A DNA stretch of 64,000 nucleotides from Anaerolineaceae bacterium (GTDB lineage: Bacteria; Chloroflexota; Anaerolineae; Anaerolineales; Anaerolineaceae), in NCBI GenBank assembly GCA_016841445.1, contig JAENZD010000002.1:434001-498000 (forward strand), given 5' to 3'. Shown here piece by piece: positions 1-64,000 of this stretch. Under the pieces are notes generated by a model. That model was not told the origin of the DNA, searched no databases, and saw only the letters and a list, made by a program, of their open reading frames with translations. Positions within the stretch are counted from its first letter, which is position 1. Each line of letters starts with the position of its first letter. A program made the translations under genes and the position numbers.

Positions 1-1198
1 CCAGGTCGCTCTCGTGCTTACCGAAGGAGAGCACCACGTGCTGTCCGTTGTCAAGATTATTGATCATTTCCTGCAGGGCATTGCCGGCTGCTTCTTCTAC
101 GATATATGGGGCATTGAAAAGCCGGCGCAGCTTGGAATGTAAGGCTTCTGCGGCTGCTGGATGCACGCCGGCACCATCTGCCCAGGCAGCCACGCTGTCC
201 GGTGCGGGTGAGCGTTTGCCTTCATCATCGAAGATATAAGCGTTGACCCGCATGTGTTTGAATTCATGAAACCAATCATTGTGGAAGGTATTCCGCAGGG
301 CTTCAAGCGTGGTGGGTGTGGTCTCCCGCAAGTTGAGCTCCTGTGAAAGCATGAGCACATCCTCGGGGGTGATATCCGATTCAGCGATCTCGAGGGTGTA
401 ATCGGGGGTTGCACCACGAATGGTCGCACCCCGCCCCAAACCGACCATGCGCACTTTGGAGGCGAACTTACCTTTCAAGCCGGGTACCCGTAAGCCGGTA
501 TCAGAGGCGGTGTCATCAGGCCCGTATTCGTTGTGCATGTCAAAGATCAGAACGGAGGTTTTTCCTCGCTGGATCAGCCCAGCCAGGATCACGCGGGTCA
601 GGAAGGATTTGCCGGTGCCGGTTGCACCGAAGATGCCTGCTGAGCGCTGGACCAGTTTATCGAGATCGACGCACACCGGGTGTCTGCCTTCGATGGTATT
701 GCCAATCCTGAAGAAGCCTCTCTCCCCTTCCTTCCCGAAGATCTCTGCGATATCACCGGCATTTGCCAAACGTACCTGGGCGTGGTGTTGGGGTACCGTC
801 TTGACCGGTTCTGGGCGGATTTGCTCTTCAAGCACTTTCTGGAACCAGGCATTATAAGCCGGATCATCCGGTTCAGGACCGCGCTCCATCATCAGCGCGG
901 TTAAGATCTCAAGGTTGGTATAGAGGGTTTGCCCATGCAGCAGCTTGGAGAGGTGCACTGGCAGGCGGATTTCACTTTGCTCATCGGCGAAGCGCGGGTC
1001 AGTTGACCCTAAAAACAGGTCAGTGACAAGGCCGTAAAACAGCCAGCCCCCGCTCTCTACCACCACAAAAGCACCTTCCTGGACGGTTTGAGCCGGGACG
1101 GACAGCCGGGCTTGCAGGTTGGCTTTGAGCCCGCCGCCCACAATATAGCCGATGGGGCCTGTGTTACTTTGAGGGTTATGATTGGTTTGTTCACTCAT
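1..1198 (-). CDS. herA: HerA-family DNA translocase/helicase, N-terminal part (cut by window edge)
   Basis: Partial gene; the first 399 codons are visible and it runs off the left edge. An N-terminal beta-rich HAS-barrel-type region occupies about the first 130 residues. A RecA-like ATPase core follows with Walker A GATGTGKS at about residues 191-198 and a Walker B-like LIFDMHNEYG about 20 residues later. In this family HerA forms a hexameric motor that works with the nuclease NurA in DNA end processing. The partner nurA lies two genes upstream in the same operon, which supports the call. The chosen ATG lies 29 bases after the stop of the upstream gene. Seen: motifs and operon. Known: HerA-NurA partnership. 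Inferred: a role in DNA repair rather than phage defence. Confidence 0.88.
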   Translation of the reverse strand, partial: MSEQTNHNPQSNTGPIGYIVGGGLKANLQARLSVPAQTVQEGAFVVVESGGWLFYGLVTDLFLGSTDPRFADEQSEIRLPVHLSKLLHGQTLYTNLEILTALMMERGPEPDDPAYNAWFQKVLEEQIRPEPVKTVPQHHAQVRLANAGDIAEIFGKEGERGFFRIGNTIEGRHPVCVDLDKLVQRSAGIFGATGTGKSFLTRVILAGLIQRGKTSVLIFDMHNEYGPDDTASDTGLRVPGLKGKFASKVRMVGLGRGATIRGATPDYTLEIAESDITPEDVLMLSQELNLRETTPTTLEALRNTFHNDWFHEFKHMRVNAYIFDDEGKRSPAPDSVAAWADGAGVHPAAAEALHSKLRRLFNAPYIVEEAAGNALQEMINNLDNGQHVVLSFGKHESDL

Positions 1199-1226
1199 GA
1201 TTTTCGCCGTCTCTTATAATGTAGGG

Positions 1227-1823
1227 TTATATCTCACTGACTGCGCCGAGAATGTCCATCAGTTGCTGGTAGTCATCCCGCATGAGGATGATCAGCTCCT
1301 GCAGGGCACGTTCAACCCAATCCGAGTTTCCTGCCTCATCCTGTGCTTTTTTAGCCTGGATCAGGTGGGCAGCCAGGAGTTCCTCGACCGGTTTATCCCG
1401 ATCCCTCAGGATTTGCCTGAAGTAGCCAAACCTTCCGCCGCTGGTAAAGCGCACCACTTCCTCAGATGTGCACAGGAAGATCGCGTCCAGGCTGAGGGGC
1501 GGCCGGGGCGGCAGCAGGTGTGTGATCTGCCCGTCCTGTTCATACCCTAACGCCAGCACGCCGATTTCAACCGGCACATTGCGGTTTTGGCGGTTATCCT
1601 GCAGCACTTCCTCCGGCACTTCGGCCGCGGTGATCAGCTGTCGTACCAGCCCGTCATCATCAATGTGGATATCATAGATCAGCCCGTAGACCTGGGTGTT
1701 ATCTGCCAGCGGCACACGCACCAGCGCGCCAAAACTGGGCGCGTCGAGCTGGTTCACCCGGCAGCCGACCACAAAACCTGTGGTTCCGGAGCGTAATAAG
1801 CGTCCCATTGCTATTTCGTTCAT
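1227..1823 (-). CDS. HAS-barrel-like protein of the nurA-herA operon
   Basis: This 198-residue protein has a beta-rich N-terminal half (segments such as TTGFVVGCRVNQ and FGALVRVPLADN) resembling the HAS barrel found at the N-terminus of HerA and ATP synthase subunits. Its C-terminal half is alpha-helical, roughly residues 125-198. It has no Walker motif, signal peptide or membrane span. Its ATG overlaps the nurA stop by four bases, and herA starts 29 bases downstream, so translation is probably coupled. It may be an accessory subunit or adaptor of the NurA-HerA complex. That role is inferred from position and barrel resemblance only. An alternative is a small scaffold specific to this lineage. 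Confidence 0.7.
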   Translation of the reverse strand: MNEIAMGRLLRSGTTGFVVGCRVNQLDAPSFGALVRVPLADNTQVYGLIYDIHIDDDGLVRQLITAAEVPEEVLQDNRQNRNVPVEIGVLALGYEQDGQITHLLPPRPPLSLDAIFLCTSEEVVRFTSGGRFGYFRQILRDRDKPVEELLAAHLIQAKKAQDEAGNSDWVERALQELIILMRDDYQQLMDILGAVSEI

Positions 1824-3004
1824 CCCTCATACCTCGTTTTCCCGGTGGGTAAGTCTTTATGATACTGCTTATTTGATTTTTCATCGACGGGGATCCCCCG
1901 GCGTTCGAATTCTGTCATGATCATCGCCTCCACATGTTCGTGCTCAGCCAGGCTCACGACAGCAACCTCATGTGCCCTGTGGAGGATATAGGGGTAGGGG
2001 CGTGTCCCCATGATGCGAGCTTGTTCCAGAAGAGCGCTTTGTATAAAACCCAGTTTTTCCTTATCCTTCGCGACCCATTTCGGCACCTCCACCCGCGCCA
2101 GGTGAGGTTTCCCCGCCAGGCCGGCGTTGATGTAGAAGAAATGCAAGCCCAGGTCGCCACGGAAGCGCAGCCCGATCTGAGAAAAGATGCTGAACACCGC
2201 TGAACGGTCGCCTGGATTTTGCAGGTGGTCAATAAAAAGCTGAGTGTCTTTGATCCCCGCCAGGCGCCGCTGATGGGACGGGGTTTCCAGCTCGATATCG
2301 CTCAACTGCACCAGCTCTAACATTCGCCCGACCAGGTCAGAACCGGGTTTGTCGACATAGCCCAGGGTTATCAGGTTTTGAGCTTGAAGCTGCTCCAAAA
2401 CGGTGATGTATTGATCGAGGGATTTGTTGAAGCCTTCGCTTTCCTGGGGCTCTCTGTAGAGTTCGAGCGGGCCGTCCGTCATCGAAATGGCGGGTTGGAT
2501 CAGATCCTCAGCAAAATCTACCAGGGCTTGCCGTTCAAGGAGGTCACGCTTGAGAGCGACTGCACCTTCTGAGATCAGCCTGCCGCCGGATGTGTAGAGC
2601 AACTCCAGGTCCAGAAGCTGGCTCTGGGTCAGGATTTGCGGCGCTTCCCCGGAACCGCGCACCATTTTCACCAAGCCGATGTTGATCACCCCAAAGGCGA
2701 CCCTGGTATGACGGCTGGGGTTGATCTGAGAGCCGTCCGCCGCCAGCAGGGTGAAGGTTTCAGGCAGGGCAGGGGCTGGAATGGCGGCATCCAGAGCTTC
2801 ATCCGTGGGTACGGCACAGCGCAGGTGGGGATTGAGGTCTGCTGCCCGGCTGATCCGGTTCTTGAGCTCATCCAGGCGGTTGGCAAAGCCAGAAAGCAGG
2901 TCAGAAGCTTCACACTGGCGTGAGGTGAGCTTTTCATGCCGGGCTTTGGCCTGGGCGCCAAAGTCCCTGAGTTTTTGCTGGATGTCAATCAGGTTAATGG
3001 GCAT
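1820..3004 (-). CDS. nurA: NurA-family DNA repair nuclease
   Basis: A 394-residue protein with the NurA-domain signature LAADGSQINPSRH near residues 86-98; the Asp is expected to bind catalytic metal. Later conserved segments include MTDGPL, YVDKPGSDLV and PYILHRAHEVAVV near the C-terminus. NurA nucleases resect DNA ends together with the HerA motor. The N-terminal 75 residues look helical or coiled-coil. It is the first gene of a three-gene minus-strand operon with the HAS-barrel protein (4-base overlap) and herA. The length is in the normal range for the bacterial form. Function is well supported by motif plus operon, but no biochemical activity can be read from sequence. Confidence 0.88.
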   Translation of the reverse strand: MPINLIDIQQKLRDFGAQAKARHEKLTSRQCEASDLLSGFANRLDELKNRISRAADLNPHLRCAVPTDEALDAAIPAPALPETFTLLAADGSQINPSRHTRVAFGVINIGLVKMVRGSGEAPQILTQSQLLDLELLYTSGGRLISEGAVALKRDLLERQALVDFAEDLIQPAISMTDGPLELYREPQESEGFNKSLDQYITVLEQLQAQNLITLGYVDKPGSDLVGRMLELVQLSDIELETPSHQRRLAGIKDTQLFIDHLQNPGDRSAVFSIFSQIGLRFRGDLGLHFFYINAGLAGKPHLARVEVPKWVAKDKEKLGFIQSALLEQARIMGTRPYPYILHRAHEVAVVSLAEHEHVEAMIMTEFERRGIPVDEKSNKQYHKDLPTGKTRYEG

Positions 3005-3069
3005 TTATTCCTCGAGAAAATCGAACAAGTGTTTTGATATTGTAAGGTTAATTTGCTGGGATGACAAGA

Positions 3070-3330
3070 GAAGGATGGTGAATGGTGAGTGGTGAGTGGT
3101 GAATGGTCAATTAGGAACCAGGAATCAGGATTTAAGCCGGTAGATGGTAGCTTGTACCAGTTAGAATGAATCAGGTAGAAGGTAGCAGGATTTAAGCTAG
3201 TAGCTGGTAGCTGGTGGTTTGTAGTTGGTCATCCTTCAACGGTCATCTGTCTTTGGTCATTTCCTTTCAGCTTTCACCTTTAAGCTTTTAGCTTTCACCT
3301 GTCACCTCAATGATTGCAGCGCGGTGGGAT
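3070..3330. repeat. Degenerate intergenic repeat tract, copy 1
   Basis: The stretch is built of short imperfect words such as GGTGAATGGTGAGTGG, TAGCTGGTAGCTGGTG (3201-3216) and CTTTCAGCTTTCACC. The same words recur at about 11585, 25370, 53010 and 58915, always between genes. The second half (about 3215-3290) is closely similar in order to 11680-11800. No gene is supported here. Confidence 0.7.
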
Positions 3331-3393
3331 CAGCTTTACGTTTACAAATTAAGCCCTTCACCTCACACAACCTTAATATATTTTTAATCTTCC

Positions 3394-3422
3394 TTGATAG
3401 AATCGTTGGATTAATTTATAAT
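3394..3422 (+). promoter_or_regulatory. Sigma70-type promoter of cohesin/dockerin block 1
   Basis: TTGATA (3394-3399), a 17-base spacer and TATAAT (3417-3422). The same arrangement, with an almost identical spacer end GATTAATT, stands at 11854-11882 in front of the second block. Transcription would start near 3429, giving a leader of about 465 nt. Confidence 0.65.
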
Positions 3423-3893
3423 GTAGTAGTCCGAAGATATCTTATGGCTTTGGTAATCGCTTTACAATGCATCATAATCGATCAGTGGGATGACCAAAGA
3501 TTGGGCATTACAACTTACCAGAATGAAACCTGGAAGGGGAGCGTTTGGATTGAACCATAAACACAAAACTGTTCAAATTGTGATTAATGATGACAGAATA
3601 ATTACTACTGCACTCGGCCGGATTAAATATTGCCGGCTGTTTTGATCTATTGGGGCTGAAGTGTCAATAATTTCAAACATCAAAGGGATGAACATTGATT
3701 TTTAAATGAACAACCATTGCGAATGTGTGACGAAAACCTTGTCATTATATTGTTTCATCCAGAATGAGAGAAGGAGGTTGTTATTAGGGTAAGTTTTGGA
3801 GGTATAAAGCTTCTCGAGGGGCGTAAAGAGAACCTCGTGTGAATGATGCACTATTGTGCAGAAAACCAGACTATTTGTGGAGGAATAGATAAA
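3423..3893 (+). promoter_or_regulatory. Long conserved 5' leader of the first dockerin gene
   Basis: About 470 nt lie between the promoter and the ATG at 3894 without a credible gene. Several blocks match the leader at 11883-12347 in the same order: CTGGAAGGGGAG, a GCCGG/CCGGC hairpin followed by TGTTTT (about 3617-3645), CTTGTCATTAT, GAGAGAAGGAGG-like, and a CGAGG/CCTCG hairpin with a purine-rich loop (about 3815-3838). A strong ribosome binding site GGAGG lies just before the start. Conservation in a paralogous position suggests a regulatory RNA leader, class unknown. Confidence 0.5.
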
Positions 3894-6833
3894 ATGAAAA
3901 TTCATAAAAAATTATTTAAGGCTTTTGGCGCATTACTGGTTACAGCGCTGCTGTTTGCAGCGGTGCCAATGAACGAGGTTGAAGCGGCAACGCTTTGTGT
4001 CAATCCTGGTGGCACGGATGGCTGTTATGCGTCTATCCAGGCAGCTGAAGGTGCTGCAAGCGTGGGGGATATCATCGTCGTTGCCGATGGCACCTATGAT
4101 ATGACATCCGAAGGGGCAACAGCCGGCCAGCAAGGTTTGATCAATATTTATACACAGGTCACCATCATGGCAGAAGAAGATGGTAATGGCGTGCGGCCAG
4201 TAATTGATGCCACGGGCGTTGACGGTGTATTCAAGATCCATCATTCCGAATTCTTTGGAGGCCAGGTGGTCATTGAAGGTTTCGAAATCACCGGCGATCC
4301 GAGTGCAGGAATTGCCATCACATCAGCCATGTGTGACTCGGCTGATCCTGCAGCCGTGATCATTCAGGATAATGTTTTCCATGGGATGATCGGCGGGATT
4401 GATGCCTGGGGTACTGGCTTTTGTAATATTGGCGAAGGTGAAGAACCCCGCGTGGAAAACCTTGTAATTTCTGGCAATGAATTCTATGATCTGGGTCTTG
4501 ATGGAGTCCAGGAAGGTTTTGGGATTTTGCTGGAAGGGCTCAGCGATTGGACGGAGGCCGGGAGTACTTTTGCCGCCGTGGTTGAAAACAACATCTTCCA
4601 CGATTTACAAAATAACGGAGCTAATCCAAGCGGCGGTATTGTCCTGGAAGAACCAGGGGCAGCGACGCCCAAACCCGGCAATGTCTTAATTTCAGGGAAT
4701 GTGTTTAATTCTGGTGTGGGCATGAATATCGCGATTTTTACCAGTGATGTTGCGACAACGGATATTTCATTGAACAATTTCAACAATTCTGGATACGATG
4801 TTTATAATACGACCGCCGGGGTGGTTGATGCTTCTCCCAACTGGTGGGGCAGTGTTGAAGGACCTGGTAGCGGTTTGATTTTGGGTGATGCTGAAACCAA
4901 TCCCTGGTGCGGCGAATCAGCCTGCAGCTTCCTGATCCACGATGTCGTGCCGGAAGGGGCAGAAACCCCCGGTGAGGCCCTTGTAAGGGTTCTTGGGAGC
5001 ACAGCAGAAGGCGATGAGGTTCAAGTTCCTGCAGGCACCTATGCTGTACCTGGCGGTTTTACGCTGGATGTCCCTGGCGTGCAAGTTTTTCTGGCTGATG
5101 GTGTGGTGATTGAAAACGAATCACCCTGTTTTACCGTCACAGCGAATAATACGAAAATCACTGCTGAGAGCCTTGGCGGGGCAGTCTGTACGCCGACTGC
5201 GACCTCAAATGGTATTGATGTTAATGCAGGCCTGACGGGTGTGACGATCGAAGGGATTGAGATCAGCGGTGAAACCGGCACACATGGAATTTACTTTGCT
5301 GGCGCCGTCACGGATGTGATCATCCGGGATATGTATATCCATGATATGGCGGCAGGCGATGGCGTTCATTTCACGGCAGAACCCGGTGGGTATGTTGAGA
5401 TCAAAGGAAACCTCTTTGAAAATAACTTTGGTTTTGGTGTGAATAACGCGGCTGGTACGACAGATATCGACGCGACCTACAATGCCTGGGGTGATTATGC
5501 TGGACCTGCTGGCCCAAGCGGCGACGGTGTGAGCACTTTTGTGGATGCTGACCCATGGACGCATGTGGATGTTTTCACGGGTTGGGTTGATGCTTCATCC
5601 CGCTATGAAGACGAGTTGGCCTATAACGATGGCAAGACCATCACTTACGAGGTGAAAGCGAACCTGCAAAATGCGATTGGCGCTGAATTCACCCTGAATT
5701 TCGATCCAGCGTATTTGCAGGTTGTAAGTGTCACAAATGGATCTGTCTTTACCCTGGCAGAAAACCTGGTCGCTGTGGATTATGATAACGTGGCTGGAAC
5801 GGTCACCTTTAATGCCGCTGCAACATCTGCACAAAACGGGGCAGGCCTGGTGCTGTATACGGTTGAGTTTGAGGATGTGGCGGTTACAACCGCTGCGAAC
5901 GCGTTAACCTTTGGTGGAGAGGAACATTTTGCAATGAACCCTGGTATGGGTTCATCATTAAATATTTATGCCTCAGCATTGACCGGTACAACAGATGTGA
6001 ATATTTACGACCTGCCGACCCTTTCGATTAACCCGCTGGCGACCTTTGCCGTGGGAAATGCCAAGGAATTTACGCTCACGGTTACCAATCCGGCGACCGG
6101 GCGTGCCTACACTGATTTGAATGTTGACCTGGGTGTTCCTGCAGGCGCTGTCCTCGAATATTGGAATGTTGGTGCCTGGAGTGCTTATGTGGATGGTGTC
6201 GATATTGGTGCTTTGGAGGTCGATGATACTGCGGATGTGCTGTTCCGCATTACATTTGCTGACCCGGGTGCAAATCTCGTATCGGTTGATCTGAATGATG
6301 GCAGCATCTTCCTCGTAACAGATGACTTTTCTTTCACTGTACTGGATTCCTATACGGTGACCGGTTCAGTTCAACTGCAAGGACGATCGGTACGTGAAGG
6401 CGTGATTTTAAAGCTGTTCAACCTGGATTACCCTGAATACACCTATGAAACAACCTCGGTCGAGCTGATCTCCGGAAACTTTGAATTTACAGATGTAGCT
6501 TATGGGAATTACCGGATCGAAGTGGTGCAGGACCGCTACCTGGATATTGTCCAAACCAGTGCGGTTACCTTCCTCATCAATGGGGACCTCGCCCTAGAAC
6601 GCCTCGAACTTCGAGGTGGTGACGTGGATAACAGCGAAAAGGTTGATATCGCCGATGCTTCAATCGTCGGTACGAATTATGGGAGCACCGGCAGTAATGC
6701 TGCGGATGCGAACTTCGATGAAAAAGTAAATATCTTTGACCTGGCTATGGTCGGAGGGAACTATAATTTGCAATCCGATGGGGTACAGGCAGGCACATAT
6801 GCTTACCTGGCCTGGACACCGCTCGGAGACTAA
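3894..6833 (+). CDS. Secreted beta-helix protein with cohesin-like and dockerin domains
   Basis: A 979-residue exported protein. The ATG at 3894 was chosen because it follows GTGGAGGAA at good spacing and begins a standard signal peptide (residues 1 to about 31, core KAFGALLVTALLFAA). Residues about 35-560 are right-handed beta-helix repeats of the pectate-lyase superfold, with SPNWWGS and YNAWGD turns. About 580-695 is cohesin-like (EFTLNFDPAYLQVVSV). A beta-sandwich and a CNA-B-like module follow. A type I dockerin sits at about 907-960, with two calcium-loop halves, DVDNSEKVDIAD and DANFDEKVNIFD. No catalytic residues of a polysaccharide lyase can be assigned, so it is probably an adhesive or structural surface protein. 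A related 1766-residue protein starts at 12348. Cohesin genes follow immediately, the likely partners of its dockerin. Confidence 0.85.
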   Translation: MKIHKKLFKAFGALLVTALLFAAVPMNEVEAATLCVNPGGTDGCYASIQAAEGAASVGDIIVVADGTYDMTSEGATAGQQGLINIYTQVTIMAEEDGNGVRPVIDATGVDGVFKIHHSEFFGGQVVIEGFEITGDPSAGIAITSAMCDSADPAAVIIQDNVFHGMIGGIDAWGTGFCNIGEGEEPRVENLVISGNEFYDLGLDGVQEGFGILLEGLSDWTEAGSTFAAVVENNIFHDLQNNGANPSGGIVLEEPGAATPKPGNVLISGNVFNSGVGMNIAIFTSDVATTDISLNNFNNSGYDVYNTTAGVVDASPNWWGSVEGPGSGLILGDAETNPWCGESACSFLIHDVVPEGAETPGEALVRVLGSTAEGDEVQVPAGTYAVPGGFTLDVPGVQVFLADGVVIENESPCFTVTANNTKITAESLGGAVCTPTATSNGIDVNAGLTGVTIEGIEISGETGTHGIYFAGAVTDVIIRDMYIHDMAAGDGVHFTAEPGGYVEIKGNLFENNFGFGVNNAAGTTDIDATYNAWGDYAGPAGPSGDGVSTFVDADPWTHVDVFTGWVDASSRYEDELAYNDGKTITYEVKANLQNAIGAEFTLNFDPAYLQVVSVTNGSVFTLAENLVAVDYDNVAGTVTFNAAATSAQNGAGLVLYTVEFEDVAVTTAANALTFGGEEHFAMNPGMGSSLNIYASALTGTTDVNIYDLPTLSINPLATFAVGNAKEFTLTVTNPATGRAYTDLNVDLGVPAGAVLEYWNVGAWSAYVDGVDIGALEVDDTADVLFRITFADPGANLVSVDLNDGSIFLVTDDFSFTVLDSYTVTGSVQLQGRSVREGVILKLFNLDYPEYTYETTSVELISGNFEFTDVAYGNYRIEVVQDRYLDIVQTSAVTFLINGDLALERLELRGGDVDNSEKVDIADASIVGTNYGSTGSNAADANFDEKVNIFDLAMVGGNYNLQSDGVQAGTYAYLAWTPLGD

Positions 6834-6843
6834 ACAGAGATCA

Positions 6844-6873
6844 TGCCAGGCTGTGACTTTGCCCAGCCTGGCA
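6844..6873 (+). other. Hairpin after the first dockerin gene
   Basis: A perfect 10-bp stem TGCCAGGCTG / CAGCCTGGCA with a 10-base loop lies 10 bases after the stop codon. No U-tract follows, so it is more likely an mRNA-stabilising or partial-stop hairpin than a full terminator. A hairpin with the same CAGGCTG/CAGCCTG core follows the second dockerin gene. Confidence 0.6.
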
Positions 6874-6917
6874 GCAGATCGGTCAATTGACTGTTGTAAA
6901 AAAAGGAAAATAGGGCA

Positions 6918-6947
6918 GCTTCCCAGTTGAATAAGCAACTGGGAAGC
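6918..6947 (+). other. Perfect 12-bp hairpin before the cohesin-TM gene
   Basis: GCTTCCCAGTTG and CAACTGGGAAGC pair perfectly around a 6-base loop, 17 bases before the ATG at 6965. No T-run follows. It probably modulates expression or stability between the large dockerin protein and the cohesin gene. Confidence 0.55.
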
Positions 6948-6964
6948 ACCTCAGGACTTATTCT

Positions 6965-7915
6965 ATGAAGCGCTCATCTTTGCTCCTGACAATGGCAGTT
7001 TTAATGGCAGGGCTATTTATCATTTCGACAGCCTCAGCCCAATCAGGAGTTGGCCTCTATTTAACTCCCGAACAGGTCAGTGTTCTTCAAGGAAGCATGG
7101 TGACGCTTGAATTAAAGGTGATGGACGGACTCGATGTGAATGCATTTGATGTTGTAATCAACTATGACCAGGACCGTTTGCTGCTAACAGATTGGCAGCA
7201 CGGTGAATATCTGACAGGACTCTTTTGTGTGCATGTGGTTGAAGAAATCGGCCACCTGGAACTGGGCTGCACCCAGGTTGCACAGCCTGCGGTTAGCGGC
7301 AGCGGGACACTGCTGAGCCTGACATTTGAGACACTGGTAGAAGGTGAAGCAGCGGTTGAAATTGCCAGCGCTGAATTGGCTGACCCCAATGGTTCGAAAT
7401 CAACCCCCTGGCTGGGAGATAGCCTGATTATTGTTGAGATACCGACATCTATCCCCACAACAACATTCACACCAACGATCACCGCTACCTGCACAGATTT
7501 GCCGACATCTACGAAAAAACCAAAGCCAACCGCCAGTTCGACGGCTCGGGTGATGCCAGCAATACCATCAACAGGAACACCAACAATAACATTGACGCCA
7601 ACTTCAACCCTCAGCCCAACATGGATTGAGACGGAACAATGGGTGACAACATCCGAACCTTACAACGGCAGCGTTGGCTTGACCGAAACAGCCGCGCCAG
7701 GTGTTAGCACAACACCACTGCCATCCTTTGACCAGGAAACGGGTGTGGATATCAGAAATGTTTTTGCTGAAGAAGAGAATGAGCCTCAAAATACGGAATC
7801 GGGGAAGGAACAAGGCCAAAATGTTTTCCCGTTATCCAAGTACTGGTGGGCTTTCCTTATCGCCGTCATTTTAACAACAGGTTTGGGTGTTTATGCAAAA
7901 ATCAGGCATCATTAA
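6965..7915 (+). CDS. Membrane-anchored cohesin protein
   Basis: A 316-residue protein with a signal peptide (about 1-25), one cohesin domain (about 28-160; NAFDVVINYD, VSGSGTLLSLTF) and a Thr/Pro-rich linker (about 165-230). A hydrophobic C-terminal span, YWWAFLIAVILTTGLGVYA, is followed by a short basic tail. This is the layout of an anchoring scaffoldin: an outward-facing cohesin tethered by its C-terminus. AGGA at 6953-6956 supports the ATG. It follows the dockerin-bearing beta-helix gene and precedes another cohesin gene, so the dockerin of the former is a plausible ligand. Binding is inferred. The cohesin fold call rests on pattern recognition. Confidence 0.8.
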   Translation: MKRSSLLLTMAVLMAGLFIISTASAQSGVGLYLTPEQVSVLQGSMVTLELKVMDGLDVNAFDVVINYDQDRLLLTDWQHGEYLTGLFCVHVVEEIGHLELGCTQVAQPAVSGSGTLLSLTFETLVEGEAAVEIASAELADPNGSKSTPWLGDSLIIVEIPTSIPTTTFTPTITATCTDLPTSTKKPKPTASSTARVMPAIPSTGTPTITLTPTSTLSPTWIETEQWVTTSEPYNGSVGLTETAAPGVSTTPLPSFDQETGVDIRNVFAEEENEPQNTESGKEQGQNVFPLSKYWWAFLIAVILTTGLGVYAKIRHH

Positions 7916-7938
7916 ATGTGGAAGTGAGGATAACTCTC

Positions 7939-10503
7939 GTGAATAGACGAAACCAAATTCGGGTTTGGGTGATATTCTTAATTTCTATCTGCTTAATTGT
8001 CATGCCACATTCCGTTTTATCCCAGGGGTTAACAGCGCGGGTTTATATCGATCCGAGTCAATCATCAGCAGCCACCTGCGGCACACATCAAATAGCAGTC
8101 AATGTGGAAGATGTTGCAAACCTGACAGCTTATCATCTTGAGATCAGCTTTGACCCCACTGTGGTTGAAGTGTTGGATGTTGAAAATGGTGCGTTCTTGA
8201 GTGAGCCGGCGGATGTTGCATATTTTTATGAGCCAACCAACGAGATCGATAATGAGAATGGAAAGATCATTTTTGGGATGGCGCAGCAAGGGGTTGAAGA
8301 TAACCCATTGGTAGAACCGCAGTCGGGTTCAGGCAGCCTGATCGTGATCACGCTTCAGGCATTGGTCCCCAATGACAGCACGCTGTTCGTCATTGATGAT
8401 GTAGCGAGCCACATGGTGGAATGGCCAAGCGTATTACCCATTGAATTCACCACCACAGACGGCGAGGTTAGCACTGAATCCTGTGCACCAACGGATATTG
8501 CCCTCTCGAATGCGACAATCCCAGAAAATGAACCTGTTAGCACGCTTGTCGGTAATTTTTCAGCCACCGATGCTGATACGGGCGATACCCTGGTTTATAC
8601 CCTGGTGGACACAACCACCTACCCGGATAATGCGCGCTTTACGATTGATGGTACGGCACTCAGATCTGCAATCGTCTTTGATTTTGAAGACCGGGACCCC
8701 TCAGACTATACGATCTTTGTCCGGGTGACCGATTTTGGCGGGAAATTCTTCGAAGAAGCTTTTGTAATTTCGGTGACGGATGTCAACGAAGCCCCTGAAG
8801 CGGTAAATGATACCTACAGCACACTGAAGAATGAGCCTTTAATAGTCGACGCCCCGGGTGTACTTTCAAATGATACTGATGTGGATTTGGATTCATTATC
8901 AGCTATTAAGGTGAGCAATCCGCCCTCCGGAGAGGGTACGGTTGTGTTGGCGGCTGATGGCGAATTTTCCTATTTTCCGCCTGCAGGCTGGACCGGCAGT
9001 ACCAGCTTCACCTATTATGCCAGTGACGGCAGTTTGCCTTCGAACACAGCGACTGTGACGATCAACGTCAACGAAACCAATGACCCGCCGACCGATATCA
9101 CCCTCACCCCGACCAGCCTGGCAGAGAACCTCCCAATAGGATCTGCAGTGGGTACATTTGGCACGGTGGACCCTGACAACCCGGGTGATTCTTTTGTTTA
9201 TACACTGGTGTCCGGTGCTGGCAATGATGATAACGCCCAGTTTTCTATCAGCGGGGGTACGCTGGTTTCGGGTGCGGTGTTTGACTATGAGACGAAAAAC
9301 ACCTACAGCATCCGTGTTCGCAGTACTGACCAGGGGAGCTTGTGGACAGAAAAAAGCTTCACGATTAACATCACAGATGCTAACGACGCCCCTGTGGCTT
9401 ATGATCAAAACCTTGAAACTGACCAGGGCACACCCATTGAGATCACCCTCGAAGGCTATGACCAGGACGGCGATACTTTTGACTTTGCCCTCGTAGGTGC
9501 ATCGCCACTGCACGGATCGATGCCTTGGACTCCGCCTGTACTGACCTATTCACCTGAAGTTTCTTTTAAAGGCGTTGATTCCTTCAAGTATCGGGTGATT
9601 GATGAGCACGGCGCAAGCAGCAACACTGCCACGATCACGATCAAGGTGATTGGGGACTTCTGCCTGGAAGTGGAGCCCGTGAGCCTTTCGCAGACATTGG
9701 AAGTGGGAACGACAGACTCCCAGACATTGACATTGACGAACACTTGCGGTTATGACGTGCCATTTTCAACGGACAAGATCGGGATATTTGATTTCGAAGA
9801 AGGTTTTGAGGAAGGCCTGATGCCCCCCTCTGGTGGATGGGAGACGGTCCATAATGGAACTACTGGTAACGTATGGGGAATTACAACGATTCCAGCGGCT
9901 GTTTATGAAGGGAATTATGCTGCTTTTATTAATTGGGATGCAACCAACCCGTCTGATGAATGGCTTTTGACACCTGTAATCAATGCAACAGATGCTGCGA
10001 ATTTGGAACTGTCTTTCTGGGCATATTCAAATATAAATTATCCTACGGCGACAATGCAGGTTTGGGTAGCAGATGAAAATGGAAATGTAATCACAGATTT
10101 TTCAACAGAACCTTTGTGGGATATGGTCCGTGACGAATCCTGGGCAGCTAATGCACTTAGAGAAGTGAATGTTGATTTGAGTGATTTCGATGGCTACGGC
10201 CTTATAAGAATTGTATGGCGATATGTTGGTGTCAATGGTACAGGTTTTGCTTTAGATAATGTTAATATAACCAGTACTTTACCTGCGTTATGGCTCTCAA
10301 TTGATCCAAGTGGAGCGACTATCAATAGTTTTGAAACACTACCAATAAATGTAATATTCGATGCGAATAGCTTGGATGTTGGTGAATATCTGGCAGGTGT
10401 TTCAATAATCAATGAACCTTATCCGATTCTCTCTGTTCAAGTCACTTTAGATGTGAATGCCAGTGGAACCAACTATTTTTATTTACCATTGGTAATAAAG
10501 TAA
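7939..10503 (+). CDS. Secreted cohesin / cadherin-like multidomain protein with LPLV tail
   Basis: An 854-residue exported protein. A GTG start at 7939 is chosen because AGGA lies 8 bases upstream and a signal peptide begins there (VIFLISICLIVM). Order: cohesin (about 35-180; YHLEISFDPTVVEVLDV), cadherin-like repeats with PENEPV and AENLPIG starts, a VCBS/Ig-like repeat with EAPEAVNDTY, a further cadherin-like repeat, and an Ig-like repeat. A jelly-roll domain at about 610-760 (FEEGFEEGLMPPSGGWE) resembles choice-of-anchor/MAM modules. The protein ends in FYLPLVIK, a tail also seen at the end of the protein at 17750-18280. It has no membrane span, so it is probably retained by the tail or by protein contacts. 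Likely a cell-surface adhesion or scaffold protein. Confidence 0.78.
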   Translation: MNRRNQIRVWVIFLISICLIVMPHSVLSQGLTARVYIDPSQSSAATCGTHQIAVNVEDVANLTAYHLEISFDPTVVEVLDVENGAFLSEPADVAYFYEPTNEIDNENGKIIFGMAQQGVEDNPLVEPQSGSGSLIVITLQALVPNDSTLFVIDDVASHMVEWPSVLPIEFTTTDGEVSTESCAPTDIALSNATIPENEPVSTLVGNFSATDADTGDTLVYTLVDTTTYPDNARFTIDGTALRSAIVFDFEDRDPSDYTIFVRVTDFGGKFFEEAFVISVTDVNEAPEAVNDTYSTLKNEPLIVDAPGVLSNDTDVDLDSLSAIKVSNPPSGEGTVVLAADGEFSYFPPAGWTGSTSFTYYASDGSLPSNTATVTINVNETNDPPTDITLTPTSLAENLPIGSAVGTFGTVDPDNPGDSFVYTLVSGAGNDDNAQFSISGGTLVSGAVFDYETKNTYSIRVRSTDQGSLWTEKSFTINITDANDAPVAYDQNLETDQGTPIEITLEGYDQDGDTFDFALVGASPLHGSMPWTPPVLTYSPEVSFKGVDSFKYRVIDEHGASSNTATITIKVIGDFCLEVEPVSLSQTLEVGTTDSQTLTLTNTCGYDVPFSTDKIGIFDFEEGFEEGLMPPSGGWETVHNGTTGNVWGITTIPAAVYEGNYAAFINWDATNPSDEWLLTPVINATDAANLELSFWAYSNINYPTATMQVWVADENGNVITDFSTEPLWDMVRDESWAANALREVNVDLSDFDGYGLIRIVWRYVGVNGTGFALDNVNITSTLPALWLSIDPSGATINSFETLPINVIFDANSLDVGEYLAGVSIINEPYPILSVQVTLDVNASGTNYFYLPLVIK

Positions 10504-10725
10504 AAGAATATCGGACTGGACTGGTTACCAATTCGATATTCTTAATAACGTAATTCTTAATTTTGAAATCATAGCTTGGGAATATTGAAAAGCTATGAAA
10601 TGGTCCAATTTACATTTCTAAACTTAGCGATTTAATAAAATACAGTTGTAGCTGATGGTATTTGTGAAATAGATTATCTCAAGCGTTAATTCAATGTGAA
10701 TAAATTTTTGAGATATTCTAAGTGA

Positions 10726-11385
10726 TTAAGGTCTAAATGGGTCGTCTGTCGCCGTTGGTGGTGGTGGATCGGTTGGGTTTGGCGGCTTAGATGTTGCTGT
10801 CGGCGGCACATAGGTGTAAACAGGGTAGGTATTGGTCAGGGTGGGTGTTGGCGTGGGGGTTTCCGTGGGCGTTTCCGTGACCGTTGGGGTCTCGGTGGTG
10901 GTTGCGGTAGGGCTGGGTGTTTCTGTGTGTGTGGCTGTTGGCGTCAGGCTGGGGGTTTCTGTCGGGGTGCTGGTCGGCGCTTCGGTTGGGGTCAGGGTTC
11001 CCGTGGGCGAGGCAGCGGCAGTCCGTTCATCCCGACGGGCCAGGAGGCCCTGCGCGAAGCCAGCGATCTGCTCTGAGAAGGCGAACCCGAGCGCGATCAC
11101 GATGATCCCTGCCAGAACAGCCCAAACCCATTTCTTGTAAAAGATATCCAGCCGCCTTGTCCGATTTGCACGGAGCGACCTTGGAACGCCTTTTTTCCAC
11201 CCGTCGACATAACCCGGGCAGTTGGTATGATTGATGTGGAGGCAGTGATTTTGCTGGTAGGACTGCAGGATCGGTTCAGGTTTATCCGACGCGTAGCAAC
11301 TATTCCCCTCATGGGGGAAGTTTGCCCTGGACATTTGATCATTGATCAGACCGAGGTGGGGGCAGATGAATTCGTTGGGTTCCAT
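10726..11385 (-). CDS. CPHLGL Cys/His-rich domain, single TM, Thr/Pro-rich tail
   Basis: A 219-residue protein with three parts. Residues 1-75 form a Cys/His-rich domain (ICPHLGL, SCYASDKPEPI, SYQQNHCL, NCPGYVDGW) that looks metal-binding. A membrane span lies at about 88-108 (VWAVLAGIIVIALGFAF), preceded by basic residues, so the N-terminus should be cytoplasmic. The rest is almost pure Thr/Pro/Ser/Glu repeats and would face outside. I recall the N-terminal domain from Chloroflexota proteins, often fused to LysM, but its function is unknown to me. It is convergent to the first cohesin block. A short paralogue at 24635-24886 is convergent to the second block. Confidence 0.75.
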   Translation of the reverse strand: MEPNEFICPHLGLINDQMSRANFPHEGNSCYASDKPEPILQSYQQNHCLHINHTNCPGYVDGWKKGVPRSLRANRTRRLDIFYKKWVWAVLAGIIVIALGFAFSEQIAGFAQGLLARRDERTAAASPTGTLTPTEAPTSTPTETPSLTPTATHTETPSPTATTTETPTVTETPTETPTPTPTLTNTYPVYTYVPPTATSKPPNPTDPPPPTATDDPFRP

Positions 11386-11584
11386 AAGGTCAATCCTACA
11401 AGCTTTCCGCCATACTTTTCATCCCTAATCTGCAGAAACACAATCTAAACGGATTAAGATTGTTTTAATCCAGATGATGTACGCCTATTATACTATCAGA
11501 CTCGCAGATTCCGTGTTAAAGATGATGAATTTCTTAAAATTCAATGAGAAAAGGGATGAAGAAGTTGTTTTGGATGAGGATATT

Positions 11585-11810
11585 GGTGAATTGTGAGTGG
11601 TGAATGGTGGATCAGGTATCGGGAATCATGTATCAGGATTAAAGTTGGGAGGTGGCAGTCAGTAGCTGGTAGCTGGTGTTTTGTAACTGGTAATCCTTCA
11701 TCGGTCATCTGTCTTTGGTTCTATTCTTTCTCTTTCAGTTATGAGCTATGAGATTGACTCGTCCCTGGTCCTCTGTCTCGGGTCATTTCCTTTCAGCTTT
11801 CAGCTATCCC
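11585..11810. repeat. Degenerate intergenic repeat tract, copy 2
   Basis: Words such as GTGAGTGGTGAATGGTGG, ATCAGGTATC, TAGCTGGTAGCTGGTG (11663-11678) and TTTCAGCTTTCAGC recur here. From about 11660 the order matches 3195-3290 closely. Together with the promoter and leader that follow, this marks a duplicated upstream region. Confidence 0.7.
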
Positions 11811-11853
11811 CTCATCTTATGACAAACATAACCCTCAAACTCAACGATCACCC

Positions 11854-11882
11854 TTGCTGGAATATCCAGATTAATTTATAAT
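11854..11882 (+). promoter_or_regulatory. Sigma70-type promoter of cohesin/dockerin block 2
   Basis: TTGCTG (11854-11859), a 17-base spacer and TATAAT (11877-11882). It is paralogous to the promoter at 3394-3422. The distance to its start codon is also about 465 bases. Confidence 0.6.
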
Positions 11883-12347
11883 AAGAACGTTCCAAGTTAT
11901 ATCAACTGCTTGGACGCTCACTACAGAACCCATGCAAAATCGAGCTGGGGATTGATAACGATTGAACACAACACATAAACAATAGAAAAAATCTGGAAGG
12001 GGAGGGTTTGGTTTGACGTCGCAAAGGGAAGCATCGTCGATCACGATTACTTATCATGAAAAGAAATTACCGCTGAATGCCGGTTCCTTAAAGGCCGGCT
12101 GTTTTGTTTAATTAGAGAAAATCTATCTAAAAAGTTGACTGTCACCGGGATGCGACCACTTTTTCGAGGCGCACTGCATGATGCAGGGGGAAAAAGACCC
12201 TTGTCATTATCCATCCTCATCCATGGTGAGGAAAGGAGGGCGATATCGGGAGTGGCTTTATGAAATCTATTGAGCCTGCTCGAGGGGTGAAAGGGGAACC
12301 TCGGGGGGAATGATAAAAACCAACTATTTTTTGGAGGAAAAATCAAA
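11883..12347 (+). promoter_or_regulatory. Long conserved 5' leader of the second dockerin gene
   Basis: A 465-nt leader with the same ordered blocks as 3423-3893: CTGGAAGGGGAGGGTTTGG, a GCCGG/CCGGC hairpin followed by TGTTTTG (about 12076-12105), CTTGTCATTAT, GAGGAAAGGAGG, then a CGAGG/CCTCG hairpin with a GA-rich loop (about 12279-12305). TTTGGAGGA precedes the start codon. I could not match it to a riboswitch class I know. Confidence 0.5.
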
Positions 12348-15300
12348 ATGAAAGTTCAAAGTAAATTTATTAAGGCCTTTGGCGCACTGCTGGTGGTGGC
12401 GATGTTGTTCGCAGCGCTGCCGGCGGGTAATGCCAAAGCACAGACGACACCAACCATAAGTCATGGAACATTTGGGGGTGCACCATATGCCCTGGTCGAT
12501 CCAAATGTGGTGAATGATTTCAAGAATGAGTCTCTTGCAATCGAATTAGGTGGTTATTCTTCGGACACCGAGTACCTTACAATGGAGGCTACGCTTATAT
12601 CATTTGATGGGCATTCCACATATGTGACTGATAGGGGCGGATGTATTTATATTCTTACAGTCATAAATGGGTTAGAAGCTGGCGATATTGTAGAAATAGA
12701 TAATAACTCCTTATATAATGATGGTAGCGGTTACTATTCCTTTTGGGATCAATCACCATATTGGCTGCAAATAGGTGATTATACTCACACGCCAGGTGAT
12801 AAAATCCTTGATTGGTTAATCTATAGTGAAAAAGTTAGTGACACTGAATATCGATTGGTCATTGGATCTGGGGAATACAATCTTGCTGAAAATACCGATG
12901 ACTTGACTTCGTTTATAGACGATTCATTTAAGCTTACACGCGATATTAAAGTTTATCGAGGTGAAACACTTTCCAACCCAACAACAAGTTCGCGGGGATA
13001 CATCACTTCGTCTTCAGAGGATACGAGTTCATGGAGCTCTCCAATTTCAGCAGACAATCTGGATACAGGTGATATGACCTATAGTGGTGTGCAAAATTCC
13101 TATGTTGATGATGACTGGGCTGGCAGTTCTAACGGAGATATTGTTGGTGGACATATCTTTGGTCAGGATGCTTTTGCAACAATTCAACAAGCTATTGATG
13201 GAACAACTCCAGGAGGTACGGTCAATGTTTCGGCTGGGACATACTATCCTTCCTCTACAATTCTGGTTGATAAGCCGGTTTCAATTATTGGACCCACAAC
13301 AGATGTAGCTGAGGTGAGAGGGGTTGGTGGAGGTGTTGATATTGTATTTCAAATTACTTCTAGTGATGTGACTTTAGAATATTTATCCATCACGCTAGAT
13401 TCTGCACCAACAACCTATGATGCGTTAATAGATATTCCTGATAATGTGATTTCAAATATCAATATCCTTGACAATGAAATTTATGTTGCTGATCAAGGCA
13501 CTGATATGAGCACTTATTGGGCAAGGGCAATCCAAATTGGTCGCTATGTAACCAATGCAGTTGTTTCTAGAAATGAAATGTACAACACTCGTAGTGGACT
13601 GGTTGTAAGATATAACGCTGCTGTAAGCATTACTGATAATATCATTTACAACACCAAGGGTGGCATCATGAACTATACTGGCAGTGTCGCAGATGCTGAT
13701 AACCGTGTAATGACTGGTAATAGTTGGGGCATCGTTCATAATGAGTGGGATATTGTTTGGAACTCCGGTGGCGGACCTTATGTAATGGATATGGGTGTTT
13801 ATGTCCTTGGCGTTTCCCAAGCGAATAATGATGCTTACGTTGTTAGCCAGATGACCACCTTGCCTGACAAGAACGATATGACAGGAAATCGAAGCCATGT
13901 CTTTGTGAATGCAACAACTGGAACCACTATATTGGATTCTGATAATGGCAACATGAATCTGCCTTACGCGAAAATACAGGATGGCATAGACGCTGCAGTT
14001 CCTGGTGGTACGGTTTATGTTGCGGCTGGGACATATGTTGAAAATGTTGTTGTTAATAAATCTGTAGAAATCGCAGGGGCTGGTCAATCAGTAGTAACTG
14101 TGATGCCAGCTCTATCCGCAGCTAATCCTTGTACCAATTCCTCACTTTGTGGCGGCGCTGCAAGTAATGTATTCCTTATAGATGCAGATAATGTGACGAT
14201 CCATGACCTTACTATTGATGGTGATAACCCAGGTTTGATATCTGGTATTGTGCGGGGAGAGGCTGATGTTGATGCCCGAAATGGTATCATCAAAAATGGT
14301 ACATATGACGTTTTAGAGGTCTATAATACTACTGTAAAGAATATTTTTCTCCGTGGAATATATTCAACAGGTGGGAGTTTTAATTTCCATGATAACACGG
14401 TCACAAACATTCAAGGAGATTATGCGTCGATTGCTATGTTCGCATGGGGCGGACCTGGAACCATGCAAAACAACGTTGTCTCTTACGCCAATGATGCCAT
14501 ATCTGCCAACCATTCCAAGGGAATTAATTTCCTTAACAATACAGTTACCTTTTCTGCGAGCGGTATCCACACAGATAATAGCAATGATGGGGGTGGTGTC
14601 GCAGACCTGATACAGGGAAACAATGTTGATTGCACAGGTGTTGCAGGGGCGTATGGAGTTTGGACATTTGTGCCTTATGCTGCTCCGACAGTTAATAACA
14701 ATACTGTCACTAATTGTTCTGTAGGGCTCTCCGCATGGGGAGAGGGTGCACCTGTCACAACAAACTTTACTAATAATACTGTGACTGGCGATGGATCAGC
14801 TGAAAGCGTTGGGGCTTACATTACAACTGATTTAATCGGTTGGGGATATACCGATGTATCAGTTAATTTTACTGGTAATCAGATCAATGGCTTTGAAACG
14901 GGATTGTATTTTACAGCTGATGAACAAAGCTGGAATTCGTATCCCTATGAAGCAAAGACAATTAATGCCACATTTGAGAATAACAAGATAATTAACAATT
15001 CAATTGATGCAGAAGCAGGATCCTCAGGAACTTTAAATATTGATGCCTCTCCTAACTGGTGGGGTTCACCCTGCGGACCTTCGGTAGTTATTGGTGATGT
15101 AGCCTACGCCCCATGGTACATTGATGAGACTATGATTCCCACAACAAGTATTGAACCTGTCACCGGTTCATTCACCATCCCGACCACGATGAGTATGCTT
15201 GAAAGGAATGCCGTCATCGAATGTGCGGCACCTGATACGGTCTTTACGTTCGAAACAGGGGCACACATTGGTGGGATTGTTGTCAATAATGATGACCTCA

Positions 15301-17648
15301 TCTTTGAGCTCAACGGCGCAACACTTGGTGCTGGCTCACCCGCATTCACCATTTTGGGCGATGGCATCACCATCAACGGCCCTGGTGTGCTGGATGGCGA
15401 TGGGATTGACGATGCTGTTCTGGTTGCAGATGGTGTTTATGACTTCACGATCGACGAAGTCGAAATCACGGACTGGGCGAATGGTGTTCACTTTGATGGC
15501 ATCGTCAATAACACATTGATTGTTGATAACTACATGCACGGCCTGACAGGTGACGGTGTTCTCTTTGATTCGGAACCCGTTGCTGAAACCGAAGTCAGCC
15601 TGTTTATCCAGGGCAACCTATTTGATATGGCGACGATTGGTGGTTTTGGCGTGAACGCCCCCGCAGATCTCGACGTAACCTACAACTCATGGGGCGTGAT
15701 TACTGGCCCTGCTCCAGAAACAGATCTTCCCGCAGAAATTACGACATTTGATCCCTGGACGCATGCTGATCTGGAAGTCTACCAGGCTGGTGGCGGCACA
15801 TCCTATCCTGACCAGGTAGTACAGGGTAACACGATCACCTATACCGTGAGAGGTAATTTTGCGAACGTGATGGGTGCTGATTTCGTGCTCAAATATCCTT
15901 CCAATGTTTCTGTTGACTCAAAGGCACTGCTTGATTTGTTTGACCTTGAGATACTGGAGGACTCCGGCACTGAACTGCACTTCTATGGTTCGATGATCCA
16001 GACCGATCCGGGTACCGGGGTTATTGCTCCGAGTGCGCAGTTGAATGGCACGTATGATCTGTTCACGGTGACCTTCACCGGTGATGTACTGGGTAAGGAT
16101 CTCGTCCTCGATGTTGATGAGACCACGGACTTCTTCTCTATGTCACCCGCTGAAGGCCCTTCGAATTATGTTTACGGCACAGACTGCTTGGATGTGACCA
16201 CCCTTGAGGTGATCGCGCTGCCCACGATTGATATCATCCCGGTTCCCAACCAGGATTACGTGGCTGGCTTACCGATTGAATTCACGGTGCTGGTCAATAA
16301 TGATGACGGGGGCGCTTACGGTCCTGTCCATCTGGACTTTGACTTACCTGCAGATGCGATTTTAGAATACTGGGACGGTGATAGCTTTGAGCTCGTTGCT
16401 GATCCTAACACCTTTGATTTCGGTACTTTAGGCGTTGGTGATGATGTGGTTGACCTGTTCCATGTGACCTTTGTGGCTGATGGCAGTAATGTGGTTACTG
16501 TAGATCTGGTGGATACAACATATGCCGTTGATTTAGCTACGACAGATGAAACATTCATAACCGCAGGCGTGGAATTACTGGGTACGATTGCCATGCAAGG
16601 CCGCACGATGCGCTCCGGTGTGCCGCTGACCCTTACGGATATGAATGGTGACCCGGTTTATGGGCCATTCGATGTACTCTCGACCTCTGAACTGGCGTAC
16701 AACGTGCTCTTTGCTGGTGTGGATAGCAGCATATTTGAGATCACGACGAACCAGGCTCGGTACCTGAACGTGACCGCTGATTTGGATAAGCACATTTACG
16801 TTCATAGTGCTTACACCATCCCGGCGCTGGAGCTGAAAGGCGGCAACGCCATTTGGACAGACAACGTCATAAATATTGACGACGCTTCTGAAGTTGGTAC
16901 CAATTATGGTGCCACGGTTGATCAGGATGCGGATGTGAACTTTGACGGCAAAGTCAACATTCAAGACCTGGCGCTGGTCGGCGGTAACTATGACCTGACT
17001 TCAGCGGATGCCTATGCTGACTGGTTAGCCCCTGGCTTCCCCACGGAAGGTGCGATCGTCTCAGGTCAAATTCAAAATTATTCTGCGACTGAATTTGCCG
17101 GTGATTTGGATGGGGATTATGCCCTCCATATTGAAGGAGCTTTCACAGGTGCATTCACGGGCTTTGAAGTTCCCTTCGCAGGTACTGTTTCCGGTGATAT
17201 CAACGGTACAGTCACCGGAACAATGAATATCAATGGTGTCGATACGCTGTTTGGTACGATCATTGTTGACGGCACGGGTGAAGAGCTGGCTATTGTTGGT
17301 ATATTCGCCAAGTCAGGCTTAGGCGGCCATTTCTACGGTCAGATCATTGCGGATTACAACCCGACCTTCGTCACATCGATAACAGTTAGTGGCGATGGTG
17401 GAGAAATTGTCGCAATTGGTAACACACTGCAAATGTTAGCGCATGTTTTACCAGTAGATGCTTCTGATGATGTGGTTTGGTCAGTCTGGCAGAACCCGGC
17501 AACGGCAGGTGAAACCTCACTGGCAACCATTGATCCGAATACCGGTTTATTGACGACCTTTGGTTCCGGTGATGTGGTAGTGATTGCAAAAGCACTGGAT
17601 GGCTCTCATGTCTCCGGGCAGGTTGTCGTTACGATCACAAATCCCTAA
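12348..17648 (+). CDS. Giant secreted beta-helix protein with cohesin-like, dockerin and Ig-like domains
   Basis: A 1766-residue exported protein related to the one at 3894. Signal peptide about 1-32 (KAFGALLVVAMLFAALP). An N-terminal region of about 200 residues is not recognised. Beta-helix repeats run from about 270 to 1130, rich in Asn and with SPNWWGS. A cohesin-like domain (GNTITYTVRGNF, ADFVLKYPSNV) covers about 1160-1285. A beta-sandwich and a CNA-B-like module (QGRTMRSGV, ARYLNV) precede a type I dockerin at about 1498-1552 (VNFDGKVNIQDLALVGGNY). Unlike its paralogue it continues with about 120 further residues and a bacterial Ig-like (Big_2-type) domain at about 1673-1766. The codons of the first third are more AT-rich by eye than the rest, which may mark a swapped domain. 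No enzyme active site is evident. Probably an adhesive surface protein held by cohesins. Confidence 0.83.
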   Translation: MKVQSKFIKAFGALLVVAMLFAALPAGNAKAQTTPTISHGTFGGAPYALVDPNVVNDFKNESLAIELGGYSSDTEYLTMEATLISFDGHSTYVTDRGGCIYILTVINGLEAGDIVEIDNNSLYNDGSGYYSFWDQSPYWLQIGDYTHTPGDKILDWLIYSEKVSDTEYRLVIGSGEYNLAENTDDLTSFIDDSFKLTRDIKVYRGETLSNPTTSSRGYITSSSEDTSSWSSPISADNLDTGDMTYSGVQNSYVDDDWAGSSNGDIVGGHIFGQDAFATIQQAIDGTTPGGTVNVSAGTYYPSSTILVDKPVSIIGPTTDVAEVRGVGGGVDIVFQITSSDVTLEYLSITLDSAPTTYDALIDIPDNVISNINILDNEIYVADQGTDMSTYWARAIQIGRYVTNAVVSRNEMYNTRSGLVVRYNAAVSITDNIIYNTKGGIMNYTGSVADADNRVMTGNSWGIVHNEWDIVWNSGGGPYVMDMGVYVLGVSQANNDAYVVSQMTTLPDKNDMTGNRSHVFVNATTGTTILDSDNGNMNLPYAKIQDGIDAAVPGGTVYVAAGTYVENVVVNKSVEIAGAGQSVVTVMPALSAANPCTNSSLCGGAASNVFLIDADNVTIHDLTIDGDNPGLISGIVRGEADVDARNGIIKNGTYDVLEVYNTTVKNIFLRGIYSTGGSFNFHDNTVTNIQGDYASIAMFAWGGPGTMQNNVVSYANDAISANHSKGINFLNNTVTFSASGIHTDNSNDGGGVADLIQGNNVDCTGVAGAYGVWTFVPYAAPTVNNNTVTNCSVGLSAWGEGAPVTTNFTNNTVTGDGSAESVGAYITTDLIGWGYTDVSVNFTGNQINGFETGLYFTADEQSWNSYPYEAKTINATFENNKIINNSIDAEAGSSGTLNIDASPNWWGSPCGPSVVIGDVAYAPWYIDETMIPTTSIEPVTGSFTIPTTMSMLERNAVIECAAPDTVFTFETGAHIGGIVVNNDDLIFELNGATLGAGSPAFTILGDGITINGPGVLDGDGIDDAVLVADGVYDFTIDEVEITDWANGVHFDGIVNNTLIVDNYMHGLTGDGVLFDSEPVAETEVSLFIQGNLFDMATIGGFGVNAPADLDVTYNSWGVITGPAPETDLPAEITTFDPWTHADLEVYQAGGGTSYPDQVVQGNTITYTVRGNFANVMGADFVLKYPSNVSVDSKALLDLFDLEILEDSGTELHFYGSMIQTDPGTGVIAPSAQLNGTYDLFTVTFTGDVLGKDLVLDVDETTDFFSMSPAEGPSNYVYGTDCLDVTTLEVIALPTIDIIPVPNQDYVAGLPIEFTVLVNNDDGGAYGPVHLDFDLPADAILEYWDGDSFELVADPNTFDFGTLGVGDDVVDLFHVTFVADGSNVVTVDLVDTTYAVDLATTDETFITAGVELLGTIAMQGRTMRSGVPLTLTDMNGDPVYGPFDVLSTSELAYNVLFAGVDSSIFEITTNQARYLNVTADLDKHIYVHSAYTIPALELKGGNAIWTDNVINIDDASEVGTNYGATVDQDADVNFDGKVNIQDLALVGGNYDLTSADAYADWLAPGFPTEGAIVSGQIQNYSATEFAGDLDGDYALHIEGAFTGAFTGFEVPFAGTVSGDINGTVTGTMNINGVDTLFGTIIVDGTGEELAIVGIFAKSGLGGHFYGQIIADYNPTFVTSITVSGDGGEIVAIGNTLQMLAHVLPVDASDDVVWSVWQNPATAGETSLATIDPNTGLLTTFGSGDVVVIAKALDGSHVSGQVVVTITNP

Positions 17649-17663
17649 CAAACATTTAGACTT

Positions 17664-17693
17664 CATGCAGGCTGGGCACGATCAGCCTGCATG
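17664..17693 (+). other. Hairpin after the second dockerin gene
   Basis: An 11-bp perfect stem CATGCAGGCTG / CAGCCTGCATG with an 8-base loop lies 15 bases after the stop. The core is identical to the hairpin at 6844-6873. Only weakly T-rich sequence follows, so read-through into the downstream cohesin genes is expected. Confidence 0.6.
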
Positions 17694-17718
17694 ATTTGAC
17701 AAATAGAAAATCGGGACT

Positions 17719-17742
17719 CTGCCGGTGCGAAAGTGCCGGCAG
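17719..17742 (+). promoter_or_regulatory. Hairpin overlapping the ribosome binding site of the next gene
   Basis: CTGCCGG (17719-17725) pairs with CCGGCAG (17736-17742). The right arm overlaps the AGGG (17741-17744) that would serve the GTG start at 17750. The stem could limit translation of the cohesin gene. Confidence 0.45.
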
Positions 17743-17749
17743 GGTTCCT

Positions 17750-18280
17750 GTGAATGGCATTATGAAGAAATTATTACTTTTATTGTATGTTTTAATGGCA
17801 TTGGTTTTAACCTGTCCAACCCCGGCATTGGCTCAAACCGGGACGGTGGTGCGCGTGAGCCCGTCGCTGATCAACCTGCAGCCCGGTGATACAGCAACGG
17901 TTGAAATTTGGGTTGATGATGTAGAGGCATTATATGGTTTTGCGGTAGAAATTCACTTTGACCCGGCAAAACTCTCAGCAGGGTCGACCGCACTGGGTGA
18001 TTTTTTAGATGAGGGATGGACAGCTTTTGATAGCGTTGACATTGTTAATGGCATTATTCAGTACGACATGGTCCAGGTTAATCCCAGCGAACCGAAATCG
18101 GGTTCGGGCGTATTGATGACCTTTACAATAACGCTGCTTGAATCGGTGAGCGAAACCAACCTGACGATCGATTCGATTTTACTCACCGACCGAAATGGCA
18201 CCGAGATACCTTGTGGTGTTGAAAATGGGGTCGTTCGGATGTATGAGAACGCTGTTTTTCTACCGCTGGTCATGCGCTAA
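17750..18280 (+). CDS. Single-cohesin secreted protein with LPLV tail
   Basis: A 176-residue exported protein: signal peptide (KKLLLLLYVLMALVL, ending ALAQ), one cohesin domain (EIHFDPAKL; VNPSEPKSGSGVL) and the C-terminal tail FLPLVMR. The GTG at 17750 has AGGG five bases upstream. An ATG at 17762 is an equally good signal-peptide start but lacks a visible ribosome binding site. It lies after the giant dockerin protein and before a cohesin-dockerin protein. Its lack of a membrane span suggests that the LPLV tail, shared with the protein at 7939-10503, has a targeting or retention role. That role is inferred. Confidence 0.78.
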   Translation: MNGIMKKLLLLLYVLMALVLTCPTPALAQTGTVVRVSPSLINLQPGDTATVEIWVDDVEALYGFAVEIHFDPAKLSAGSTALGDFLDEGWTAFDSVDIVNGIIQYDMVQVNPSEPKSGSGVLMTFTITLLESVSETNLTIDSILLTDRNGTEIPCGVENGVVRMYENAVFLPLVMR

Positions 18281-18321
18281 TAAGCGCAAACATCATTTTT
18301 TACAGGTACAGGAATGGTAAT

Positions 18322-19302
18322 TTGAAGGCACGTTTGAAGTTCAGGCATTATTTTTTATTTTTTATTCTGGCTATTGCGCTGTTATTTGCTGGGTTTGAGA
18401 ACCGGCACCCAGTGCAGGCACAAACGGAGACGGTTTTGGCGGTTTCACCATCAGTGACAAATTTTTTTATCAACGGCGCCAGCACCGCGCAGGTGCAGGT
18501 CGTGATCAACGATGTGACACTGCTGAACGCTTTTGATATCACCCTCACTTATGATCCGGATGTGGCTCTTGTGACTTCCTGGTCAGCCGGCGGCTTTTTA
18601 AGCAACCTGTTTTACCTGATGAAGGTCAATAACCCCGGGTATTTAAGGATTGCCTGCACCCAGTTAGCGACCCCGGGCGTCAGTGGGAGCGGGGTACTGC
18701 TCAACCTGACGTTCAGCGCCGTTGGGTCGGGTTCGACGCCGCTGACGTTCAGTTCTGTGGCGCTTTCGAACTCTTCCAGCCAGTCGATTCCCGCAACGCT
18801 GCAAGATGGGACGGTCAATGCTGGTTTTATCGCTTTTGAACTTTCAGGTGCGATTTACGCCCAGGGGCAGGCGGACCGTTCGGGTATCCCGGTGGGCTTG
18901 GGTGTGGGACCCATCTACAGGCAGGGGCCTTTAGCTGCTTCGAGCACACCGGATTACGGGCTGAATCTTAGCTTTTCATCGATTCCGAGCGGTGACAGCT
19001 ATCTTTTCACTACAACCATGCCCCGCTATTTGAATATCGATGCCGCCCAGGGGAAAACGGTGACCGTCTCCGGCGGGGATGTCGGATTATCTCCCCTTGA
19101 GCTGCTGGCGGGGGATGCGGTCGTCGATAACGCCATTACAACCGCTGACCTGGACGCCATCCGGGATGTGTTTGAGACGGTTGGGGCTGGCTTGAATGCT
19201 GATGTGAATTTTGACGGCCTGGTCAATATCCAGGATTTGGCGCTGGCTGGCGGCAACCTCGGCCTGACCGGGGCAGATGCTTATGCCGGCTGGCAGCCCT
19301 GA
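18322..19302 (+). CDS. Cohesin-dockerin adaptor protein
   Basis: A 326-residue exported protein with a TTG start, supported by AGGA at 18309-18312. Signal peptide to about residue 34 (VQAQ). The cohesin domain covers about 36-165 (NAFDITLTYDPD; VSGSGVLLNLTF). A CNA-B-like module follows (AQGQADRSGI, MPRYLNI). The C-terminal dockerin covers about 259-315; its second calcium loop is canonical (VNFDGLVNIQDLAL) but its first (VVDNAITTADLDAI) is weaker. Having both partners in one chain, it can bridge an anchored cohesin and a dockerin protein, like an adaptor scaffoldin in cellulosomes. The bridging role is inferred. Confidence 0.8.
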   Translation: MKARLKFRHYFLFFILAIALLFAGFENRHPVQAQTETVLAVSPSVTNFFINGASTAQVQVVINDVTLLNAFDITLTYDPDVALVTSWSAGGFLSNLFYLMKVNNPGYLRIACTQLATPGVSGSGVLLNLTFSAVGSGSTPLTFSSVALSNSSSQSIPATLQDGTVNAGFIAFELSGAIYAQGQADRSGIPVGLGVGPIYRQGPLAASSTPDYGLNLSFSSIPSGDSYLFTTTMPRYLNIDAAQGKTVTVSGGDVGLSPLELLAGDAVVDNAITTADLDAIRDVFETVGAGLNADVNFDGLVNIQDLALAGGNLGLTGADAYAGWQP

Positions 19303-19389
19303 TGGAAGATGGGCGCGATCGGCTGATATATGGTGAATCCGTTACCTTTCGCAGCGGTTGCGGTGACGGCAAGGGTGTAAAATTATAGG

Positions 19390-20352
19390 ATGATGCGATG
19401 GCAGAAAAAATCTTTCAAATGGGGTTGGATTTTAGCGCTGGTACTTTTCGCAGTGCTGGTGACCCCGTCGCGTGCCTCGGCGCAGGACGCCTTTCAGCTG
19501 GCTGTCGTTCCAACCTATTCAGAACTGCCGGTGGGGACGGATTTTGTCCTCGAGGTGCAGATTGAGAACGGCTTGAATTTGAACGCGTTTGATGTGACGT
19601 TGACCTATGATCTGGAGGTTTTAAGCTTGTTAGATTGGGAGCATGGCGATTATTTTTCGAACCTGGCGGTGGTGAGCGAGGTGAACCAGCCCGGATCGCT
19701 GCGCGTGGCAGCCACACAGCTCGCGACCGCGCCCGTTTCCGGGGATGGAGTTTTGCTCACGCTGACATTCGATGCCAAAGCCCTGGGTTCCACGCCAGTG
19801 GAGATCACCGATATTCAATTTGCAGATTCGGGGAATAATAGCCCGCAACCGGACCTGGTGCACGGCGCTGTGACGGTCGTCCAGATCCCAACTTATACGC
19901 AGACTCCCTCTCTGACCCCCACACCGACACCCACCCTGACGGTGACGCCTACATCGACACCGACCATGACCCCAACGCCCACCATCACACCGACCCACAC
20001 AACCACCTTCACGGCGACGATCACGGAAACGCCTTCCGCCACGCCTTCAAACACAGCCATTATGAGCGCTACACCGGAGGGGTCAATGGGGCAGCAGGTG
20101 ACATCAACATCGCTGCCCGGGGACAGCGGCCCTGGGACACCCATACCAGGTGAAACAATAAGTGATGGAGATACCCAGCCTGAACAGCCCGGGGAAGCAG
20201 AGGACGTGCCATCACAGGATGACAGTGAGCGCAATTTGCTGAAATGGCTGTTATGGAGTATCCTTGGGATTGGATTGATTGCCCTGGCGGGAATGGTAAT
20301 AGTGATTATTCAACGCAGTAAGAAAGAAAAAAAAGAGGATTATCTTTTATGA
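19390..20352 (+). CDS. Membrane-anchored cohesin protein
   Basis: A 320-residue protein. Signal peptide to about residue 34 (SRASAQ), cohesin domain about 36-165 (NAFDVTLTYDLEVL; VSGDGVLLTLTF), Thr/Pro-rich linker about 175-225, then an acidic stretch. A membrane span at about 284-308 (LWSILGIGLIALAGMVIVII) ends in a Lys-rich cytoplasmic tail. Two adjacent ATGs (19390, 19393) are possible starts. The stop overlaps the next gene by four bases, so the two anchored cohesins are probably made in equal amounts. It resembles the protein at 6965 in domain type and order. Confidence 0.8.
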   Translation: MMRWQKKSFKWGWILALVLFAVLVTPSRASAQDAFQLAVVPTYSELPVGTDFVLEVQIENGLNLNAFDVTLTYDLEVLSLLDWEHGDYFSNLAVVSEVNQPGSLRVAATQLATAPVSGDGVLLTLTFDAKALGSTPVEITDIQFADSGNNSPQPDLVHGAVTVVQIPTYTQTPSLTPTPTPTLTVTPTSTPTMTPTPTITPTHTTTFTATITETPSATPSNTAIMSATPEGSMGQQVTSTSLPGDSGPGTPIPGETISDGDTQPEQPGEAEDVPSQDDSERNLLKWLLWSILGIGLIALAGMVIVIIQRSKKEKKEDYLL

Positions 20353-21212
20353 GATTATTGAAGAATCGTCATCTTCTTAGTGTAATTTTATTATTGGGAT
20401 TATTGTGCGGCGTGACGAACACAGCCGCAGCACAGGATACGGCTGAGATTGGCTTTTTCGAGGCTATCGAGGTGCAGCCTGAACAGGCGTTTGAAGTGCC
20501 CGTGATCGTGGGAAATGTGGCAGACCTTTACGCCGTTGATGTTGAAATCCGGTTTGACCCGGCCGTTTTGCAGGTGGAAGATGCCTCACCTAACCAGGAG
20601 GGTACCCAGGTGGGGTTGGGGACTTTCCTGGACGCAGGCTTGATCTTGTATAACCAGGTTGATAATGACCAGGGCTTGATCCGGTTTGCGATGACCCAGG
20701 TGAACCCCAGCGAACCGAAATCCGGTGAGGGTGTGCTGCTGGTGCTGTATTTCGTTGCCCAGTCTGAAGGAGACTCCACTTTGGAAGTTTCTTTTGCTGA
20801 AGCCTCGACACGGTTGGGCGAAGCCATCGCGCTGGAGGGCGTGGATGGTCTGGTGACCGTTTCGAGCGGGGCACCAGAGCGACAGGCTACCGAGATCCCG
20901 GTGCAGGATGTTGGGCAGGTAACGGTCATCCCGACCTCAGCGCCAACCGCCACGCCGACCATCACCCCCACTTTTGATCCGACGCCAACATTGGAAATGA
21001 GCGAAGGTGAAGCGGTGTCGGAATTGCCCGGTGAAGGATCAGCTGGAGAAGAACCTGGCGAGGTTGAGAAAAACCAGGCGGAAGGAATTCGGGATGAAGA
21101 CAATGCAGAAGCAGGTGCCAGCATCCTGGATTACTGGTGGGTTGTCCTGATCGTGGTCCTGGCGGCGGGTGGGGCAGGGGCTTACCTGATGTTGAGTAAA
21201 AAGAAATCATAG
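20349..21212 (+). CDS. Membrane-anchored cohesin protein (second subtype)
   Basis: A 287-residue protein with signal peptide (about 1-27, NTAAAQ) and one cohesin domain (about 30-175; YAVDVEIRFDPAVL; VNPSEPKSGEGVLL). A Thr/Pro linker, an acidic Glu-rich stretch and a C-terminal membrane span (WWVVLIVVLAAGGAGAYLML) with a KKKS tail follow. Its ATG overlaps the previous stop. The cohesin is of the subtype seen at 17750 and 21252 (LY-x-V-D-x-E motif), unlike the preceding anchored cohesin, so the two may recognise different dockerins. That specificity is inferred. Confidence 0.8.
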   Translation: MRLLKNRHLLSVILLLGLLCGVTNTAAAQDTAEIGFFEAIEVQPEQAFEVPVIVGNVADLYAVDVEIRFDPAVLQVEDASPNQEGTQVGLGTFLDAGLILYNQVDNDQGLIRFAMTQVNPSEPKSGEGVLLVLYFVAQSEGDSTLEVSFAEASTRLGEAIALEGVDGLVTVSSGAPERQATEIPVQDVGQVTVIPTSAPTATPTITPTFDPTPTLEMSEGEAVSELPGEGSAGEEPGEVEKNQAEGIRDEDNAEAGASILDYWWVVLIVVLAAGGAGAYLMLSKKKS

Positions 21213-21251
21213 CAGGAAATCATTGAATAATTGGGGAGGGAGCTTAGGTAG

Positions 21252-23192
21252 ATGAAAAAAAGATTAAACATCGTGATCAGCATTCTTGTCTTTTTCCTGG
21301 CTGCTGGGGGTATTGTTTCAAGCCGTGTTTTGGCTTCGGATGGGGAGAGTGGGGTTCCGGCGGGTGTGCTGTCCGTAGATGCGGGTACGCTCACGCTGAA
21401 GGAATCGGAGGATGGGTCCACCTGGACATCGATCATCGGAAACCTGACAGCGGGTTATTCCATGGTCCTGGACCTGGTTAACACGTATGAATACCTGGAC
21501 ATCGCCACAATGACTGCGACGCCTGCCCTGGCAGATGGCATGCATGCGTTTTATTTTGATGCTTTTCGGGCACCGGATGGGTTCTGGGATTACTGGGCAG
21601 TCAAAGGTGTGGTTGATGGTGCGACAGGCTGGCAGGGGCTGATGTGGTCGATCATCAGTGGTGATGCGCCGATGTTCTATTTGAATGCTGCCAGCGGGGT
21701 TTATTCCCTGGTGGACGGCTTTCAATACCAGTTTGACAGCACCATTGCGCCTTTACGGGTGAATGGGGATTACCCGCTGGGCACCTATCACTTTGGCGGG
21801 TATGTCAACGAAAGCATCGCAGATGAGGAATATTTAAACATCCAGATCACATTTACCAAGGAAGCGACCGTTTCGATTACACCTCAAACCAGCACGATCG
21901 ATGGCTGCGGGTTTGTGGATGTTTACCTCCATCTCGAGGATGTCCATGACCTTTACGCCGTGGATATTGAACTGTCATTTGAGCCGACTGTGCTCGAAGT
22001 GGTTGATTTAAAAGCAGGTGAACCGGGGGTCAATTTTGAACCGATCAATACCTGGTTCGAAGTTGGCTATTGGGTTCATAACGAGGCCGATAATGGGACG
22101 GGAAAAATCCGCTATTCCGCCACGCAAACGAACACGACCGCACCGGTGGATGGCAGCGGGGACATTGCCAGGATCCGCTTTATTACCAAATCGATCGGCA
22201 GTAGTGACATCACCATCTCTAAAGCGGAGCTTTCAGACCGGGATGGCTACCTAGTGGGGCGGCCGGTCAATGAACTGGGTGCTTCCATCACGACGGACTT
22301 TTCAGCAGCAGCAGGAGTGGATCTGTATATCATCCGGTTGGATGCCTCAACCGTGCAGTTGAGCTGGCCGGAGCAAACGGTGGATACAGGCGCAGGCTAT
22401 CTCCTGCACCGGTCAACCCTGCCGTATTTTGATATTACAGATCCAGAAGTTGTCACTTACGACACGGGATTTACAGTGGATGCGGGCAGCGTCACCTATA
22501 ACGATGCTGTCCTGGGGGATGTGGTCAATAACTTCTTTTATGGTCTGCAGGTGACCTGCTCAAACGGCTTCACCAGTCCGCTCTCGGACCAGGTGGGGAA
22601 GTTTGAATTTGAGCTCTTTGAATCCAATGCGACGGACTTTGGATGGATTGGTATGGTCTTAGAAAATGATAGCATTGTCAATTCACAGGACCTCGGGGAT
22701 GATATTGAAAGTCATATTTATTCAGGTACTATAACGGTTAAGACCATCAGCCGGTGGAACGCGAGTGGGCAGGTCTACACAACTTATGACCATAATACAG
22801 GCGGTGGGAAATTTGATGTATTTGTCAAGCAACCTTACCGGGTTGAGATAGATATTGTTGGAGCAACATTTGGTAGTGTCGTTTGGGCTCAGGTCGGTCA
22901 ATTGCCTGCAATTACTGAGGATACTTATACCTTATTTGAGACATCCACAACAGATTTTAGCTGGATTCTCCAACCGCTTGATAAAGTTGATATCTCCAAT
23001 ACAACTCAGCTCGCACAAGAAATTGAGGCCACTTCAAGTGATGCGGTCACCGTACTTGCAATTGCCCGATGGAATGGAACTGGACAGACATTTTCAAGCT
23101 ACGCAAGGCCAGCTGAATCAACAACCAGGTTTGGTTACCCCTATCGGATTGAGGTAAATGTGCTTTCGGGAACAAGTGTGACATGGCCTTAA
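21252..23192 (+). CDS. Secreted cohesin protein with Fn3-like domain and tandem C-terminal repeats
   Basis: A 646-residue exported protein: signal peptide about 1-29, a beta-rich N-terminal domain of about 180 residues that is not recognised, and a cohesin at about 210-345 (YAVDIELSFEPTVLEVVDL). An Fn3-like domain (about 360-445; AGVDLYIIRLDASTVQLSWPE) is followed by two copies of a roughly 88-residue repeat (about 452-540 and 557-643). These share LFE-x-x-x-TDF-x-WI, TV-x-x-I-x-RWN-x-x-GQ and a closing PYR-V/I-E motif. No membrane span or LPLV tail. GGGAGGGAG about 15 bases upstream serves as a ribosome binding site. Role unknown; probably part of the same surface assembly. Confidence 0.72.
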   Translation: MKKRLNIVISILVFFLAAGGIVSSRVLASDGESGVPAGVLSVDAGTLTLKESEDGSTWTSIIGNLTAGYSMVLDLVNTYEYLDIATMTATPALADGMHAFYFDAFRAPDGFWDYWAVKGVVDGATGWQGLMWSIISGDAPMFYLNAASGVYSLVDGFQYQFDSTIAPLRVNGDYPLGTYHFGGYVNESIADEEYLNIQITFTKEATVSITPQTSTIDGCGFVDVYLHLEDVHDLYAVDIELSFEPTVLEVVDLKAGEPGVNFEPINTWFEVGYWVHNEADNGTGKIRYSATQTNTTAPVDGSGDIARIRFITKSIGSSDITISKAELSDRDGYLVGRPVNELGASITTDFSAAAGVDLYIIRLDASTVQLSWPEQTVDTGAGYLLHRSTLPYFDITDPEVVTYDTGFTVDAGSVTYNDAVLGDVVNNFFYGLQVTCSNGFTSPLSDQVGKFEFELFESNATDFGWIGMVLENDSIVNSQDLGDDIESHIYSGTITVKTISRWNASGQVYTTYDHNTGGGKFDVFVKQPYRVEIDIVGATFGSVVWAQVGQLPAITEDTYTLFETSTTDFSWILQPLDKVDISNTTQLAQEIEATSSDAVTVLAIARWNGTGQTFSSYARPAESTTRFGYPYRIEVNVLSGTSVTWP

Positions 23193-23241
23193 TCATTTTT
23201 TGCTTGTCTAGGATGAATGAGGGACCTAATGAGGGAAAAAT

Positions 23242-24315
23242 ATGAAAAAGAAATTGGCTGTTTCAATGATAATCGCAGGAGCGCTGCTTTTGTTAACCGT
23301 AATTCAAGTCATTGCAGGTGCAACGTTTGACTACGGAACACTCGCGGGGGAACCTCCTGCCGGTCAGGCAAATTGGGTTGCTTGGTGGTCAGAATATCCA
23401 AATGGTACACCTTATGAAATTATGACTGAGGATAATACGAATGCTGACGATGGTGTGAATAATGGATATTCCAATTTTTTCAGCGAAACAACCTTTAATT
23501 GGGTTCTTCAAATTGAGAATTTCTTATATGATCCCGACCCAAATCAACCACCAAACTTTGATCCGGACCAAATTTATATGATGTTTGGAGGCTTGGGAGA
23601 GACGCATTCTGGTACCTTGTGGAAAACGACGATTTCAGAATGGGCCTTAACAGAGTCATCAACGAATCATGGTGAGATTCCAGTATTGACTACAGATGGA
23701 GATGCTTGCCCACTATTGTACGACCCAATAGTTGTATCCAGTGATACAACCCATATATTCTACGGCGCTCTTGGAACCTATCATGTTTACCGCAGTCAGA
23801 ATGCATCAGGTGCTGGTAATGGCGCCAACAACGGGCAGTACTTCTATATTGATACTGTCACAACGGATGCTTACGGAATCGGCAGTTTTGTGGATAATAC
23901 GACCGAACAAAGCTGGTATATTGTGATCCAGGCGGATCCAGGCACGAACGAAATCATTGGCTGTCACAGCGAACCCGCGGGACCTACAGACGTCACAATC
24001 TTCGGGTTTGAGGCGACGTATAACACATCAACCAAAGCCGTTGACCTGGTCTGGCAGACCACAGATGAGGTGGATATCCTGGGGTACAACGTTTTACGTA
24101 GCACGAGCGAGGCAGGTGTGAAAACCCAGGTGAATACAGCGCTGATCAACCTCGACCCCGATCATGCTTATGACTTTACAGATGACACCGTTGAAATGGG
24201 CATGACCTATTATTACTGGATTGAATATGTTGAAACAGACGACGATCGAGGGACGGTTGGTCCGGAAGAGGTCCAGACCTGGTTTGAATATTTTAATCCT
24301 CTTTTTAATCTGTAA
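23242..24315 (+). CDS. Secreted protein with C-terminal Fn3-like domain
   Basis: A 357-residue exported protein with a signal peptide (about 1-26, IQVIAG). A Trp/Asn/Asp-rich central region is not recognised, and a C-terminal Fn3-like domain follows (about 260-350; VDLVWQTTDEVDILGYNVLRS). No cohesin or dockerin is visible. It is the last gene of block 2, 49 bases after the previous gene and followed by a strong terminator. The Fn3-like module with a GYNVLRS-type core is common in secreted Chloroflexota proteins. Function unknown. Confidence 0.65.
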   Translation: MKKKLAVSMIIAGALLLLTVIQVIAGATFDYGTLAGEPPAGQANWVAWWSEYPNGTPYEIMTEDNTNADDGVNNGYSNFFSETTFNWVLQIENFLYDPDPNQPPNFDPDQIYMMFGGLGETHSGTLWKTTISEWALTESSTNHGEIPVLTTDGDACPLLYDPIVVSSDTTHIFYGALGTYHVYRSQNASGAGNGANNGQYFYIDTVTTDAYGIGSFVDNTTEQSWYIVIQADPGTNEIIGCHSEPAGPTDVTIFGFEATYNTSTKAVDLVWQTTDEVDILGYNVLRSTSEAGVKTQVNTALINLDPDHAYDFTDDTVEMGMTYYYWIEYVETDDDRGTVGPEEVQTWFEYFNPLFNL

Positions 24316-24365
24316 ATTATTAAATAAAGTGTTATAATATTAACAACAATAAATTTAAATACCGG

Positions 24366-24407
24366 GGGTGAATGGGAAATCCGGCATTCCGGACTTCTCA
24401 ATCACCC
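24366..24407 (+). other. Branched hairpin in the 3' region of block 2
   Basis: GGGTGA (24366-24371) pairs with TCACCC (24402-24407), and an inner TCCGG/CCGGA hairpin has a 4-base loop. It lies directly before the terminator. Confidence 0.45.
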
Positions 24408-24419
24408 ATCCCTCCCACC

Positions 24420-24452
24420 AAAGGCTGTTCCATACCAGGACAGCCTTTTTTT
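24420..24452 (+). terminator. Rho-independent terminator of block 2
   Basis: AAAGGCTGT and ACAGCCTTT form the stem around a short loop (one unpaired T), followed by a run of T. It closes the transcript that carries the cohesin genes. Confidence 0.8.
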
Positions 24453-24634
24453 ATCCGCATTTCTGCAATAATATTAGCATGCCGGGGTCTCGAACCAGGC
24501 TCATTAAACCGGGGAAATAATACGAATGCCGAATATTTATAGATGTGACTAGATTCAGCTGTCAGTTAATATAACCTGCTGGGAGGTCCAGGTATTTAGT
24601 ATCTATGAGGGTTTTTGTGCTGAGATGAGTGATT

Positions 24635-24886
24635 TTATTTCTTAAACAAGTCTTTTAGTGTTGAACTGCGGGTTAAGGATTTGGGAATACCATCGATCCA
24701 GCCGCTGATATAACCGGGGCAGTCTGTGTGGGCGTTCGTCAAACAAAATTCGAGCTGGTACGATTGAATGATTCGTGCGGGTGATTTTTGAGCATGACAG
24801 GCATTAGCATCTGATGGATTGGAGTCCCTCTCGCAAGGCTCCTTTATCAGACCCAGGTGAGGGCAGATAAAGAGATTTTGTTCCAT
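24635..24886 (-). CDS. Short CPHLGL Cys/His-rich protein
   Basis: An 83-residue protein related to residues 1-85 of the protein at 10726-11385: ICPHLGL, ACHAQKSPARI, SYQLEFCL, DCPGYISGW, then GIPKSL. The paralogue continues into a membrane span and Thr/Pro tail, but this one stops after about 15 more residues. The start was chosen by alignment with the paralogue's MEPNEFICPHL. An in-frame ATG at 24931 would add 15 residues. Neither has a clear ribosome binding site. Either a stand-alone domain or a truncated copy. It is convergent to the end of cohesin block 2. Confidence 0.6.
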   Translation of the reverse strand: MEQNLFICPHLGLIKEPCERDSNPSDANACHAQKSPARIIQSYQLEFCLTNAHTDCPGYISGWIDGIPKSLTRSSTLKDLFKK

Positions 24887-25160
24887 GGATTCTTTTTCTG
24901 GTGGACAATCTTCAGATCTTTTATGTTCCATTGCTTTTTAACAAATCCTGAATGGTTCTATATTGAAATAAGTATTAACAGAGTTTATTATACTATTAGA
25001 TTGCCCTTAGTCGCATTAAATCGTTCCGAATTATTACGCAGATCGTTAATCTGTTATCCATCCAACTTGCTTTGGCTAAATCTACATTATGATCATCTTG
25101 GGTCATTGCAGATTGATGATATATTTTAGGTGGTGCTACCTGGTCTGGATTGGATAATTT

Positions 25161-25334
25161 TTAAAGATGCTCAAGGAACGTCAGTGTCCTCTGGCACCGG
25201 CTACGCTGGAAATATTTTTCGAGGACTTGATCGAAAACAGAGCCAGGCTCAGTGAGACTTGCAAACAACGTCATGGCGGATCGGAGTTTGAGATCATCTG
25301 GTGTCACCAACTCCTTGATGAGTGTTAGTCTCCT
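25161..25334 (-). pseudogene. C-terminal remnant of a DUF1810-type protein
   Basis: The reading frame encodes TPDDLKLRSAMTLFASL, then VFDQVLEKYF and RTLTFLEHL. This matches my memory of the C-terminal end of DUF1810 proteins, which are normally about 140-150 residues. Only about 57 residues remain. The 5' side runs into the GTGAATGG-type repeat tract and no start codon of its own is credible. Probably a broken gene. Confidence 0.5.
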
Positions 25335-25359
25335 GATGGGAATTATAATGTGGAAATGA

Positions 25360-25665
25360 GAGAGTGGGTGAATGGTGAATGGTGATCCCACTCCGCTGTG
25401 CTTCAGGGACTTCGTCCTTACAGGACGCTTCGCAGTCGCTTCGCTCCTTGTGGTGAAAGGGTTAAGTCGGTGGGGTTAACCCTATTCGCCTCGCTCAAGG
25501 GCTGGAGAGGCACCCCAGACTACGTGGATTGACGAGTTCCGGCAATCAGTCTTCGTTCTCCATTCCCCATGACCTATGTTAAATGATTGTTGTATAATGA
25601 CTTTGAGCTTTGAGCTTTGAGCTTTGAGCTTTTACCTTTCAGCTATCACCTCCCTTATTCCCTTT
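25360..25665. repeat. Degenerate intergenic repeat tract, copy 3, with a 7-base tandem repeat
   Basis: GTGAATGGTGAATGGTGA lies at about 25368-25385 and CTTTGAG is repeated about four times at 25601-25632. CTTTCAGCTATCACC follows. The middle (25400-25560) has a patchwork of CTTCG-rich words. No gene is supported between the DUF1810 remnant and the rpsB leader. Confidence 0.6.
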
Positions 25666-25815
25666 TCACTTCTAATATGCTATACTAATTCCGCTGTCAG
25701 AATGATCTGGCGGCACTATCACACACGCCCCCTGATTTGACCTGCGTGCCCATATGATGGGTGAGGGTCGAGCGAAAGGGTGGCGGAGGACATAAAACGC
25801 AAAGGAGTTTATATA

Positions 25816-26841
25816 ATGTCACCCGTAGTTACAATGAAAGCGCTCCTCGAGAGCGGCGTCCACTTTGGTCACCGCACCAACAAGTGGAACCCCAAGATGC
25901 GAAAGTATATCTTTACTGAACGCAACGGTATCCATATCATCGACCTTCAGCAAACCGCAAAACTGCTCGATGATGCTTATGATTTCATCCGCGATATTGT
26001 GACCAATAAAGGCACAGTCTTGTTCGTCGGTACAAAACGACAGGCGCAGGAAACCATCCGTGATGAGGCAGAGCGCTGTGGGATGCCCTATGTGAATGAA
26101 CGCTGGCTGGGCGGAACGATCACAAACTGGTCCACCATCCAGAAGCGGATCTTCGAGCTTGAAAGGCTTGAACGCATGCGTGATAGCGGCGAAATTGACC
26201 TTCTCACGAAAAAAGAAGGTTTGATGATTGAGCGCGAAATTGAACGGCTCGACACCCGCCTGCATGGTATCCGCATCATGAAGCGCCAACCCGACGTGCT
26301 GTTTGTGGTTGATGTCAACCGTGAAGAAACAGCCGTCCACGAAGCCAATCTCAAAACGATCCCGGTAGTTGCTATGATCGATACCAACTGTGATCCTAAA
26401 AACATCGATTATCCAATACCATCAAACGATGATGCGATCCGCGCCATCAAATTGCTGGTCGGGAAAATGGCCGATGCCGTCATGGAAGGCAAAGCGATCC
26501 GCAGTAAAGAAGATGATGAAGAAGAACAAGTAGAAAAAGCCATGCCCGCCGAGATTTCCCGTTTTGTCGAAGATGAAGAGCTTGAAGATGAAGAACTGCT
26601 GGGTAAATCAACCCTCAAACACCTGGGTACTACCGTGCAGAAATCAAAACCCAAGAAGCAAATTCTTGAAGATGAGGATGAAGCAGAAATCGAAAAAGAA
26701 GCTGATGCTGCATTAGCTGAAGTTGATGCAGAAATCGAAGAAGAAGCCGTGGAAGAAGCTGCGGAAGAAGAAGCAAAAGAAGAAACAGAAGAAAAAGAAG
26801 AAACAGAAGAAAAAGAAGAAACAGAAGAAAAAGAAGACTGA
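25816..26841 (+). CDS. rpsB: 30S ribosomal protein S2 with a long acidic C-terminal tail
   Basis: S2 is a structural protein of the small ribosomal subunit that joins late through S1. The N-terminal 230 residues are canonical ([67 protein letters not shown]). The ATG at 25816 follows AAAGGAG at good spacing. Bacterial S2 is usually about 230-260 residues; this one has 341. The extra roughly 110 residues are mostly Glu/Lys/Asp and end in three copies of EETEEK. The tail is likely disordered. It is followed by tsf, the usual order. Confidence 0.97.
26779..26832 (+). repeat. Three perfect 18-bp tandem repeats inside rpsB
   Basis: The unit GAAGAAACAGAAGAAAAA occurs three times in frame and encodes EETEEK each time. 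It could expand or contract by slippage without a frameshift. Confidence 0.9.
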
Positions 26842-26877
26842 ACTTCAAAGAAATTAAAGGAAGATAGGACATAAATA

Positions 26878-27507
26878 ATGGAAGTTACCACCGAGATGAT
26901 CAAAGAATTACGAGAGGCTACTGGTTGTGGCATTCTCGACTGCCGTGCAGCCTTGCGTGATGCTGACGGCAATTTCGAAAAAGCAACGGATATCCTTCGG
27001 GAAAAGGGTCTAGCAAAAGCAGCCAAACGGGCTTCCCGTGAAGCTTCTGAAGGCGTCATTGAAGTTTATTCACACGGCGAAGGCCGCCTGGCAGTGATGG
27101 TGGAAGTCAACTGCGAGACGGATTTCGTGGGTCGCTCACCAGATTTCCTGAACCTTGCGCATGAATTGGCACTGCAGATTGCAGCTGCCAACCCACTCTA
27201 CCTCACTGAAGAGGATATTCCACAATCAGCCCTGGACCATGAAGGGAAGATTGCTGAAGCCCGTGCCAAAGATGAAGGCAAACCTGAGAAAATCGTCCCG
27301 ATGATCGTTGAAGGATACATCAAGAAATTTAAAGAAGAAACCGTACTGATGAACCAGGCTTACGTTCGTGATGGCAGCAAGACCGTCAAAAGCATGATCG
27401 ATGAACTGGTCGCGAAGATGGGCGAGAAAATCGTCGTCCGGCGGTTTGCCCGATGGGAATTAGGCGCCGAATCAGGCGTTGAAGAAGAGACTGAAGAAGA
27501 AGCATAA
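26878..27507 (+). CDS. tsf: Elongation factor Ts
   Basis: EF-Ts recycles EF-Tu by exchanging GDP for GTP. This 209-residue protein has the N-terminal UBA-like domain (IKELREATGCGILDCRAAL), the EF-Tu contact motif NCETDFVGR and a single-domain core. It is of the short type, compared with about 280 residues in E. coli. It ends in an acidic EEETEEEA stretch, echoing the S2 tail. AGGAAGATAGG precedes the start. The gene lies 36 bases after rpsB and is followed by a strong terminator. Confidence 0.97.
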   Translation: MEVTTEMIKELREATGCGILDCRAALRDADGNFEKATDILREKGLAKAAKRASREASEGVIEVYSHGEGRLAVMVEVNCETDFVGRSPDFLNLAHELALQIAAANPLYLTEEDIPQSALDHEGKIAEARAKDEGKPEKIVPMIVEGYIKKFKEETVLMNQAYVRDGSKTVKSMIDELVAKMGEKIVVRRFARWELGAESGVEEETEEEA

Positions 27508-27515
27508 TAATACTG

Positions 27516-27544
27516 AGGCTAACCGAGAGGTTAGCCTTCTTTTT
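27516..27544 (+). terminator. Rho-independent terminator after tsf
   Basis: A perfect 9-bp stem AGGCTAACC / GGTTAGCCT with a GAGA loop is followed by TCTTTTT. Confidence 0.88.
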
Positions 27545-27562
27545 AGCACAATGTCGAACTAG

Positions 27563-28315
<753 letters not shown>

Positions 28316-28391
28316 AGGCTTGGCGTTGGTTGGCGGAATATGGTGCTCTTGACCAGCCGCTGATAATGGAATAGAATTTACACGCTTTCAA

Positions 28392-28464
28392 GCCCTCGTA
28401 GCTTAATGGATAGAGCAACTGCTTGCGGAGCAGTAGGTTGTGCGTTCGAATCGCACCGAGGGTA
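28392..28464 (+). tRNA. tRNA-Arg, anticodon GCG
   Basis: A full cloverleaf: a 7-bp acceptor stem closed by a G-U pair, D arm GCTT...GAGC with A20 after GG (an Arg identity element), anticodon stem ACTGC/GCAGT with loop TTGCGGA, and T arm GTGCG-TTCGAAT-CGCAC. Discriminator A. CCA is not encoded. A degenerate copy of its last 46 bases lies at 33249-33294. Confidence 0.92.
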
Positions 28465-28565
28465 TCTGAACCGTTCGAGAAGTTTCTCGGGCGGTTTTAA
28501 TTTAACCAGAACTAGAAAAGAACAAACCCAGACCATTACGTTTAAAAAAACAGAAAAGCACATCC

Positions 28566-28594
28566 TTGACGTATATATAACACTATGTTATATT
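28566..28594 (+). promoter_or_regulatory. Promoter of the TetR gene
   Basis: TTGACG (28566-28571), a 17-base spacer and TATATT (28589-28594). The first operator palindrome lies between the two boxes. Confidence 0.65.
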
Positions 28595-28611
28595 CGTGTA
28601 ACACAGTGTTA
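28575..28611 (+). promoter_or_regulatory. Double palindromic operator in front of the TetR gene
   Basis: ATATAACA-CTA-TGTTATAT (28575-28593) and TAACAC-A-GTGTTA (28599-28611) are two palindromes with centres 21 bases apart, two helical turns. They overlap the promoter, as expected for autorepression by the regulator at 28632. A related sequence stands at 46346-46380. Confidence 0.65.
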
Positions 28612-28631
28612 TATGGACATTGGAGAAATAC

Positions 28632-29300
28632 ATGCCGATACAAATATCAAATTTAGAAAAAATCCGAAGAAACGGTGAAACCCAGGTTGATTCACAGCGT
28701 AAGAATATCCTGGACTCCGCTGAAAAACTTTTCCTTAAAAAAGGTCTTGAAGATACAAGCATGAGTGACATTGCTGCTGAAGCGGGCATTACCCGCGTGT
28801 CCCTTTATCGTTATTTTCCTGATCAACCGACGATCATCTTTGAAATAGCGGTAAGGATGCTCAAGAAAATTACGCTGGTTTCAGATGTTATTGAAGGTAG
28901 TGAGATTATCGTCATGATTAAAAATGTAATCCTCAGAATGATCGACCAATTTTATCTTCTGGAAGACGCTTTTCGATATATGGGCATGTTTGACCATTTG
29001 TACGGCAGCAGCTACCCCAATGAACGGCTCTCAGCCTGGTACAAAGCAGAAATCTATAAAATGGGGTGGGGTTTTACGCTTGCTCAGATTGGGGAATTAG
29101 GGATCGATGCAGGAAAGATCGCCATGATCAGCAACAATACTTTAAGCTTTCTGGAAAAAATGGCAGCAAGGGGAAGCTTGATTGCGAACGAACAAGATGT
29201 GTCAATGGATCAAGAATTATTCTTTTTTAAAGAAATGGTGAGTGATTACTTCGACAAGATAAAAATAAACAATAAAGAGCAGTCAGGGAAAATCACATGA
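28632..29300 (+). CDS. TetR/AcrR-family transcriptional regulator
   Basis: A 222-residue protein with an N-terminal TetR helix-turn-helix at about 26-72 (NILDSAEKLFLKKGLEDTS, then ITRVSLYRYFPDQ). The C-terminal ligand-binding half is variable, as usual. The ATG at 28632 was chosen because GGAG lies six bases upstream; a TTG at 28620 is less likely. TetR proteins repress by binding palindromes, and two such palindromes overlap this gene's promoter. A similar site in front of the quinone-reductase pair at 46426 suggests those genes are controlled too. The ligand cannot be inferred. Confidence 0.87.
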   Translation: MPIQISNLEKIRRNGETQVDSQRKNILDSAEKLFLKKGLEDTSMSDIAAEAGITRVSLYRYFPDQPTIIFEIAVRMLKKITLVSDVIEGSEIIVMIKNVILRMIDQFYLLEDAFRYMGMFDHLYGSSYPNERLSAWYKAEIYKMGWGFTLAQIGELGIDAGKIAMISNNTLSFLEKMAARGSLIANEQDVSMDQELFFFKEMVSDYFDKIKINNKEQSGKIT

Positions 29301-29331
29301 AGATTAAACTTCTGTCTATGAAGAAAGAGTT

Positions 29332-31749
29332 ATGATGCGTTTTGATGAAAAAATAAAAGAATTAATTGGGTTAATGACCCTGGAAGAGAAAATTGCGCTC
29401 TGCTCCGGTGCGGATTTTTTCCATACCAAGGCCTACAGTAAATATGATATCCCGTCCATCGCAATGGCGGATGGTCCGCATGGAATCAGGAAACAAAAGG
29501 ATGCCGCAGATGTACTGGGTTTTACGACAAGTCTTCCTTCAACCTGCTTCCCAACAGCAAGCCTGACGGGTTGTTCCTGGGACCGAGCGCTGTTATATGA
29601 GATGGGTGAAGCCATCGCTGAGGAAGCACTGCAGGAGGGTCTATCCATTGTTCTTGGCCCTGGGGTGAATATCAAACGTAACCCATTATGCGGGCGGAAT
29701 TTTGAATATTTTTCTGAAGATCCTTACCTTTCGGGTGCCCTGGCCAGCGGATGGATACAAGGTGCGAAATCAAAAGGTGTTGGTGCATCGCTCAAGCATT
29801 TTGCAGCGAATAACCAGGAAAATGAACGGATGTCGTCTGACAGTATCGTCGATGAGCGTGCCTTGCGAGAGATTTACCTGGCAGCATTTGAACAAGCGGT
29901 CAAGGCCGCAAAACCAGCAACAGTGATGTGTGCGTATAACAAGTTGAACGGTATTTACTGCAGCGATAACCAATTCCTGCTGAGAGATATTTTAAGAGAG
30001 GCGTGGGGTTTTGATGGCGTGGTCGTCACGGATTGGGGCGCGATGAATGATCGAGTCAAAGCTTTTGAGGCTGGCCTTGATCTGGAGATGCCCGGCAGCG
30101 GCGGATATTTTGATCAAGAGGTGATTGAAGCTGTACGCAGTGGAGAATTGGCAGAAGCGCGGATTGATGAGAGCGCAGCACGGATGTTGGAATTGATTTT
30201 TACATCCGCAGCTAACCTTAAGCCCGGTTACAGCTACGATGTAGAAAAGCATCACCTCCTGGCAAAGAAGATCGCTGCGAATTCAGCGGTGTTACTCAAG
30301 AATGAGGAAAACATCCTACCTCTTCAAAACGGGAAAAAGGTTGCTTTGATCGGAGCACTTGCGGAAACCCCTCGCTATCAAGGGGCAGGAAGTTCCCATA
30401 TTACCCCAACAAAATTATCCAGCCTGGTTGACGGATTTGATCAGGTTGGCCTTAAATATGAATATTTTGAAGGTTATTCGCTCACAGGCGCCAGCGATGA
30501 AACGCTGCGTGTGAATGCGGTTGCTGGCGCAAGCCAGAGCGACATTGTTGTGATTGTTGCTGGCTTACCCGAGGAATATGAATCTGAAGGTTTTGACCGC
30601 GACAGCCTGGCAATGCCTGAAAATCAGAACTTGCTGATTGCTGAAACTGCCGAAGCCAACCCGAATACGGTTGTTGTGCTGGTCGGTGGCGCGCCGGTTG
30701 AGATGCCCTGGCTTTCAAAGGTCAAAGCTGTCCTTAACATGTATCTTCCTGGTCAGGCGGGTGGTTTAGCCGCGGCGGAACTGCTCGCAGGTATCGTCAA
30801 TCCCAGCGGCAAGCTGGCAGAGAGCTACCCGCTTGCCTATGCTGATGTTCCGTCCGCAGACTTTTATGAAACAGGCGGTAAGCAAGCGCAGTACCGGGAG
30901 AGTATTTATGTGGGGTACCGCTACTATGATGCGGCTCAGCAGGAAGTTCTGTTCCCCTTTGGGCATGGCTTATCGTACACAGCTTTTGAGTACAGCGATC
31001 TGGAAATCTCTTCATCGGAATTAACCCCTCCCTATACTTTGAATATCTCCTTTTCAGTTAAAAACACAGGTGCGGTGGATGGCGCAGAAGTCCTCCAGGT
31101 ATATGTCGGTGCGGTGGATTCACCCGTATTTCGCCCGGAAAAGGAACTCAAGGAATTCACAAAAATCCATCTAAAAGCAGGGGAATCCAAACTTGTAAAC
31201 CTTTCGCTGGATGCCCGCGCCTTTTCGATCTATGATGGTAAAGCAGGCGATTGGGTAGTTCCGAGTGGGAAGTATCAAATTCTTGTGGGTGCTTCAAGCA
31301 GGGATATTCGATTGCAAAGTGAGATCAAAATTCAGGGCAGAGAGGTTGAAGCAAACCCTGGAATTTCTGACTGGTATGCTCACCCAACCTGGACACCAAC
31401 CCAGTCAGATTTTGAATCGCTCCTTGGCAGGAAAATCCAACCAGTTATTCCCTGGATTAAAGGCAAATATACGCTGGCAAGCTCTTTCAATGATATGAAA
31501 GATAGTTTTGTGATCCGCCGGCTGATTAAAAGCATCGAAAAAAGGGTGGGGAAGGCATTTGGTGGCGCGGATTATCGTAATCCAACGTTTAAGATGATGG
31601 TATCCAGTTCAACCAATACACCAGTAAAGAATATTACGCAGCTCAGCCCTGAAAGTATGCCAAAGCACATAGCCGTGGGATTGGTTCATCTTGCTAATGG
31701 CAGGTATTTGAAGGGAATCTTAGCATTTATCCAGAGGAATAAAGAGTAA
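29332..31749 (+). CDS. Glycoside hydrolase family 3 beta-glucosidase
   Basis: An 805-residue cytoplasmic enzyme (no signal peptide) that probably removes terminal beta-linked glucose. GH3 N-terminal barrel motifs include MADGPHGIRKQ, GPGVNIKRNPLCGRNFEYFSEDP, SLKHFAANNQE and FDGVVVTDWGAM, where the Asp is the predicted nucleophile. The second alpha/beta domain (AVLLKNEENILPLQ, then QGAGSSHI) and a C-terminal Fn3-like domain (FSVKNTGAVDGAEVLQVYV) follow. About 130 extra residues follow that domain. It lies 31 bases after the TetR gene. It could supply hydrolysis of beta-gluco-oligosaccharides beside the phosphorylases at 39-45 kb. The exact linkage is not readable. Confidence 0.92.
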   Translation: MMRFDEKIKELIGLMTLEEKIALCSGADFFHTKAYSKYDIPSIAMADGPHGIRKQKDAADVLGFTTSLPSTCFPTASLTGCSWDRALLYEMGEAIAEEALQEGLSIVLGPGVNIKRNPLCGRNFEYFSEDPYLSGALASGWIQGAKSKGVGASLKHFAANNQENERMSSDSIVDERALREIYLAAFEQAVKAAKPATVMCAYNKLNGIYCSDNQFLLRDILREAWGFDGVVVTDWGAMNDRVKAFEAGLDLEMPGSGGYFDQEVIEAVRSGELAEARIDESAARMLELIFTSAANLKPGYSYDVEKHHLLAKKIAANSAVLLKNEENILPLQNGKKVALIGALAETPRYQGAGSSHITPTKLSSLVDGFDQVGLKYEYFEGYSLTGASDETLRVNAVAGASQSDIVVIVAGLPEEYESEGFDRDSLAMPENQNLLIAETAEANPNTVVVLVGGAPVEMPWLSKVKAVLNMYLPGQAGGLAAAELLAGIVNPSGKLAESYPLAYADVPSADFYETGGKQAQYRESIYVGYRYYDAAQQEVLFPFGHGLSYTAFEYSDLEISSSELTPPYTLNISFSVKNTGAVDGAEVLQVYVGAVDSPVFRPEKELKEFTKIHLKAGESKLVNLSLDARAFSIYDGKAGDWVVPSGKYQILVGASSRDIRLQSEIKIQGREVEANPGISDWYAHPTWTPTQSDFESLLGRKIQPVIPWIKGKYTLASSFNDMKDSFVIRRLIKSIEKRVGKAFGGADYRNPTFKMMVSSSTNTPVKNITQLSPESMPKHIAVGLVHLANGRYLKGILAFIQRNKE

Positions 31750-32066
31750 AAAACTTGCAGTCATTAAGGACTCAAAAATCACTTACCTCCTTTTCGAAAG
31801 AAGGTAACTGAAGTCTGTCTGCAATTCCAGAGTATTCTAAACTGGGAACATAAAACCGGAATCAGTAATACCGAATGGGGAATTATTAGATTTATCAAGG
31901 TAATACTTCTTAGAGATCACGAATTATTTAGAAAAAGAAAAAAACCTTTAGAAATATTATGTGAATGGATAATTAAGAAAGAACAAACATTTAAATTGAT
32001 GGAGAGGGAATATAGACCTTTGTTATAATTAAAGATGGTGACAAGACTTGAAGGAAGGATTAAGCA
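31750..32066. other. Intergenic region before the serine hydrolase
   Basis: An AT-rich stretch of 317 bases without a credible gene. TATAAT at 32024-32029 is a likely -10 box for the next gene, but no good -35 box is visible. AAGGAAGG precedes the ATG at 32067. Confidence 0.4.
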
Positions 32067-33242
32067 ATGTTTTCCAAAAAAAGCTCACTGATTTCATACA
32101 GACATTTTTTTCGAAGTGTAATCATTGCAGTCCTTATCCTCTCCATCCTGGCCTCGTGTGATTCGTCTGTTAATATAGATGGCAACCACTCTAGTGAGGA
32201 ATTCGAGGCGTTTGATTACAGCCCACTCCAGCGGGAAGATTGGGAAACTTCCACCCCTCAGGAACAGGGATTGGAAGCCGACCTGGTCACAGCGTTATAT
32301 GAGGATGCGGATCAACTTGATACTTTATACAGTGTATTAGTGATCAAGAATGGTTATTTGATCGCAGAAGAATACTTCAATGGAGGATCAGTTGACCAGA
32401 AAACCCTATTACAGTCCGTCTCAAAGAGCTATATCTCAGCCTTGATATGGCTGACGATGGATCAAGGATGCATATCAGGTGTCGATGCCAGGCTTGTCGA
32501 TTTCTTCCCGGAGATCGCTGGTCAATTAACAGACCCTCGGAAAAACCAGATTACGATTGAAGATATGTTGCAGATGCGCTCTGGATATCCTGATGAGGAA
32601 ACACGCAAGGCGTATATGGATGCCCTATATTGGGGAGTGTATCCCCCGCTCATCGAGGATTTCCCCCTCGTTTGCGATCCTGGAACTTGTTTCAATTACA
32701 GCAACCTGACTTACAGCTGGCTGGCAATCCTGCTCAGCCGGTCCTGCGAGACAGATCTCAGATCTTTTGCGCAGGAAAATCTGTTCGGACCGCTGGATAC
32801 AGAAGTGGGGGATTGGCTGCAGGATCGGGAGGGAAACAGGATAGGCAGCGGAGGCATTCATGCCACATCGCGAGACGTAGCCAAATTCGGGCAACTGTAT
32901 CTTAATAACGGCATATACCAGGGAACTCAAATCATTCCTTCTGAATGGGTTCAGGATTCTTTGCACTCATATACAGAAGAAGCCAAAGATTACGGCAGGA
33001 GCCTGGTTTTTAAAGACCTCGGGTATGGCTATGGTTGGTGGACTGCCACGGTGGGAGAGCATGAGTTTAGCTTCGCCTGGGGGCATGGTGGCCAGTTGAT
33101 CGTTTTGCTGGACGAGCTGGATATGGTGATTGTCACAACGGCTGATCCGTTTTTCGGTGAGCACAGCGGTGATTCATGGACACATGAAAAAGCCATCATG
33201 AACCTGATTGGAAGATTTGTTGAATCATTGCCTGATGAGTGA
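32067..33242 (+). CDS. Beta-lactamase-family serine hydrolase, lipoprotein
   Basis: A 391-residue protein with a lipoprotein signal (ILSILASC, Cys near residue 30), so it should be membrane-anchored outside the cytoplasm. The class C beta-lactamase / penicillin-binding-like fold is shown by SVSK (catalytic Ser and Lys of S-x-x-K), YSN (the Y-x-N motif, in CFNYSNLTYSWL) and GHGG (K/H-T/G-G equivalent). Such proteins are esterases, D-aminopeptidases or peptidoglycan-modifying enzymes more often than antibiotic resistance enzymes. The substrate is unknown. It lies between the GH3 gene and a tRNA-like fragment. Confidence 0.85.
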   Translation: MFSKKSSLISYRHFFRSVIIAVLILSILASCDSSVNIDGNHSSEEFEAFDYSPLQREDWETSTPQEQGLEADLVTALYEDADQLDTLYSVLVIKNGYLIAEEYFNGGSVDQKTLLQSVSKSYISALIWLTMDQGCISGVDARLVDFFPEIAGQLTDPRKNQITIEDMLQMRSGYPDEETRKAYMDALYWGVYPPLIEDFPLVCDPGTCFNYSNLTYSWLAILLSRSCETDLRSFAQENLFGPLDTEVGDWLQDREGNRIGSGGIHATSRDVAKFGQLYLNNGIYQGTQIIPSEWVQDSLHSYTEEAKDYGRSLVFKDLGYGYGWWTATVGEHEFSFAWGHGGQLIVLLDELDMVIVTTADPFFGEHSGDSWTHEKAIMNLIGRFVESLPDE

Positions 33243-33248
33243 TTCCAT

Positions 33249-33294
33249 CTGCTTGCGGGGCAATAAATTATGTGTTCGAGACATACCGAGGGCA
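33249..33294 (+). pseudogene. Degenerate 3' fragment of tRNA-Arg
   Basis: Aligned without gaps, 35 of 46 bases match bases 28419-28464, the anticodon arm to the discriminator of tRNA-Arg. Shared words include CTGCTTGCGG, GTTCGA and CCGAGGG. The D arm and acceptor 5' strand are absent and the anticodon stem is broken. A 3' tRNA duplicate downstream of an intact tRNA is the usual trace of integrase-mediated insertion. Confidence 0.65.
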
Positions 33295-33356
33295 TAATTA
33301 ACCACTCGAGATTGATCTTAGTTTTTCTATTTGTTTGGATTGAGAATTATCAGGTG

Positions 33357-34364
33357 TTACAAACGCCTTGTGACTGACTCCCGGATCACCAATTTGGATT
33401 CATGTTCAGGAAGTTCAAATGGCTTATTGTGGATCAGGTTCAACAAAGCCTGGCAAGCTTTCTCACCAATTTCAAGGGGGGATCGCTGCATGGTGGTCAG
33501 CGGCGGGATCATATAAGAAGATGGCACCTGGTCGTCAAATCCTACAATGGAGACATCCTCAGGTACGCGCAGGCCTCTTCTGTAAAGTGCTAGCCTGGCG
33601 CCTAAAGCCATCTGGTCATTTGCAGCAAAAACGGCGCTGAAAATTTGCCCTTGCATTAAGAGCATTTCGGTTGCCATCATACCCGAAGGTTCTGTGAAAT
33701 CACCCTCGATGATCAGGTCTGGGTCAGGAGAGATGCCGCTGTCTTTGAGGGCTTTGAGATATCCTTCCCGTCGATCAATTGCGTCATTGTGGTTGAGGAG
33801 ACCGGTGATATGTGCGATCCGCCGGTGTCCAGAGTCAACCAGGTGTTTTGTGGCTTTATATGCCGCATCAAAGTCATCAAAGGGGATGCATTGCTCTTCC
33901 AGGCCTGGGATATTCCGCCCAATGATGATCATCGGCAATTCTTTTGATATGGTTACAATATCTTCTGCTGCTACATGACCATCCAGGAGGATCAAGCCAT
34001 CGACCTGCCGCTGGATGAACATGTTCAATGCAATCCGGTCTTTTTTCGCATCCCAGCTGCCGTCCGCAAAAAGGGTCGAGTAACTTGTCCCTTCAATTCC
34101 CCGGAGGATACCACGCAGCATAACATCGTAAAATGGGCTACCGATCAGTTGGGTAAGTACACCGATCGTCCTGGATTGGCCGCTGGCAAGCCCCTGTGCG
34201 AACAGATTAGGTTTATAACCCAAGTTTTCAATGATCTCAAGAACCCTGGCCTTCGTTTTAGTCGCAACGGGGGCAGTATTATTGATCACTCTAGAAACAG
34301 TACTGATCGAGACCCCTGCTTGAGATGCAATATCTTCGATTGTAATATGATGGTTCAACTTCAT
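33357..34364 (-). CDS. LacI-family repressor of the beta-glucan locus
   Basis: A 335-residue LacI/PurR-type regulator with an N-terminal helix-turn-helix (TIEDIASQAGVSISTVSRVIN) and hinge (NLFAQGLASGQSRTIGVL). The periplasmic-binding-protein-like sugar-sensing core has AVFAANDQMALGA and VSIVGFDDQV. AAGGA lies seven bases before the ATG. It is divergent from a sugar importer. Three LacI-type operators lie in the intergenic region, one overlapping the importer's promoter start and one near its own start. It probably represses the locus until a beta-gluco-oligosaccharide binds. The inducer is inferred from the neighbouring enzymes. Confidence 0.9.
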   Translation of the reverse strand: MKLNHHITIEDIASQAGVSISTVSRVINNTAPVATKTKARVLEIIENLGYKPNLFAQGLASGQSRTIGVLTQLIGSPFYDVMLRGILRGIEGTSYSTLFADGSWDAKKDRIALNMFIQRQVDGLILLDGHVAAEDIVTISKELPMIIIGRNIPGLEEQCIPFDDFDAAYKATKHLVDSGHRRIAHITGLLNHNDAIDRREGYLKALKDSGISPDPDLIIEGDFTEPSGMMATEMLLMQGQIFSAVFAANDQMALGARLALYRRGLRVPEDVSIVGFDDQVPSSYMIPPLTTMQRSPLEIGEKACQALLNLIHNKPFELPEHESKLVIRESVTRRL

Positions 34365-34394
34365 AGTGTATCCTTACTTAAATAACATTATAAC

Positions 34395-34408
34395 CGAAAA
34401 CGCTTTCA
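34395..34408. promoter_or_regulatory. LacI-type operator near the repressor gene
   Basis: CGAAAACGCTTTCA, on the reverse strand TGAAAGCGTTTTCG, fits the LacI/CcpA-type half-site pattern TG-x-AA-x-CG. It lies 31 bases before the repressor start, suited to autoregulation. Confidence 0.6.
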
Positions 34409-34487
34409 TTTGCACGAAATTTCCTGGGAAAATTTCTTCTTACCCGATTAAAAAATGGATTGATTGGCACAATTTGTTAATAAAACG

Positions 34488-34516
34488 TTGACAAACTCTA
34501 AAAATAATGATAATAT
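34488..34516 (+). promoter_or_regulatory. Promoter of the sugar importer operon
   Basis: A consensus TTGACA (34488-34493), a 17-base spacer and TAATAT (34511-34516). The expected start near 34523 falls inside the operator at 34520-34533. Confidence 0.75.
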
Positions 34517-34519
34517 AGA

Positions 34520-34533
34520 TGCAAGCGCTTTCA
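34520..34533. promoter_or_regulatory. LacI-type operator at the transcription start
   Basis: TGCAAGCGCTTTCA is a near-palindrome with a central CG, typical of LacI-family operators. It covers the predicted transcription start. Confidence 0.72.
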
Positions 34534-34562
34534 TAAATTGACTTGAAATACAGTAAATATAA

Positions 34563-34576
34563 TGCAAGCGATTTCA
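34563..34576. promoter_or_regulatory. Downstream LacI-type operator
   Basis: TGCAAGCGATTTCA differs by one base from the operator at 34520 and is centred 43 bases away, about four helical turns, which allows cooperative or looped repression. Confidence 0.68.
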
Positions 34577-34730
34577 TTAACAAGACAATCATCAAACTCA
34601 GGAACGCAGTAATTTACAAATGGAGTCAATTTTAGAATATAAGGAGGTCGTTTAGGAGATAATTCTTGTAGATTTGACACTTCATCTGTTTGTTGAGACA
34701 CAAATATTCTATTGAAAGGAAGAAAAGGAA

Positions 34731-36068
34731 ATGAAGAAGTATTTTAAGCCCTTTATGCTGGTCCTAATGCTCGTGGTGGTTCTTCTGAGCGCATGTGCTG
34801 GTGGTGCGGAAGAAGAGGTAACTACTGACGATAGTACAGACGCAGTGGCTGAAGATGTGACATTGAGGGTCCTGGTTCATCAGAATCCACCCATGGTGGA
34901 ATTTATTGAAGCATTCAATGATCAATTTTCTGAAGAGTACCCCAACGTAACCATTGATTTGTCAGTAGTGAACGCGAATGACCTGAGCACGGTTACCCAA
35001 ACACGCTTGACGGCAAATGATGTTGATGTGATCGATATGTTTGCATTCACAAACGCGGCCGAGCCTTACATGGTCAATGTCGAACCACCTAACTGGCAAA
35101 CTCTGATTGAGGCTGGTTATTTGCTCGATCTTACTGGGCAGCCGTTTGTTGACAACTATTTCCCATCCGCTATTGAAGATGCTGGCACCTATAATGGTAA
35201 GGTTTATCAGGTTAACCTGGGTACTGTGTCCTACAGCGGTATTTATTACAACAAAGACATGTTCACTGAGTACGGCGTTGAAGTTCCCACAACCTGGGAC
35301 GGTTTGGTGACAGCATGTGAAACATTTGCTGCAGAAGATATTCCCTGCATGACCGCCGGTGGGAAAGATGGTTGGCCAATTTTCGTGGGTGCATACGGAT
35401 TGATTGGATCCATTTATCCAGACCAGGCCGCATTGGTTGAAGGCCTCTGGACGGGCGATATTAAATGGAATGACGAAAAATCCATTGAAATGTGGGAGAA
35501 GATGAAAGTCTATGCCCAGGATATGATGGAAGAAGGCGCGAGCGGGATCGCTGGTGACGCAGCCCCTGGGCGATTTGCTTCAGGTGCAGTTGCCATGTTC
35601 CCTGGTGGCACCTGGTATGCTTCAGCAATTGAAGCTTCAGAACCGGAATTTGAATGGGGTTACATTCCCTTCCCGGGTAGCGACGATCCTGAGAATAACA
35701 AGTACTTGTTTGGTAAGTACGATCAGGGCTGGGTTATTAATGCTAACTCACCTCACACAGAAACCGCTCTCCTGTATTTGGAAGAATTTTCTGATCCTGC
35801 GAATTATGAAGCATTTGTGAATGCGGTTGGTTTCTTCCCAACCCAACCCGGTGCGACACTTGATACGCAAATCGGACAGGAAGTCGCCCCTTACTTGGAA
35901 AACTTCCGTGTGGGCTTTGAGCAGTATTGGGTCGCCCCCAAAGGCGCAGGGCAATATGCAAACCCCTGGGCTTCATACTTCCAGCCTTTTGGTACATTCG
36001 ATGATGTACAGGAATTGGCAGATAAAGCTCAGGAAGATCTACAATCAGGTCTCGATGCAAATCAGTAA
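34731..36068 (+). CDS. Sugar ABC transporter substrate-binding lipoprotein
   Basis: A 445-residue extracellular solute-binding protein of the CUT1 (family 1) type. The lipoprotein signal ends LLSACAGG, so mature Cys is near residue 22. The body begins TLRVLVHQNPPMVEFIEAFN and contains the family pattern GGTWYASAIEAS followed by EWGYIPFPG. AAAGGAAGAAAAGGAA precedes the start. Two permease genes follow after a strong hairpin. Given the GH16 and phosphorylase genes downstream it probably binds beta-1,3-gluco-oligosaccharides. That specificity is inferred from context. Confidence 0.93.
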   Translation: MKKYFKPFMLVLMLVVVLLSACAGGAEEEVTTDDSTDAVAEDVTLRVLVHQNPPMVEFIEAFNDQFSEEYPNVTIDLSVVNANDLSTVTQTRLTANDVDVIDMFAFTNAAEPYMVNVEPPNWQTLIEAGYLLDLTGQPFVDNYFPSAIEDAGTYNGKVYQVNLGTVSYSGIYYNKDMFTEYGVEVPTTWDGLVTACETFAAEDIPCMTAGGKDGWPIFVGAYGLIGSIYPDQAALVEGLWTGDIKWNDEKSIEMWEKMKVYAQDMMEEGASGIAGDAAPGRFASGAVAMFPGGTWYASAIEASEPEFEWGYIPFPGSDDPENNKYLFGKYDQGWVINANSPHTETALLYLEEFSDPANYEAFVNAVGFFPTQPGATLDTQIGQEVAPYLENFRVGFEQYWVAPKGAGQYANPWASYFQPFGTFDDVQELADKAQEDLQSGLDANQ

Positions 36069-36079
36069 GTAAAAATTAT

Positions 36080-36118
36080 GCAAAAAGCTTCTTGGAGATA
36101 ATCCAAGAAGCTTTTTGC
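36080..36118 (+). terminator. Strong hairpin between the binding-protein and permease genes
   Basis: A perfect 16-bp stem GCAAAAAGCTTCTTGG / CCAAGAAGCTTTTTGC with a 7-base loop; the descending arm contains the T-run. It should act as a partial terminator or mRNA stabiliser, giving more binding protein than permease. Confidence 0.8.
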
Positions 36119-36142
36119 CAATAATGGGAAAAGGAGGTAAAA

Positions 36143-37072
36143 ATGCAAGCTTACCATTTTGGTGGGGGCAAAGCACGATGGGTACCCTATCTATTGCTTT
36201 TACCGGGCATGCTTTTGTATGTTTTGATAGCACTGGGTCCTTCCATTGGAACGACCTTTTTCTCGTTTACAAATGCAACCGGTATCAGGGGAGCGCCAGT
36301 CGATTGGGTTGGTTTGGATAACTATAATGAGTTTTTATTGATGGGGCAGGCCTCACGCGATAACCTTGCAGCGTTGGGCCGCACATTAATTTTCTGTTTT
36401 TTCGTGACAACAATTCAATTTGCCTTAGGCCTCCTGATTGCTGTTTTGGTCAATAAACGGGTAAAAGGAACGAACTTCTTTCGAACCTTGTACTTCATGC
36501 CTGTCATCTTAGGGGCAGTTATCCAGGGATTAATCTGGTCGCTTTTCCTTTATCCATTAGGCGGTCCAATGGCCAAAATTCTAGAATTTTTTGGCACGAG
36601 CTCCGAATTTTTCGGGGGACAGCCTTCAGAAGCGTTTGCTTGGGTGATAGCGGTTCAGATCTGGGCGAATATGGGCACCACGATGATCATTTTTCTGGCT
36701 GGTTTGCAAACCATTCCCAAAGAAATGTACGAAGCAGCAGAAATGGACGGTGCCAGCGGCTGGCAAACCTTTAAGAATGTTACCTGGCCTTTGCTGACTC
36801 CTAGTGTCAACACTAACTTGCTGTTGAACATCATTGGTTCTTTGCAGGCCTGGCAGTTGTTCCTGGTTTTGCTCGGATATCGGAATGGCACCCAGGTTTT
36901 AGGCTACCTCATTTATGCGGTGGGCTTTGGTCAAACTTCCGGGAGTGTCACCAGTTCCTTCCGCCAGGGTTATGCTGCAGCAGCATCAATCGTTCTTTTC
37001 CTTTTGGTACTCCTTTTAGGTTCGATAGCCCAATTCTTTCTGAACCGTAGAGAAAGAAGGATACTCGGATGA
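36143..37072 (+). CDS. Sugar ABC transporter permease (MalF/UgpA type)
   Basis: A 309-residue inner-membrane protein with about six membrane spans. The EAA motif that docks the ATPase is EAAEMDGASGWQTFKNVTWPLL. GGAGG lies about eight bases before the ATG. Its stop overlaps the next permease start by four bases, indicating coupled translation of the heterodimer. No ATPase gene is present in the locus, so a shared MsmK/UgpC-type ATPase elsewhere in the genome must drive it. Confidence 0.93.
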   Translation: MQAYHFGGGKARWVPYLLLLPGMLLYVLIALGPSIGTTFFSFTNATGIRGAPVDWVGLDNYNEFLLMGQASRDNLAALGRTLIFCFFVTTIQFALGLLIAVLVNKRVKGTNFFRTLYFMPVILGAVIQGLIWSLFLYPLGGPMAKILEFFGTSSEFFGGQPSEAFAWVIAVQIWANMGTTMIIFLAGLQTIPKEMYEAAEMDGASGWQTFKNVTWPLLTPSVNTNLLLNIIGSLQAWQLFLVLLGYRNGTQVLGYLIYAVGFGQTSGSVTSSFRQGYAAAASIVLFLLVLLLGSIAQFFLNRRERRILG

Positions 37073-37953
37073 ACATTAATAAACAAACCAAACTAATTGT
37101 TGATTTGGATAAAAAGCCTCAGAGTGTTATGAAGACCAGGGGAAAGATAAATTGGGGAAAGATCGGCATTTATGCCGTGCTAATAATCTTTGCGATCATC
37201 TATGCTGGTCCGCTTCTGATGTTGATCAATACATCCTTGAAATCCCTGCCCGAATTTATGAAGAGTGCGACTTCTGTTACAACAAAGTTGAATTTTGATA
37301 ATTTTGTTGATGCCTGGGAAAAAGCAAATTTTCCCCGCTATTTAACCAACACAATTATTTACACAGTTTCAGCGACGTTGGTGTTCATTGTTACAGCGGT
37401 ATTCCTTGCTTTCCCTATCTCACGAGGATATGTTAAAGGTTCGAAAATCATCTTAAGCCTTTTCCTGATTGCACTATTCTTGCCGCCAGCGCTGATTCCG
37501 CAATTTCAGTTAATGTTGCGGTTAGGCCTTTATAACAATCCTATTGGGTACATTTTGTTATTTACGATCAATCCTATCGGCATAACAATTTTGGTCAATT
37601 ATATAAAGACGATCCCCAGGGAACTTGATGAAGCTGCCGCATTGGATGGGTGTGGGTATTTCCGGTTTGTCACAAAAATCATATTTCCTTTGATCCGGCC
37701 GGCAATTGCAACAGTCGCTGTACTGCACGCCATAGGGATTTGGAATGAGCTGATCTTGCCAACCATTTACCTGACAAATAAAGATTATTATCCAATCACG
37801 CGCGGCATGATTGTTTTCCAGGGCGTTTACGGAAGTAACTGGCCAACCCTGGCTGCGGCGGTATTGATTATGATTATGCCCATGCTGATCATCTTTTTGT
37901 TCTTGCAGCGCTACATCATCTCTGGTTTGACGCAAGGGGCTGTGAAAGGGTAA
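37069..37953 (+). CDS. Sugar ABC transporter permease (MalG/UgpE type)
   Basis: A 294-residue inner-membrane protein, the second half of the permease pair. Six membrane spans and an EAA motif (LDEAAALDGCGYFRFVTKIIFP) are visible. The first 45 residues are a cytoplasmic Lys-rich extension. It overlaps the preceding gene by four bases and ends 272 bases before the GH16 gene. Confidence 0.93.
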   Translation: MNINKQTKLIVDLDKKPQSVMKTRGKINWGKIGIYAVLIIFAIIYAGPLLMLINTSLKSLPEFMKSATSVTTKLNFDNFVDAWEKANFPRYLTNTIIYTVSATLVFIVTAVFLAFPISRGYVKGSKIILSLFLIALFLPPALIPQFQLMLRLGLYNNPIGYILLFTINPIGITILVNYIKTIPRELDEAAALDGCGYFRFVTKIIFPLIRPAIATVAVLHAIGIWNELILPTIYLTNKDYYPITRGMIVFQGVYGSNWPTLAAAVLIMIMPMLIIFLFLQRYIISGLTQGAVKG

Positions 37954-38135
37954 ATCGGCGAGTAACGGATTTTTAAGAATCTTTGGCGTAATTTCAACCA
38001 GGAGGACCCCGGCGTGGGGACCCGAGTTGACTAAACCAGCATTGGCAGAGGAAACCATTATGATGCTGACAGGTACAGCACTGTGGTACCGCTAGCATAA
38101 GATCATTGTAAAAATATTTTTCTAAAACTTAACAA

Positions 38136-38200
38136 ACCGGTCTTTGATGCTTATGATAAAACTTATTCATCAGTGTGGTTAAAAACCTTCAAAGACCGGT
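38136..38200. promoter_or_regulatory. 12-bp inverted repeat upstream of the GH16 gene
   Basis: ACCGGTCTTTGA (38136-38147) and TCAAAGACCGGT (38189-38200) are perfect inverted repeats 41 bases apart. The second overlaps the palindrome AGACCGGTCT. It is too open for a classical terminator, and a pair of regulator sites or a long RNA stem are both possible. Confidence 0.45.
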
Positions 38201-38225
38201 CTGGCTATCTAAGTTTGAGGCGTAA

Positions 38226-39050
38226 ATGAAAAAGAAATATTTAATTTTATTATTTCCAATTCTTATAATAGTTTCTCTTGTAACTGGCTGTGGGGCAGGG
38301 GGTTCCATTTTTGGTGCAAAACCTACGCCGATTCCTGATATTCCGGGCTACGAACTGATCTGGCACGATGAGTTCGATGGAAAATCGATCAATGAAGAAA
38401 ATTGGACGTATGATATTGGCGGTTGGGGTTGGGGAAATGGTGAAGCGCAGTATTATACTTCTCGCGAAGAAAATGCTCGGCTTGAAGATGGTTTCTTGGT
38501 AATTGAAGCACATCAGGAGAAGTATGAGAACTCTTATTACACCTCGGCACGTTTGAAGACTCAGGGCTTACAGGAATTTCAATATGGAAGGATCGAGGCT
38601 CGTATCAAAGTGCCGGAGGGGCAGGGGTTCTGGCCGGCATTTTGGATGTTAGGAGCAGGTTTTGATGGCAACAATTGGCCTGACTGCGGTGAGATTGATA
38701 TTATGGAATTTGTTGGCCGTGAACCCGATCTTGTGATCGGCACCTTGCATGGTCCAGGTTATGCCGGTGCACTTGGATTAAGCCAGTGGAATCGCCAGAC
38801 ATTTAATGTTCCAGATGAATTTCACACCTATGCCATTGAGTGGGAAGAAGACACCATTAGGTGGTATTTTGATGGCGAACACTATTTCACTGTCAACCGC
38901 GAGGATGTCGGTAACCGGGAATGGGTATTTGAGCAGCCTTTCTTTATCATTTTAAACCTGGCAATTGGTGGTACTTTAGGAGGGATGATCGGATTGGATA
39001 CTGAGTTTCCTTCCCAATTATTGGTAGATTATGTGCGTGTCTACCAGTGA
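38226..39050 (+). CDS. GH16 endo-beta-1,3-glucanase-like lipoprotein
   Basis: A 274-residue lipoprotein; signal ends LVTGCGAG. The GH16 fold is shown by WHDEFDG near the start, GRIEARIKVPEGQGFWPAFWML and the catalytic motif EIDIMEFVG (E-I-D-I-x-E; first Glu nucleophile, last Glu acid/base). Near the C-terminus comes PFFIILNLAIGG and a closing VDYVRVYQ. Enzymes of this type cut laminarin or mixed-linkage beta-glucan outside the cell. The neighbouring importer and phosphorylases fit a beta-1,3-glucan pathway. Confidence 0.92.
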   Translation: MKKKYLILLFPILIIVSLVTGCGAGGSIFGAKPTPIPDIPGYELIWHDEFDGKSINEENWTYDIGGWGWGNGEAQYYTSREENARLEDGFLVIEAHQEKYENSYYTSARLKTQGLQEFQYGRIEARIKVPEGQGFWPAFWMLGAGFDGNNWPDCGEIDIMEFVGREPDLVIGTLHGPGYAGALGLSQWNRQTFNVPDEFHTYAIEWEEDTIRWYFDGEHYFTVNREDVGNREWVFEQPFFIILNLAIGGTLGGMIGLDTEFPSQLLVDYVRVYQ

Positions 39051-39154
39051 CAGGTTGAGTTATTTCTGTAATATTGGAACTTTGTTGTTCCTAACATCTT
39101 TTAGCTAATCGTACATTTTTTTGAAAATAAAAACAAAATCACTGGAAAATAATC

Positions 39155-42100
39155 ATGCCACCATATGATTTCGATGAACACAACCATTTCATAATTCGGG
39201 ATTATCAGAATCAAAATCCTTTTTCGAGTACGCTTCCCGGCATTGCTGGACGAATGGGTATTCCCATTTGGGTTTTCTATGTTAATCGGGGGCAGGGAAT
39301 TGCCAGTTTTGGTACAAAAAATAAAGATCATCCGATCATGGAATTCCAGCCGGCAAATAAAGCTTATCAAAGTACTTCAACGCTTGGATTTCGAACATTT
39401 ATTAAGCTGCTGGATGAAAAGGAACCTGTAATTTATGAGCCTTTTTCTGTAAATGCCAAACAATCTGATCATGAGATGATTGTTAGCCTGAACGAACTGG
39501 AGCTTCACGAAAACTCAAAACGACATGGTCTGAAGGTAGAAGTTGTCTATTTTGTCTTGCCTTATGAAGAAATTTCCGGTCTTGTTAGGCAAGTCCGAAT
39601 CACAAATATTTCTCAAGTTCCAAACAAGCTGGAAATCCTGGATGGTTTACCGATCATGATCCCTTATGGTGTTTCTAATTATGACCTAAAGGAATACCAT
39701 CGCACGATAGAAGCCTGGATGGAAGTCTGTAATCTTGAAAATCATACCCCCTTCTTTCACTGCCGCTCTCTCCCGGTTGATCAGGCTGAGGTCAAGTCTT
39801 TTACTTCAGGAAATTTTGCGAATGCTATGGTTGTCCAAGATGGGATACCCCAAAAGCTTAAGGTGATTGTTAATCCGGAAATTTTATTTGGGCAGGATAC
39901 TGCCTTTAAATTTCCGGGTCCTTTTAAGGAACGCTCAATTGCTGAGTTGAACCAACAATCCTATTATCCTAATGGCAGAACACCCTGCGCATTTTTTGGT
40001 TATCCGACGAACTTAGCCCCTGGTGAAAGTGTCACAATTTATTCTGTTTATGGGAATGCCAGGAATTTAGATTTATTGAAAGATATGTCGCATAAACTTG
40101 CAACAGAATCCTTTTATACCCAAAAGCGAAAAGAAGCAAATGCGTTGATTGAAGAGCTCATCAATCCCATTAAAACCAAATCCGGAAAGCCTTTATTTGA
40201 TGCATATTGTCAACAGACATATCTGGATAACAATCTTCGAGGTGGGTGGCCATTCCAGTTAGGAGAGGACCACAAAAAAGTCATTTATCATATGTATTCG
40301 CGCAAGCATGGTGATCCGGAGCGTGATTACAACGCCTTTTATCTTGCTTCGGAATTTTACTCACAGGGGAATGGCAATTACCGCGATGTTTGCCAAAACC
40401 GGCGCTCGGAGGTCTGGTTTGCGCCGTTTGTGAGGGATACCAATATCTGCAATTTTACAAGCCTTATTCAAACGGATGGATATAACCCATTAACTGTAAA
40501 GGGCAGTAAATTTTATCTTTCTTCTTCAAAAAGGGGAGAATTTCTTGAATATACTGAACAAAAGAGTGATCTTGCAGACCTCCTGGAAAAAGTGTTTACA
40601 CCTGGTGGGCTGCTGAAACAAATCACTGATAAAAATATCCATCTGGCAATCCCGCTTGAATTATTTGTTAGCCGTGTGATGAGTAATGCCCATCAATATT
40701 ATGATGCGGATTTCGGAGAAGGTTACTGGACAGATCATTGGATTTATATCCTGGATTTAATCACTGGATACTTCTCCATATTTCCGGAAGAAAAACACAC
40801 ATTAATGTTTGAAAAAAGGGCATTGCCATTTTTTGAGAGTTCCGTTTTTGTGCAGCCGCGCAGCCAGAAATATGTGTTAGCCAATGGGCGTGCTCGTCAG
40901 TTTGGGGCTGTCATTCATGATAAAGGAAAAGCAAAGCAGATTGAAGGGAGAAATGTATTTCCCAATTATGTCAGATCAAAATACGGTAAAGGCGAAATTT
41001 ATCGGACAAATTTGTTTTCTAAATTGCTGGCACTTGCGGCAATCAAATTTTCTACACTGGATCCAATGGGAATGGGAATTGAAATGGAGGCGGATAAGCC
41101 AAGCTGGTGCGACGCACTAAACGGGCTGCCGGGTCTGTTTGGTTCTTCAATGGCGGAATCCTTTGACCTTCTGCGTTTGTTAAAATTCCTGCAAGAAACG
41201 CTTTCAACAGGATTTGTGGAAAATCTGCCGTTACCCGTAGAAATATCTGCCTTAATTAAAGAGGTTGACTCAGCATTGATGGATTACGGGAAGGAAAAAT
41301 CAGAAGATCCGGATTTTGTCTATTGGGATCGAGTTTCCTTAGCGAGAGAAAGCTATCGAGAGAAAACACGGCTGGGACTTGACGGATCAGAAACGATGAT
41401 GGGGGTCGATGACATCAAAGCTTTAATCAATCAGATGCTGAATAAGGTGCAAGTTGGCATAAACCGGGCGATAAACACCAATGACGGTATTCCTCCGACC
41501 TACTTTGTCTATAAAGTTGAGGCGTTTGAACACTTACTGGATTCGGACGGGCAAAAGCTAACGGACCCGAAAGGCCGTCCATTGATCCGTGTCCTCCGCT
41601 TTATTCAGAAACCCTTGCCCATATTCATTGAGGGCGCTGTCCGCTACTTGAAAACTGTCAATGATCTCCACACAGCTCGCGAGTTGTATCATAAGGTGAA
41701 GGAAAGCTCTCTTTACGATCAAAAATTAAAGATGTACAAGACCAATGTTTCTTTAGAAAAGGAGTCAATGGACATCGGTCGGTTAAGAGCATTTACCCCA
41801 GGATGGCTGGAGAACGAATCGATCTTCTTGCATATGGAATATAAATATCTGCTGGAAATCCTGCGAGCAGGTCTTTATGATGAGTTCTATGAGGATATCC
41901 AAACAGCATTGATTGCTTTCCAGGCCCCAGCGCGTTATAGACGCAGTCCATTGGAAAACTCTTCTTTCCTGGTAAGCAGTGCTCATCCTGATGAAAAGCT
42001 GCATGGTGCGGGTTTTGTTGCCAGGTTGACTGGTGCGACTGCTGAATTCCTGAGCATGTACACGATCATGATGACAGGACCTTGCCCTTTTCGGTTGCAG

Positions 42101-42376
42101 AATGAGCAACTCCAGCTCTGGTTGGAACCGAAATTGCCAGATTGGCTATTTGATGAGGAAGGGAAAATCCGGTTTACATTCCTTGGGACGTGCGATGTGA
42201 CTTACTTCAATCCCTCTGGTAAAAAGACATATCGGCAAGATTCTAAGATCCGGAGAATCCAATTGCATATGGAAAATGAAGTCGTTGATATTCAAGGGCC
42301 TGTTATTGAATCCCCTTATGCTTCAATGGTTAGAGACGGACATATTAAAAAGATCGATGTTTATTTTTTCGAATGA
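39155..42376 (+). CDS. Large inverting glycan phosphorylase, GH161/GH149-like (beta-1,3-glucan)
   Basis: A 1073-residue cytoplasmic enzyme with the architecture of GH94-related phosphorylases. The N-terminal beta-sandwich begins YDFDEHNHFIIRDYQ and the central (alpha/alpha)6 barrel contains DADFGEGYWTDHWIYILDL. Its length fits GH161 or GH149 phosphorylases, which split beta-1,3-gluco-oligosaccharides with phosphate into glucose-1-phosphate. It lacks the DWNDG signature of GH94, which is present in the next gene. Published GH161 loci also pair it with a GH94 enzyme, which supports GH161 here. I cannot separate GH161 from GH149 by eye. The gene lies 104 bases after GH16 and 19 before GH94. Confidence 0.75.
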   Translation: MPPYDFDEHNHFIIRDYQNQNPFSSTLPGIAGRMGIPIWVFYVNRGQGIASFGTKNKDHPIMEFQPANKAYQSTSTLGFRTFIKLLDEKEPVIYEPFSVNAKQSDHEMIVSLNELELHENSKRHGLKVEVVYFVLPYEEISGLVRQVRITNISQVPNKLEILDGLPIMIPYGVSNYDLKEYHRTIEAWMEVCNLENHTPFFHCRSLPVDQAEVKSFTSGNFANAMVVQDGIPQKLKVIVNPEILFGQDTAFKFPGPFKERSIAELNQQSYYPNGRTPCAFFGYPTNLAPGESVTIYSVYGNARNLDLLKDMSHKLATESFYTQKRKEANALIEELINPIKTKSGKPLFDAYCQQTYLDNNLRGGWPFQLGEDHKKVIYHMYSRKHGDPERDYNAFYLASEFYSQGNGNYRDVCQNRRSEVWFAPFVRDTNICNFTSLIQTDGYNPLTVKGSKFYLSSSKRGEFLEYTEQKSDLADLLEKVFTPGGLLKQITDKNIHLAIPLELFVSRVMSNAHQYYDADFGEGYWTDHWIYILDLITGYFSIFPEEKHTLMFEKRALPFFESSVFVQPRSQKYVLANGRARQFGAVIHDKGKAKQIEGRNVFPNYVRSKYGKGEIYRTNLFSKLLALAAIKFSTLDPMGMGIEMEADKPSWCDALNGLPGLFGSSMAESFDLLRLLKFLQETLSTGFVENLPLPVEISALIKEVDSALMDYGKEKSEDPDFVYWDRVSLARESYREKTRLGLDGSETMMGVDDIKALINQMLNKVQVGINRAINTNDGIPPTYFVYKVEAFEHLLDSDGQKLTDPKGRPLIRVLRFIQKPLPIFIEGAVRYLKTVNDLHTARELYHKVKESSLYDQKLKMYKTNVSLEKESMDIGRLRAFTPGWLENESIFLHMEYKYLLEILRAGLYDEFYEDIQTALIAFQAPARYRRSPLENSSFLVSSAHPDEKLHGAGFVARLTGATAEFLSMYTIMMTGPCPFRLQNEQLQLWLEPKLPDWLFDEEGKIRFTFLGTCDVTYFNPSGKKTYRQDSKIRRIQLHMENEVVDIQGPVIESPYASMVRDGHIKKIDVYFFE

Positions 42377-42395
42377 GCATAGATGAGGATATCCA

Positions 42396-45119
42396 ATGAC
42401 AAATCGCTGGCGTTTTATAAATGATGAAGGCACTTTCAGTTTAAGCGATCCTCACCAAACAAGTCATTTATATTTTCCTCTTGTCAATGAAGCTGGCATG
42501 ATGTCCGTGGTCACCCCAAATCTACACGGAGATATCAAAGCCGGTCAGCACCAGTTCCTGACACCGCCTGAATCAGTATTTGATCTTCATAATTCACGTT
42601 CCGGACGGAACTTCTGGTTAACATTTCCGAATAAGCTTGTTTGGTCAGCAACTGGCAACGCTGCATCGCAGATCGCTCAGAAATTCACTCAGCAGGAAGA
42701 AGATGATGTTGTATTAACGGCTGGGCTTTTATGGCATAAATTATCGTGGGCCAATAATAATCTTGGCATTAACGCTGAAATTATCAATTTTGTGCCTGAA
42801 ACGCCTGATCTTGTGGAGCTGATGCTCGTAGAGGTCACCAATATTTCTGAGGAACCCATCCACTTTACACCAACAGCCGCCATCCCCATTTACGGGCGGT
42901 CGGCGGATAACCTCCGGGATCACCGGCATGTGACTTCCCTGTTAAACCGGATCAGGTGCCACCAGTATGGTGTTGTTGTTGAACCGACACTAACGTTTGA
43001 CGAGCGAGGTCATCAAAAGAATGATCTGATATATGGGGTATTGGGTATAGATGGAGATAAGAATGCGCCATCGGGCTTTTTCCCATTGATTGATGATTTT
43101 ATCGGTGAAGGTGGGAATTTATCCTGGCCGGAAGCAGTGGTTAAACCGCTGAAGCCAAAGCGTGAAGCAGGCGATGCCGATGAGGGCTATGAAGCAATCG
43201 CGGGGCTCAGGTTTGCAGATAAAATTCTAAAGCCTGGTGAGAGCTGTTGCTATCTTCTAATTCTTGGTATTCTACAAAAGGAATCGGATATTGACCGGTT
43301 GATCCAGACGTATGGAACCCGGGAAAAATTTAGTGTTTGGCTGAGTAAAACAAATTCGTACTGGTCAGAGCGCCAAAAACATTTTGGTGTCCAAACCATG
43401 GATAGAGAATATGACCGGTGGTTGCAATGGGTCAGTCTACAACCTACCTTTCGTCGTCTGTTTGGCAACTCCTTTCTACCCTACCATGATTATGGCAGGG
43501 GTGGGCGTGGCTGGCGTGATCTTTGGCAGGATATCCTGGCTCTGATGATAACCGATCAAGGATCCGTTGATAATGTGTTGTTCAACAACTTTGCAGGGGT
43601 CCGGATGGACGGCAGCAATGCCACGATCATTGGGAACCGGCCAGGGGAATTCAAGGCAGATCGGAATAATATCCCGCGTGTCTGGATGGATCATGGGGCG
43701 TGGCCTTGGTTGACAGTCAAATATTATATTGGTCAAACGGGGGATTTATCTTTCCTCTTACGGGAACAGACCTATTTTAAGGACAATTTCATTCATCGGG
43801 CGCAAAACATCGACGATCAGTGGGATCCATCCCTCGGGACAATGCAGCATTCAATGCGCGGTCAAATTTACAAGGGCACTCTTTTGGAGCATATTCTTAT
43901 TCAACATCTGACCGCATTTTTTAATGTGGGTGAACATAATCTCATTCGGTTGGAAGGGGCGGACTGGAATGATGGTATGGATATGGCGGAGGAGCGCGGG
44001 GAAAGTGTTGCCTTTAGTGCGCTATATGCCGGGAATCTTCAGCAAATAAGCGATTGCATTCAGCAATTACGATTGCTTGGGGTCACTGATGTTAGATTAG
44101 CAGCGGAATTGAGCCCGTTATTAGATACGCTGGGAGAGAAAATTGACTATTCTTCAGCTTCCCAAAAACAAGGCCGTTTAGAAGAATACTTCGCTGACGT
44201 GGGACATTCTGTGACCGGAGAACAAATTTCAATTCCTTTGGACGACCTAGCGAAGGACATCAATAGAAAAGCATTCTGGTTGATTGACCATATCCGAGAG
44301 GGTGAATGGATCTTAAATCGAGAAGGCTTTGGTTGGTTCAATGGCTATTATGATAATGACGGCAACCGGTTGGAGGGAGATCATCACAACGGGGTTCGAA
44401 TGACCCTCACCGGCCAGGTTTTCACGATGTTATGCGGGATTGCGGATGAAAATCAAGCAAATCAGATCGTGCAATCCGTTGATCATTACCTGTTTGATCC
44501 CGCTATCGGCGGTCCTCGTTTGAATACCAATTTCAATGAAATACTCATGAACATGGGACGCTGCTTTGGATTTGCATTTGGCCATAAAGAAAACGGGTCA
44601 ATGTTCAGCCATATGGCCGTAATGTATGCCTATGCCCTGTATGAACGAGGTTTTGTTCCTCAGGCTTATAAAATCTTGATGGATATCTACCGGCAGAGCA
44701 TCAATTTTGAGGTCAGCCGGATGTACCCCGGGATCCCGGAATACTTTGACAGTCGGGGGCGAGGAGTTTATCCCTACCTGACCGGTTCAGCAAGCTGGTA
44801 CCTTTTTACTCTTCTGACCCAATCCTTTGGGGTCAGGGGCAATTTGGGTGATCTGGAAATCGACCCGAAATTGGTGTTGAGCCAGTTTGATGAAGATGGA
44901 AAGGCGAGCATCCACACACGTTTTACGGATCGTGATTTGCTCATTACTTACAACAATCCCAACAAGAAAGATTTTCATCATTATCAAATTAAGCAGATCG
45001 CTTTGGCTGGTGAAACGTTATCGGAACAATATGGCAAACTCGACTGTAAGATCCCCCGTGAGTGCATCGCTTCGCTACCAGCAGGGGAGACACATCAAAT
45101 AGAAATTTGGTTGGCGTGA
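42396..45119 (+). CDS. GH94 phosphorylase, laminaribiose-phosphorylase-like
   Basis: A 907-residue cytoplasmic enzyme. The GH94 signature EGADWNDGMDMAEERGESV (about residues 525-543) contains the predicted catalytic Asp. Other family segments include GRGWRDLWQDILAL, GNRPGEFKADRNNIPRVWMDHG, WFNGYYDNDG and PYLTGSASWYLFTL. GH94 enzymes reversibly phosphorolyse cellobiose, laminaribiose or longer glucans to glucose-1-phosphate. The length matches laminaribiose phosphorylases (about 900), longer than cellobiose phosphorylases (about 800). With the GH16 and GH161-like genes upstream, laminaribiose is the likely substrate. Confidence 0.87.
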   Translation: MTNRWRFINDEGTFSLSDPHQTSHLYFPLVNEAGMMSVVTPNLHGDIKAGQHQFLTPPESVFDLHNSRSGRNFWLTFPNKLVWSATGNAASQIAQKFTQQEEDDVVLTAGLLWHKLSWANNNLGINAEIINFVPETPDLVELMLVEVTNISEEPIHFTPTAAIPIYGRSADNLRDHRHVTSLLNRIRCHQYGVVVEPTLTFDERGHQKNDLIYGVLGIDGDKNAPSGFFPLIDDFIGEGGNLSWPEAVVKPLKPKREAGDADEGYEAIAGLRFADKILKPGESCCYLLILGILQKESDIDRLIQTYGTREKFSVWLSKTNSYWSERQKHFGVQTMDREYDRWLQWVSLQPTFRRLFGNSFLPYHDYGRGGRGWRDLWQDILALMITDQGSVDNVLFNNFAGVRMDGSNATIIGNRPGEFKADRNNIPRVWMDHGAWPWLTVKYYIGQTGDLSFLLREQTYFKDNFIHRAQNIDDQWDPSLGTMQHSMRGQIYKGTLLEHILIQHLTAFFNVGEHNLIRLEGADWNDGMDMAEERGESVAFSALYAGNLQQISDCIQQLRLLGVTDVRLAAELSPLLDTLGEKIDYSSASQKQGRLEEYFADVGHSVTGEQISIPLDDLAKDINRKAFWLIDHIREGEWILNREGFGWFNGYYDNDGNRLEGDHHNGVRMTLTGQVFTMLCGIADENQANQIVQSVDHYLFDPAIGGPRLNTNFNEILMNMGRCFGFAFGHKENGSMFSHMAVMYAYALYERGFVPQAYKILMDIYRQSINFEVSRMYPGIPEYFDSRGRGVYPYLTGSASWYLFTLLTQSFGVRGNLGDLEIDPKLVLSQFDEDGKASIHTRFTDRDLLITYNNPNKKDFHHYQIKQIALAGETLSEQYGKLDCKIPRECIASLPAGETHQIEIWLA

Positions 45120-45193
45120 AAAGGGTAACGGTCTGCAAGTTGTAATACGAAAGCAAAAAGTGATCGCCAAAAGAGAATCACTTTCGATTGTTA

Positions 45194-46087
45194 TTACCCT
45201 AACCCCATTTTTTCCTTGAAAAACCTCGCAATACCGTCCAGCGATTGGGTTGCTTGGGGCAGTGAGAGGAATATCTGCCAGACATGCCACATGCGCGGGT
45301 AAATTTCCAATTGCACATCGACACCTGCGGATTTAGCACGATTGGTGAGCCTTATGGCCTCTTCGCGCAGTATCTCGTCTTCACCAACATGGATCAGAAG
45401 GGGTGATAAATTATCCAAATTGCCAAAAATGGGTGAAATCAGCGGGTTGTGAGGATCATCTTTTCCGATATATGATTCACGGTAGAATTTCATGGCTTTG
45501 GGCGGCAGCAGCTTATCCTTGAAGTCTTTATCTGAATTGTTCTTGGGTGTCAGGTCAACAGCTGGCGAGAGGCACGCCGCTGCTGCAGGCAACGGGCTGC
45601 CAGTGTCACGCAATTTCATCATCAGGGCAACTGATAAGTTTCCACCTGCCGAATCGCCTGCGACCACAATGTCCTTTGCCGAAATACCCTGGTTCAACAG
45701 CCAATGATAGGCGGTCAGGCAGTCATCCAGCGGTGCAGGAAAAGGATGTGCTGGGGCGGTACGATAATCCACCATCAGGATACGGAACCCTAATGCTTGC
45801 GCTAAATACGCCCCCATCTTGATATGTTGGGGAGTCAATCTAAAAACAAATCCGCCGCCGTGCAAATAGAGCAGCACCTGACCGGTATGGCTGCCTTTTG
45901 GAATGATCCATTCACAGTGCACACCGTCTGCGTTGACAGCTTCATGCATGACCTCAGCGCCAGGCCGGATATGAGCCACACTTCGTTTAAGAAACCGGTT
46001 TGCAGTCCTAAGCGGCATGACTCTTTGCAAAAGACGGATGAGCGGCAAACTTGCCCGGACCATGCGTTCAGCCAATGGAATCGACAT
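45194..46087 (-). CDS. Alpha/beta hydrolase, hormone-sensitive-lipase (family IV) esterase
   Basis: A 297-residue cytoplasmic esterase. The oxyanion-hole motif HGGGF, the nucleophile elbow GDSAGG, the catalytic Asp region GEDEILREE and the catalytic His in MWHVWQ are all present. The family hydrolyses short acyl esters; the natural substrate is unknown. It is convergent with the GH94 gene, 75 bases away, and its 5' side faces the regulatory region of the quinone-reductase pair. Confidence 0.9.
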   Translation of the reverse strand: MSIPLAERMVRASLPLIRLLQRVMPLRTANRFLKRSVAHIRPGAEVMHEAVNADGVHCEWIIPKGSHTGQVLLYLHGGGFVFRLTPQHIKMGAYLAQALGFRILMVDYRTAPAHPFPAPLDDCLTAYHWLLNQGISAKDIVVAGDSAGGNLSVALMMKLRDTGSPLPAAAACLSPAVDLTPKNNSDKDFKDKLLPPKAMKFYRESYIGKDDPHNPLISPIFGNLDNLSPLLIHVGEDEILREEAIRLTNRAKSAGVDVQLEIYPRMWHVWQIFLSLPQATQSLDGIARFFKEKMGLG

Positions 46088-46345
46088 TTACTTACCCTTT
46101 CATTGAACGGAAGCATAAGCATTTGATAACTTGCTTACCAATATGAGTGGAATGAACATCACCTTAGTCCATTATATGCTGAAATCAGATCATTCATCTG
46201 CTTTCGTAGAGATGATACTGCTTTTATAAGTGCAAATTCGTGGAAATAGTCATGGAAATTCGGTTGTAGGCTTCATCCCTGCGATACACACTGAGGAAGT
46301 TGGTTTGTTCCATTCTTCTCGGGTCATCCATCGTCCATATATCAC

Positions 46346-46380
46346 TAATACTATGTTATTTATCGTGTAATCATGGTATT
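46346..46380 (+). promoter_or_regulatory. Candidate TetR operator, copy 2
   Basis: TAATACTATGTTAT, two to three bases, then TCGTGTAATCATGG closely follows the order seen at 28578-28612 in front of the TetR gene. CTATGTTAT and CGTGTAA are identical, and the spacer is one base longer. It lies 46 bases before the ATG at 46426. The rest of the 338-base gap (46088-46425) holds nothing else I can name. Confidence 0.55.
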
Positions 46381-46425
46381 CTTTTATATGTGAATTAAAA
46401 TAATAAAAAAATAAAAGGAGCAGTT

Positions 46426-47346
46426 ATGAAAGCAGTCGTATGTAAAAAGTACGGTCCCCCTGATGTTCTTGAGCTAAGGGAGGTCCAAAAGCCAATCCCA
46501 GGTGATAAAGAAATTTTGATCAAAGTTCATGCGGCGACTGTTACGAGGGGTGATGTGATCTTGCGGAAATTGCACCCGCTTTTGGCTGTGTTGTTGTCCG
46601 TGTTTGGTGTGAAAAAGATGAAGATACCAGGGGTAGAATTTGCTGGGGATGTTGAAGAAATAGGAAAAGACGTAACGCAGTTTAAGGTTGGTGATAAGGT
46701 ATTTGGGACGACCACCGGATTGCGTTTTGGTGCCAATGCCGAGTATGTATGCGTTCCTGAAAAATCAAAACAGGGTGTATTGGGGTTGATGCCAGCCAAT
46801 GCAACTTACGCAGAGGCAGCTGCCCTTCCGGTTGGCGGAATGACAGCGCTGTACATTCTTGAAAACGCTGATCTGCAGGCAGGGGATAAGGTTCTGGTTT
46901 ATGGCGCGTCAGGAAGTGTGGGAACCTTTGCCGTCCAGATTGCAAAGCAGGTCTATGATGCAGCGATAACAGGGATTTGTAGTACGAGGAACCTTGAACT
47001 GGTTAGATCTATTGGTGCTGATCAAGTCATCGACTACACAGAGCAAGATATTCATGAAGATGGCATAACCTATGATGTTGTTTTTGACGCAGTGGGAAAG
47101 CTGACTGCATCAGAAGCAAAAACTTTATTGAGTGAAAATGGCTCTTTTCTGACAGTGAAAAAGCCAACCCGCGAAACATTAGAAAATCTATCAGCACTTA
47201 AAAGTTTATTTGAAGCAGGAAAACTCAAGCCGGTGATCGATCGAAGCTTCCTGTTGGAAGAGATCGTAGAGGCACATCGTTATGTTGAAACCGGGCGCAA
47301 GCGGGGAAATGTTGTTGTCCCAGTAACAGAACGGGGAGGTTTGTAA
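46426..47346 (+). CDS. Quinone-reductase-like NAD(P)-dependent oxidoreductase (MDR family)
   Basis: A 306-residue enzyme of the medium-chain dehydrogenase/reductase superfamily: N-terminal GroES-like fold (MKAVVCKKYGPPDVLELREV), then a Rossmann domain with YGASGSVG for NAD(P)H. Catalytic and structural zinc cysteines are absent, which fits the quinone oxidoreductase branch. Such enzymes reduce quinones or reactive carbonyls in the cytoplasm. AAAGGAG lies eight bases before the ATG. The stop shares one base with the start of a paralogue. A TetR-type operator upstream suggests induction by a small molecule. Confidence 0.87.
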   Translation: MKAVVCKKYGPPDVLELREVQKPIPGDKEILIKVHAATVTRGDVILRKLHPLLAVLLSVFGVKKMKIPGVEFAGDVEEIGKDVTQFKVGDKVFGTTTGLRFGANAEYVCVPEKSKQGVLGLMPANATYAEAAALPVGGMTALYILENADLQAGDKVLVYGASGSVGTFAVQIAKQVYDAAITGICSTRNLELVRSIGADQVIDYTEQDIHEDGITYDVVFDAVGKLTASEAKTLLSENGSFLTVKKPTRETLENLSALKSLFEAGKLKPVIDRSFLLEEIVEAHRYVETGRKRGNVVVPVTERGGL

Positions 47347-48353
47347 TGAAGGCGGTTGTTTGGACAAAGTATGGTTCACCTGATGGGCTTAAGCTTGCAG
47401 AAATCGAGAAACCCATTCCCGAAGCAGATGAGATCCTGGTAAAGGTCCACGCGACAACAGTCACGGCTGGGGATTGTGAGATGCGGCGACTGCAGCTGCC
47501 TCTGATGTTATCTTTTCCCATGCGAGCTTTTACAGGGTTGATTCGACCAAAGCGGATTAGCATCCTGGGTCAGGAACTAGCCGGTGAGGTCGTGGCTATA
47601 GGTGACAAAGTGACTTCCTATAAAGTTGGCGATCAGGTGTTTGGCACCACAGGCTTCAAGTTTGGCGCTTATGCGGAATATATCTGCTTGCCAGCTGAGC
47701 CGGGGGATGCGCAGGGGGTATCAGCGGCAAAGCCAGAGAACCTGACTTATGAGGAAGCGGCTGCTGTTCCGACTGGCGGCCTTGAAGCGATGCATTATAT
47801 GCAACGTGCAGATATAAAGCCTGGAAAAAAAGTTTTGATCATTGGGGGTGGCGGCAGCATCGGCACATATTCAATCCAATTAGCCAAGACGTTCGGGGCA
47901 GAAGTAACCGCTGTAGACAGCACAGAGAAACTGGCGTTGATGCGGTCCCTGGGGGCAGCTCATGTCATTGACTACACCATTGAGGATTACACTAAAAATG
48001 ATGAAACCTATGACCTGATCATAGATGTCGTCGGGAAGCACTCGGTTGTACGGCGTTTGAAATTGCTCAAAGAAAACGGGCTGTATTTTTTGGCTTTTGC
48101 AAGACCATCGCATATCCTCCTCAGCATTTGGACATCATTGACAAGCCAAAAACGTGTCAAAATTGAGTCGGCGAGTCAACAGAAAGATGATTTACTCAAA
48201 CTTAATGACCTGATTGTATCAGGGAAAGTAAAATCAATCATTGACCGGGTTTTTCCGCTCGATCAGGTCCCGGAAGCACATAAGTATGTTGAATCGGGCG
48301 GGAAAATGGGGAATGTGTGTATAAAAGTAGAATCTGCCGAGGAAGTGGCGTAA
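47346..48353 (+). CDS. Quinone-reductase-like NAD(P)-dependent oxidoreductase, tandem paralogue
   Basis: A 335-residue paralogue of the preceding protein (MKAVVWTKYGSPDGLKLAE; Rossmann motif IGGGGSIG). It has extra residues near positions 60-70 and 260-275 and likewise no zinc ligands. Tandem duplication with a one-base overlap implies one transcript and related but different substrates. The ribosome binding site GGGGAGG lies within the upstream gene. Confidence 0.87.
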   Translation: MKAVVWTKYGSPDGLKLAEIEKPIPEADEILVKVHATTVTAGDCEMRRLQLPLMLSFPMRAFTGLIRPKRISILGQELAGEVVAIGDKVTSYKVGDQVFGTTGFKFGAYAEYICLPAEPGDAQGVSAAKPENLTYEEAAAVPTGGLEAMHYMQRADIKPGKKVLIIGGGGSIGTYSIQLAKTFGAEVTAVDSTEKLALMRSLGAAHVIDYTIEDYTKNDETYDLIIDVVGKHSVVRRLKLLKENGLYFLAFARPSHILLSIWTSLTSQKRVKIESASQQKDDLLKLNDLIVSGKVKSIIDRVFPLDQVPEAHKYVESGGKMGNVCIKVESAEEVA

Positions 48354-48655
48354 ATCCGATCCTAAAAGTGAAAAATGGGTGATTAGATATATCTACCTAT
48401 TCTAAACTTTTATAAGCATTTGTAGCGTTCTAAAATAGATCTTTTTCTTAATAATCTTTCACCGAATTTTGAGTAGATCTCTGTTCCTGCCCTGATGTGG
48501 AAATATGTCAAGCGAGGGAGAAAATGCGTTGATGTTAATGGGTATTTTATCTTTGGACCCATAGGACTAAGTAAGATTGGCTTATTGTCATTGGCCTTCA
48601 ACAAGAAAACACCTTCGCATTTGTCTTTTTTTTCCAAACCGATTATATTTGGGCT
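48354..48655. other. Intergenic region with no recognised gene
   Basis: An AT-rich gap of 302 bases. A minus-strand open frame of 75 codons (48410-48637) has no recognisable domain and no good ribosome binding site, so it is not called. Confidence 0.4.
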
Positions 48656-50722
48656 ATGAAAAAAATAGATCCTAAAGAACTGATCAATTCACGTTTTGCT
48701 GCACCGTTGATCCTCCTGGTGATTTGCATTATGGCCTATGGTCTATTAATTCCCACACTCGGCTATTACTGGGATGACTGGCCATATGCCTGGTCCAATC
48801 ATGTATTTGGCCCCGGTGGTTACCCGGATTATGTCGCCCTGGATCGCCCTTACTCAGCCTGGATCTTTATGGGGTTGGCTGCTCTTTTGGGTGAGCAGCC
48901 ATTAGGCTATCATATCAGTGCGCTGCTGCTGTATTGGGCTTGTGCGGTCTTGTTCTGGTGGTTGATCAGGCTCGTTTGGCCAGACCATGAGCGAGAAGCT
49001 TTTTGGGCGGGGCTGCTTTTTGCAATTTATCCGGGGTTTTTAGGTCACCCGCAGGGAATCATCTACAATCACCATTTTGCAGCGATGGCATTTTATTTGT
49101 TTTCGCTGGTTGGGATGGTGAAATCCCTGCGAAGTTCACGAGAGCGTCCATTGTGGCAGATCGTTTCATTTTGGACCATCCCTTCGATCATAGCTTTATT
49201 AATCAGCCAGTTTACGATTGAATACTTCATTGGGTGGGAGGTTGTGAGAGTTGGATTGACATGGATCGTGATCAGGGATCTTAAATCACAAGAACCAGGA
49301 TCATCCTGGCGCAGGTGGCTGATCCTGCTGCCTTATTGGTTGGTCACCATCGGTTTTCTTTATTGGCGAGTTTTTGTTTTCCAATTCCCAACTTATCAGC
49401 CTTTTTTTTGGGAGCAGGATTTTGTTCTAAAGGATTGGTTAGCTCAATTCCTGACCCAAATCCTTGATGCTGATCTTTTTGCATGGCGATATGCTATCCC
49501 AAAATTATCTAACGGATCGTTCAGACTCTGGTTCTGGGGAGCCTACCTGATCTTGTGGTTCGTATCCTCCGCTCTTGCTTTCTGGATTCTCAGATTGAGA
49601 AATGAGAATAAGCAATTCCGGGAAGAAAACAAACCAAAAAACGCTGGTTGTTTTGGCATTCAAACCCTGGGGATGGCGTTACTTGGAAGCATGTTCGCAG
49701 GTATTCCCTTCTGGTTGACCGGGTTGACCCTGGATACTGGCAGCCAGTTTTCCAGCCGCTTTTCACTGCCTTTTATTCCTTGGGCTGTTTTATTGTTAAT
49801 ATCAGGATTACATTTCATCTCAAAGATCCGTTTAAAGATTGTTAAAATGATGATCACTGGTGTGATGGCATTGTTGGTAGGTGGTTCAACAGCCTGGCAT
49901 TTTTGGAACGCGAATGTCTATCGGAATGACTGGATTGAGGTCCAGGGCTATTTCCAGCAGTTGGTGCAGCGTATCCCCGGTCTTGAGCCGGGACCCTCAT
50001 TGGTGATCAATGATATGCGGTCCATCAGTCTTTATCAGGATGATTCTCTGACAGCGATCTTGAACTGGACTTACGCACCTGATTTTTCAGGGGGAGAGAT
50101 GCCATATATTATGCAGTATTTGAGCGTCAGGATAGGGGATGAAATTCCCGCCCTGCAGCCAGGGCTGCCGATCGAGCACGACTACCGGTCGCTGAACTTC
50201 TCGGGATCAACAGATAAGATTATTGCTGTCTATTACCAACCGGGCGGATGCGTGCGGGTGCTGGATGAATCAGACCTTTTATTCCTGCCCAATGGATTTC
50301 CTGAAGAAATGAGAGCAGTTCTTTCGCTTTCCAATTTATCCTTGATCCAGTCACAAACGGACTCTCCAGCAACGCCGCCTCTGCATCTTTTTGATCTTGA
50401 AGGTCCCGATACGTGGTGCCTGACTTTCGAAAAAGCGGATCTGGCTTCACAAATGGGGGATTGGGAGCAGGTTATCACACTTGGTGATGAAGCTTCAAAG
50501 CAATCATTGAAGGCAGGCGAGCCCAGTGAGATGTTTGTTTTCCTTGAAGGCTATTTACGAGCTGGTCGGATTGAAACAGCGTTGGAGGTCAGCCAGGAAA
50601 TGAGCATAGAATCCAATGGTTTGCTGGATGATGAAATCTGTACATTATGGTGGCATGTCCAGGTGGAAACTGGAATGGACATGAGCCCAGGGTTTGAGAT
50701 TTACTGTGAGCTTCAGTCTTAA
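48656..50722 (+). CDS. Polytopic membrane protein, GT-C glycosyltransferase-like
   Basis: A 688-residue protein with about 10-11 membrane spans in the first 430 residues and a soluble C-terminal domain of about 240 residues outside. An acidic pair after the first span (GYYWDDWPYAWS) sits in the first extracellular loop, as in GT-C enzymes that use lipid-linked sugars. The C-terminal part resembles a helical-repeat segment (ASQMGDWEQVITLGDEA). The sequence is too divergent to assign a donor or acceptor. Glycosylation of surface proteins or polymers is plausible. It is convergent with the CPBP gene, seven bases apart. Confidence 0.65.
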   Translation: MKKIDPKELINSRFAAPLILLVICIMAYGLLIPTLGYYWDDWPYAWSNHVFGPGGYPDYVALDRPYSAWIFMGLAALLGEQPLGYHISALLLYWACAVLFWWLIRLVWPDHEREAFWAGLLFAIYPGFLGHPQGIIYNHHFAAMAFYLFSLVGMVKSLRSSRERPLWQIVSFWTIPSIIALLISQFTIEYFIGWEVVRVGLTWIVIRDLKSQEPGSSWRRWLILLPYWLVTIGFLYWRVFVFQFPTYQPFFWEQDFVLKDWLAQFLTQILDADLFAWRYAIPKLSNGSFRLWFWGAYLILWFVSSALAFWILRLRNENKQFREENKPKNAGCFGIQTLGMALLGSMFAGIPFWLTGLTLDTGSQFSSRFSLPFIPWAVLLLISGLHFISKIRLKIVKMMITGVMALLVGGSTAWHFWNANVYRNDWIEVQGYFQQLVQRIPGLEPGPSLVINDMRSISLYQDDSLTAILNWTYAPDFSGGEMPYIMQYLSVRIGDEIPALQPGLPIEHDYRSLNFSGSTDKIIAVYYQPGGCVRVLDESDLLFLPNGFPEEMRAVLSLSNLSLIQSQTDSPATPPLHLFDLEGPDTWCLTFEKADLASQMGDWEQVITLGDEASKQSLKAGEPSEMFVFLEGYLRAGRIETALEVSQEMSIESNGLLDDEICTLWWHVQVETGMDMSPGFEIYCELQS

Positions 50723-50729
50723 ACTTAGT

Positions 50730-51554
50730 TCACAATGCGGGTGACTTTATATCGGGATAATTCTGTTTTTTAACCTTGAATTGTCGAGAAAATAGAACGA
50801 CTACAAGGGCAATCACTAATTGGATACCAAAGCTGACCCACCGCCCCCAATTGGTTGTCCAGTATGGGATTGCAGCCCCCGTGATATTGCCGAAAGCATG
50901 GAATAAAGCGGCAATAAAAACACTGCCGCCAGCGCCTTTATGTAACCATGTGTATAAAATGGATAACAAAACCGTTTGCAGGAAGTATTGCCAGAAGGGG
51001 ATGACATACTGGGTGGTTCCCGGGATAAAATGCAAAGGTAGATGCCAGAGACCCCAAATTACGCCTAAAATTAAACTGGCGGATAGAGGTGTAAATTTTT
51101 TTAATAGTCGAGGCAGGGCGTATCCGCGCCAGCCATATTCTTCAGGATAAGCATTCAATAGCCAGATCAAAAGACCAATTGGAACAATCATTGCCAGGGG
51201 TGCGCCGTACTGCCATTCGATAGGTTTATTAAGAATTGTGAGAATACCCCAGGTTAACACCCCGGATAGAGGGATCAATAGGATAGCGGGGACCAGCCAT
51301 TTCTTCTTGAATGGCGTTCGCCAGCCGTTTCGCCATAATGCCATGGCACCTTCCTTGCCGGATTGAATCCTTGTGAGAATAAATGCAGCTACTGCAGGGC
51401 CAAATAATGAGACATAACCCATGATGGTGGAAAGCAGCTCAGGGATTTCAAACCACCCAAAGGCTGCCATTACCCGTGGGATGTTGATCAACCACATCCA
51501 ACCAAAGGCGATCAGAAAAAAGCTGACCAGTTCGCTTCTCTTTTGAGATTTCAT
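50730..51554 (-). CDS. CPBP-family intramembrane metalloprotease-like protein
   Basis: A 274-residue membrane protein with about eight spans. The CPBP/CAAX-protease motifs are present: EEYGWRGYALP (Glu-Glu plus Arg), WGLWHLPLHF (His) and LFHAFGN (His). In bacteria these proteases act in bacteriocin immunity, protein sorting or membrane signalling. The role here is unknown. AAAGGAA lies before the start. Confidence 0.88.
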   Translation of the reverse strand: MKSQKRSELVSFFLIAFGWMWLINIPRVMAAFGWFEIPELLSTIMGYVSLFGPAVAAFILTRIQSGKEGAMALWRNGWRTPFKKKWLVPAILLIPLSGVLTWGILTILNKPIEWQYGAPLAMIVPIGLLIWLLNAYPEEYGWRGYALPRLLKKFTPLSASLILGVIWGLWHLPLHFIPGTTQYVIPFWQYFLQTVLLSILYTWLHKGAGGSVFIAALFHAFGNITGAAIPYWTTNWGRWVSFGIQLVIALVVVLFSRQFKVKKQNYPDIKSPAL

Positions 51555-51795
51555 TAATATTTCCTTTCAAATTTTTCGCATTCTGAAGAGGGACGACTTC
51601 ATTTGATAATTTAATTCTCAGTCTACTTATTCTATCTGAAAGAGAATGAATTTCAAATTTTTAATATTCTTCCCACAAGAACACAGTTCGATATTTGATG
51701 TTTAATCTTCTGTATGAAGAAATCAGCAACTTTAGATAAAAAATATTTAGATCCTCCTCATTATTAATCTTCCTCCTTAATGATAGAATCGAAAC

Positions 51796-53007
51796 ATGTT
51801 CAAACGACGGTTGATTATTTTTTTATTGCTGGCCTTGCTGGCTGCCTGCACAACTGTGGGCCCTCAGCATTCAGAAGCGATTGTTAACTCGCAAGACTTT
51901 TCACCTCAAGTTGAAGAAAGTGAACTGAAGAAGGCAACTGAAAATCCGGTAACCTATGCGCCAACTGGAACGGAAACTATTGAGCCAACAATAACGCCTA
52001 CGCCAACGATCACGCCTATTCCGGCGACCTACTACAATTTTCCTCCGGGAATAAACCCGCTGACAGGTTTGGAGGTTACTGATCCCACGCTCCTGGACCG
52101 CCGGCCTGTGATGGTCAAGGTTTCAAACTGGCCGCGCCTTGGCAGGCCGCATGCCGGGTTAACAAGCGCAGATATTGTCTTTGAATATTATATTGGCTAC
52201 CAGATGAACCGGTTCCTGGCGGTTTATTATGGGGATAATGCTGATGTTATCGGTCCGGTTCGCTCAGGCCGCTTTGTCGATGCGCAGCTTGTGAGCCTGT
52301 ACCAGGGATTGTTGGCCTATGGTGATGCCGATCCCCAGGTAGACCAGGTGCTGGTTGATGTGCTGGGAGATCGCACCCTGGCTTTCTCTGAACTGCCCTG
52401 TCCTCCCATGTGCGGGCAGGCCACCCATTCGGCCACCGGGGTTTTTGCGAACTCAGGGGCAATGACGGATTACGCTGTGAGATCTGGTGTTGATAACACC
52501 ACGCCTGATCTGCGCGGGATGTTCTTCCAGGAGGAAGGGCTAGATGGAAACGCAAAGGGTGAATTGCTGCGGATAGAGTATGCCAATTTCAGCATCATGG
52601 AATGGCATTTCCATCCGGAAACCAGCAAATACCGCCTTTGGGAGGAAATGGATACTGCCACAGGTTTGGACCTTCTCCCGATGACCGACCGCAACAACGG
52701 GCGAGCCGTGGCTTTTGATAATTTGATCGTGATGTATGCCGAATATATTGAGTATGCCCCCAGTCTGCATGATATTGTCGTACAAAATGTCGTTACCGCT
52801 CAACCAGCGCTTTTCTTCCGAGATGGGGTTCTGACCTACGGCACCTGGCGTACACCGGACCCTGAACGCCCGATCATATTTGAGACCTATGAAGGGGATA
52901 CAATGCCCCTTAAACCCGGTCAGACGTGGATTGTGATCGTTGGGTTGAATTCAAACACCGTGCAGTCAGCAGGGGGAGAGTGGGAGATTGAGTTTGGGCT
53001 TCCGTGA
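51796..53007 (+). CDS. DUF3048 (YerB-type) lipoprotein
   Basis: A 403-residue lipoprotein: signal ends LALLAACTT, followed by a Thr/Pro-rich spacer (about 55-75). DUF3048 begins PPGINPLTGLEVTDPTLL and contains RPVMVKVSNWPRLGRPHAGL, NRFLAVYYGD and GPVRSGR. The function of the family is poorly defined, although related proteins are found with cell-envelope genes in Gram-positive bacteria. It is transcribed alone and ends in a repeat tract before cdsA. Confidence 0.88.
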   Translation: MFKRRLIIFLLLALLAACTTVGPQHSEAIVNSQDFSPQVEESELKKATENPVTYAPTGTETIEPTITPTPTITPIPATYYNFPPGINPLTGLEVTDPTLLDRRPVMVKVSNWPRLGRPHAGLTSADIVFEYYIGYQMNRFLAVYYGDNADVIGPVRSGRFVDAQLVSLYQGLLAYGDADPQVDQVLVDVLGDRTLAFSELPCPPMCGQATHSATGVFANSGAMTDYAVRSGVDNTTPDLRGMFFQEEGLDGNAKGELLRIEYANFSIMEWHFHPETSKYRLWEEMDTATGLDLLPMTDRNNGRAVAFDNLIVMYAEYIEYAPSLHDIVVQNVVTAQPALFFRDGVLTYGTWRTPDPERPIIFETYEGDTMPLKPGQTWIVIVGLNSNTVQSAGGEWEIEFGLP

Positions 53008-53009
53008 GG

Positions 53010-53140
53010 CGGTGAATGGTGAATTGTGAATGGTGGGAGATTGGTAAATTCGGTATTAGGTGATCAGGCAATCAGGCAATAGGTAACCAGGGATTGAACT
53101 TGACCCATCCTGCTACCTGATTCCTGATACCTGATGAAAC
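53010..53140. repeat. Degenerate intergenic repeat tract, copy 4
   Basis: GGTGAATGGTGAATTGTGAATGGTGG is followed by ATCAGGCAATCAGGCAATAGG and CTGATTCCTGATACCTGATG. The words match the tracts near 3070, 11585 and 58915. It fills the gap between two convergent genes. Confidence 0.65.
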
Positions 53141-53959
53141 CTATCCCCTAAATACCATCACCAAGTAATACCCTATCATTGCTGCCCAGATCCAGGTGTC
53201 GATGCGGTCCAGGATGCCGCCGTGACCTGGGATGATATTGCTGGTGTCTTTAACACCGACTGTTCGCTTGAAAAGGCTGATGATCAGATCGCCCATGGGA
53301 GTCAGGACAGCCAAGACCAGTCCCATCACCGCGCCCTGCCAGGGGGGCGTTGATTGAGGCAGCCATCCAACAGCACGCCAAAGATAAACAAGTAAAAATC
53401 CACTTATGACGCCCGCCAGGATACCGCCGATGAAACCTGCCCAGGTTTTCCCGGGGCTAAGCCGGGGTGCCATTTTGGTTTTACCCAGCCAGCGGCCCAG
53501 GAAATAAGCGCCTGAATCAGCCAACCAGGTTGCCGGCAGTGCGGTTAGCATCCACCCCCTGCCGTCAGGAATAGCCCTTAGAACAATCATAAATGCGCCT
53601 ATCCAACCGATATAGAGGATACCGCTTAAGTGCAGGGCAAAATTGAGAGCGGCATTACTATTGCCGAGTTCATATTGGATGAGGGCGGTCAGAACAGCCA
53701 GGAAAATAAGAATGGTTAATAAATATTCGGTATATTGGTGGATGAAAAACCAGCGTTGAACGACCAGGAGTAAAACTCCAACCAGGATAAGGGGCAGGAA
53801 TAATTGATATCCCTTAATGCGGAAAAGCCTGGCAAACTCAAAGCCAGCCACCAAAAGCACGGCTGTAATGAACAGGTTAAATGCCCAACCGCCAAAATAC
53901 ATCAGGATTAACACAAGCGGCACAAAGATCAGTGCCGCTTTAACTCGTTGAGATAACAT
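53141..53959 (-). CDS. cdsA: Phosphatidate cytidylyltransferase
   Basis: Makes CDP-diacylglycerol from phosphatidate and CTP in the membrane, the precursor of phospholipids. The 272-residue protein has about eight spans. The family signature near the C-terminus is complete: SLFKRTVGVKD, then IPGHGGILDRIDTW. It lies 19 bases after uppS in the conserved frr-uppS-cdsA order. CDP-diacylglycerol is the substrate of the CDP-alcohol phosphatidyltransferase at 60955. Confidence 0.95.
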   Translation of the reverse strand: MLSQRVKAALIFVPLVLILMYFGGWAFNLFITAVLLVAGFEFARLFRIKGYQLFLPLILVGVLLLVVQRWFFIHQYTEYLLTILIFLAVLTALIQYELGNSNAALNFALHLSGILYIGWIGAFMIVLRAIPDGRGWMLTALPATWLADSGAYFLGRWLGKTKMAPRLSPGKTWAGFIGGILAGVISGFLLVYLWRAVGWLPQSTPPWQGAVMGLVLAVLTPMGDLIISLFKRTVGVKDTSNIIPGHGGILDRIDTWIWAAMIGYYLVMVFRG

Positions 53960-53978
53960 TTACGCTCTCCTGGAAGGT

Positions 53979-54704
53979 TCAGGATTCTTTCAGGCCGCCA
54001 AAGCGTCTTTCACGGCTTTGAAAATCCTCGATTGCTTTTCGCAGTTCTTCCTCGTTGAAATCTGGCCAATAAACTTCCGGAAAATACCACTCTGAATAAA
54101 CGCTCTGCCAGGTCAGGAAATTGCTTGTGCGCAGCTCACCTGAAGTACGGATGACCAGATCGGGGTCGGGGATATCTTTGGTGAACATGTACTGGCTGAC
54201 CAGGGCATCATCAACATTTTCTGGTTTTACACCATCCCTGAGCATCTTCTTGATCGCAAAGACGATTTCATCTCGCCCACCGTAGTTGAACGCCAGAACG
54301 ATCGTGATTCGATCGTTATCTTTAGTTAGCTCAACGGCATGCTGAACTTTTTTCTGGAGCACTTTTGAAAGCCCCTCAAGGTGGCCGATATGGACCAGAC
54401 GAGCGCCTTCCTGGTTCAGTTCCTCAAGCTCCCGGTCAATGACCTCGGAAAGGATGCGCATCAGGCCGGTTACCTCAGCTTTGGGACGGGACCAATTCTC
54501 GGTGGAGAAGGCATAGAATGTCAGATACTTGATACCCAGATTTGCACCAGCACGGATGATGCGGCGTAGATTTTCTGTACCCGCGCGATGGCCTGCCACG
54601 CGGGGTAAGCCGCGTTCTTTTGCCCATCGTCCGTTGCCGTCCATGATGATAGCGACATGACGGGGAGCGTTTTTAAGTTCTTGTTTGTGCTGATCAGAAG
54701 TCAT
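53979..54704 (-). CDS. uppS: Isoprenyl (undecaprenyl) diphosphate synthase
   Basis: A cis-prenyltransferase that builds the lipid carrier for peptidoglycan and surface glycans. The 241-residue protein shows IIMDGNGRWAKERGLPRVAGH (catalytic Asp), TLYAFSTENW-like LTFYAFSTENWSRP, and the C-terminal DLVIRTSGELRTSNFL. Length is normal. The gene starts six bases after the frr stop. Confidence 0.95.
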   Translation of the reverse strand: MTSDQHKQELKNAPRHVAIIMDGNGRWAKERGLPRVAGHRAGTENLRRIIRAGANLGIKYLTFYAFSTENWSRPKAEVTGLMRILSEVIDRELEELNQEGARLVHIGHLEGLSKVLQKKVQHAVELTKDNDRITIVLAFNYGGRDEIVFAIKKMLRDGVKPENVDDALVSQYMFTKDIPDPDLVIRTSGELRTSNFLTWQSVYSEWYFPEVYWPDFNEEELRKAIEDFQSRERRFGGLKES

Positions 54705-54710
54705 TAACGA

Positions 54711-55268
54711 TCACACTTCCATGATTTCTTTTTCTTTTTTAGTACCGACCTCTTCAACTTTATCATTGATCTTATCTGTGATGTCCTGGAGTTCTTTTTC
54801 ACCACGCTCCTGGTTGTCTTCGGATATGAGGCCTTCTTTTTCGAAATCCCTCAGGTCACGAATGAGATCACGGCGGATATTGCGGATCTTCACCCGGGTT
54901 TCTTCCATCCGGTTGTGGACGACCTTGACGAGTTCATGCCGGCGCTCTTCAGTGAGCTGGGGCAGAGAAAGTCGGATGGTCTTGCCATCGCTGTTGGGTG
55001 TTAATCCCAGGTCAGATACCAGGATTGCCCGTTCGATGTCCTTGAGAGATGCCGGATCGAAGGGACGAATCAGCAGTTGGCGCGGTTCAGGCACGCTGAT
55101 AGAAGCCAGCTGGATCATCGGGGTATGGGTGCCGTAGTAGTCCACAGGCAGTTTTTCGACCAGGCCAGGTGAGGCTCGCCCTGTGCGGATGGCGGAGAGG
55201 TCTTCTTCCAGTGAATCCAAAGCCGACTGCATCCGTTCAACAGCTTCGCGTAGTATATCTTTGATCAT
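54711..55268 (-). CDS. frr: Ribosome recycling factor
   Basis: RRF, with EF-G, splits ribosomes after termination. The 185-residue protein has the expected two-domain pattern: RMQSALDSLEEDLSAIRTGRASP at the N-terminus, PFDPASLKDIERAIL in the middle, and a helical C-terminus with RRDLIRDLRDFEKEGLISED. GGAGGAAG precedes the start. It heads the frr-uppS-cdsA transcript, here separated from pyrH. Confidence 0.96.
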   Translation of the reverse strand: MIKDILREAVERMQSALDSLEEDLSAIRTGRASPGLVEKLPVDYYGTHTPMIQLASISVPEPRQLLIRPFDPASLKDIERAILVSDLGLTPNSDGKTIRLSLPQLTEERRHELVKVVHNRMEETRVKIRNIRRDLIRDLRDFEKEGLISEDNQERGEKELQDITDKINDKVEEVGTKKEKEIMEV

Positions 55269-55378
55269 ATCTTCCTCCTTCGAGATTCGTCAATTGAGGG
55301 TGTTAACCGTACAATATTTAGTTGGAAAATCCAACAGGTCACCTTATTAGCTGTAAATTTTGAAGAATGGGTTCTTTC

Positions 55379-55750
55379 CTAACGGGAGATAAGCCACTCG
55401 ATCATCAGTGCCTTCTCTTCTTCAGTGACCTCTGCGCCTTTACGGATCATATCATCAATCTCATCTGACCAGCCTTGTTTATCGTAGTCAGCCTGAAAGA
55501 CTCTGTCAGCGGAATGGCACTTGCTGCAGCGCTCAATGATCAGTGCTTCAACCTCATCTACGTCGGGTACTTCCTCTGCAGTTGTGGGTTCGGTTTGTTC
55601 ATCGGTAACCTCTGGTTCTTCAGTTAGGGTTTCTTCCAGTTCAACTGTGGTTGCCTGTTCAGTGGGGGCGGTTGTTGATTGTGCACATGCGGCGATGAAA
55701 ATAACGATTGCGACCATTAATAGGCTAAGCCATAACCATTTGTTTCGCAT
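55379..55750 (-). CDS. Monohaem c-type cytochrome-like lipoprotein
   Basis: A 123-residue lipoprotein: signal ends IFIAACAQ, followed by a Thr/Glu-rich acidic spacer (about 25-65). The haem-binding motif CSKCH sits at about residue 75. Helices follow with a candidate sixth ligand in DDMIRKGAEV or EEKALMIEWL (Met). Short membrane-tethered cytochromes of this type carry electrons outside the membrane. Its partners are not in the window. GGAGGAAG precedes the ATG. Confidence 0.82.
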   Translation of the reverse strand: MRNKWLWLSLLMVAIVIFIAACAQSTTAPTEQATTVELEETLTEEPEVTDEQTEPTTAEEVPDVDEVEALIIERCSKCHSADRVFQADYDKQGWSDEIDDMIRKGAEVTEEEKALMIEWLISR

Positions 55751-55848
55751 TTTCTTCCTCCTTTTGCAAACTGTAAAATTAATTTTTGTCTATTTTATTA
55801 TAATCGGAGATTATTATTTCTGGAAAATTTATTTATAGAAGAAATCGG

Positions 55849-56664
55849 TCAATCCGGACAGCGGTTACAATTCCGATGTACTACCATCGCGGTAAGATAC
55901 GCTATCCCGGAGACAAGGATAATGGTTGCACTTGACGTTAAATTAAAGAAATAAGCCAGCAACAACCCCCCTATTGTAAAGATTAGACTCAAGCCAGTTG
56001 CCAGCAGCATGATATGTTTCATATGCTTCAGAAATAATGAACTGATCGCTGCAGGGATGGTCAGTAAGGCGATGATCAAGATCAAACCGACTACCCGCAT
56101 CAGTATCACAACGGCTAAACCGATCATGGCGATCAGGAGGACATAGAGTATATCAACAGGGAGGTTGCGGACCCTGGCGAAAGTTTCATCAAATGCGGTC
56201 GCCTGTAATTCTTTGTAGAACAGGGTTACGACGCCAATCACAAGCAGGTTCACGGCAAGCATCAACCAGAGATCGCCTTGTGTGACAGCCAGGATACTGC
56301 CAAACAGGTAGCTCATCAGGTCCGCTTTATATCCAGGCGTCAGATCCGCGAAAAGGATCCCGATCGCCATCCCGATAGCCCACATTACACCGATCAGTGT
56401 ATCCTGCCGTTGGCGGGTTTGTCGCTGGACATATCCCATTAAGAATGACGCCAGTAGGCTGAAGGCGACCGCGCCCAGAACCGGGTTGACTCCAAGATAA
56501 AATGCCAGACCGACACCGCCATAAGCCGTATGAGCGACACCACCGGAGATGAATACCATCCGTTTCAGCACGACCAGGGTGCCGATCACACCGCATGTCA
56601 GGCTGACCAGTACACCAGCCAGGAGAGCGTTTTGCATAAAGCTGAAGCTGAGAAGTTCGCGCAT
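55849..56664 (-). CDS. znuB: Zinc/manganese ABC transporter permease
   Basis: A 271-residue membrane protein of the ABC-3 metal permease family with about eight spans. Family segments include VLKRMVFISGGVAHTAYGGVG near the N-terminus and ATAFDETFARVRNLPVD in the middle. It starts two bases after the ATPase gene. The fur-like regulator at the head of the operon and the His/Asp-rich binding protein point to zinc. Confidence 0.9.
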   Translation of the reverse strand: MRELLSFSFMQNALLAGVLVSLTCGVIGTLVVLKRMVFISGGVAHTAYGGVGLAFYLGVNPVLGAVAFSLLASFLMGYVQRQTRQRQDTLIGVMWAIGMAIGILFADLTPGYKADLMSYLFGSILAVTQGDLWLMLAVNLLVIGVVTLFYKELQATAFDETFARVRNLPVDILYVLLIAMIGLAVVILMRVVGLILIIALLTIPAAISSLFLKHMKHIMLLATGLSLIFTIGGLLLAYFFNLTSSATIILVSGIAYLTAMVVHRNCNRCPD

Positions 56665-56666
56665 TT

Positions 56667-57446
56667 TTATCCTTCGTGTTCTGCCAGCACCCTGTGGGGC
56701 AAGCCGTGGGCAATCAGGTCTACCGGGCAGTTGTAACCCGATTTGAGCATCTCGTTCGTGATCTCTTTTTCGCCGTGATAATGCAATGTCCTGTTTAAGC
56801 AGCCGATTGTTTTAACATAGCTGGAGATGACATTCAAGTCATGAGAGACCATCAAGATGGTTACACCTTTTTGGTTGATGTTGTGGAGCAGTTCATAGAT
56901 ACTTGTGCGAGATTCATAATCCACGCTGACGGTTGGCTCATCCAATAACAGGATATCAGGGTTGGTTGCCAGGGCGCGGGCGATATAGACACGCTGGCGC
57001 TGACCACCTGACAGCTCCCGCAGAGATCGATTTTTATTGTCGAGCATTTTCACCCATTCCAGGCGTTCATCGACGATTGATTCATCTTCATTTGTATAAG
57101 GTCGGAAGAGACGTTTCGGGCTCAACCGCCCCATCCTGACGACATCACGCACACTGATGGGAAAATCATTGTCAAAGACAGCAAACTGGGGAACATATCC
57201 AATATGCTGACGGCCTTGTTGAGGTGATTGCCCAAAGATCTTGACCGATCCGCTTTTAGGTTCGATCAATCCCAGGATAACTTTCAGCAAGGTGGTTTTC
57301 CCGCCCCCGTTCGGTCCGATCAGCCCAAGAAAATCGTCTTTGTGAATAGATAAATTGATATCTTTGAGAACATTTTCATTCTTATAACCTGCAACCAGGT
57401 GGGAAATTTCAATGTGAGGGATTTGACCGGTTTTGGGGTTTGTCAT
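56667..57446 (-). CDS. znuC: Zinc/manganese ABC transporter ATP-binding protein
   Basis: A 259-residue ATPase with Walker A GPNGGGKTTLL, ABC signature LSGGQRQR, Walker B ILLLDEPTVSVD and switch His in MVSHDLNV. It energises import of metal by the neighbouring permease and binding protein. The ATG at 57446 gives a normal family start. A GTG at 57485, directly after the znuA stop, would add 13 residues. About 20 residues after the core carry a Cys/His pair (GYNCPVDLIAHG). Confidence 0.93.
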   Translation of the reverse strand: MTNPKTGQIPHIEISHLVAGYKNENVLKDINLSIHKDDFLGLIGPNGGGKTTLLKVILGLIEPKSGSVKIFGQSPQQGRQHIGYVPQFAVFDNDFPISVRDVVRMGRLSPKRLFRPYTNEDESIVDERLEWVKMLDNKNRSLRELSGGQRQRVYIARALATNPDILLLDEPTVSVDYESRTSIYELLHNINQKGVTILMVSHDLNVISSYVKTIGCLNRTLHYHGEKEITNEMLKSGYNCPVDLIAHGLPHRVLAEHEG

Positions 57447-57485
57447 CGTTTTAACAACTCTTTTCTCAAAAAATGATGAAGACAC

Positions 57486-58427
57486 TTATTGGGTTAAGGC
57501 GGCTGCAAAAGCAGCGGCAACGTGTTCGAGATTTTCAAGCCAATCCCTGGCGAGCGGATCAACAAGCACAATTTCAGCATCCAATTCTTTTGATAGTGCC
57601 TCTACGCTTGCGGTACTGAAAGTGGGCTGGATAAAAATGACGCGAATATCTTCCTCTCGTGCGATTTTGATGAGGTCTACCATCTCAGCAGGGCTTGGGT
57701 CCTGTCCACCGACCTGCACTGGGATCTGTTCCAGGTTGTATTGGTCTGCAAAATAACCCCAGGCAGGATGGAAGACCATAAAGGACCGGTGTTCATACTG
57801 GGAAAGCGTATCCTTTATGCTGGCATCCAATTGATCAATATCATTGAATAAGTCATTGTAATTTTGCTGAAAATATTGGGTGTCTTCAGGCCTTAATAGG
57901 ATTAGCGCTGTTAATATATTTCCCGCAATCAATTTGCCATTAGCGGGTGCTAACCAGATATGCGGGTCTGTCCCAATCGTATGTGCTTCGAGAGCTTCAT
58001 CTTCATTATCCTCATCGCCATCATGATCATGAGCGTCGGAAATTGAGATCCGCTGGACACCCTCAGAGCTGTCAATGATCAATAATTCGGGGTTGATATC
58101 CTGGAAGCGGGGAATCCAGGTTTCTTCATATTCAACACCAATACTGAAGAAAACCGCTGATCCACTCATGGCCTTCATCTGCTCTGGTTTGGGTTCGTAG
58201 GTATGTGCTTCTTCACCCGGGCCGACCATCACATTGACGGTCACTCTCTCACCCCCAATGCGTTCTACAAAATAGGCCTGGGGAAGAATGCTAACCGTCA
58301 CAGTCAGGGTCCCATTTTCCTGATCAGCATTTTGCATAACGGGTTCACAGGAAGAAAGCAAGATCAATAGCATTGCCACGATCAGTGTTTTATGAATTGT
58401 TTTTCTGTGCATTTGAAGTCTATCCAT
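57486..58427 (-). CDS. znuA: Zinc-binding lipoprotein of the ABC transporter
   Basis: A 313-residue cluster-9 solute-binding protein with lipoprotein signal ILLSSCEP. Metal ligands are visible as His in EEAHTYEPKP, His in TDPHIWLAP, His in FHPAWGYFADQY and Asp in VLVDPLARDW. A His/Asp/Glu-rich loop (DAHDHDGDED) is typical of zinc rather than manganese binders. The ATG chosen overlaps the fur stop by eight bases; an ATG at 58412 would be shorter by five residues. It is the second gene of the regulated operon. Confidence 0.9.
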   Translation of the reverse strand: MDRLQMHRKTIHKTLIVAMLLILLSSCEPVMQNADQENGTLTVTVSILPQAYFVERIGGERVTVNVMVGPGEEAHTYEPKPEQMKAMSGSAVFFSIGVEYEETWIPRFQDINPELLIIDSSEGVQRISISDAHDHDGDEDNEDEALEAHTIGTDPHIWLAPANGKLIAGNILTALILLRPEDTQYFQQNYNDLFNDIDQLDASIKDTLSQYEHRSFMVFHPAWGYFADQYNLEQIPVQVGGQDPSPAEMVDLIKIAREEDIRVIFIQPTFSTASVEALSKELDAEIVLVDPLARDWLENLEHVAAAFAAALTQ

Positions 58428-58836
58428 TTTGGCATTCCGGGCAAATCCCTTGCAGCTGCAGAAGGTGCCCATCAATAATAAAATGTGTTTGTTTTTTTAT
58501 CCTGTTCAGAAGATCTGAAAGGTCCTGTGCGCCATCAAACTCTACTGCTTTACCGCACTCGCGGCAAACGATATGGTGGTAGTGTCCGGGTGAAGCGCTT
58601 ACATAGCCGTGACATCCTCCCTGTCCATGAACGCGCCGGACCAGGTCAAGCGCCATCAACAGGTCAAGCGTGCGGTAGACGGTGACCAGGCCAATTTCCT
58701 CCCCTCTTTCCTGGGAGGTTCGGTAGATGAATTGCGGAGAAATGGGGGCTGAAGTTGATTCGAGAATCTCCATCACTACCCGGCGGGGTTGGGTGAGCCT
58801 GAGACCTTTTTGATTGAGTACAGATTGCAGTTCCAT
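58420..58836 (-). CDS. Fur-family regulator, probably zinc-sensing (Zur)
   Basis: A 138-residue metal-dependent repressor: winged helix (RLTQPRRVVMEIL, then GLVTVYRTLDLL), metal-site GHYHHIVCRECG and a second CxxC (CPECQNG). The ATG at 58836 was chosen because AAGGGAA lies just upstream and an alternative at 58866 falls inside the operator palindrome. It heads an operon with the zinc transporter genes, so it is more likely Zur than Fur, and it probably represses its own operon when zinc is sufficient. Confidence 0.9.
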   Translation of the reverse strand: MELQSVLNQKGLRLTQPRRVVMEILESTSAPISPQFIYRTSQERGEEIGLVTVYRTLDLLMALDLVRRVHGQGGCHGYVSASPGHYHHIVCRECGKAVEFDGAQDLSDLLNRIKKQTHFIIDGHLLQLQGICPECQNG

Positions 58837-58844
58837 TGAAATTC

Positions 58845-58871
58845 CCTTATTGAAAATAATTTTCAATAAGG
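58845..58871. promoter_or_regulatory. Perfect Fur/Zur-type operator
   Basis: A perfect 13-1-13 palindrome whose core is TGAAAATAATTTTCA (7-1-7 type). It ends eight bases before the regulator's ATG and overlaps its ribosome binding site, so binding should block the whole operon. Confidence 0.85.
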
Positions 58872-58914
58872 ATTATAGCCCGAGGGATTATGAAAAGTCA
58901 ACTTAAGGGGGAGA

Positions 58915-59125
58915 TATTAGGTAATAGGTATCAGGTATTAGGGGCTCATAGCTGGTAGCTGGTGGTTGGTAGTTTGTAGAAAAATAAAAAACTTGATCTC
59001 CTTAATTCTGATTAATGGGTTCCTGACCCGTTGACCCCTGATTTCCTAATCCCTGATATCCTAATCCCTGATTACCTAATTACCTGATCCCTGATATCCT
59101 AATTGCCTGATTGCCCAATCCCTAA
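58915..59125. repeat. Degenerate intergenic repeat tract, copy 5
   Basis: Words include AGGTAATAGGTATCAGGTATTAGG and TAGCTGGTAGCTGGTG (58949-58964), then many CCTGATATCCTAATCC-type units. The rest of the gap to the tRNA (59173-59446) is AT-rich and shows no gene. Confidence 0.7.
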
Positions 59126-59140
59126 TTCCCTGCTCTCCCA

Positions 59141-59172
59141 TAAAAAAACCCCCGGCCGGCGTTAACCAGGGG
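59141..59172 (-). terminator. Rho-independent terminator for the minus strand
   Basis: Read on the minus strand, CCCC-T-GG and CC-GGGG form a stem, followed by G and seven T. It would end the transcript of tRNA-Asn and possibly sbcD. Confidence 0.6.
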
Positions 59173-59446
59173 TGGGGGGAGGGGGAATTCAAATTATTGT
59201 TTAGAGGCTTCGATAGAATTCGATAATGATTATAACATATCTTTAATTGATAGCAGAAAAAATGATACGAAATTGGTTATTTTGGTTCTAAATCTGCTTC
59301 AATTACACTTCCCAATCAGGGAGAATTCTTTCGCTTTTATCTTTTGTTTATGACCAGTGTTTGATGGTCTTGATCAGATTTACTGATTCCGCTATAAATA
59401 TTTTGTGCACGGGTTAGAAGAATTATTTACGTTTTTAAAACCAAAG

Positions 59447-59519
59447 CTCCTCGACCTGGACTCGAACCAGGAACCTAGCGGTTAACAGCCGCTCGCTCTG
59501 CCAATTGAGCTATCGAGGA
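59447..59519 (-). tRNA. tRNA-Asn, anticodon GTT
   Basis: A full cloverleaf on the minus strand: perfect 7-bp acceptor TCCTCGA/TCGAGGA, D arm GCTC...GAGC, anticodon stem AGCGG/CCGCT with loop CTGTTAA, and T arm CCTGG-TTCGAGT-CCAGG. Discriminator G. CCA is not encoded. Confidence 0.95.
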
Positions 59520-59606
59520 ATGCGTATGGAATTATACGGAATACTTTTGTAAGTGTCAAGCAATAAATTTTAGAAAATAGAGATCAAAGAAAGTGGCGAG
59601 AATGGA

Positions 59607-60857
59607 TCAAATTTCCGTGTCATTGGACTGGACTTCATCGACGATGGATTTGCCGATCTGGTTCAGCCTTTCCTTTTTCTCAGCGTTTAGGTCAAGGTTG
59701 CTGTTACCCCAATAGATGTTCAGCAGTTCAATCACGCTCATACTGCTGCCTGCTTGTCCAGTAGGAAGGCGGCCGCGTGCTGATGTGTGGGGACGTTTCA
59801 CCAGGTGGAGCTCAAATGCTGATTCAGTCATTTTCCGGATGGTCGCTTCGTCGATCAGTGATTCCCAATCCCTCTGGTATTCAATGATGAGTCGGACAAT
59901 AGCGCCATCCAATGCTTCTGTTGGTGGAATTTTTTCCTGGATTTTTTGGTTGATCCCCACTTCTGATTCGAGGACAACAGAAATATCAATAAATGGCCGG
60001 ATGTGCTTCAATTCTTTCCAGGTAACGTCTGTTTTGCCTTTTGTGATCTCTGCCAGGATGTAATACTTTTTATCATTGATCTCCCCAAAATCGACTCGTT
60101 CGATGGACCCAGGATAGATTGCAGGCGGATGTGAACCTTCGTTCAGGTTTTGTGGTTTGTGAATATGGCCCAGGGCTACATAATCCATGCGTGGATCCTT
60201 GACGAGGGCAGGCGGCAAGGTCAGATCGCTCCCCAGCATGACCAACCGCTCTGTACCGTATTGAGCGCCTTCCACTGATGCATGTGCCGTCAGGATGATG
60301 GGTAGGTCAGGGTCTGCTGTATCAAGCCAGTTATGGACCATCTCATTCAATCGCTCACCAAGCTGTTCGTAGATCTCTATTGGGTCTGATCCGCTGAGTT
60401 CTGTTGAGGCCATCAAGCCCGAACGAGAGATCCAGGGCAGGGCTAAAACCTGGATAGGCAGATTTTCCAAATCTGAAGGTGACAAAAACTGAGGTTTGTT
60501 CAGCACACGCACATGAGGCACTTCCAGGGTGTCGAATTCCTGGATGGCATGAGCTCTGCCGGTTGCCGGAGAAATGTCGTGGTTGCCGGTTAACAAGAGG
60601 GTCAGGATGCCGGCGTGAGACAGGCGCATGATTCGCTTGTCCCATTCGCGCTGGAAAGTTGGCGCAGGTGAGCGGTCTTTATAGGTGTCACCTGCAAAGA
60701 TCACCATCTCCACTTGATTATCGATAGCAGATTGCACGATTTCATCAAGGGAAGCCAGGAAATCCATGACCCGCATGGGAAGCCCCGATTCAGGGTCATG
60801 CCGACCGTAATTTGCCATATCAATATGTGCATCCGCAAAGTGAAGAATTTTTACCAT
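59607..60857 (-). CDS. sbcD: SbcD/Mre11-family DNA repair exonuclease
   Basis: A 416-residue metallophosphoesterase: FADAHID, FAGDTYKD, LLTGNHD, LTAHASVEG and ALGHIHKPQ give the expected metal ligands. SbcD pairs with the ATPase SbcC to trim DNA ends and hairpins, but no sbcC is in the window. Near residues 364-378 the sequence RLPTGQAGSSMS looks inserted: the corresponding DNA (59748-59770) is an imperfect palindrome. The gene ends 87 bases before tRNA-Asn. Confidence 0.9.
   Translation of the reverse strand: MVKILHFADAHIDMANYGRHDPESGLPMRVMDFLASLDEIVQSAIDNQVEMVIFAGDTYKDRSPAPTFQREWDKRIMRLSHAGILTLLLTGNHDISPATGRAHAIQEFDTLEVPHVRVLNKPQFLSPSDLENLPIQVLALPWISRSGLMASTELSGSDPIEIYEQLGERLNEMVHNWLDTADPDLPIILTAHASVEGAQYGTERLVMLGSDLTLPPALVKDPRMDYVALGHIHKPQNLNEGSHPPAIYPGSIERVDFGEINDKKYYILAEITKGKTDVTWKELKHIRPFIDISVVLESEVGINQKIQEKIPPTEALDGAIVRLIIEYQRDWESLIDEATIRKMTESAFELHLVKRPHTSARGRLPTGQAGSSMSVIELLNIYWGNSNLDLNAEKKERLNQIGKSIVDEVQSNDTEI
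59748..59770. repeat. In-frame palindromic insert in sbcD
   Basis: GCCTGCTTGTCC with AGTAGGAAGGC forms an imperfect palindrome with GCCT/AGGC ends and encodes PTGQAG on the minus strand. I recall the same short peptide in proteins of other uncultivated bacteria, in unrelated places, which suggests a small mobile or spreading element. Confidence 0.45.
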
Positions 60858-60954
60858 GATCCAATTATAACCCCAGGTTTTGTCATCGTGGGATAGCCAT
60901 GATACGCCAATGCTTTGTTATTCTATTTTACCGTCAAGCTCATTAAGCTTCGGC

Positions 60955-61707
60955 TTACATCTCCGGATCATCCGGTACAGCGGTTTCTTTGGCTTCAACA
61001 ACTAACCGTTCTTTTTCCAATCGTCTATCAAGACGCTTTTGATCTAACAAAGCCAGCTTCCGAGATTGGATCCCGGTATTCACGAGGAAATAGATAAATC
61101 CCAGTAATGCAATAAAAGCGACAGCCAGTGTGTAAAAAGTGGTCTCGCCAACGTAGGGGAGATTAAGGGTCAGGTTTCCGGTAAAAAACAGGGCGGTATT
61201 GAGGATCACTGCCAGGGCTCGTGCTTCAGTTGGCCCAAACTTTGTATTGGTGATCACGAAAACTCCGGTAACGAAGGTGATCAGGTAAACCATGATTGAA
61301 ATTAAAAGGTAAACAATGATTCCTATCAGGGCAACCGGAAAATCGACGTAGGGTGAAATGCCCAATCCCATGAAGATCAAAACAACACTGATGGCATCTA
61401 CCCAATGGTCCACCAGGAATCCATAGCGAGGCCTCTCGATATGGCGGTACCTTGCCAGGGTGCCGTCCAGGCTGTCACCGAACCAGTTGAGGATAAAACC
61501 GATACTAGCAAGCCACAGGAAGTGGGGGCTGATGTGCGTGAGTACATAACTGATAAAGACCAGGATCGAAGCTAGAATACCGATCCAGGTGAGCACATCA
61601 GGTGTGACCCAGGATGGCATATGTTCAGACAGCCATTTTAGAGCTGGTCTTTCAAGGAAACCTAATAAGATTTTATTTTCTCTGGTGTGTTTTTCGACTT
61701 TTGGCAT
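60955..61707 (-). CDS. CDP-alcohol phosphatidyltransferase family protein
   Basis: A 250-residue membrane enzyme that joins CDP-diacylglycerol or a similar CDP-alcohol to a polyol head group. The CDP-alcohol motif is GDSLDGTLARYRH, then GFLVDHWVD (D-x2-DG-x2-AR ... G-x3-D-x3-D), with nine rather than the usual eight residues between AR and G. About six spans precede a charged C-terminal tail. It follows the acyltransferase gene by 16 bases. A phosphatidylinositol- or phosphatidylglycerol-phosphate-type product is likely; which one is not readable. Confidence 0.87.
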   Translation of the reverse strand: MPKVEKHTRENKILLGFLERPALKWLSEHMPSWVTPDVLTWIGILASILVFISYVLTHISPHFLWLASIGFILNWFGDSLDGTLARYRHIERPRYGFLVDHWVDAISVVLIFMGLGISPYVDFPVALIGIIVYLLISIMVYLITFVTGVFVITNTKFGPTEARALAVILNTALFFTGNLTLNLPYVGETTFYTLAVAFIALLGFIYFLVNTGIQSRKLALLDQKRLDRRLEKERLVVEAKETAVPDDPEM

Positions 61708-61723
61708 TTTATCCTTCTTCGAG

Positions 61724-62614
61724 TTATTTTCCTAAAAACTGCGGCCAAACGGGATAGAACATTGCCCATTGGTCTGAATATTGTTTGATCAAATCTTCCG
61801 CTTCTTTCAGTACGCGGGTGGCATTATATGAAATTTCATCCTCAAGAGTTTCTCCGCTTTCCATCCAGATAGGTGCTGAGCCTACCAATCGATATTGCCC
61901 GCCTGGCTGGGATGTGGCAGCCAGGATGATCACTGGGGCGTTTGCATCGATTGCCAAGCGAACATACGCTGCAGGAAGGTTGGCTGGATGACCAAAGAAA
62001 ACCGGTTGGTGGTTTACGGGCTGCTTCTCCATGGGACGGTCGAGCCCGGTCAGGACACTTTTCCCTTCACGCAACCTGGTTTTTGCCAACCTGAAAGCGC
62101 TCAGGCTCATTGGTGTGACAATGATGCCAAGATTTTCACGGATCTTGTTTTGCAATTTATAGGATTCGTTTGGGTCTGGATAGGAAAGAACTTGCATTTC
62201 CAATCCCTGGGCTGCCAAGGCATATCCCATCAAATCAAAATTGCTGATGTGGGGGCAAACGCAGACGCAGGGCTGGTCATTCCTGATACGGTCGCAAGCC
62301 TCTTTGCCTTCAGGACTAAAATCGATAATATCCTGTAGCCTTTCTCTTCGAGAAAGATAATAAAAGAAATCAAACATGCATCTGGCGGCCGATCCAAATA
62401 TGATCTTTGGTTTTTCATTTAGTACTTCTTCAGAAATCGATCCATCATGGATGACCCATTGGTTAGCTCGGATGGCCTGGATCTTTGGGTTTGTTTTATT
62501 ACGTCCATAAAATCTACCGACCCATGTTGCGACTTTTCTCCCCCACATTCTGGGTAGAACCCTACCGATCAGGATAGCAAAACGTACGATAGCATTTTGT
62601 ATCAAACGATTCAT
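61724..62614 (-). CDS. LpxL/PatA-like membrane acyltransferase
   Basis: A 296-residue protein of the lysophospholipid / lipid A acyltransferase family. The catalytic H-x4-D is in CPHISNFDLMGY, followed by TGLDRPMEKQPV and FFGHPANLPAAYVRLA. In mycobacteria a homologue (PatA) acylates phosphatidylinositol mannosides and lies between a CDP-alcohol phosphatidyltransferase and the mannosyltransferase pimA. Here the phosphatidyltransferase follows and a GT4 gene lies divergently upstream, giving a comparable set. The acceptor is inferred to be a glycolipid. Confidence 0.83.
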   Translation of the reverse strand: MNRLIQNAIVRFAILIGRVLPRMWGRKVATWVGRFYGRNKTNPKIQAIRANQWVIHDGSISEEVLNEKPKIIFGSAARCMFDFFYYLSRRERLQDIIDFSPEGKEACDRIRNDQPCVCVCPHISNFDLMGYALAAQGLEMQVLSYPDPNESYKLQNKIRENLGIIVTPMSLSAFRLAKTRLREGKSVLTGLDRPMEKQPVNHQPVFFGHPANLPAAYVRLAIDANAPVIILAATSQPGGQYRLVGSAPIWMESGETLEDEISYNATRVLKEAEDLIKQYSDQWAMFYPVWPQFLGK

Positions 62615-62884
62615 AACTGGTTCGATTCTATTTATCCAACCCGATAGCTAGATTCCTATGAGAAAAATAATTCCTAAGTCCTACCCAACTTGAACATTAA
62701 TTTTACATCAAAAATGGAAATTTTGATAAGGATAATTAATATTTATTATACTTGTTGGGAGAAGTGATAAATTATTTGATTTTGGGTTATATGCTGATCT
62801 TCTTTCAGGCTGACCAAAGAGGTCACATGTGGTATAAATTCAATCATTAGTGCGTCAATAAAATTTGAAAATTCAGGTTATCAA

Positions 62885-64000
62885 ATGAAAATCGTCAGTA
62901 TTGCAGCTTCATTTATTCCGTCAAATACAGCAAACAGCATCCAGGTCGTCAAAGCATGCCATGCGCTGGCTCAATTGGGACATGACCTGACGTTAATCGC
63001 TCCTGGGGAAACGAGAACGGAATGGGAAAAGCTCCAAACCCACTATGGGTTGAAAACTGCATTTAAAATACTATGGATTCGGGAAAACCTCTTCTTCCGG
63101 CGTTACGATTTCGCAATCAAAGCCATTCAACAGGCTGCGAAGCTGAATCCCGACCTTATTTATACATGGGTGCTTCAGGCAGGTGTGCTTGCATTGTGGC
63201 GAGGAATCCCGACGATCCTTGAATTGCATGACCGTATTACCGGGCGGTTGGGGCCATGGTTGTTTCGAAGGTTCTGGGCTTCAAAAACACGGAAACGCCT
63301 GCTGACAAATTCAAAGGCTTTGCAAAGATTGCTGATCGAACGTTTCGATCTAGACACCACAGAGAACGAGATAATTACTGCTCCCAACGGGGTTGAGCTT
63401 GAACGATACGATCATCTGCCGGCACCTGAAAAAGCACGCGAAATTTTGGGTTTACAAAAAGGTTTTACGGCTGGATATACCGGTCACTTTTATGCAGGAC
63501 GTGGAATGTCATTGATGGTTGAAATGGCAAAAGCCCTGCCAGAGATCAACTTTTTATGGGTTGGCGGCGAGCAGCGAGAAGTGATTGCCTGGCAAGAGGA
63601 AGCCGCCAAGGCAGGTCTTAGCAACCTGAAATTAACGGGATTTGTTGATAATGCTGTTTTAGCGCAGTATCAGGCAGCCTCCGATGTCCTGCTGATGCCT
63701 TATGGGACATCCATCGCCGGCAGCGGCGGGGGAGATTCCGCACAGGTTGCCAGCCCAATGAAAATGTTTGAGTATATGGCCGCAGGCCGGGCAATCCTGA
63801 GCAGCGACTTGCCTGTGATCCACGAAGTCCTGGATGATGAGACGGCTTATTTCTGCCCGCCTGAAGATTTACAAGCCTGGATAGCGGCTCTGGTCTCACT
63901 CAAAGAAAACCCCGTAAAATGCCAAATGCTGGGGAAATCAGCAAAGGCTATGGTGAAAAATTACACCTGGAAGGCACGTGCAGAAAAGGCTTTGGATGGT
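62885..64000 (+). CDS. GT4-family glycosyltransferase, N-terminal part (cut by window edge)
   Basis: The first 372 codons of a GT-B glycosyltransferase. The N-terminal Rossmann-like domain begins MKIVSIAASFIPSNTANS. The donor-binding domain contains GYTGHFYAGRG, FLWVGGE and a GT4 E-x7-E-type segment in FEYMAAGRAILSSDLPVIHE. It probably transfers a sugar from a nucleotide donor to a lipid or glycan. It is divergent from the acyltransferase and phosphatidyltransferase genes, with which it may make a membrane glycolipid. The 270-base gap between them must hold both promoters; none was strong enough to call. Confidence 0.85.
   Translation, partial: MKIVSIAASFIPSNTANSIQVVKACHALAQLGHDLTLIAPGETRTEWEKLQTHYGLKTAFKILWIRENLFFRRYDFAIKAIQQAAKLNPDLIYTWVLQAGVLALWRGIPTILELHDRITGRLGPWLFRRFWASKTRKRLLTNSKALQRLLIERFDLDTTENEIITAPNGVELERYDHLPAPEKAREILGLQKGFTAGYTGHFYAGRGMSLMVEMAKALPEINFLWVGGEQREVIAWQEEAAKAGLSNLKLTGFVDNAVLAQYQAASDVLLMPYGTSIAGSGGGDSAQVASPMKMFEYMAAGRAILSSDLPVIHEVLDDETAYFCPPEDLQAWIAALVSLKENPVKCQMLGKSAKAMVKNYTWKARAEKALDG

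Follow-up and report, generated by a model that had tools for sequence, protein, structure and literature searches.

A candidate enzyme-free cohesin-dockerin display system encoded by a recurring gene cluster in Anaerolineaceae

Described cohesin-dockerin systems and the parts of the cluster

In cellulosomes, the CipA X-Doc/SdbA and ScaA X-Doc/ScaB pairs use a dyad of X-module and dockerin (X-Doc) with the same fold as that predicted for the X-Docs described here. Cellulosome type II cohesins are nearest to one cohesin class of the cluster (H/E/I), and the C terminus of CipA (3kcp) has the Coh-X-Doc layout of its protein F. The cluster differs from cellulosomes in having no enzymes, CBM3, or multi-cohesin scaffoldin, and in a transmembrane (TM) tether rather than SLH. 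Outside cellulosomes, a cohesin of Archaeoglobus fulgidus (2xdh) compares with the modeled cohesin of F at Z 17.3; we know of no operon in that organism that combines anchors, adaptors, and clients. Non-cellulosomal cohesin modules of Clostridium perfringens (2vo8, 2jh2, 2w1n) also have the fold of the F cohesin. Those of 2vo8 and 2w1n belong to glycoside hydrolases, whereas the modules of the cluster do not ride on recognized enzymes.

ANME archaea have non-cellulosomal cohesin and dockerin proteins, and those of their sulfate-reducing bacterial (SRB) partners are classed with adhesins for consortium formation in the available text of two papers (PMC9012536, PMC10553843). As described there, the ANME proteins are variable, including scaffoldin-like proteins that bear as many as 5 cohesins, and ABC substrate-binding proteins that carry dockerins; compared with these ANME/SRB proteins, the cluster has a recurring gene order, single cohesins, and TM anchors. 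For five curated digester Anaerolineae genomes and strain UNI-1, the available text of PMC4877987 reports no cohesin or dockerin, whereas in one family the operon described here recurs in at least 12 of the 147 genomes. An initial annotation of the locus named no characterized system of the same layout, and we found none in the literature searched either.

The window is a 64,000-nucleotide stretch of an Anaerolineaceae genome. Between its positions 3894 and 23192, it encodes nine cohesin proteins (A to I), each with one cohesin, in two neighboring same-strand gene sets, A-B-C and D-E-F-G-H-I-J; all features given here lie on the + strand. Secretion-type N-termini are present beside the cohesin and dockerin modules. 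The initial annotation counted seven cohesins, which are real (although B is under the Pfam cutoff), but it missed those embedded in A and D. It also named one protein, F, as bearing both partners; this is ruled out, as three of the nine (A, D, and F) carry both a cohesin and a dockerin. Every cohesin and dockerin match found in the genome scans sits in this interval; the genome-wide cohesin scan returned seven places and overlooked the cohesins of E and D, so weak cohesins may exist elsewhere in the genome.

The two giant proteins, which we call clients, have related architectures. A (3894..6833, 979 aa) consists of a beta-helix, an embedded cohesin (5592..6008), an Ig-like region, and an X-dockerin (6342..6821). 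As a single protein, it matches Pfam Beta_helix at 44.8 bits and Cohesin at 29.9 bits (residues 596-676 of the 3843 frame). D (12348..17648) consists of a NosD-like/beta-helix region, a degenerate embedded cohesin (15783..16205, residues about 1146-1286), an Ig-like region, an X-dockerin (16560..17030), and about 200 more residues. Pfam Cohesin gives no match to the D cohesin, which is assigned by homology to A and to relatives' clients: residues 898-1552 of D are similar to residues 328-978 of A, and Pfam Cohesin matches the clients of relatives L060 (33.3 bits), L051 (23.5, under the cutoff), and L058 (21.4, under the cutoff). The dockerins were annotated as lying on giant beta-helix proteins, which describes A and D but not F, a 326-aa protein without a beta-helix. 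A and D also share an alignable 5' leader (3480..3893 for A and 11940..12347 for D), present in relative L047 too. Rfam gave no match on the A leader and only two tRNAs on the window.

B (6965..7915), G (19390..20352), and H (20349..21212) each consist of a cohesin, a PT linker, and a C-terminal TM anchor. Their best 19-residue hydropathy values (1.75, 2.60, and 2.23, respectively, compared to at most 1.31 in the other six proteins) agree with the three C-terminal membrane spans annotated initially; these spans are a hydropathy count rather than a topology prediction. F (18322..19302) is the adaptor, with a type-I-like cohesin followed by an X-module and a dockerin recovered by our X-Doc HMM. 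The secreted proteins are C (7939..10503, start codon uncertain), in which a cohesin precedes cadherin/Big_9 repeats and a choice-of-anchor J domain; E (17696..18280, start codon uncertain), a small cohesin protein; and I (21252..23192), a large protein with a type-II-like cohesin inside. J (23242..24315) is secreted and without a Pfam family, and is kept behind I in two relatives. NCBIfam assigned no family to 7 of the 10 cluster proteins; it recognized the repeat and anchor domains of C, and its matches to D (NosD) and J (PelI) are far under the cutoff.

Identity of the cohesin and dockerin modules

The initial annotation proposed searches with Pfam Cohesin and Dockerin_1, and these largely support the modules. 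Pfam Cohesin (PF00963, cutoff 24.1 bits) is exceeded in seven of the nine proteins: A, C, E (27.1 bits), F (42.4), G (50.9), H (37.8), and I (33.3). B scores 16.4 bits. We built our own cohesin and X-Doc HMMs iteratively, starting from window sequences; the cohesin HMM also recovers B and D, but both are part of its seed, so their recovery is not independent. In a structural model of F, the only protein whose cohesin was modeled, residues 33-170 are predicted to adopt the cohesin fold (Z up to 17.5). A cohesin tree, for which the bootstrap had not converged, gives separate clades for most roles, including the client-embedded clade of A (100/99), the clade of I (100/100), and a clade of F, G, and B.

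A profile of H, E, I, and their relatives (one of them C-type) best matches type II cohesins, with an E value of 1.7e-10 for the two-cohesin chain 3l8q and about 4e-6 for single type II cohesins. The cohesins of F, G, and B resemble type I cohesins in the profile search and in fold ranking; the many partial DARPin and ankyrin rows from their profile were taken as spurious. The client-embedded (A/D) profile has only weak PDB matches, and its type-I-like resemblance is weak. No dockerins other than the three X-Docs were found in the genome scan. The pairing of the F/G/B class is therefore a puzzle, as these cohesins look type-I-like, yet the dockerins found in their own genome all appear to have an X-module.

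In the genome scan, Dockerin_1 (cutoff 22.9 bits) scores A at 27.3 bits, D at 18.5 (25.6 with neighbors), and F at 15.4; run on single proteins, it scores A at 21.4 and D at 13.8 and gives no match to F at E 0.5. Judged by Pfam alone, the D and F dockerins are weak; dockerin identity was settled by the D module fold together with the X-Doc profile. The X-Doc profile matches the type II X-dockerin 4u3s (E 7.7e-9, positions 5-151 of 159), as well as 4wi0, 5k39, and 2b59. The AlphaFold model of the D X-Doc (23 alignment rows, pLDDT 96.3, pTM 0.89) has an X beta-sandwich and a two-helix dockerin. Eight type II X-dockerin entries align to it at Z 13.4-15.6 (next fold 6.9), and Foldseek ranks type II X-dockerins at E 2.7e-8 to 7.2e-7 (next 1.7e-3). 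In the model of F (eight rows), the X part is of moderate confidence and the dockerin of low confidence (pLDDT <50).

The initial count of three dockerins stands, but not the type I label: the type II X-dockerin profile match and the D fold ranking rule out plain type I dockerins. Each dockerin of the cluster appears, from its profile and the D model, to be an X-module plus dockerin unit resembling the type II X-dockerins found in scaffoldins of cellulosomes. Both calcium loops are canonical in A, and loop 2 only in D and F. Considering 25 X-Docs together, the second loop matches the canonical pattern in all 25, and the first is canonical in 4 (5 counting one that the script cut). Unlike in cellulosome X-dockerins, the first loop is mostly replaced by GNAxWxDNxID; we therefore refer to these modules as type-II-like.

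Gene order and co-occurrence in relatives

The initial annotation suggested looking for the same gene order in related genomes. Relatives share the gene order client, (E), F, G, H, C or I on a single strand, with some genes lost; the nine named relatives with the cassette comprise seven Anaerolineaceae, one Anaerolineales, and one Chloroflexota. This order and the separate clades for most roles back the annotated division into anchors, adaptors, and clients. For 16 of 17 client genes, the next same-strand gene is a cohesin gene; for the 17th, it is another client, then a cohesin gene. Most relative loci were picked for cohesin hits (16 of the 17 client genes come from such loci or from the window), so this gene order is biased toward cohesin neighbors. 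A cohesin gene is adjacent as well in three loci chosen by X-Doc only (L069, L076, and L077).

A sister family holds a smaller module in which a TM-cohesin gene adjoins X-Doc genes too. A cohesin gene is adjacent in five of six sister-family stretches, likewise chosen by X-Doc only, and none was found in the sixth (G437). An M23 peptidase is present in two scanned X-Doc proteins of this family, together with a GSDH domain in one of them, so that both domains occur with Coh and X-Doc there. In genome G411, we found no cohesin gene within four genes on either side in four fetched X-Doc stretches (of nine X-Doc places).

Our sampling covered the family densely (147 genomes) and the phylum by 400 genomes. 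Within the family, cohesin was detected in 27 genomes (E <=0.01) and dockerin in 23 (E <=0.05), and 20 have both, compared to 4.2 expected (hypergeometric p 6e-16). These counts include matches below the Pfam cutoffs, above which there are 21 cohesin and 18 dockerin genomes. Our X-Doc HMM matched nothing in 5 of 17 fetched genomes with cohesins (G027, G067, G075, G082, and G086), although G027 has Pfam dockerin matches, and nothing in the fetched stretches of two dockerin-positive genomes (G041 and G068). In 12 cassette genomes, dockerin matches sit in X-Docs, save a contig-end fragment in G114 and an internal-stop match in G025. An IMG/VR scan gave three loci with matches over 26 residues only, and the X-Doc HMM found nothing in two of them (L078 and L080).

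Proposed assembly and alternative explanations

The uncultured bacterium probably uses cohesin-dockerin parts to attach very large proteins to the surface of its cell. Given the modules, their layout and conservation, and the model folds of the D X-Doc and F cohesin, the best reading is a non-cellulosomal display or assembly system in which giant beta-helix clients would dock to membrane-held cohesins. The secreted giants A and D, with X-dockerins at or near their C-termini, would plug into cohesins that H, and possibly G and B, hold at the membrane on PT-rich stalks. F would plug in likewise as a mini-scaffoldin and present its single cohesin, extending the chain, while the secreted cohesins E, C, and I may cap or cross-bridge dockerins. 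The X-Docs would pair with the H/E/I/C class in type II fashion, and the outcome would be a surface layer or adhesive matrix in which beta-helix and cadherin-like proteins are held together non-covalently, in a calcium-dependent manner. We consider it reasonably likely that A-B-C and D-E-F-G-H-I-J encode such an enzyme-free cell-surface assembly with these roles. Because the sister-family module carries a peptidase, the evidence favors display of variable clients at the surface over adhesion; peptidase-borne X-Docs argue for general display, with adhesion not the sole use.

A cellulosome is ruled out. At E <=0.01, the genome has no match to CBM3 or GH9 (controls positive) or to SLH (controls positive in 4); GH48 also had no match, and its control search likewise matched nowhere. 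Pfam finds no catalytic family in A, D, or F, no recognized enzyme is fused to a dockerin in the window, and the window encodes no multi-cohesin scaffoldin. The initial description of a non-cellulosomal cluster in Chloroflexota is thus borne out, whereas its statement that no catalytic domain accompanies the dockerins holds for the window but not for the sister family.

That family lends some weight to a related explanation, that the cluster is a small, enzyme-anchoring cousin of the cellulosome whose beta-helix clients are lyase- or epimerase-type proteins acting on polysaccharide. Besides the M23 and GSDH domains, a client of one genus relative has sub-threshold GH43 (19.5 bits, cutoff 32.2) and GH130 (16.3, cutoff 26) matches, and the L054 client has a sub-threshold pectinesterase stretch (20.9, cutoff 27). 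However, no catalytic family exceeds its Pfam cutoff in A, D, or 11 scanned client proteins of relatives, and the genome itself lacks GH9 and CBM3 matches, so we regard this explanation as unlikely, though it is the strongest competitor to enzyme-free display.

Alternatively, the cohesins and X-dockerins could be mere spacers or Ig-like building blocks that do not dock, which would suit their divergent sequences, the degenerate D cohesin, and the mostly non-canonical first loop. This is improbable: the X-Doc alignment has 21 columns that are invariant or nearly so, 7 of which lie within the 19 residues spanning loop 2 and the next helix, the loop 2 pattern is universal among the X-Docs, cohesin and dockerin strongly co-occur, and TM-cohesins lie beside X-Doc genes in another family too.

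Least probable is a pair of circuits in which the X-Docs bind the type-II-like class while F, G, B, and perhaps A and D capture a partner outside the genome, such as a syntroph dockerin; the type-I-like resemblance of F/G/B (weak for A/D), the near-exclusive finding of X-Docs in this and the 12 cassette genomes, and the suggestion, in the available text of PMC10553843, that cohesin-dockerin expression by ANME and SRB partners serves their partnership are in its favor, but no partner is known, the types are assigned by profile and fold ranking, and both cohesin classes may bind the same X-Doc. We likewise doubt, with marginally less skepticism, that the type I/II division is retained in an enzyme-free scaffold of two tiers that builds a cell envelope or consortium matrix, with the type-I-like class being orphans docking extra-genomic partners; if true, cohesin-dockerin pairing would specifically link cells to one another in anaerobic communities.

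Under enzyme-free display, the cluster would resemble a cellulosome reduced to its anchoring half, in which proteins act as anchors, adaptors, or clients. As a concrete candidate, it could underlie surface building or aggregation in such bacteria, and it offers a compact set of natural cohesin/X-Doc pairs for specificity work.

Two of the secreted proteins have similar C-termini, FYLPLVIK in C and FLPLVMR in E. In a DNA tally of 101 phylum genomes, the pattern [FY]LPL[VI]x[KRH]-stop has 139 matches, compared to 67 in a backwards control. Ten genomes with at least 5 matches account for 107 of these, against 7 control matches in the same genomes, indicating enrichment in some genomes rather than phylum-wide.

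Cohesins and X-dockerins in the cluster

The cluster encodes a type-II-like X-dockerin system that recurs in relatives, is enzyme-free, and has predicted membrane tethers. Its ten plus-strand genes, A to J (positions 3894 to 24315), lie in a 3.35 Mb genome of 8 contigs (98.85% complete) and form two sets, A-B-C and D-E-F-G-H-I-J. Within a set, neighbouring genes overlap or lie no more than 132 bases apart. The initial annotation counted seven cohesin proteins and proposed a Pfam Cohesin search. That search confirmed cohesins, with A, C, E, F, G, H, and I over the cut-off and B under it; the total is nine, one in each of nine proteins, once D is included. The D cohesin is degenerate and sits at the position equivalent to the cohesin of A and its relatives. 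A genome-wide search (E up to 1) returned seven cohesin places and three dockerin places, all inside this cluster; the cohesin scan is not exhaustive, since it missed the cohesins of D and of E, the latter over the cut-off as a single protein.

The cohesins resemble two classes, type-II-like (H/E/I) and type-I-like (F/G/B), judging from profile comparisons. The H/E/I profile drew ten of its 15 rows from H-type cohesins, three from E-type cohesins, and one each from an I-type cohesin and a C-type relative; the window's C was excluded. Its best matches were type II cohesins belonging to an Acetivibrio adaptor scaffoldin (3l8q, whose chain holds two cohesins, E 1.7e-10), and single type II cohesins matched at E of about 4e-6. 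The best match of the F/G/B profile (13 rows with relatives) was the type I cohesin OlpA (3ul4, E 1.5e-6); this profile also drew many partial DARPin rows, which look spurious. The modelled F cohesin scored higher against type I entries, with Z reaching 17.5, than against type II entries (14.0 to 15.1). A tree of 72 cohesins, in which bootstrap had not settled, recovered clades for F/G/B (21 rows, 98/94), H (12 rows, 96/94), C (10 rows, 98/93), I (3 rows, 100/100), and client-embedded cohesins (9 rows, 100/99); E-type rows formed no clade there, and some client cohesins were placed elsewhere.

Dockerins had been noted in three proteins, and these are indeed A and D, the giant clients, and F, the adaptor; each dockerin is preceded by the same module of approximately 100 residues, and the unit, an X-module plus dockerin (X-Doc), is type-II-like by profile and by the D model. 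The X-Doc unit of approximately 160 residues is conserved (25 sequences, 33 to 57% identity to that of D), and nearly all of its profile aligned with X-module-dockerin dyads from type II scaffoldins. The AlphaFold model of the D unit (23 rows, pLDDT 96.3, pTM 0.89) shows a beta-sandwich, then two dockerin helices, and finally a short third helix. Its top eight PDB matches were type II X-dockerin entries (Z 13.4 to 15.6, with the ninth at 6.9), a ranking with which Foldseek agrees. The second calcium loop fits the canonical pattern in all 25 X-Docs. The first is canonical in 4 of 25 by script, or 5 with L051:7486-7953, whose loop the script cut; most others resemble GNAxWxDNxID. A sixth canonical first loop, in D, was a false match that on manual reading sits inside the X-module. 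Both loops are canonical in A, and D and F are one-loop units. The F dockerin had no Pfam match in a single-protein scan, and its model is poor (pLDDT under 50). With these class placements, F has a type-I-like cohesin, an X-module, and a type-II-like dockerin, in that order. The CipA fragment 3kcp is laid out in the same way, and its alignment with the F model covers 210 residues but is loose (rmsd 10.6).

Conservation among relatives

Cohesins occur in 27 of 147 family genomes, dockerins in 23, and both in 20. We fetched 20 stretches from 17 genomes, and our own HMM found the X-Doc cassette in 11 of these 17 and in the window's own genome; G109 has a divergent cassette, excluded from the profile, and five other fetched genomes are cohesin-only. 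The initial annotation had proposed looking for the same order in other Anaerolineae, and a common order recurs in relatives: client(s), E, F, G, H, then C or I. Losses include F in G026, and E and G in G073, and several contigs stop within the cluster. Considering the 17 client genes (X-Doc proteins of >500 aa, counting those in L062 and L069), a cohesin gene is next downstream on the same strand for 16 (1379 bases away in L052); behind the 17th, another client intervenes before the cohesin gene. The gene rpsB lies downstream of the cluster in the window, in the genus relative G025, and in G026.

Across the phylum, 27 of 400 genomes gave X-Doc matches (E up to 1e-5); the four from the window's family score >170 bits and the next best 95. 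In the sister family f2, stretches of G257, G151, G471, and G476 hold a Coh-X-Doc protein, a cohesin with a membrane span (Coh-TM), and one more X-Doc protein; G410 has Coh-TM and a further X-Doc protein at a contig end, and no cohesin gene was found in the G437 stretch. A similar trio occurs in L076 and L077 (Aggregatilineales; Anaerolineae). The beta-propeller protein of G411 is one of nine X-Doc places there, and the four stretches fetched from that genome had no cohesin gene nearby. In the compact f2 module itself (L091, L092, L098, L099, and L101), Coh-X-Doc and Coh-TM are accompanied by an X-Doc protein, which carries an M23 peptidase in L091 and L101 and GSDH in L101.

Peer et al. 2009 reportedly treated non-cellulosomal modules. 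Such cohesin-dockerin proteins are already in print, and the present system varies on them: they are described in ANME archaea (PMC9012536) and in their sulfate-reducing partners, where they are classed alongside adhesins (PMC10553843). A digester study records neither cohesin nor dockerin in six Anaerolineae genomes (PMC4877987). By title or abstract start, literature on cohesin or dockerin in Chloroflexi, Chloroflexota, Anaerolineae, or Anaerolineaceae, a search mostly outside subscription journals, returned no such system.

A putative docking system

The surface-system reading of the initial annotation is partly supported, and its observation stands with the corrections described here: on balance, the cluster is probably a system for docking at the cell surface. 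The secreted X-Doc clients, together with F, would dock onto membrane-held cohesins, F would contribute an additional cohesin, and the secreted cohesins may act as caps or bridges. Because the genome search found no SLH domain, the cohesins with predicted C-terminal membrane spans (B, G, and H) would be the obvious anchors. The conserved part is most likely a docking kit and the variable part payload, since relatives have one or two clients whose N-termini differ; many clients share a tail of cohesin, Ig-like, and X-Doc modules. Some points weigh against this reading. The type-I-like cohesins have no dockerin of their own to explain them, no X-less dockerin having been found in the own genome (search E up to 1) or in the cassette genomes. 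In addition, some relatives bear a peptidase: the two further f2 X-Doc proteins scanned, from G257 and G476, combine an M23 peptidase, cohesin, and dockerin, in G476 with GSDH as well. That its purpose is adhesion or matrix building is less certain than docking. Beta_helix in A and NosD in D are over the Pfam cut-off. C has cadherin-like and Big_9 matches, and one C-type relative has 12 Big_9 stretches; cadherin-like and Big_9 domains are frequent in adhesins.

An FLPLVMR-like end is a candidate C-terminal sorting or anchoring tag. It occurs at window 18257-18277 and 10480-10500, and in L047, L048, L049, L051, L052, L058, and L065. Among the loci it ends 8 of 9 cohesin proteins of 173 to 219 aa (the exception is in L062); it is absent from two longer ones (227 and 236 aa) and present at the end of C. 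Its DNA pattern matched 10 times in the genome versus 0 for a backwards control. Eight of these matches close long ORFs, and in three of those a secretion-type N-terminus is visible.

Leaders and flanking genes

Approximately 400 nt are common to the leaders of A (3480-3893) and D (11940-12347), which suggests that the two client-led units may be co-regulated. The blocks are CTGGAAGGGGAG, a terminator-like GCCGG..CCGGC-TGTTTT hairpin, CCTTGTCATTAT, and a CTCGAGG..CCTCG inverted repeat; the A leader had no match in Rfam. Part of this leader also precedes the G025 client (L047:240-690). In the approximately 1.8 kb between the gene sets, a minus-strand PT-rich ORF (10726-11385) encodes a Cys/His-rich N-terminus (CPHLGL...), one hydrophobic span, and a PT-rich tail; it has relatives in L047 and, in short form, at window 24635-24931. 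At the other end, plus-strand J (23242-24315) encodes a secreted protein with no Pfam family, and its relatives follow I in G081 and, as two copies, in G025; G075 has one as well.
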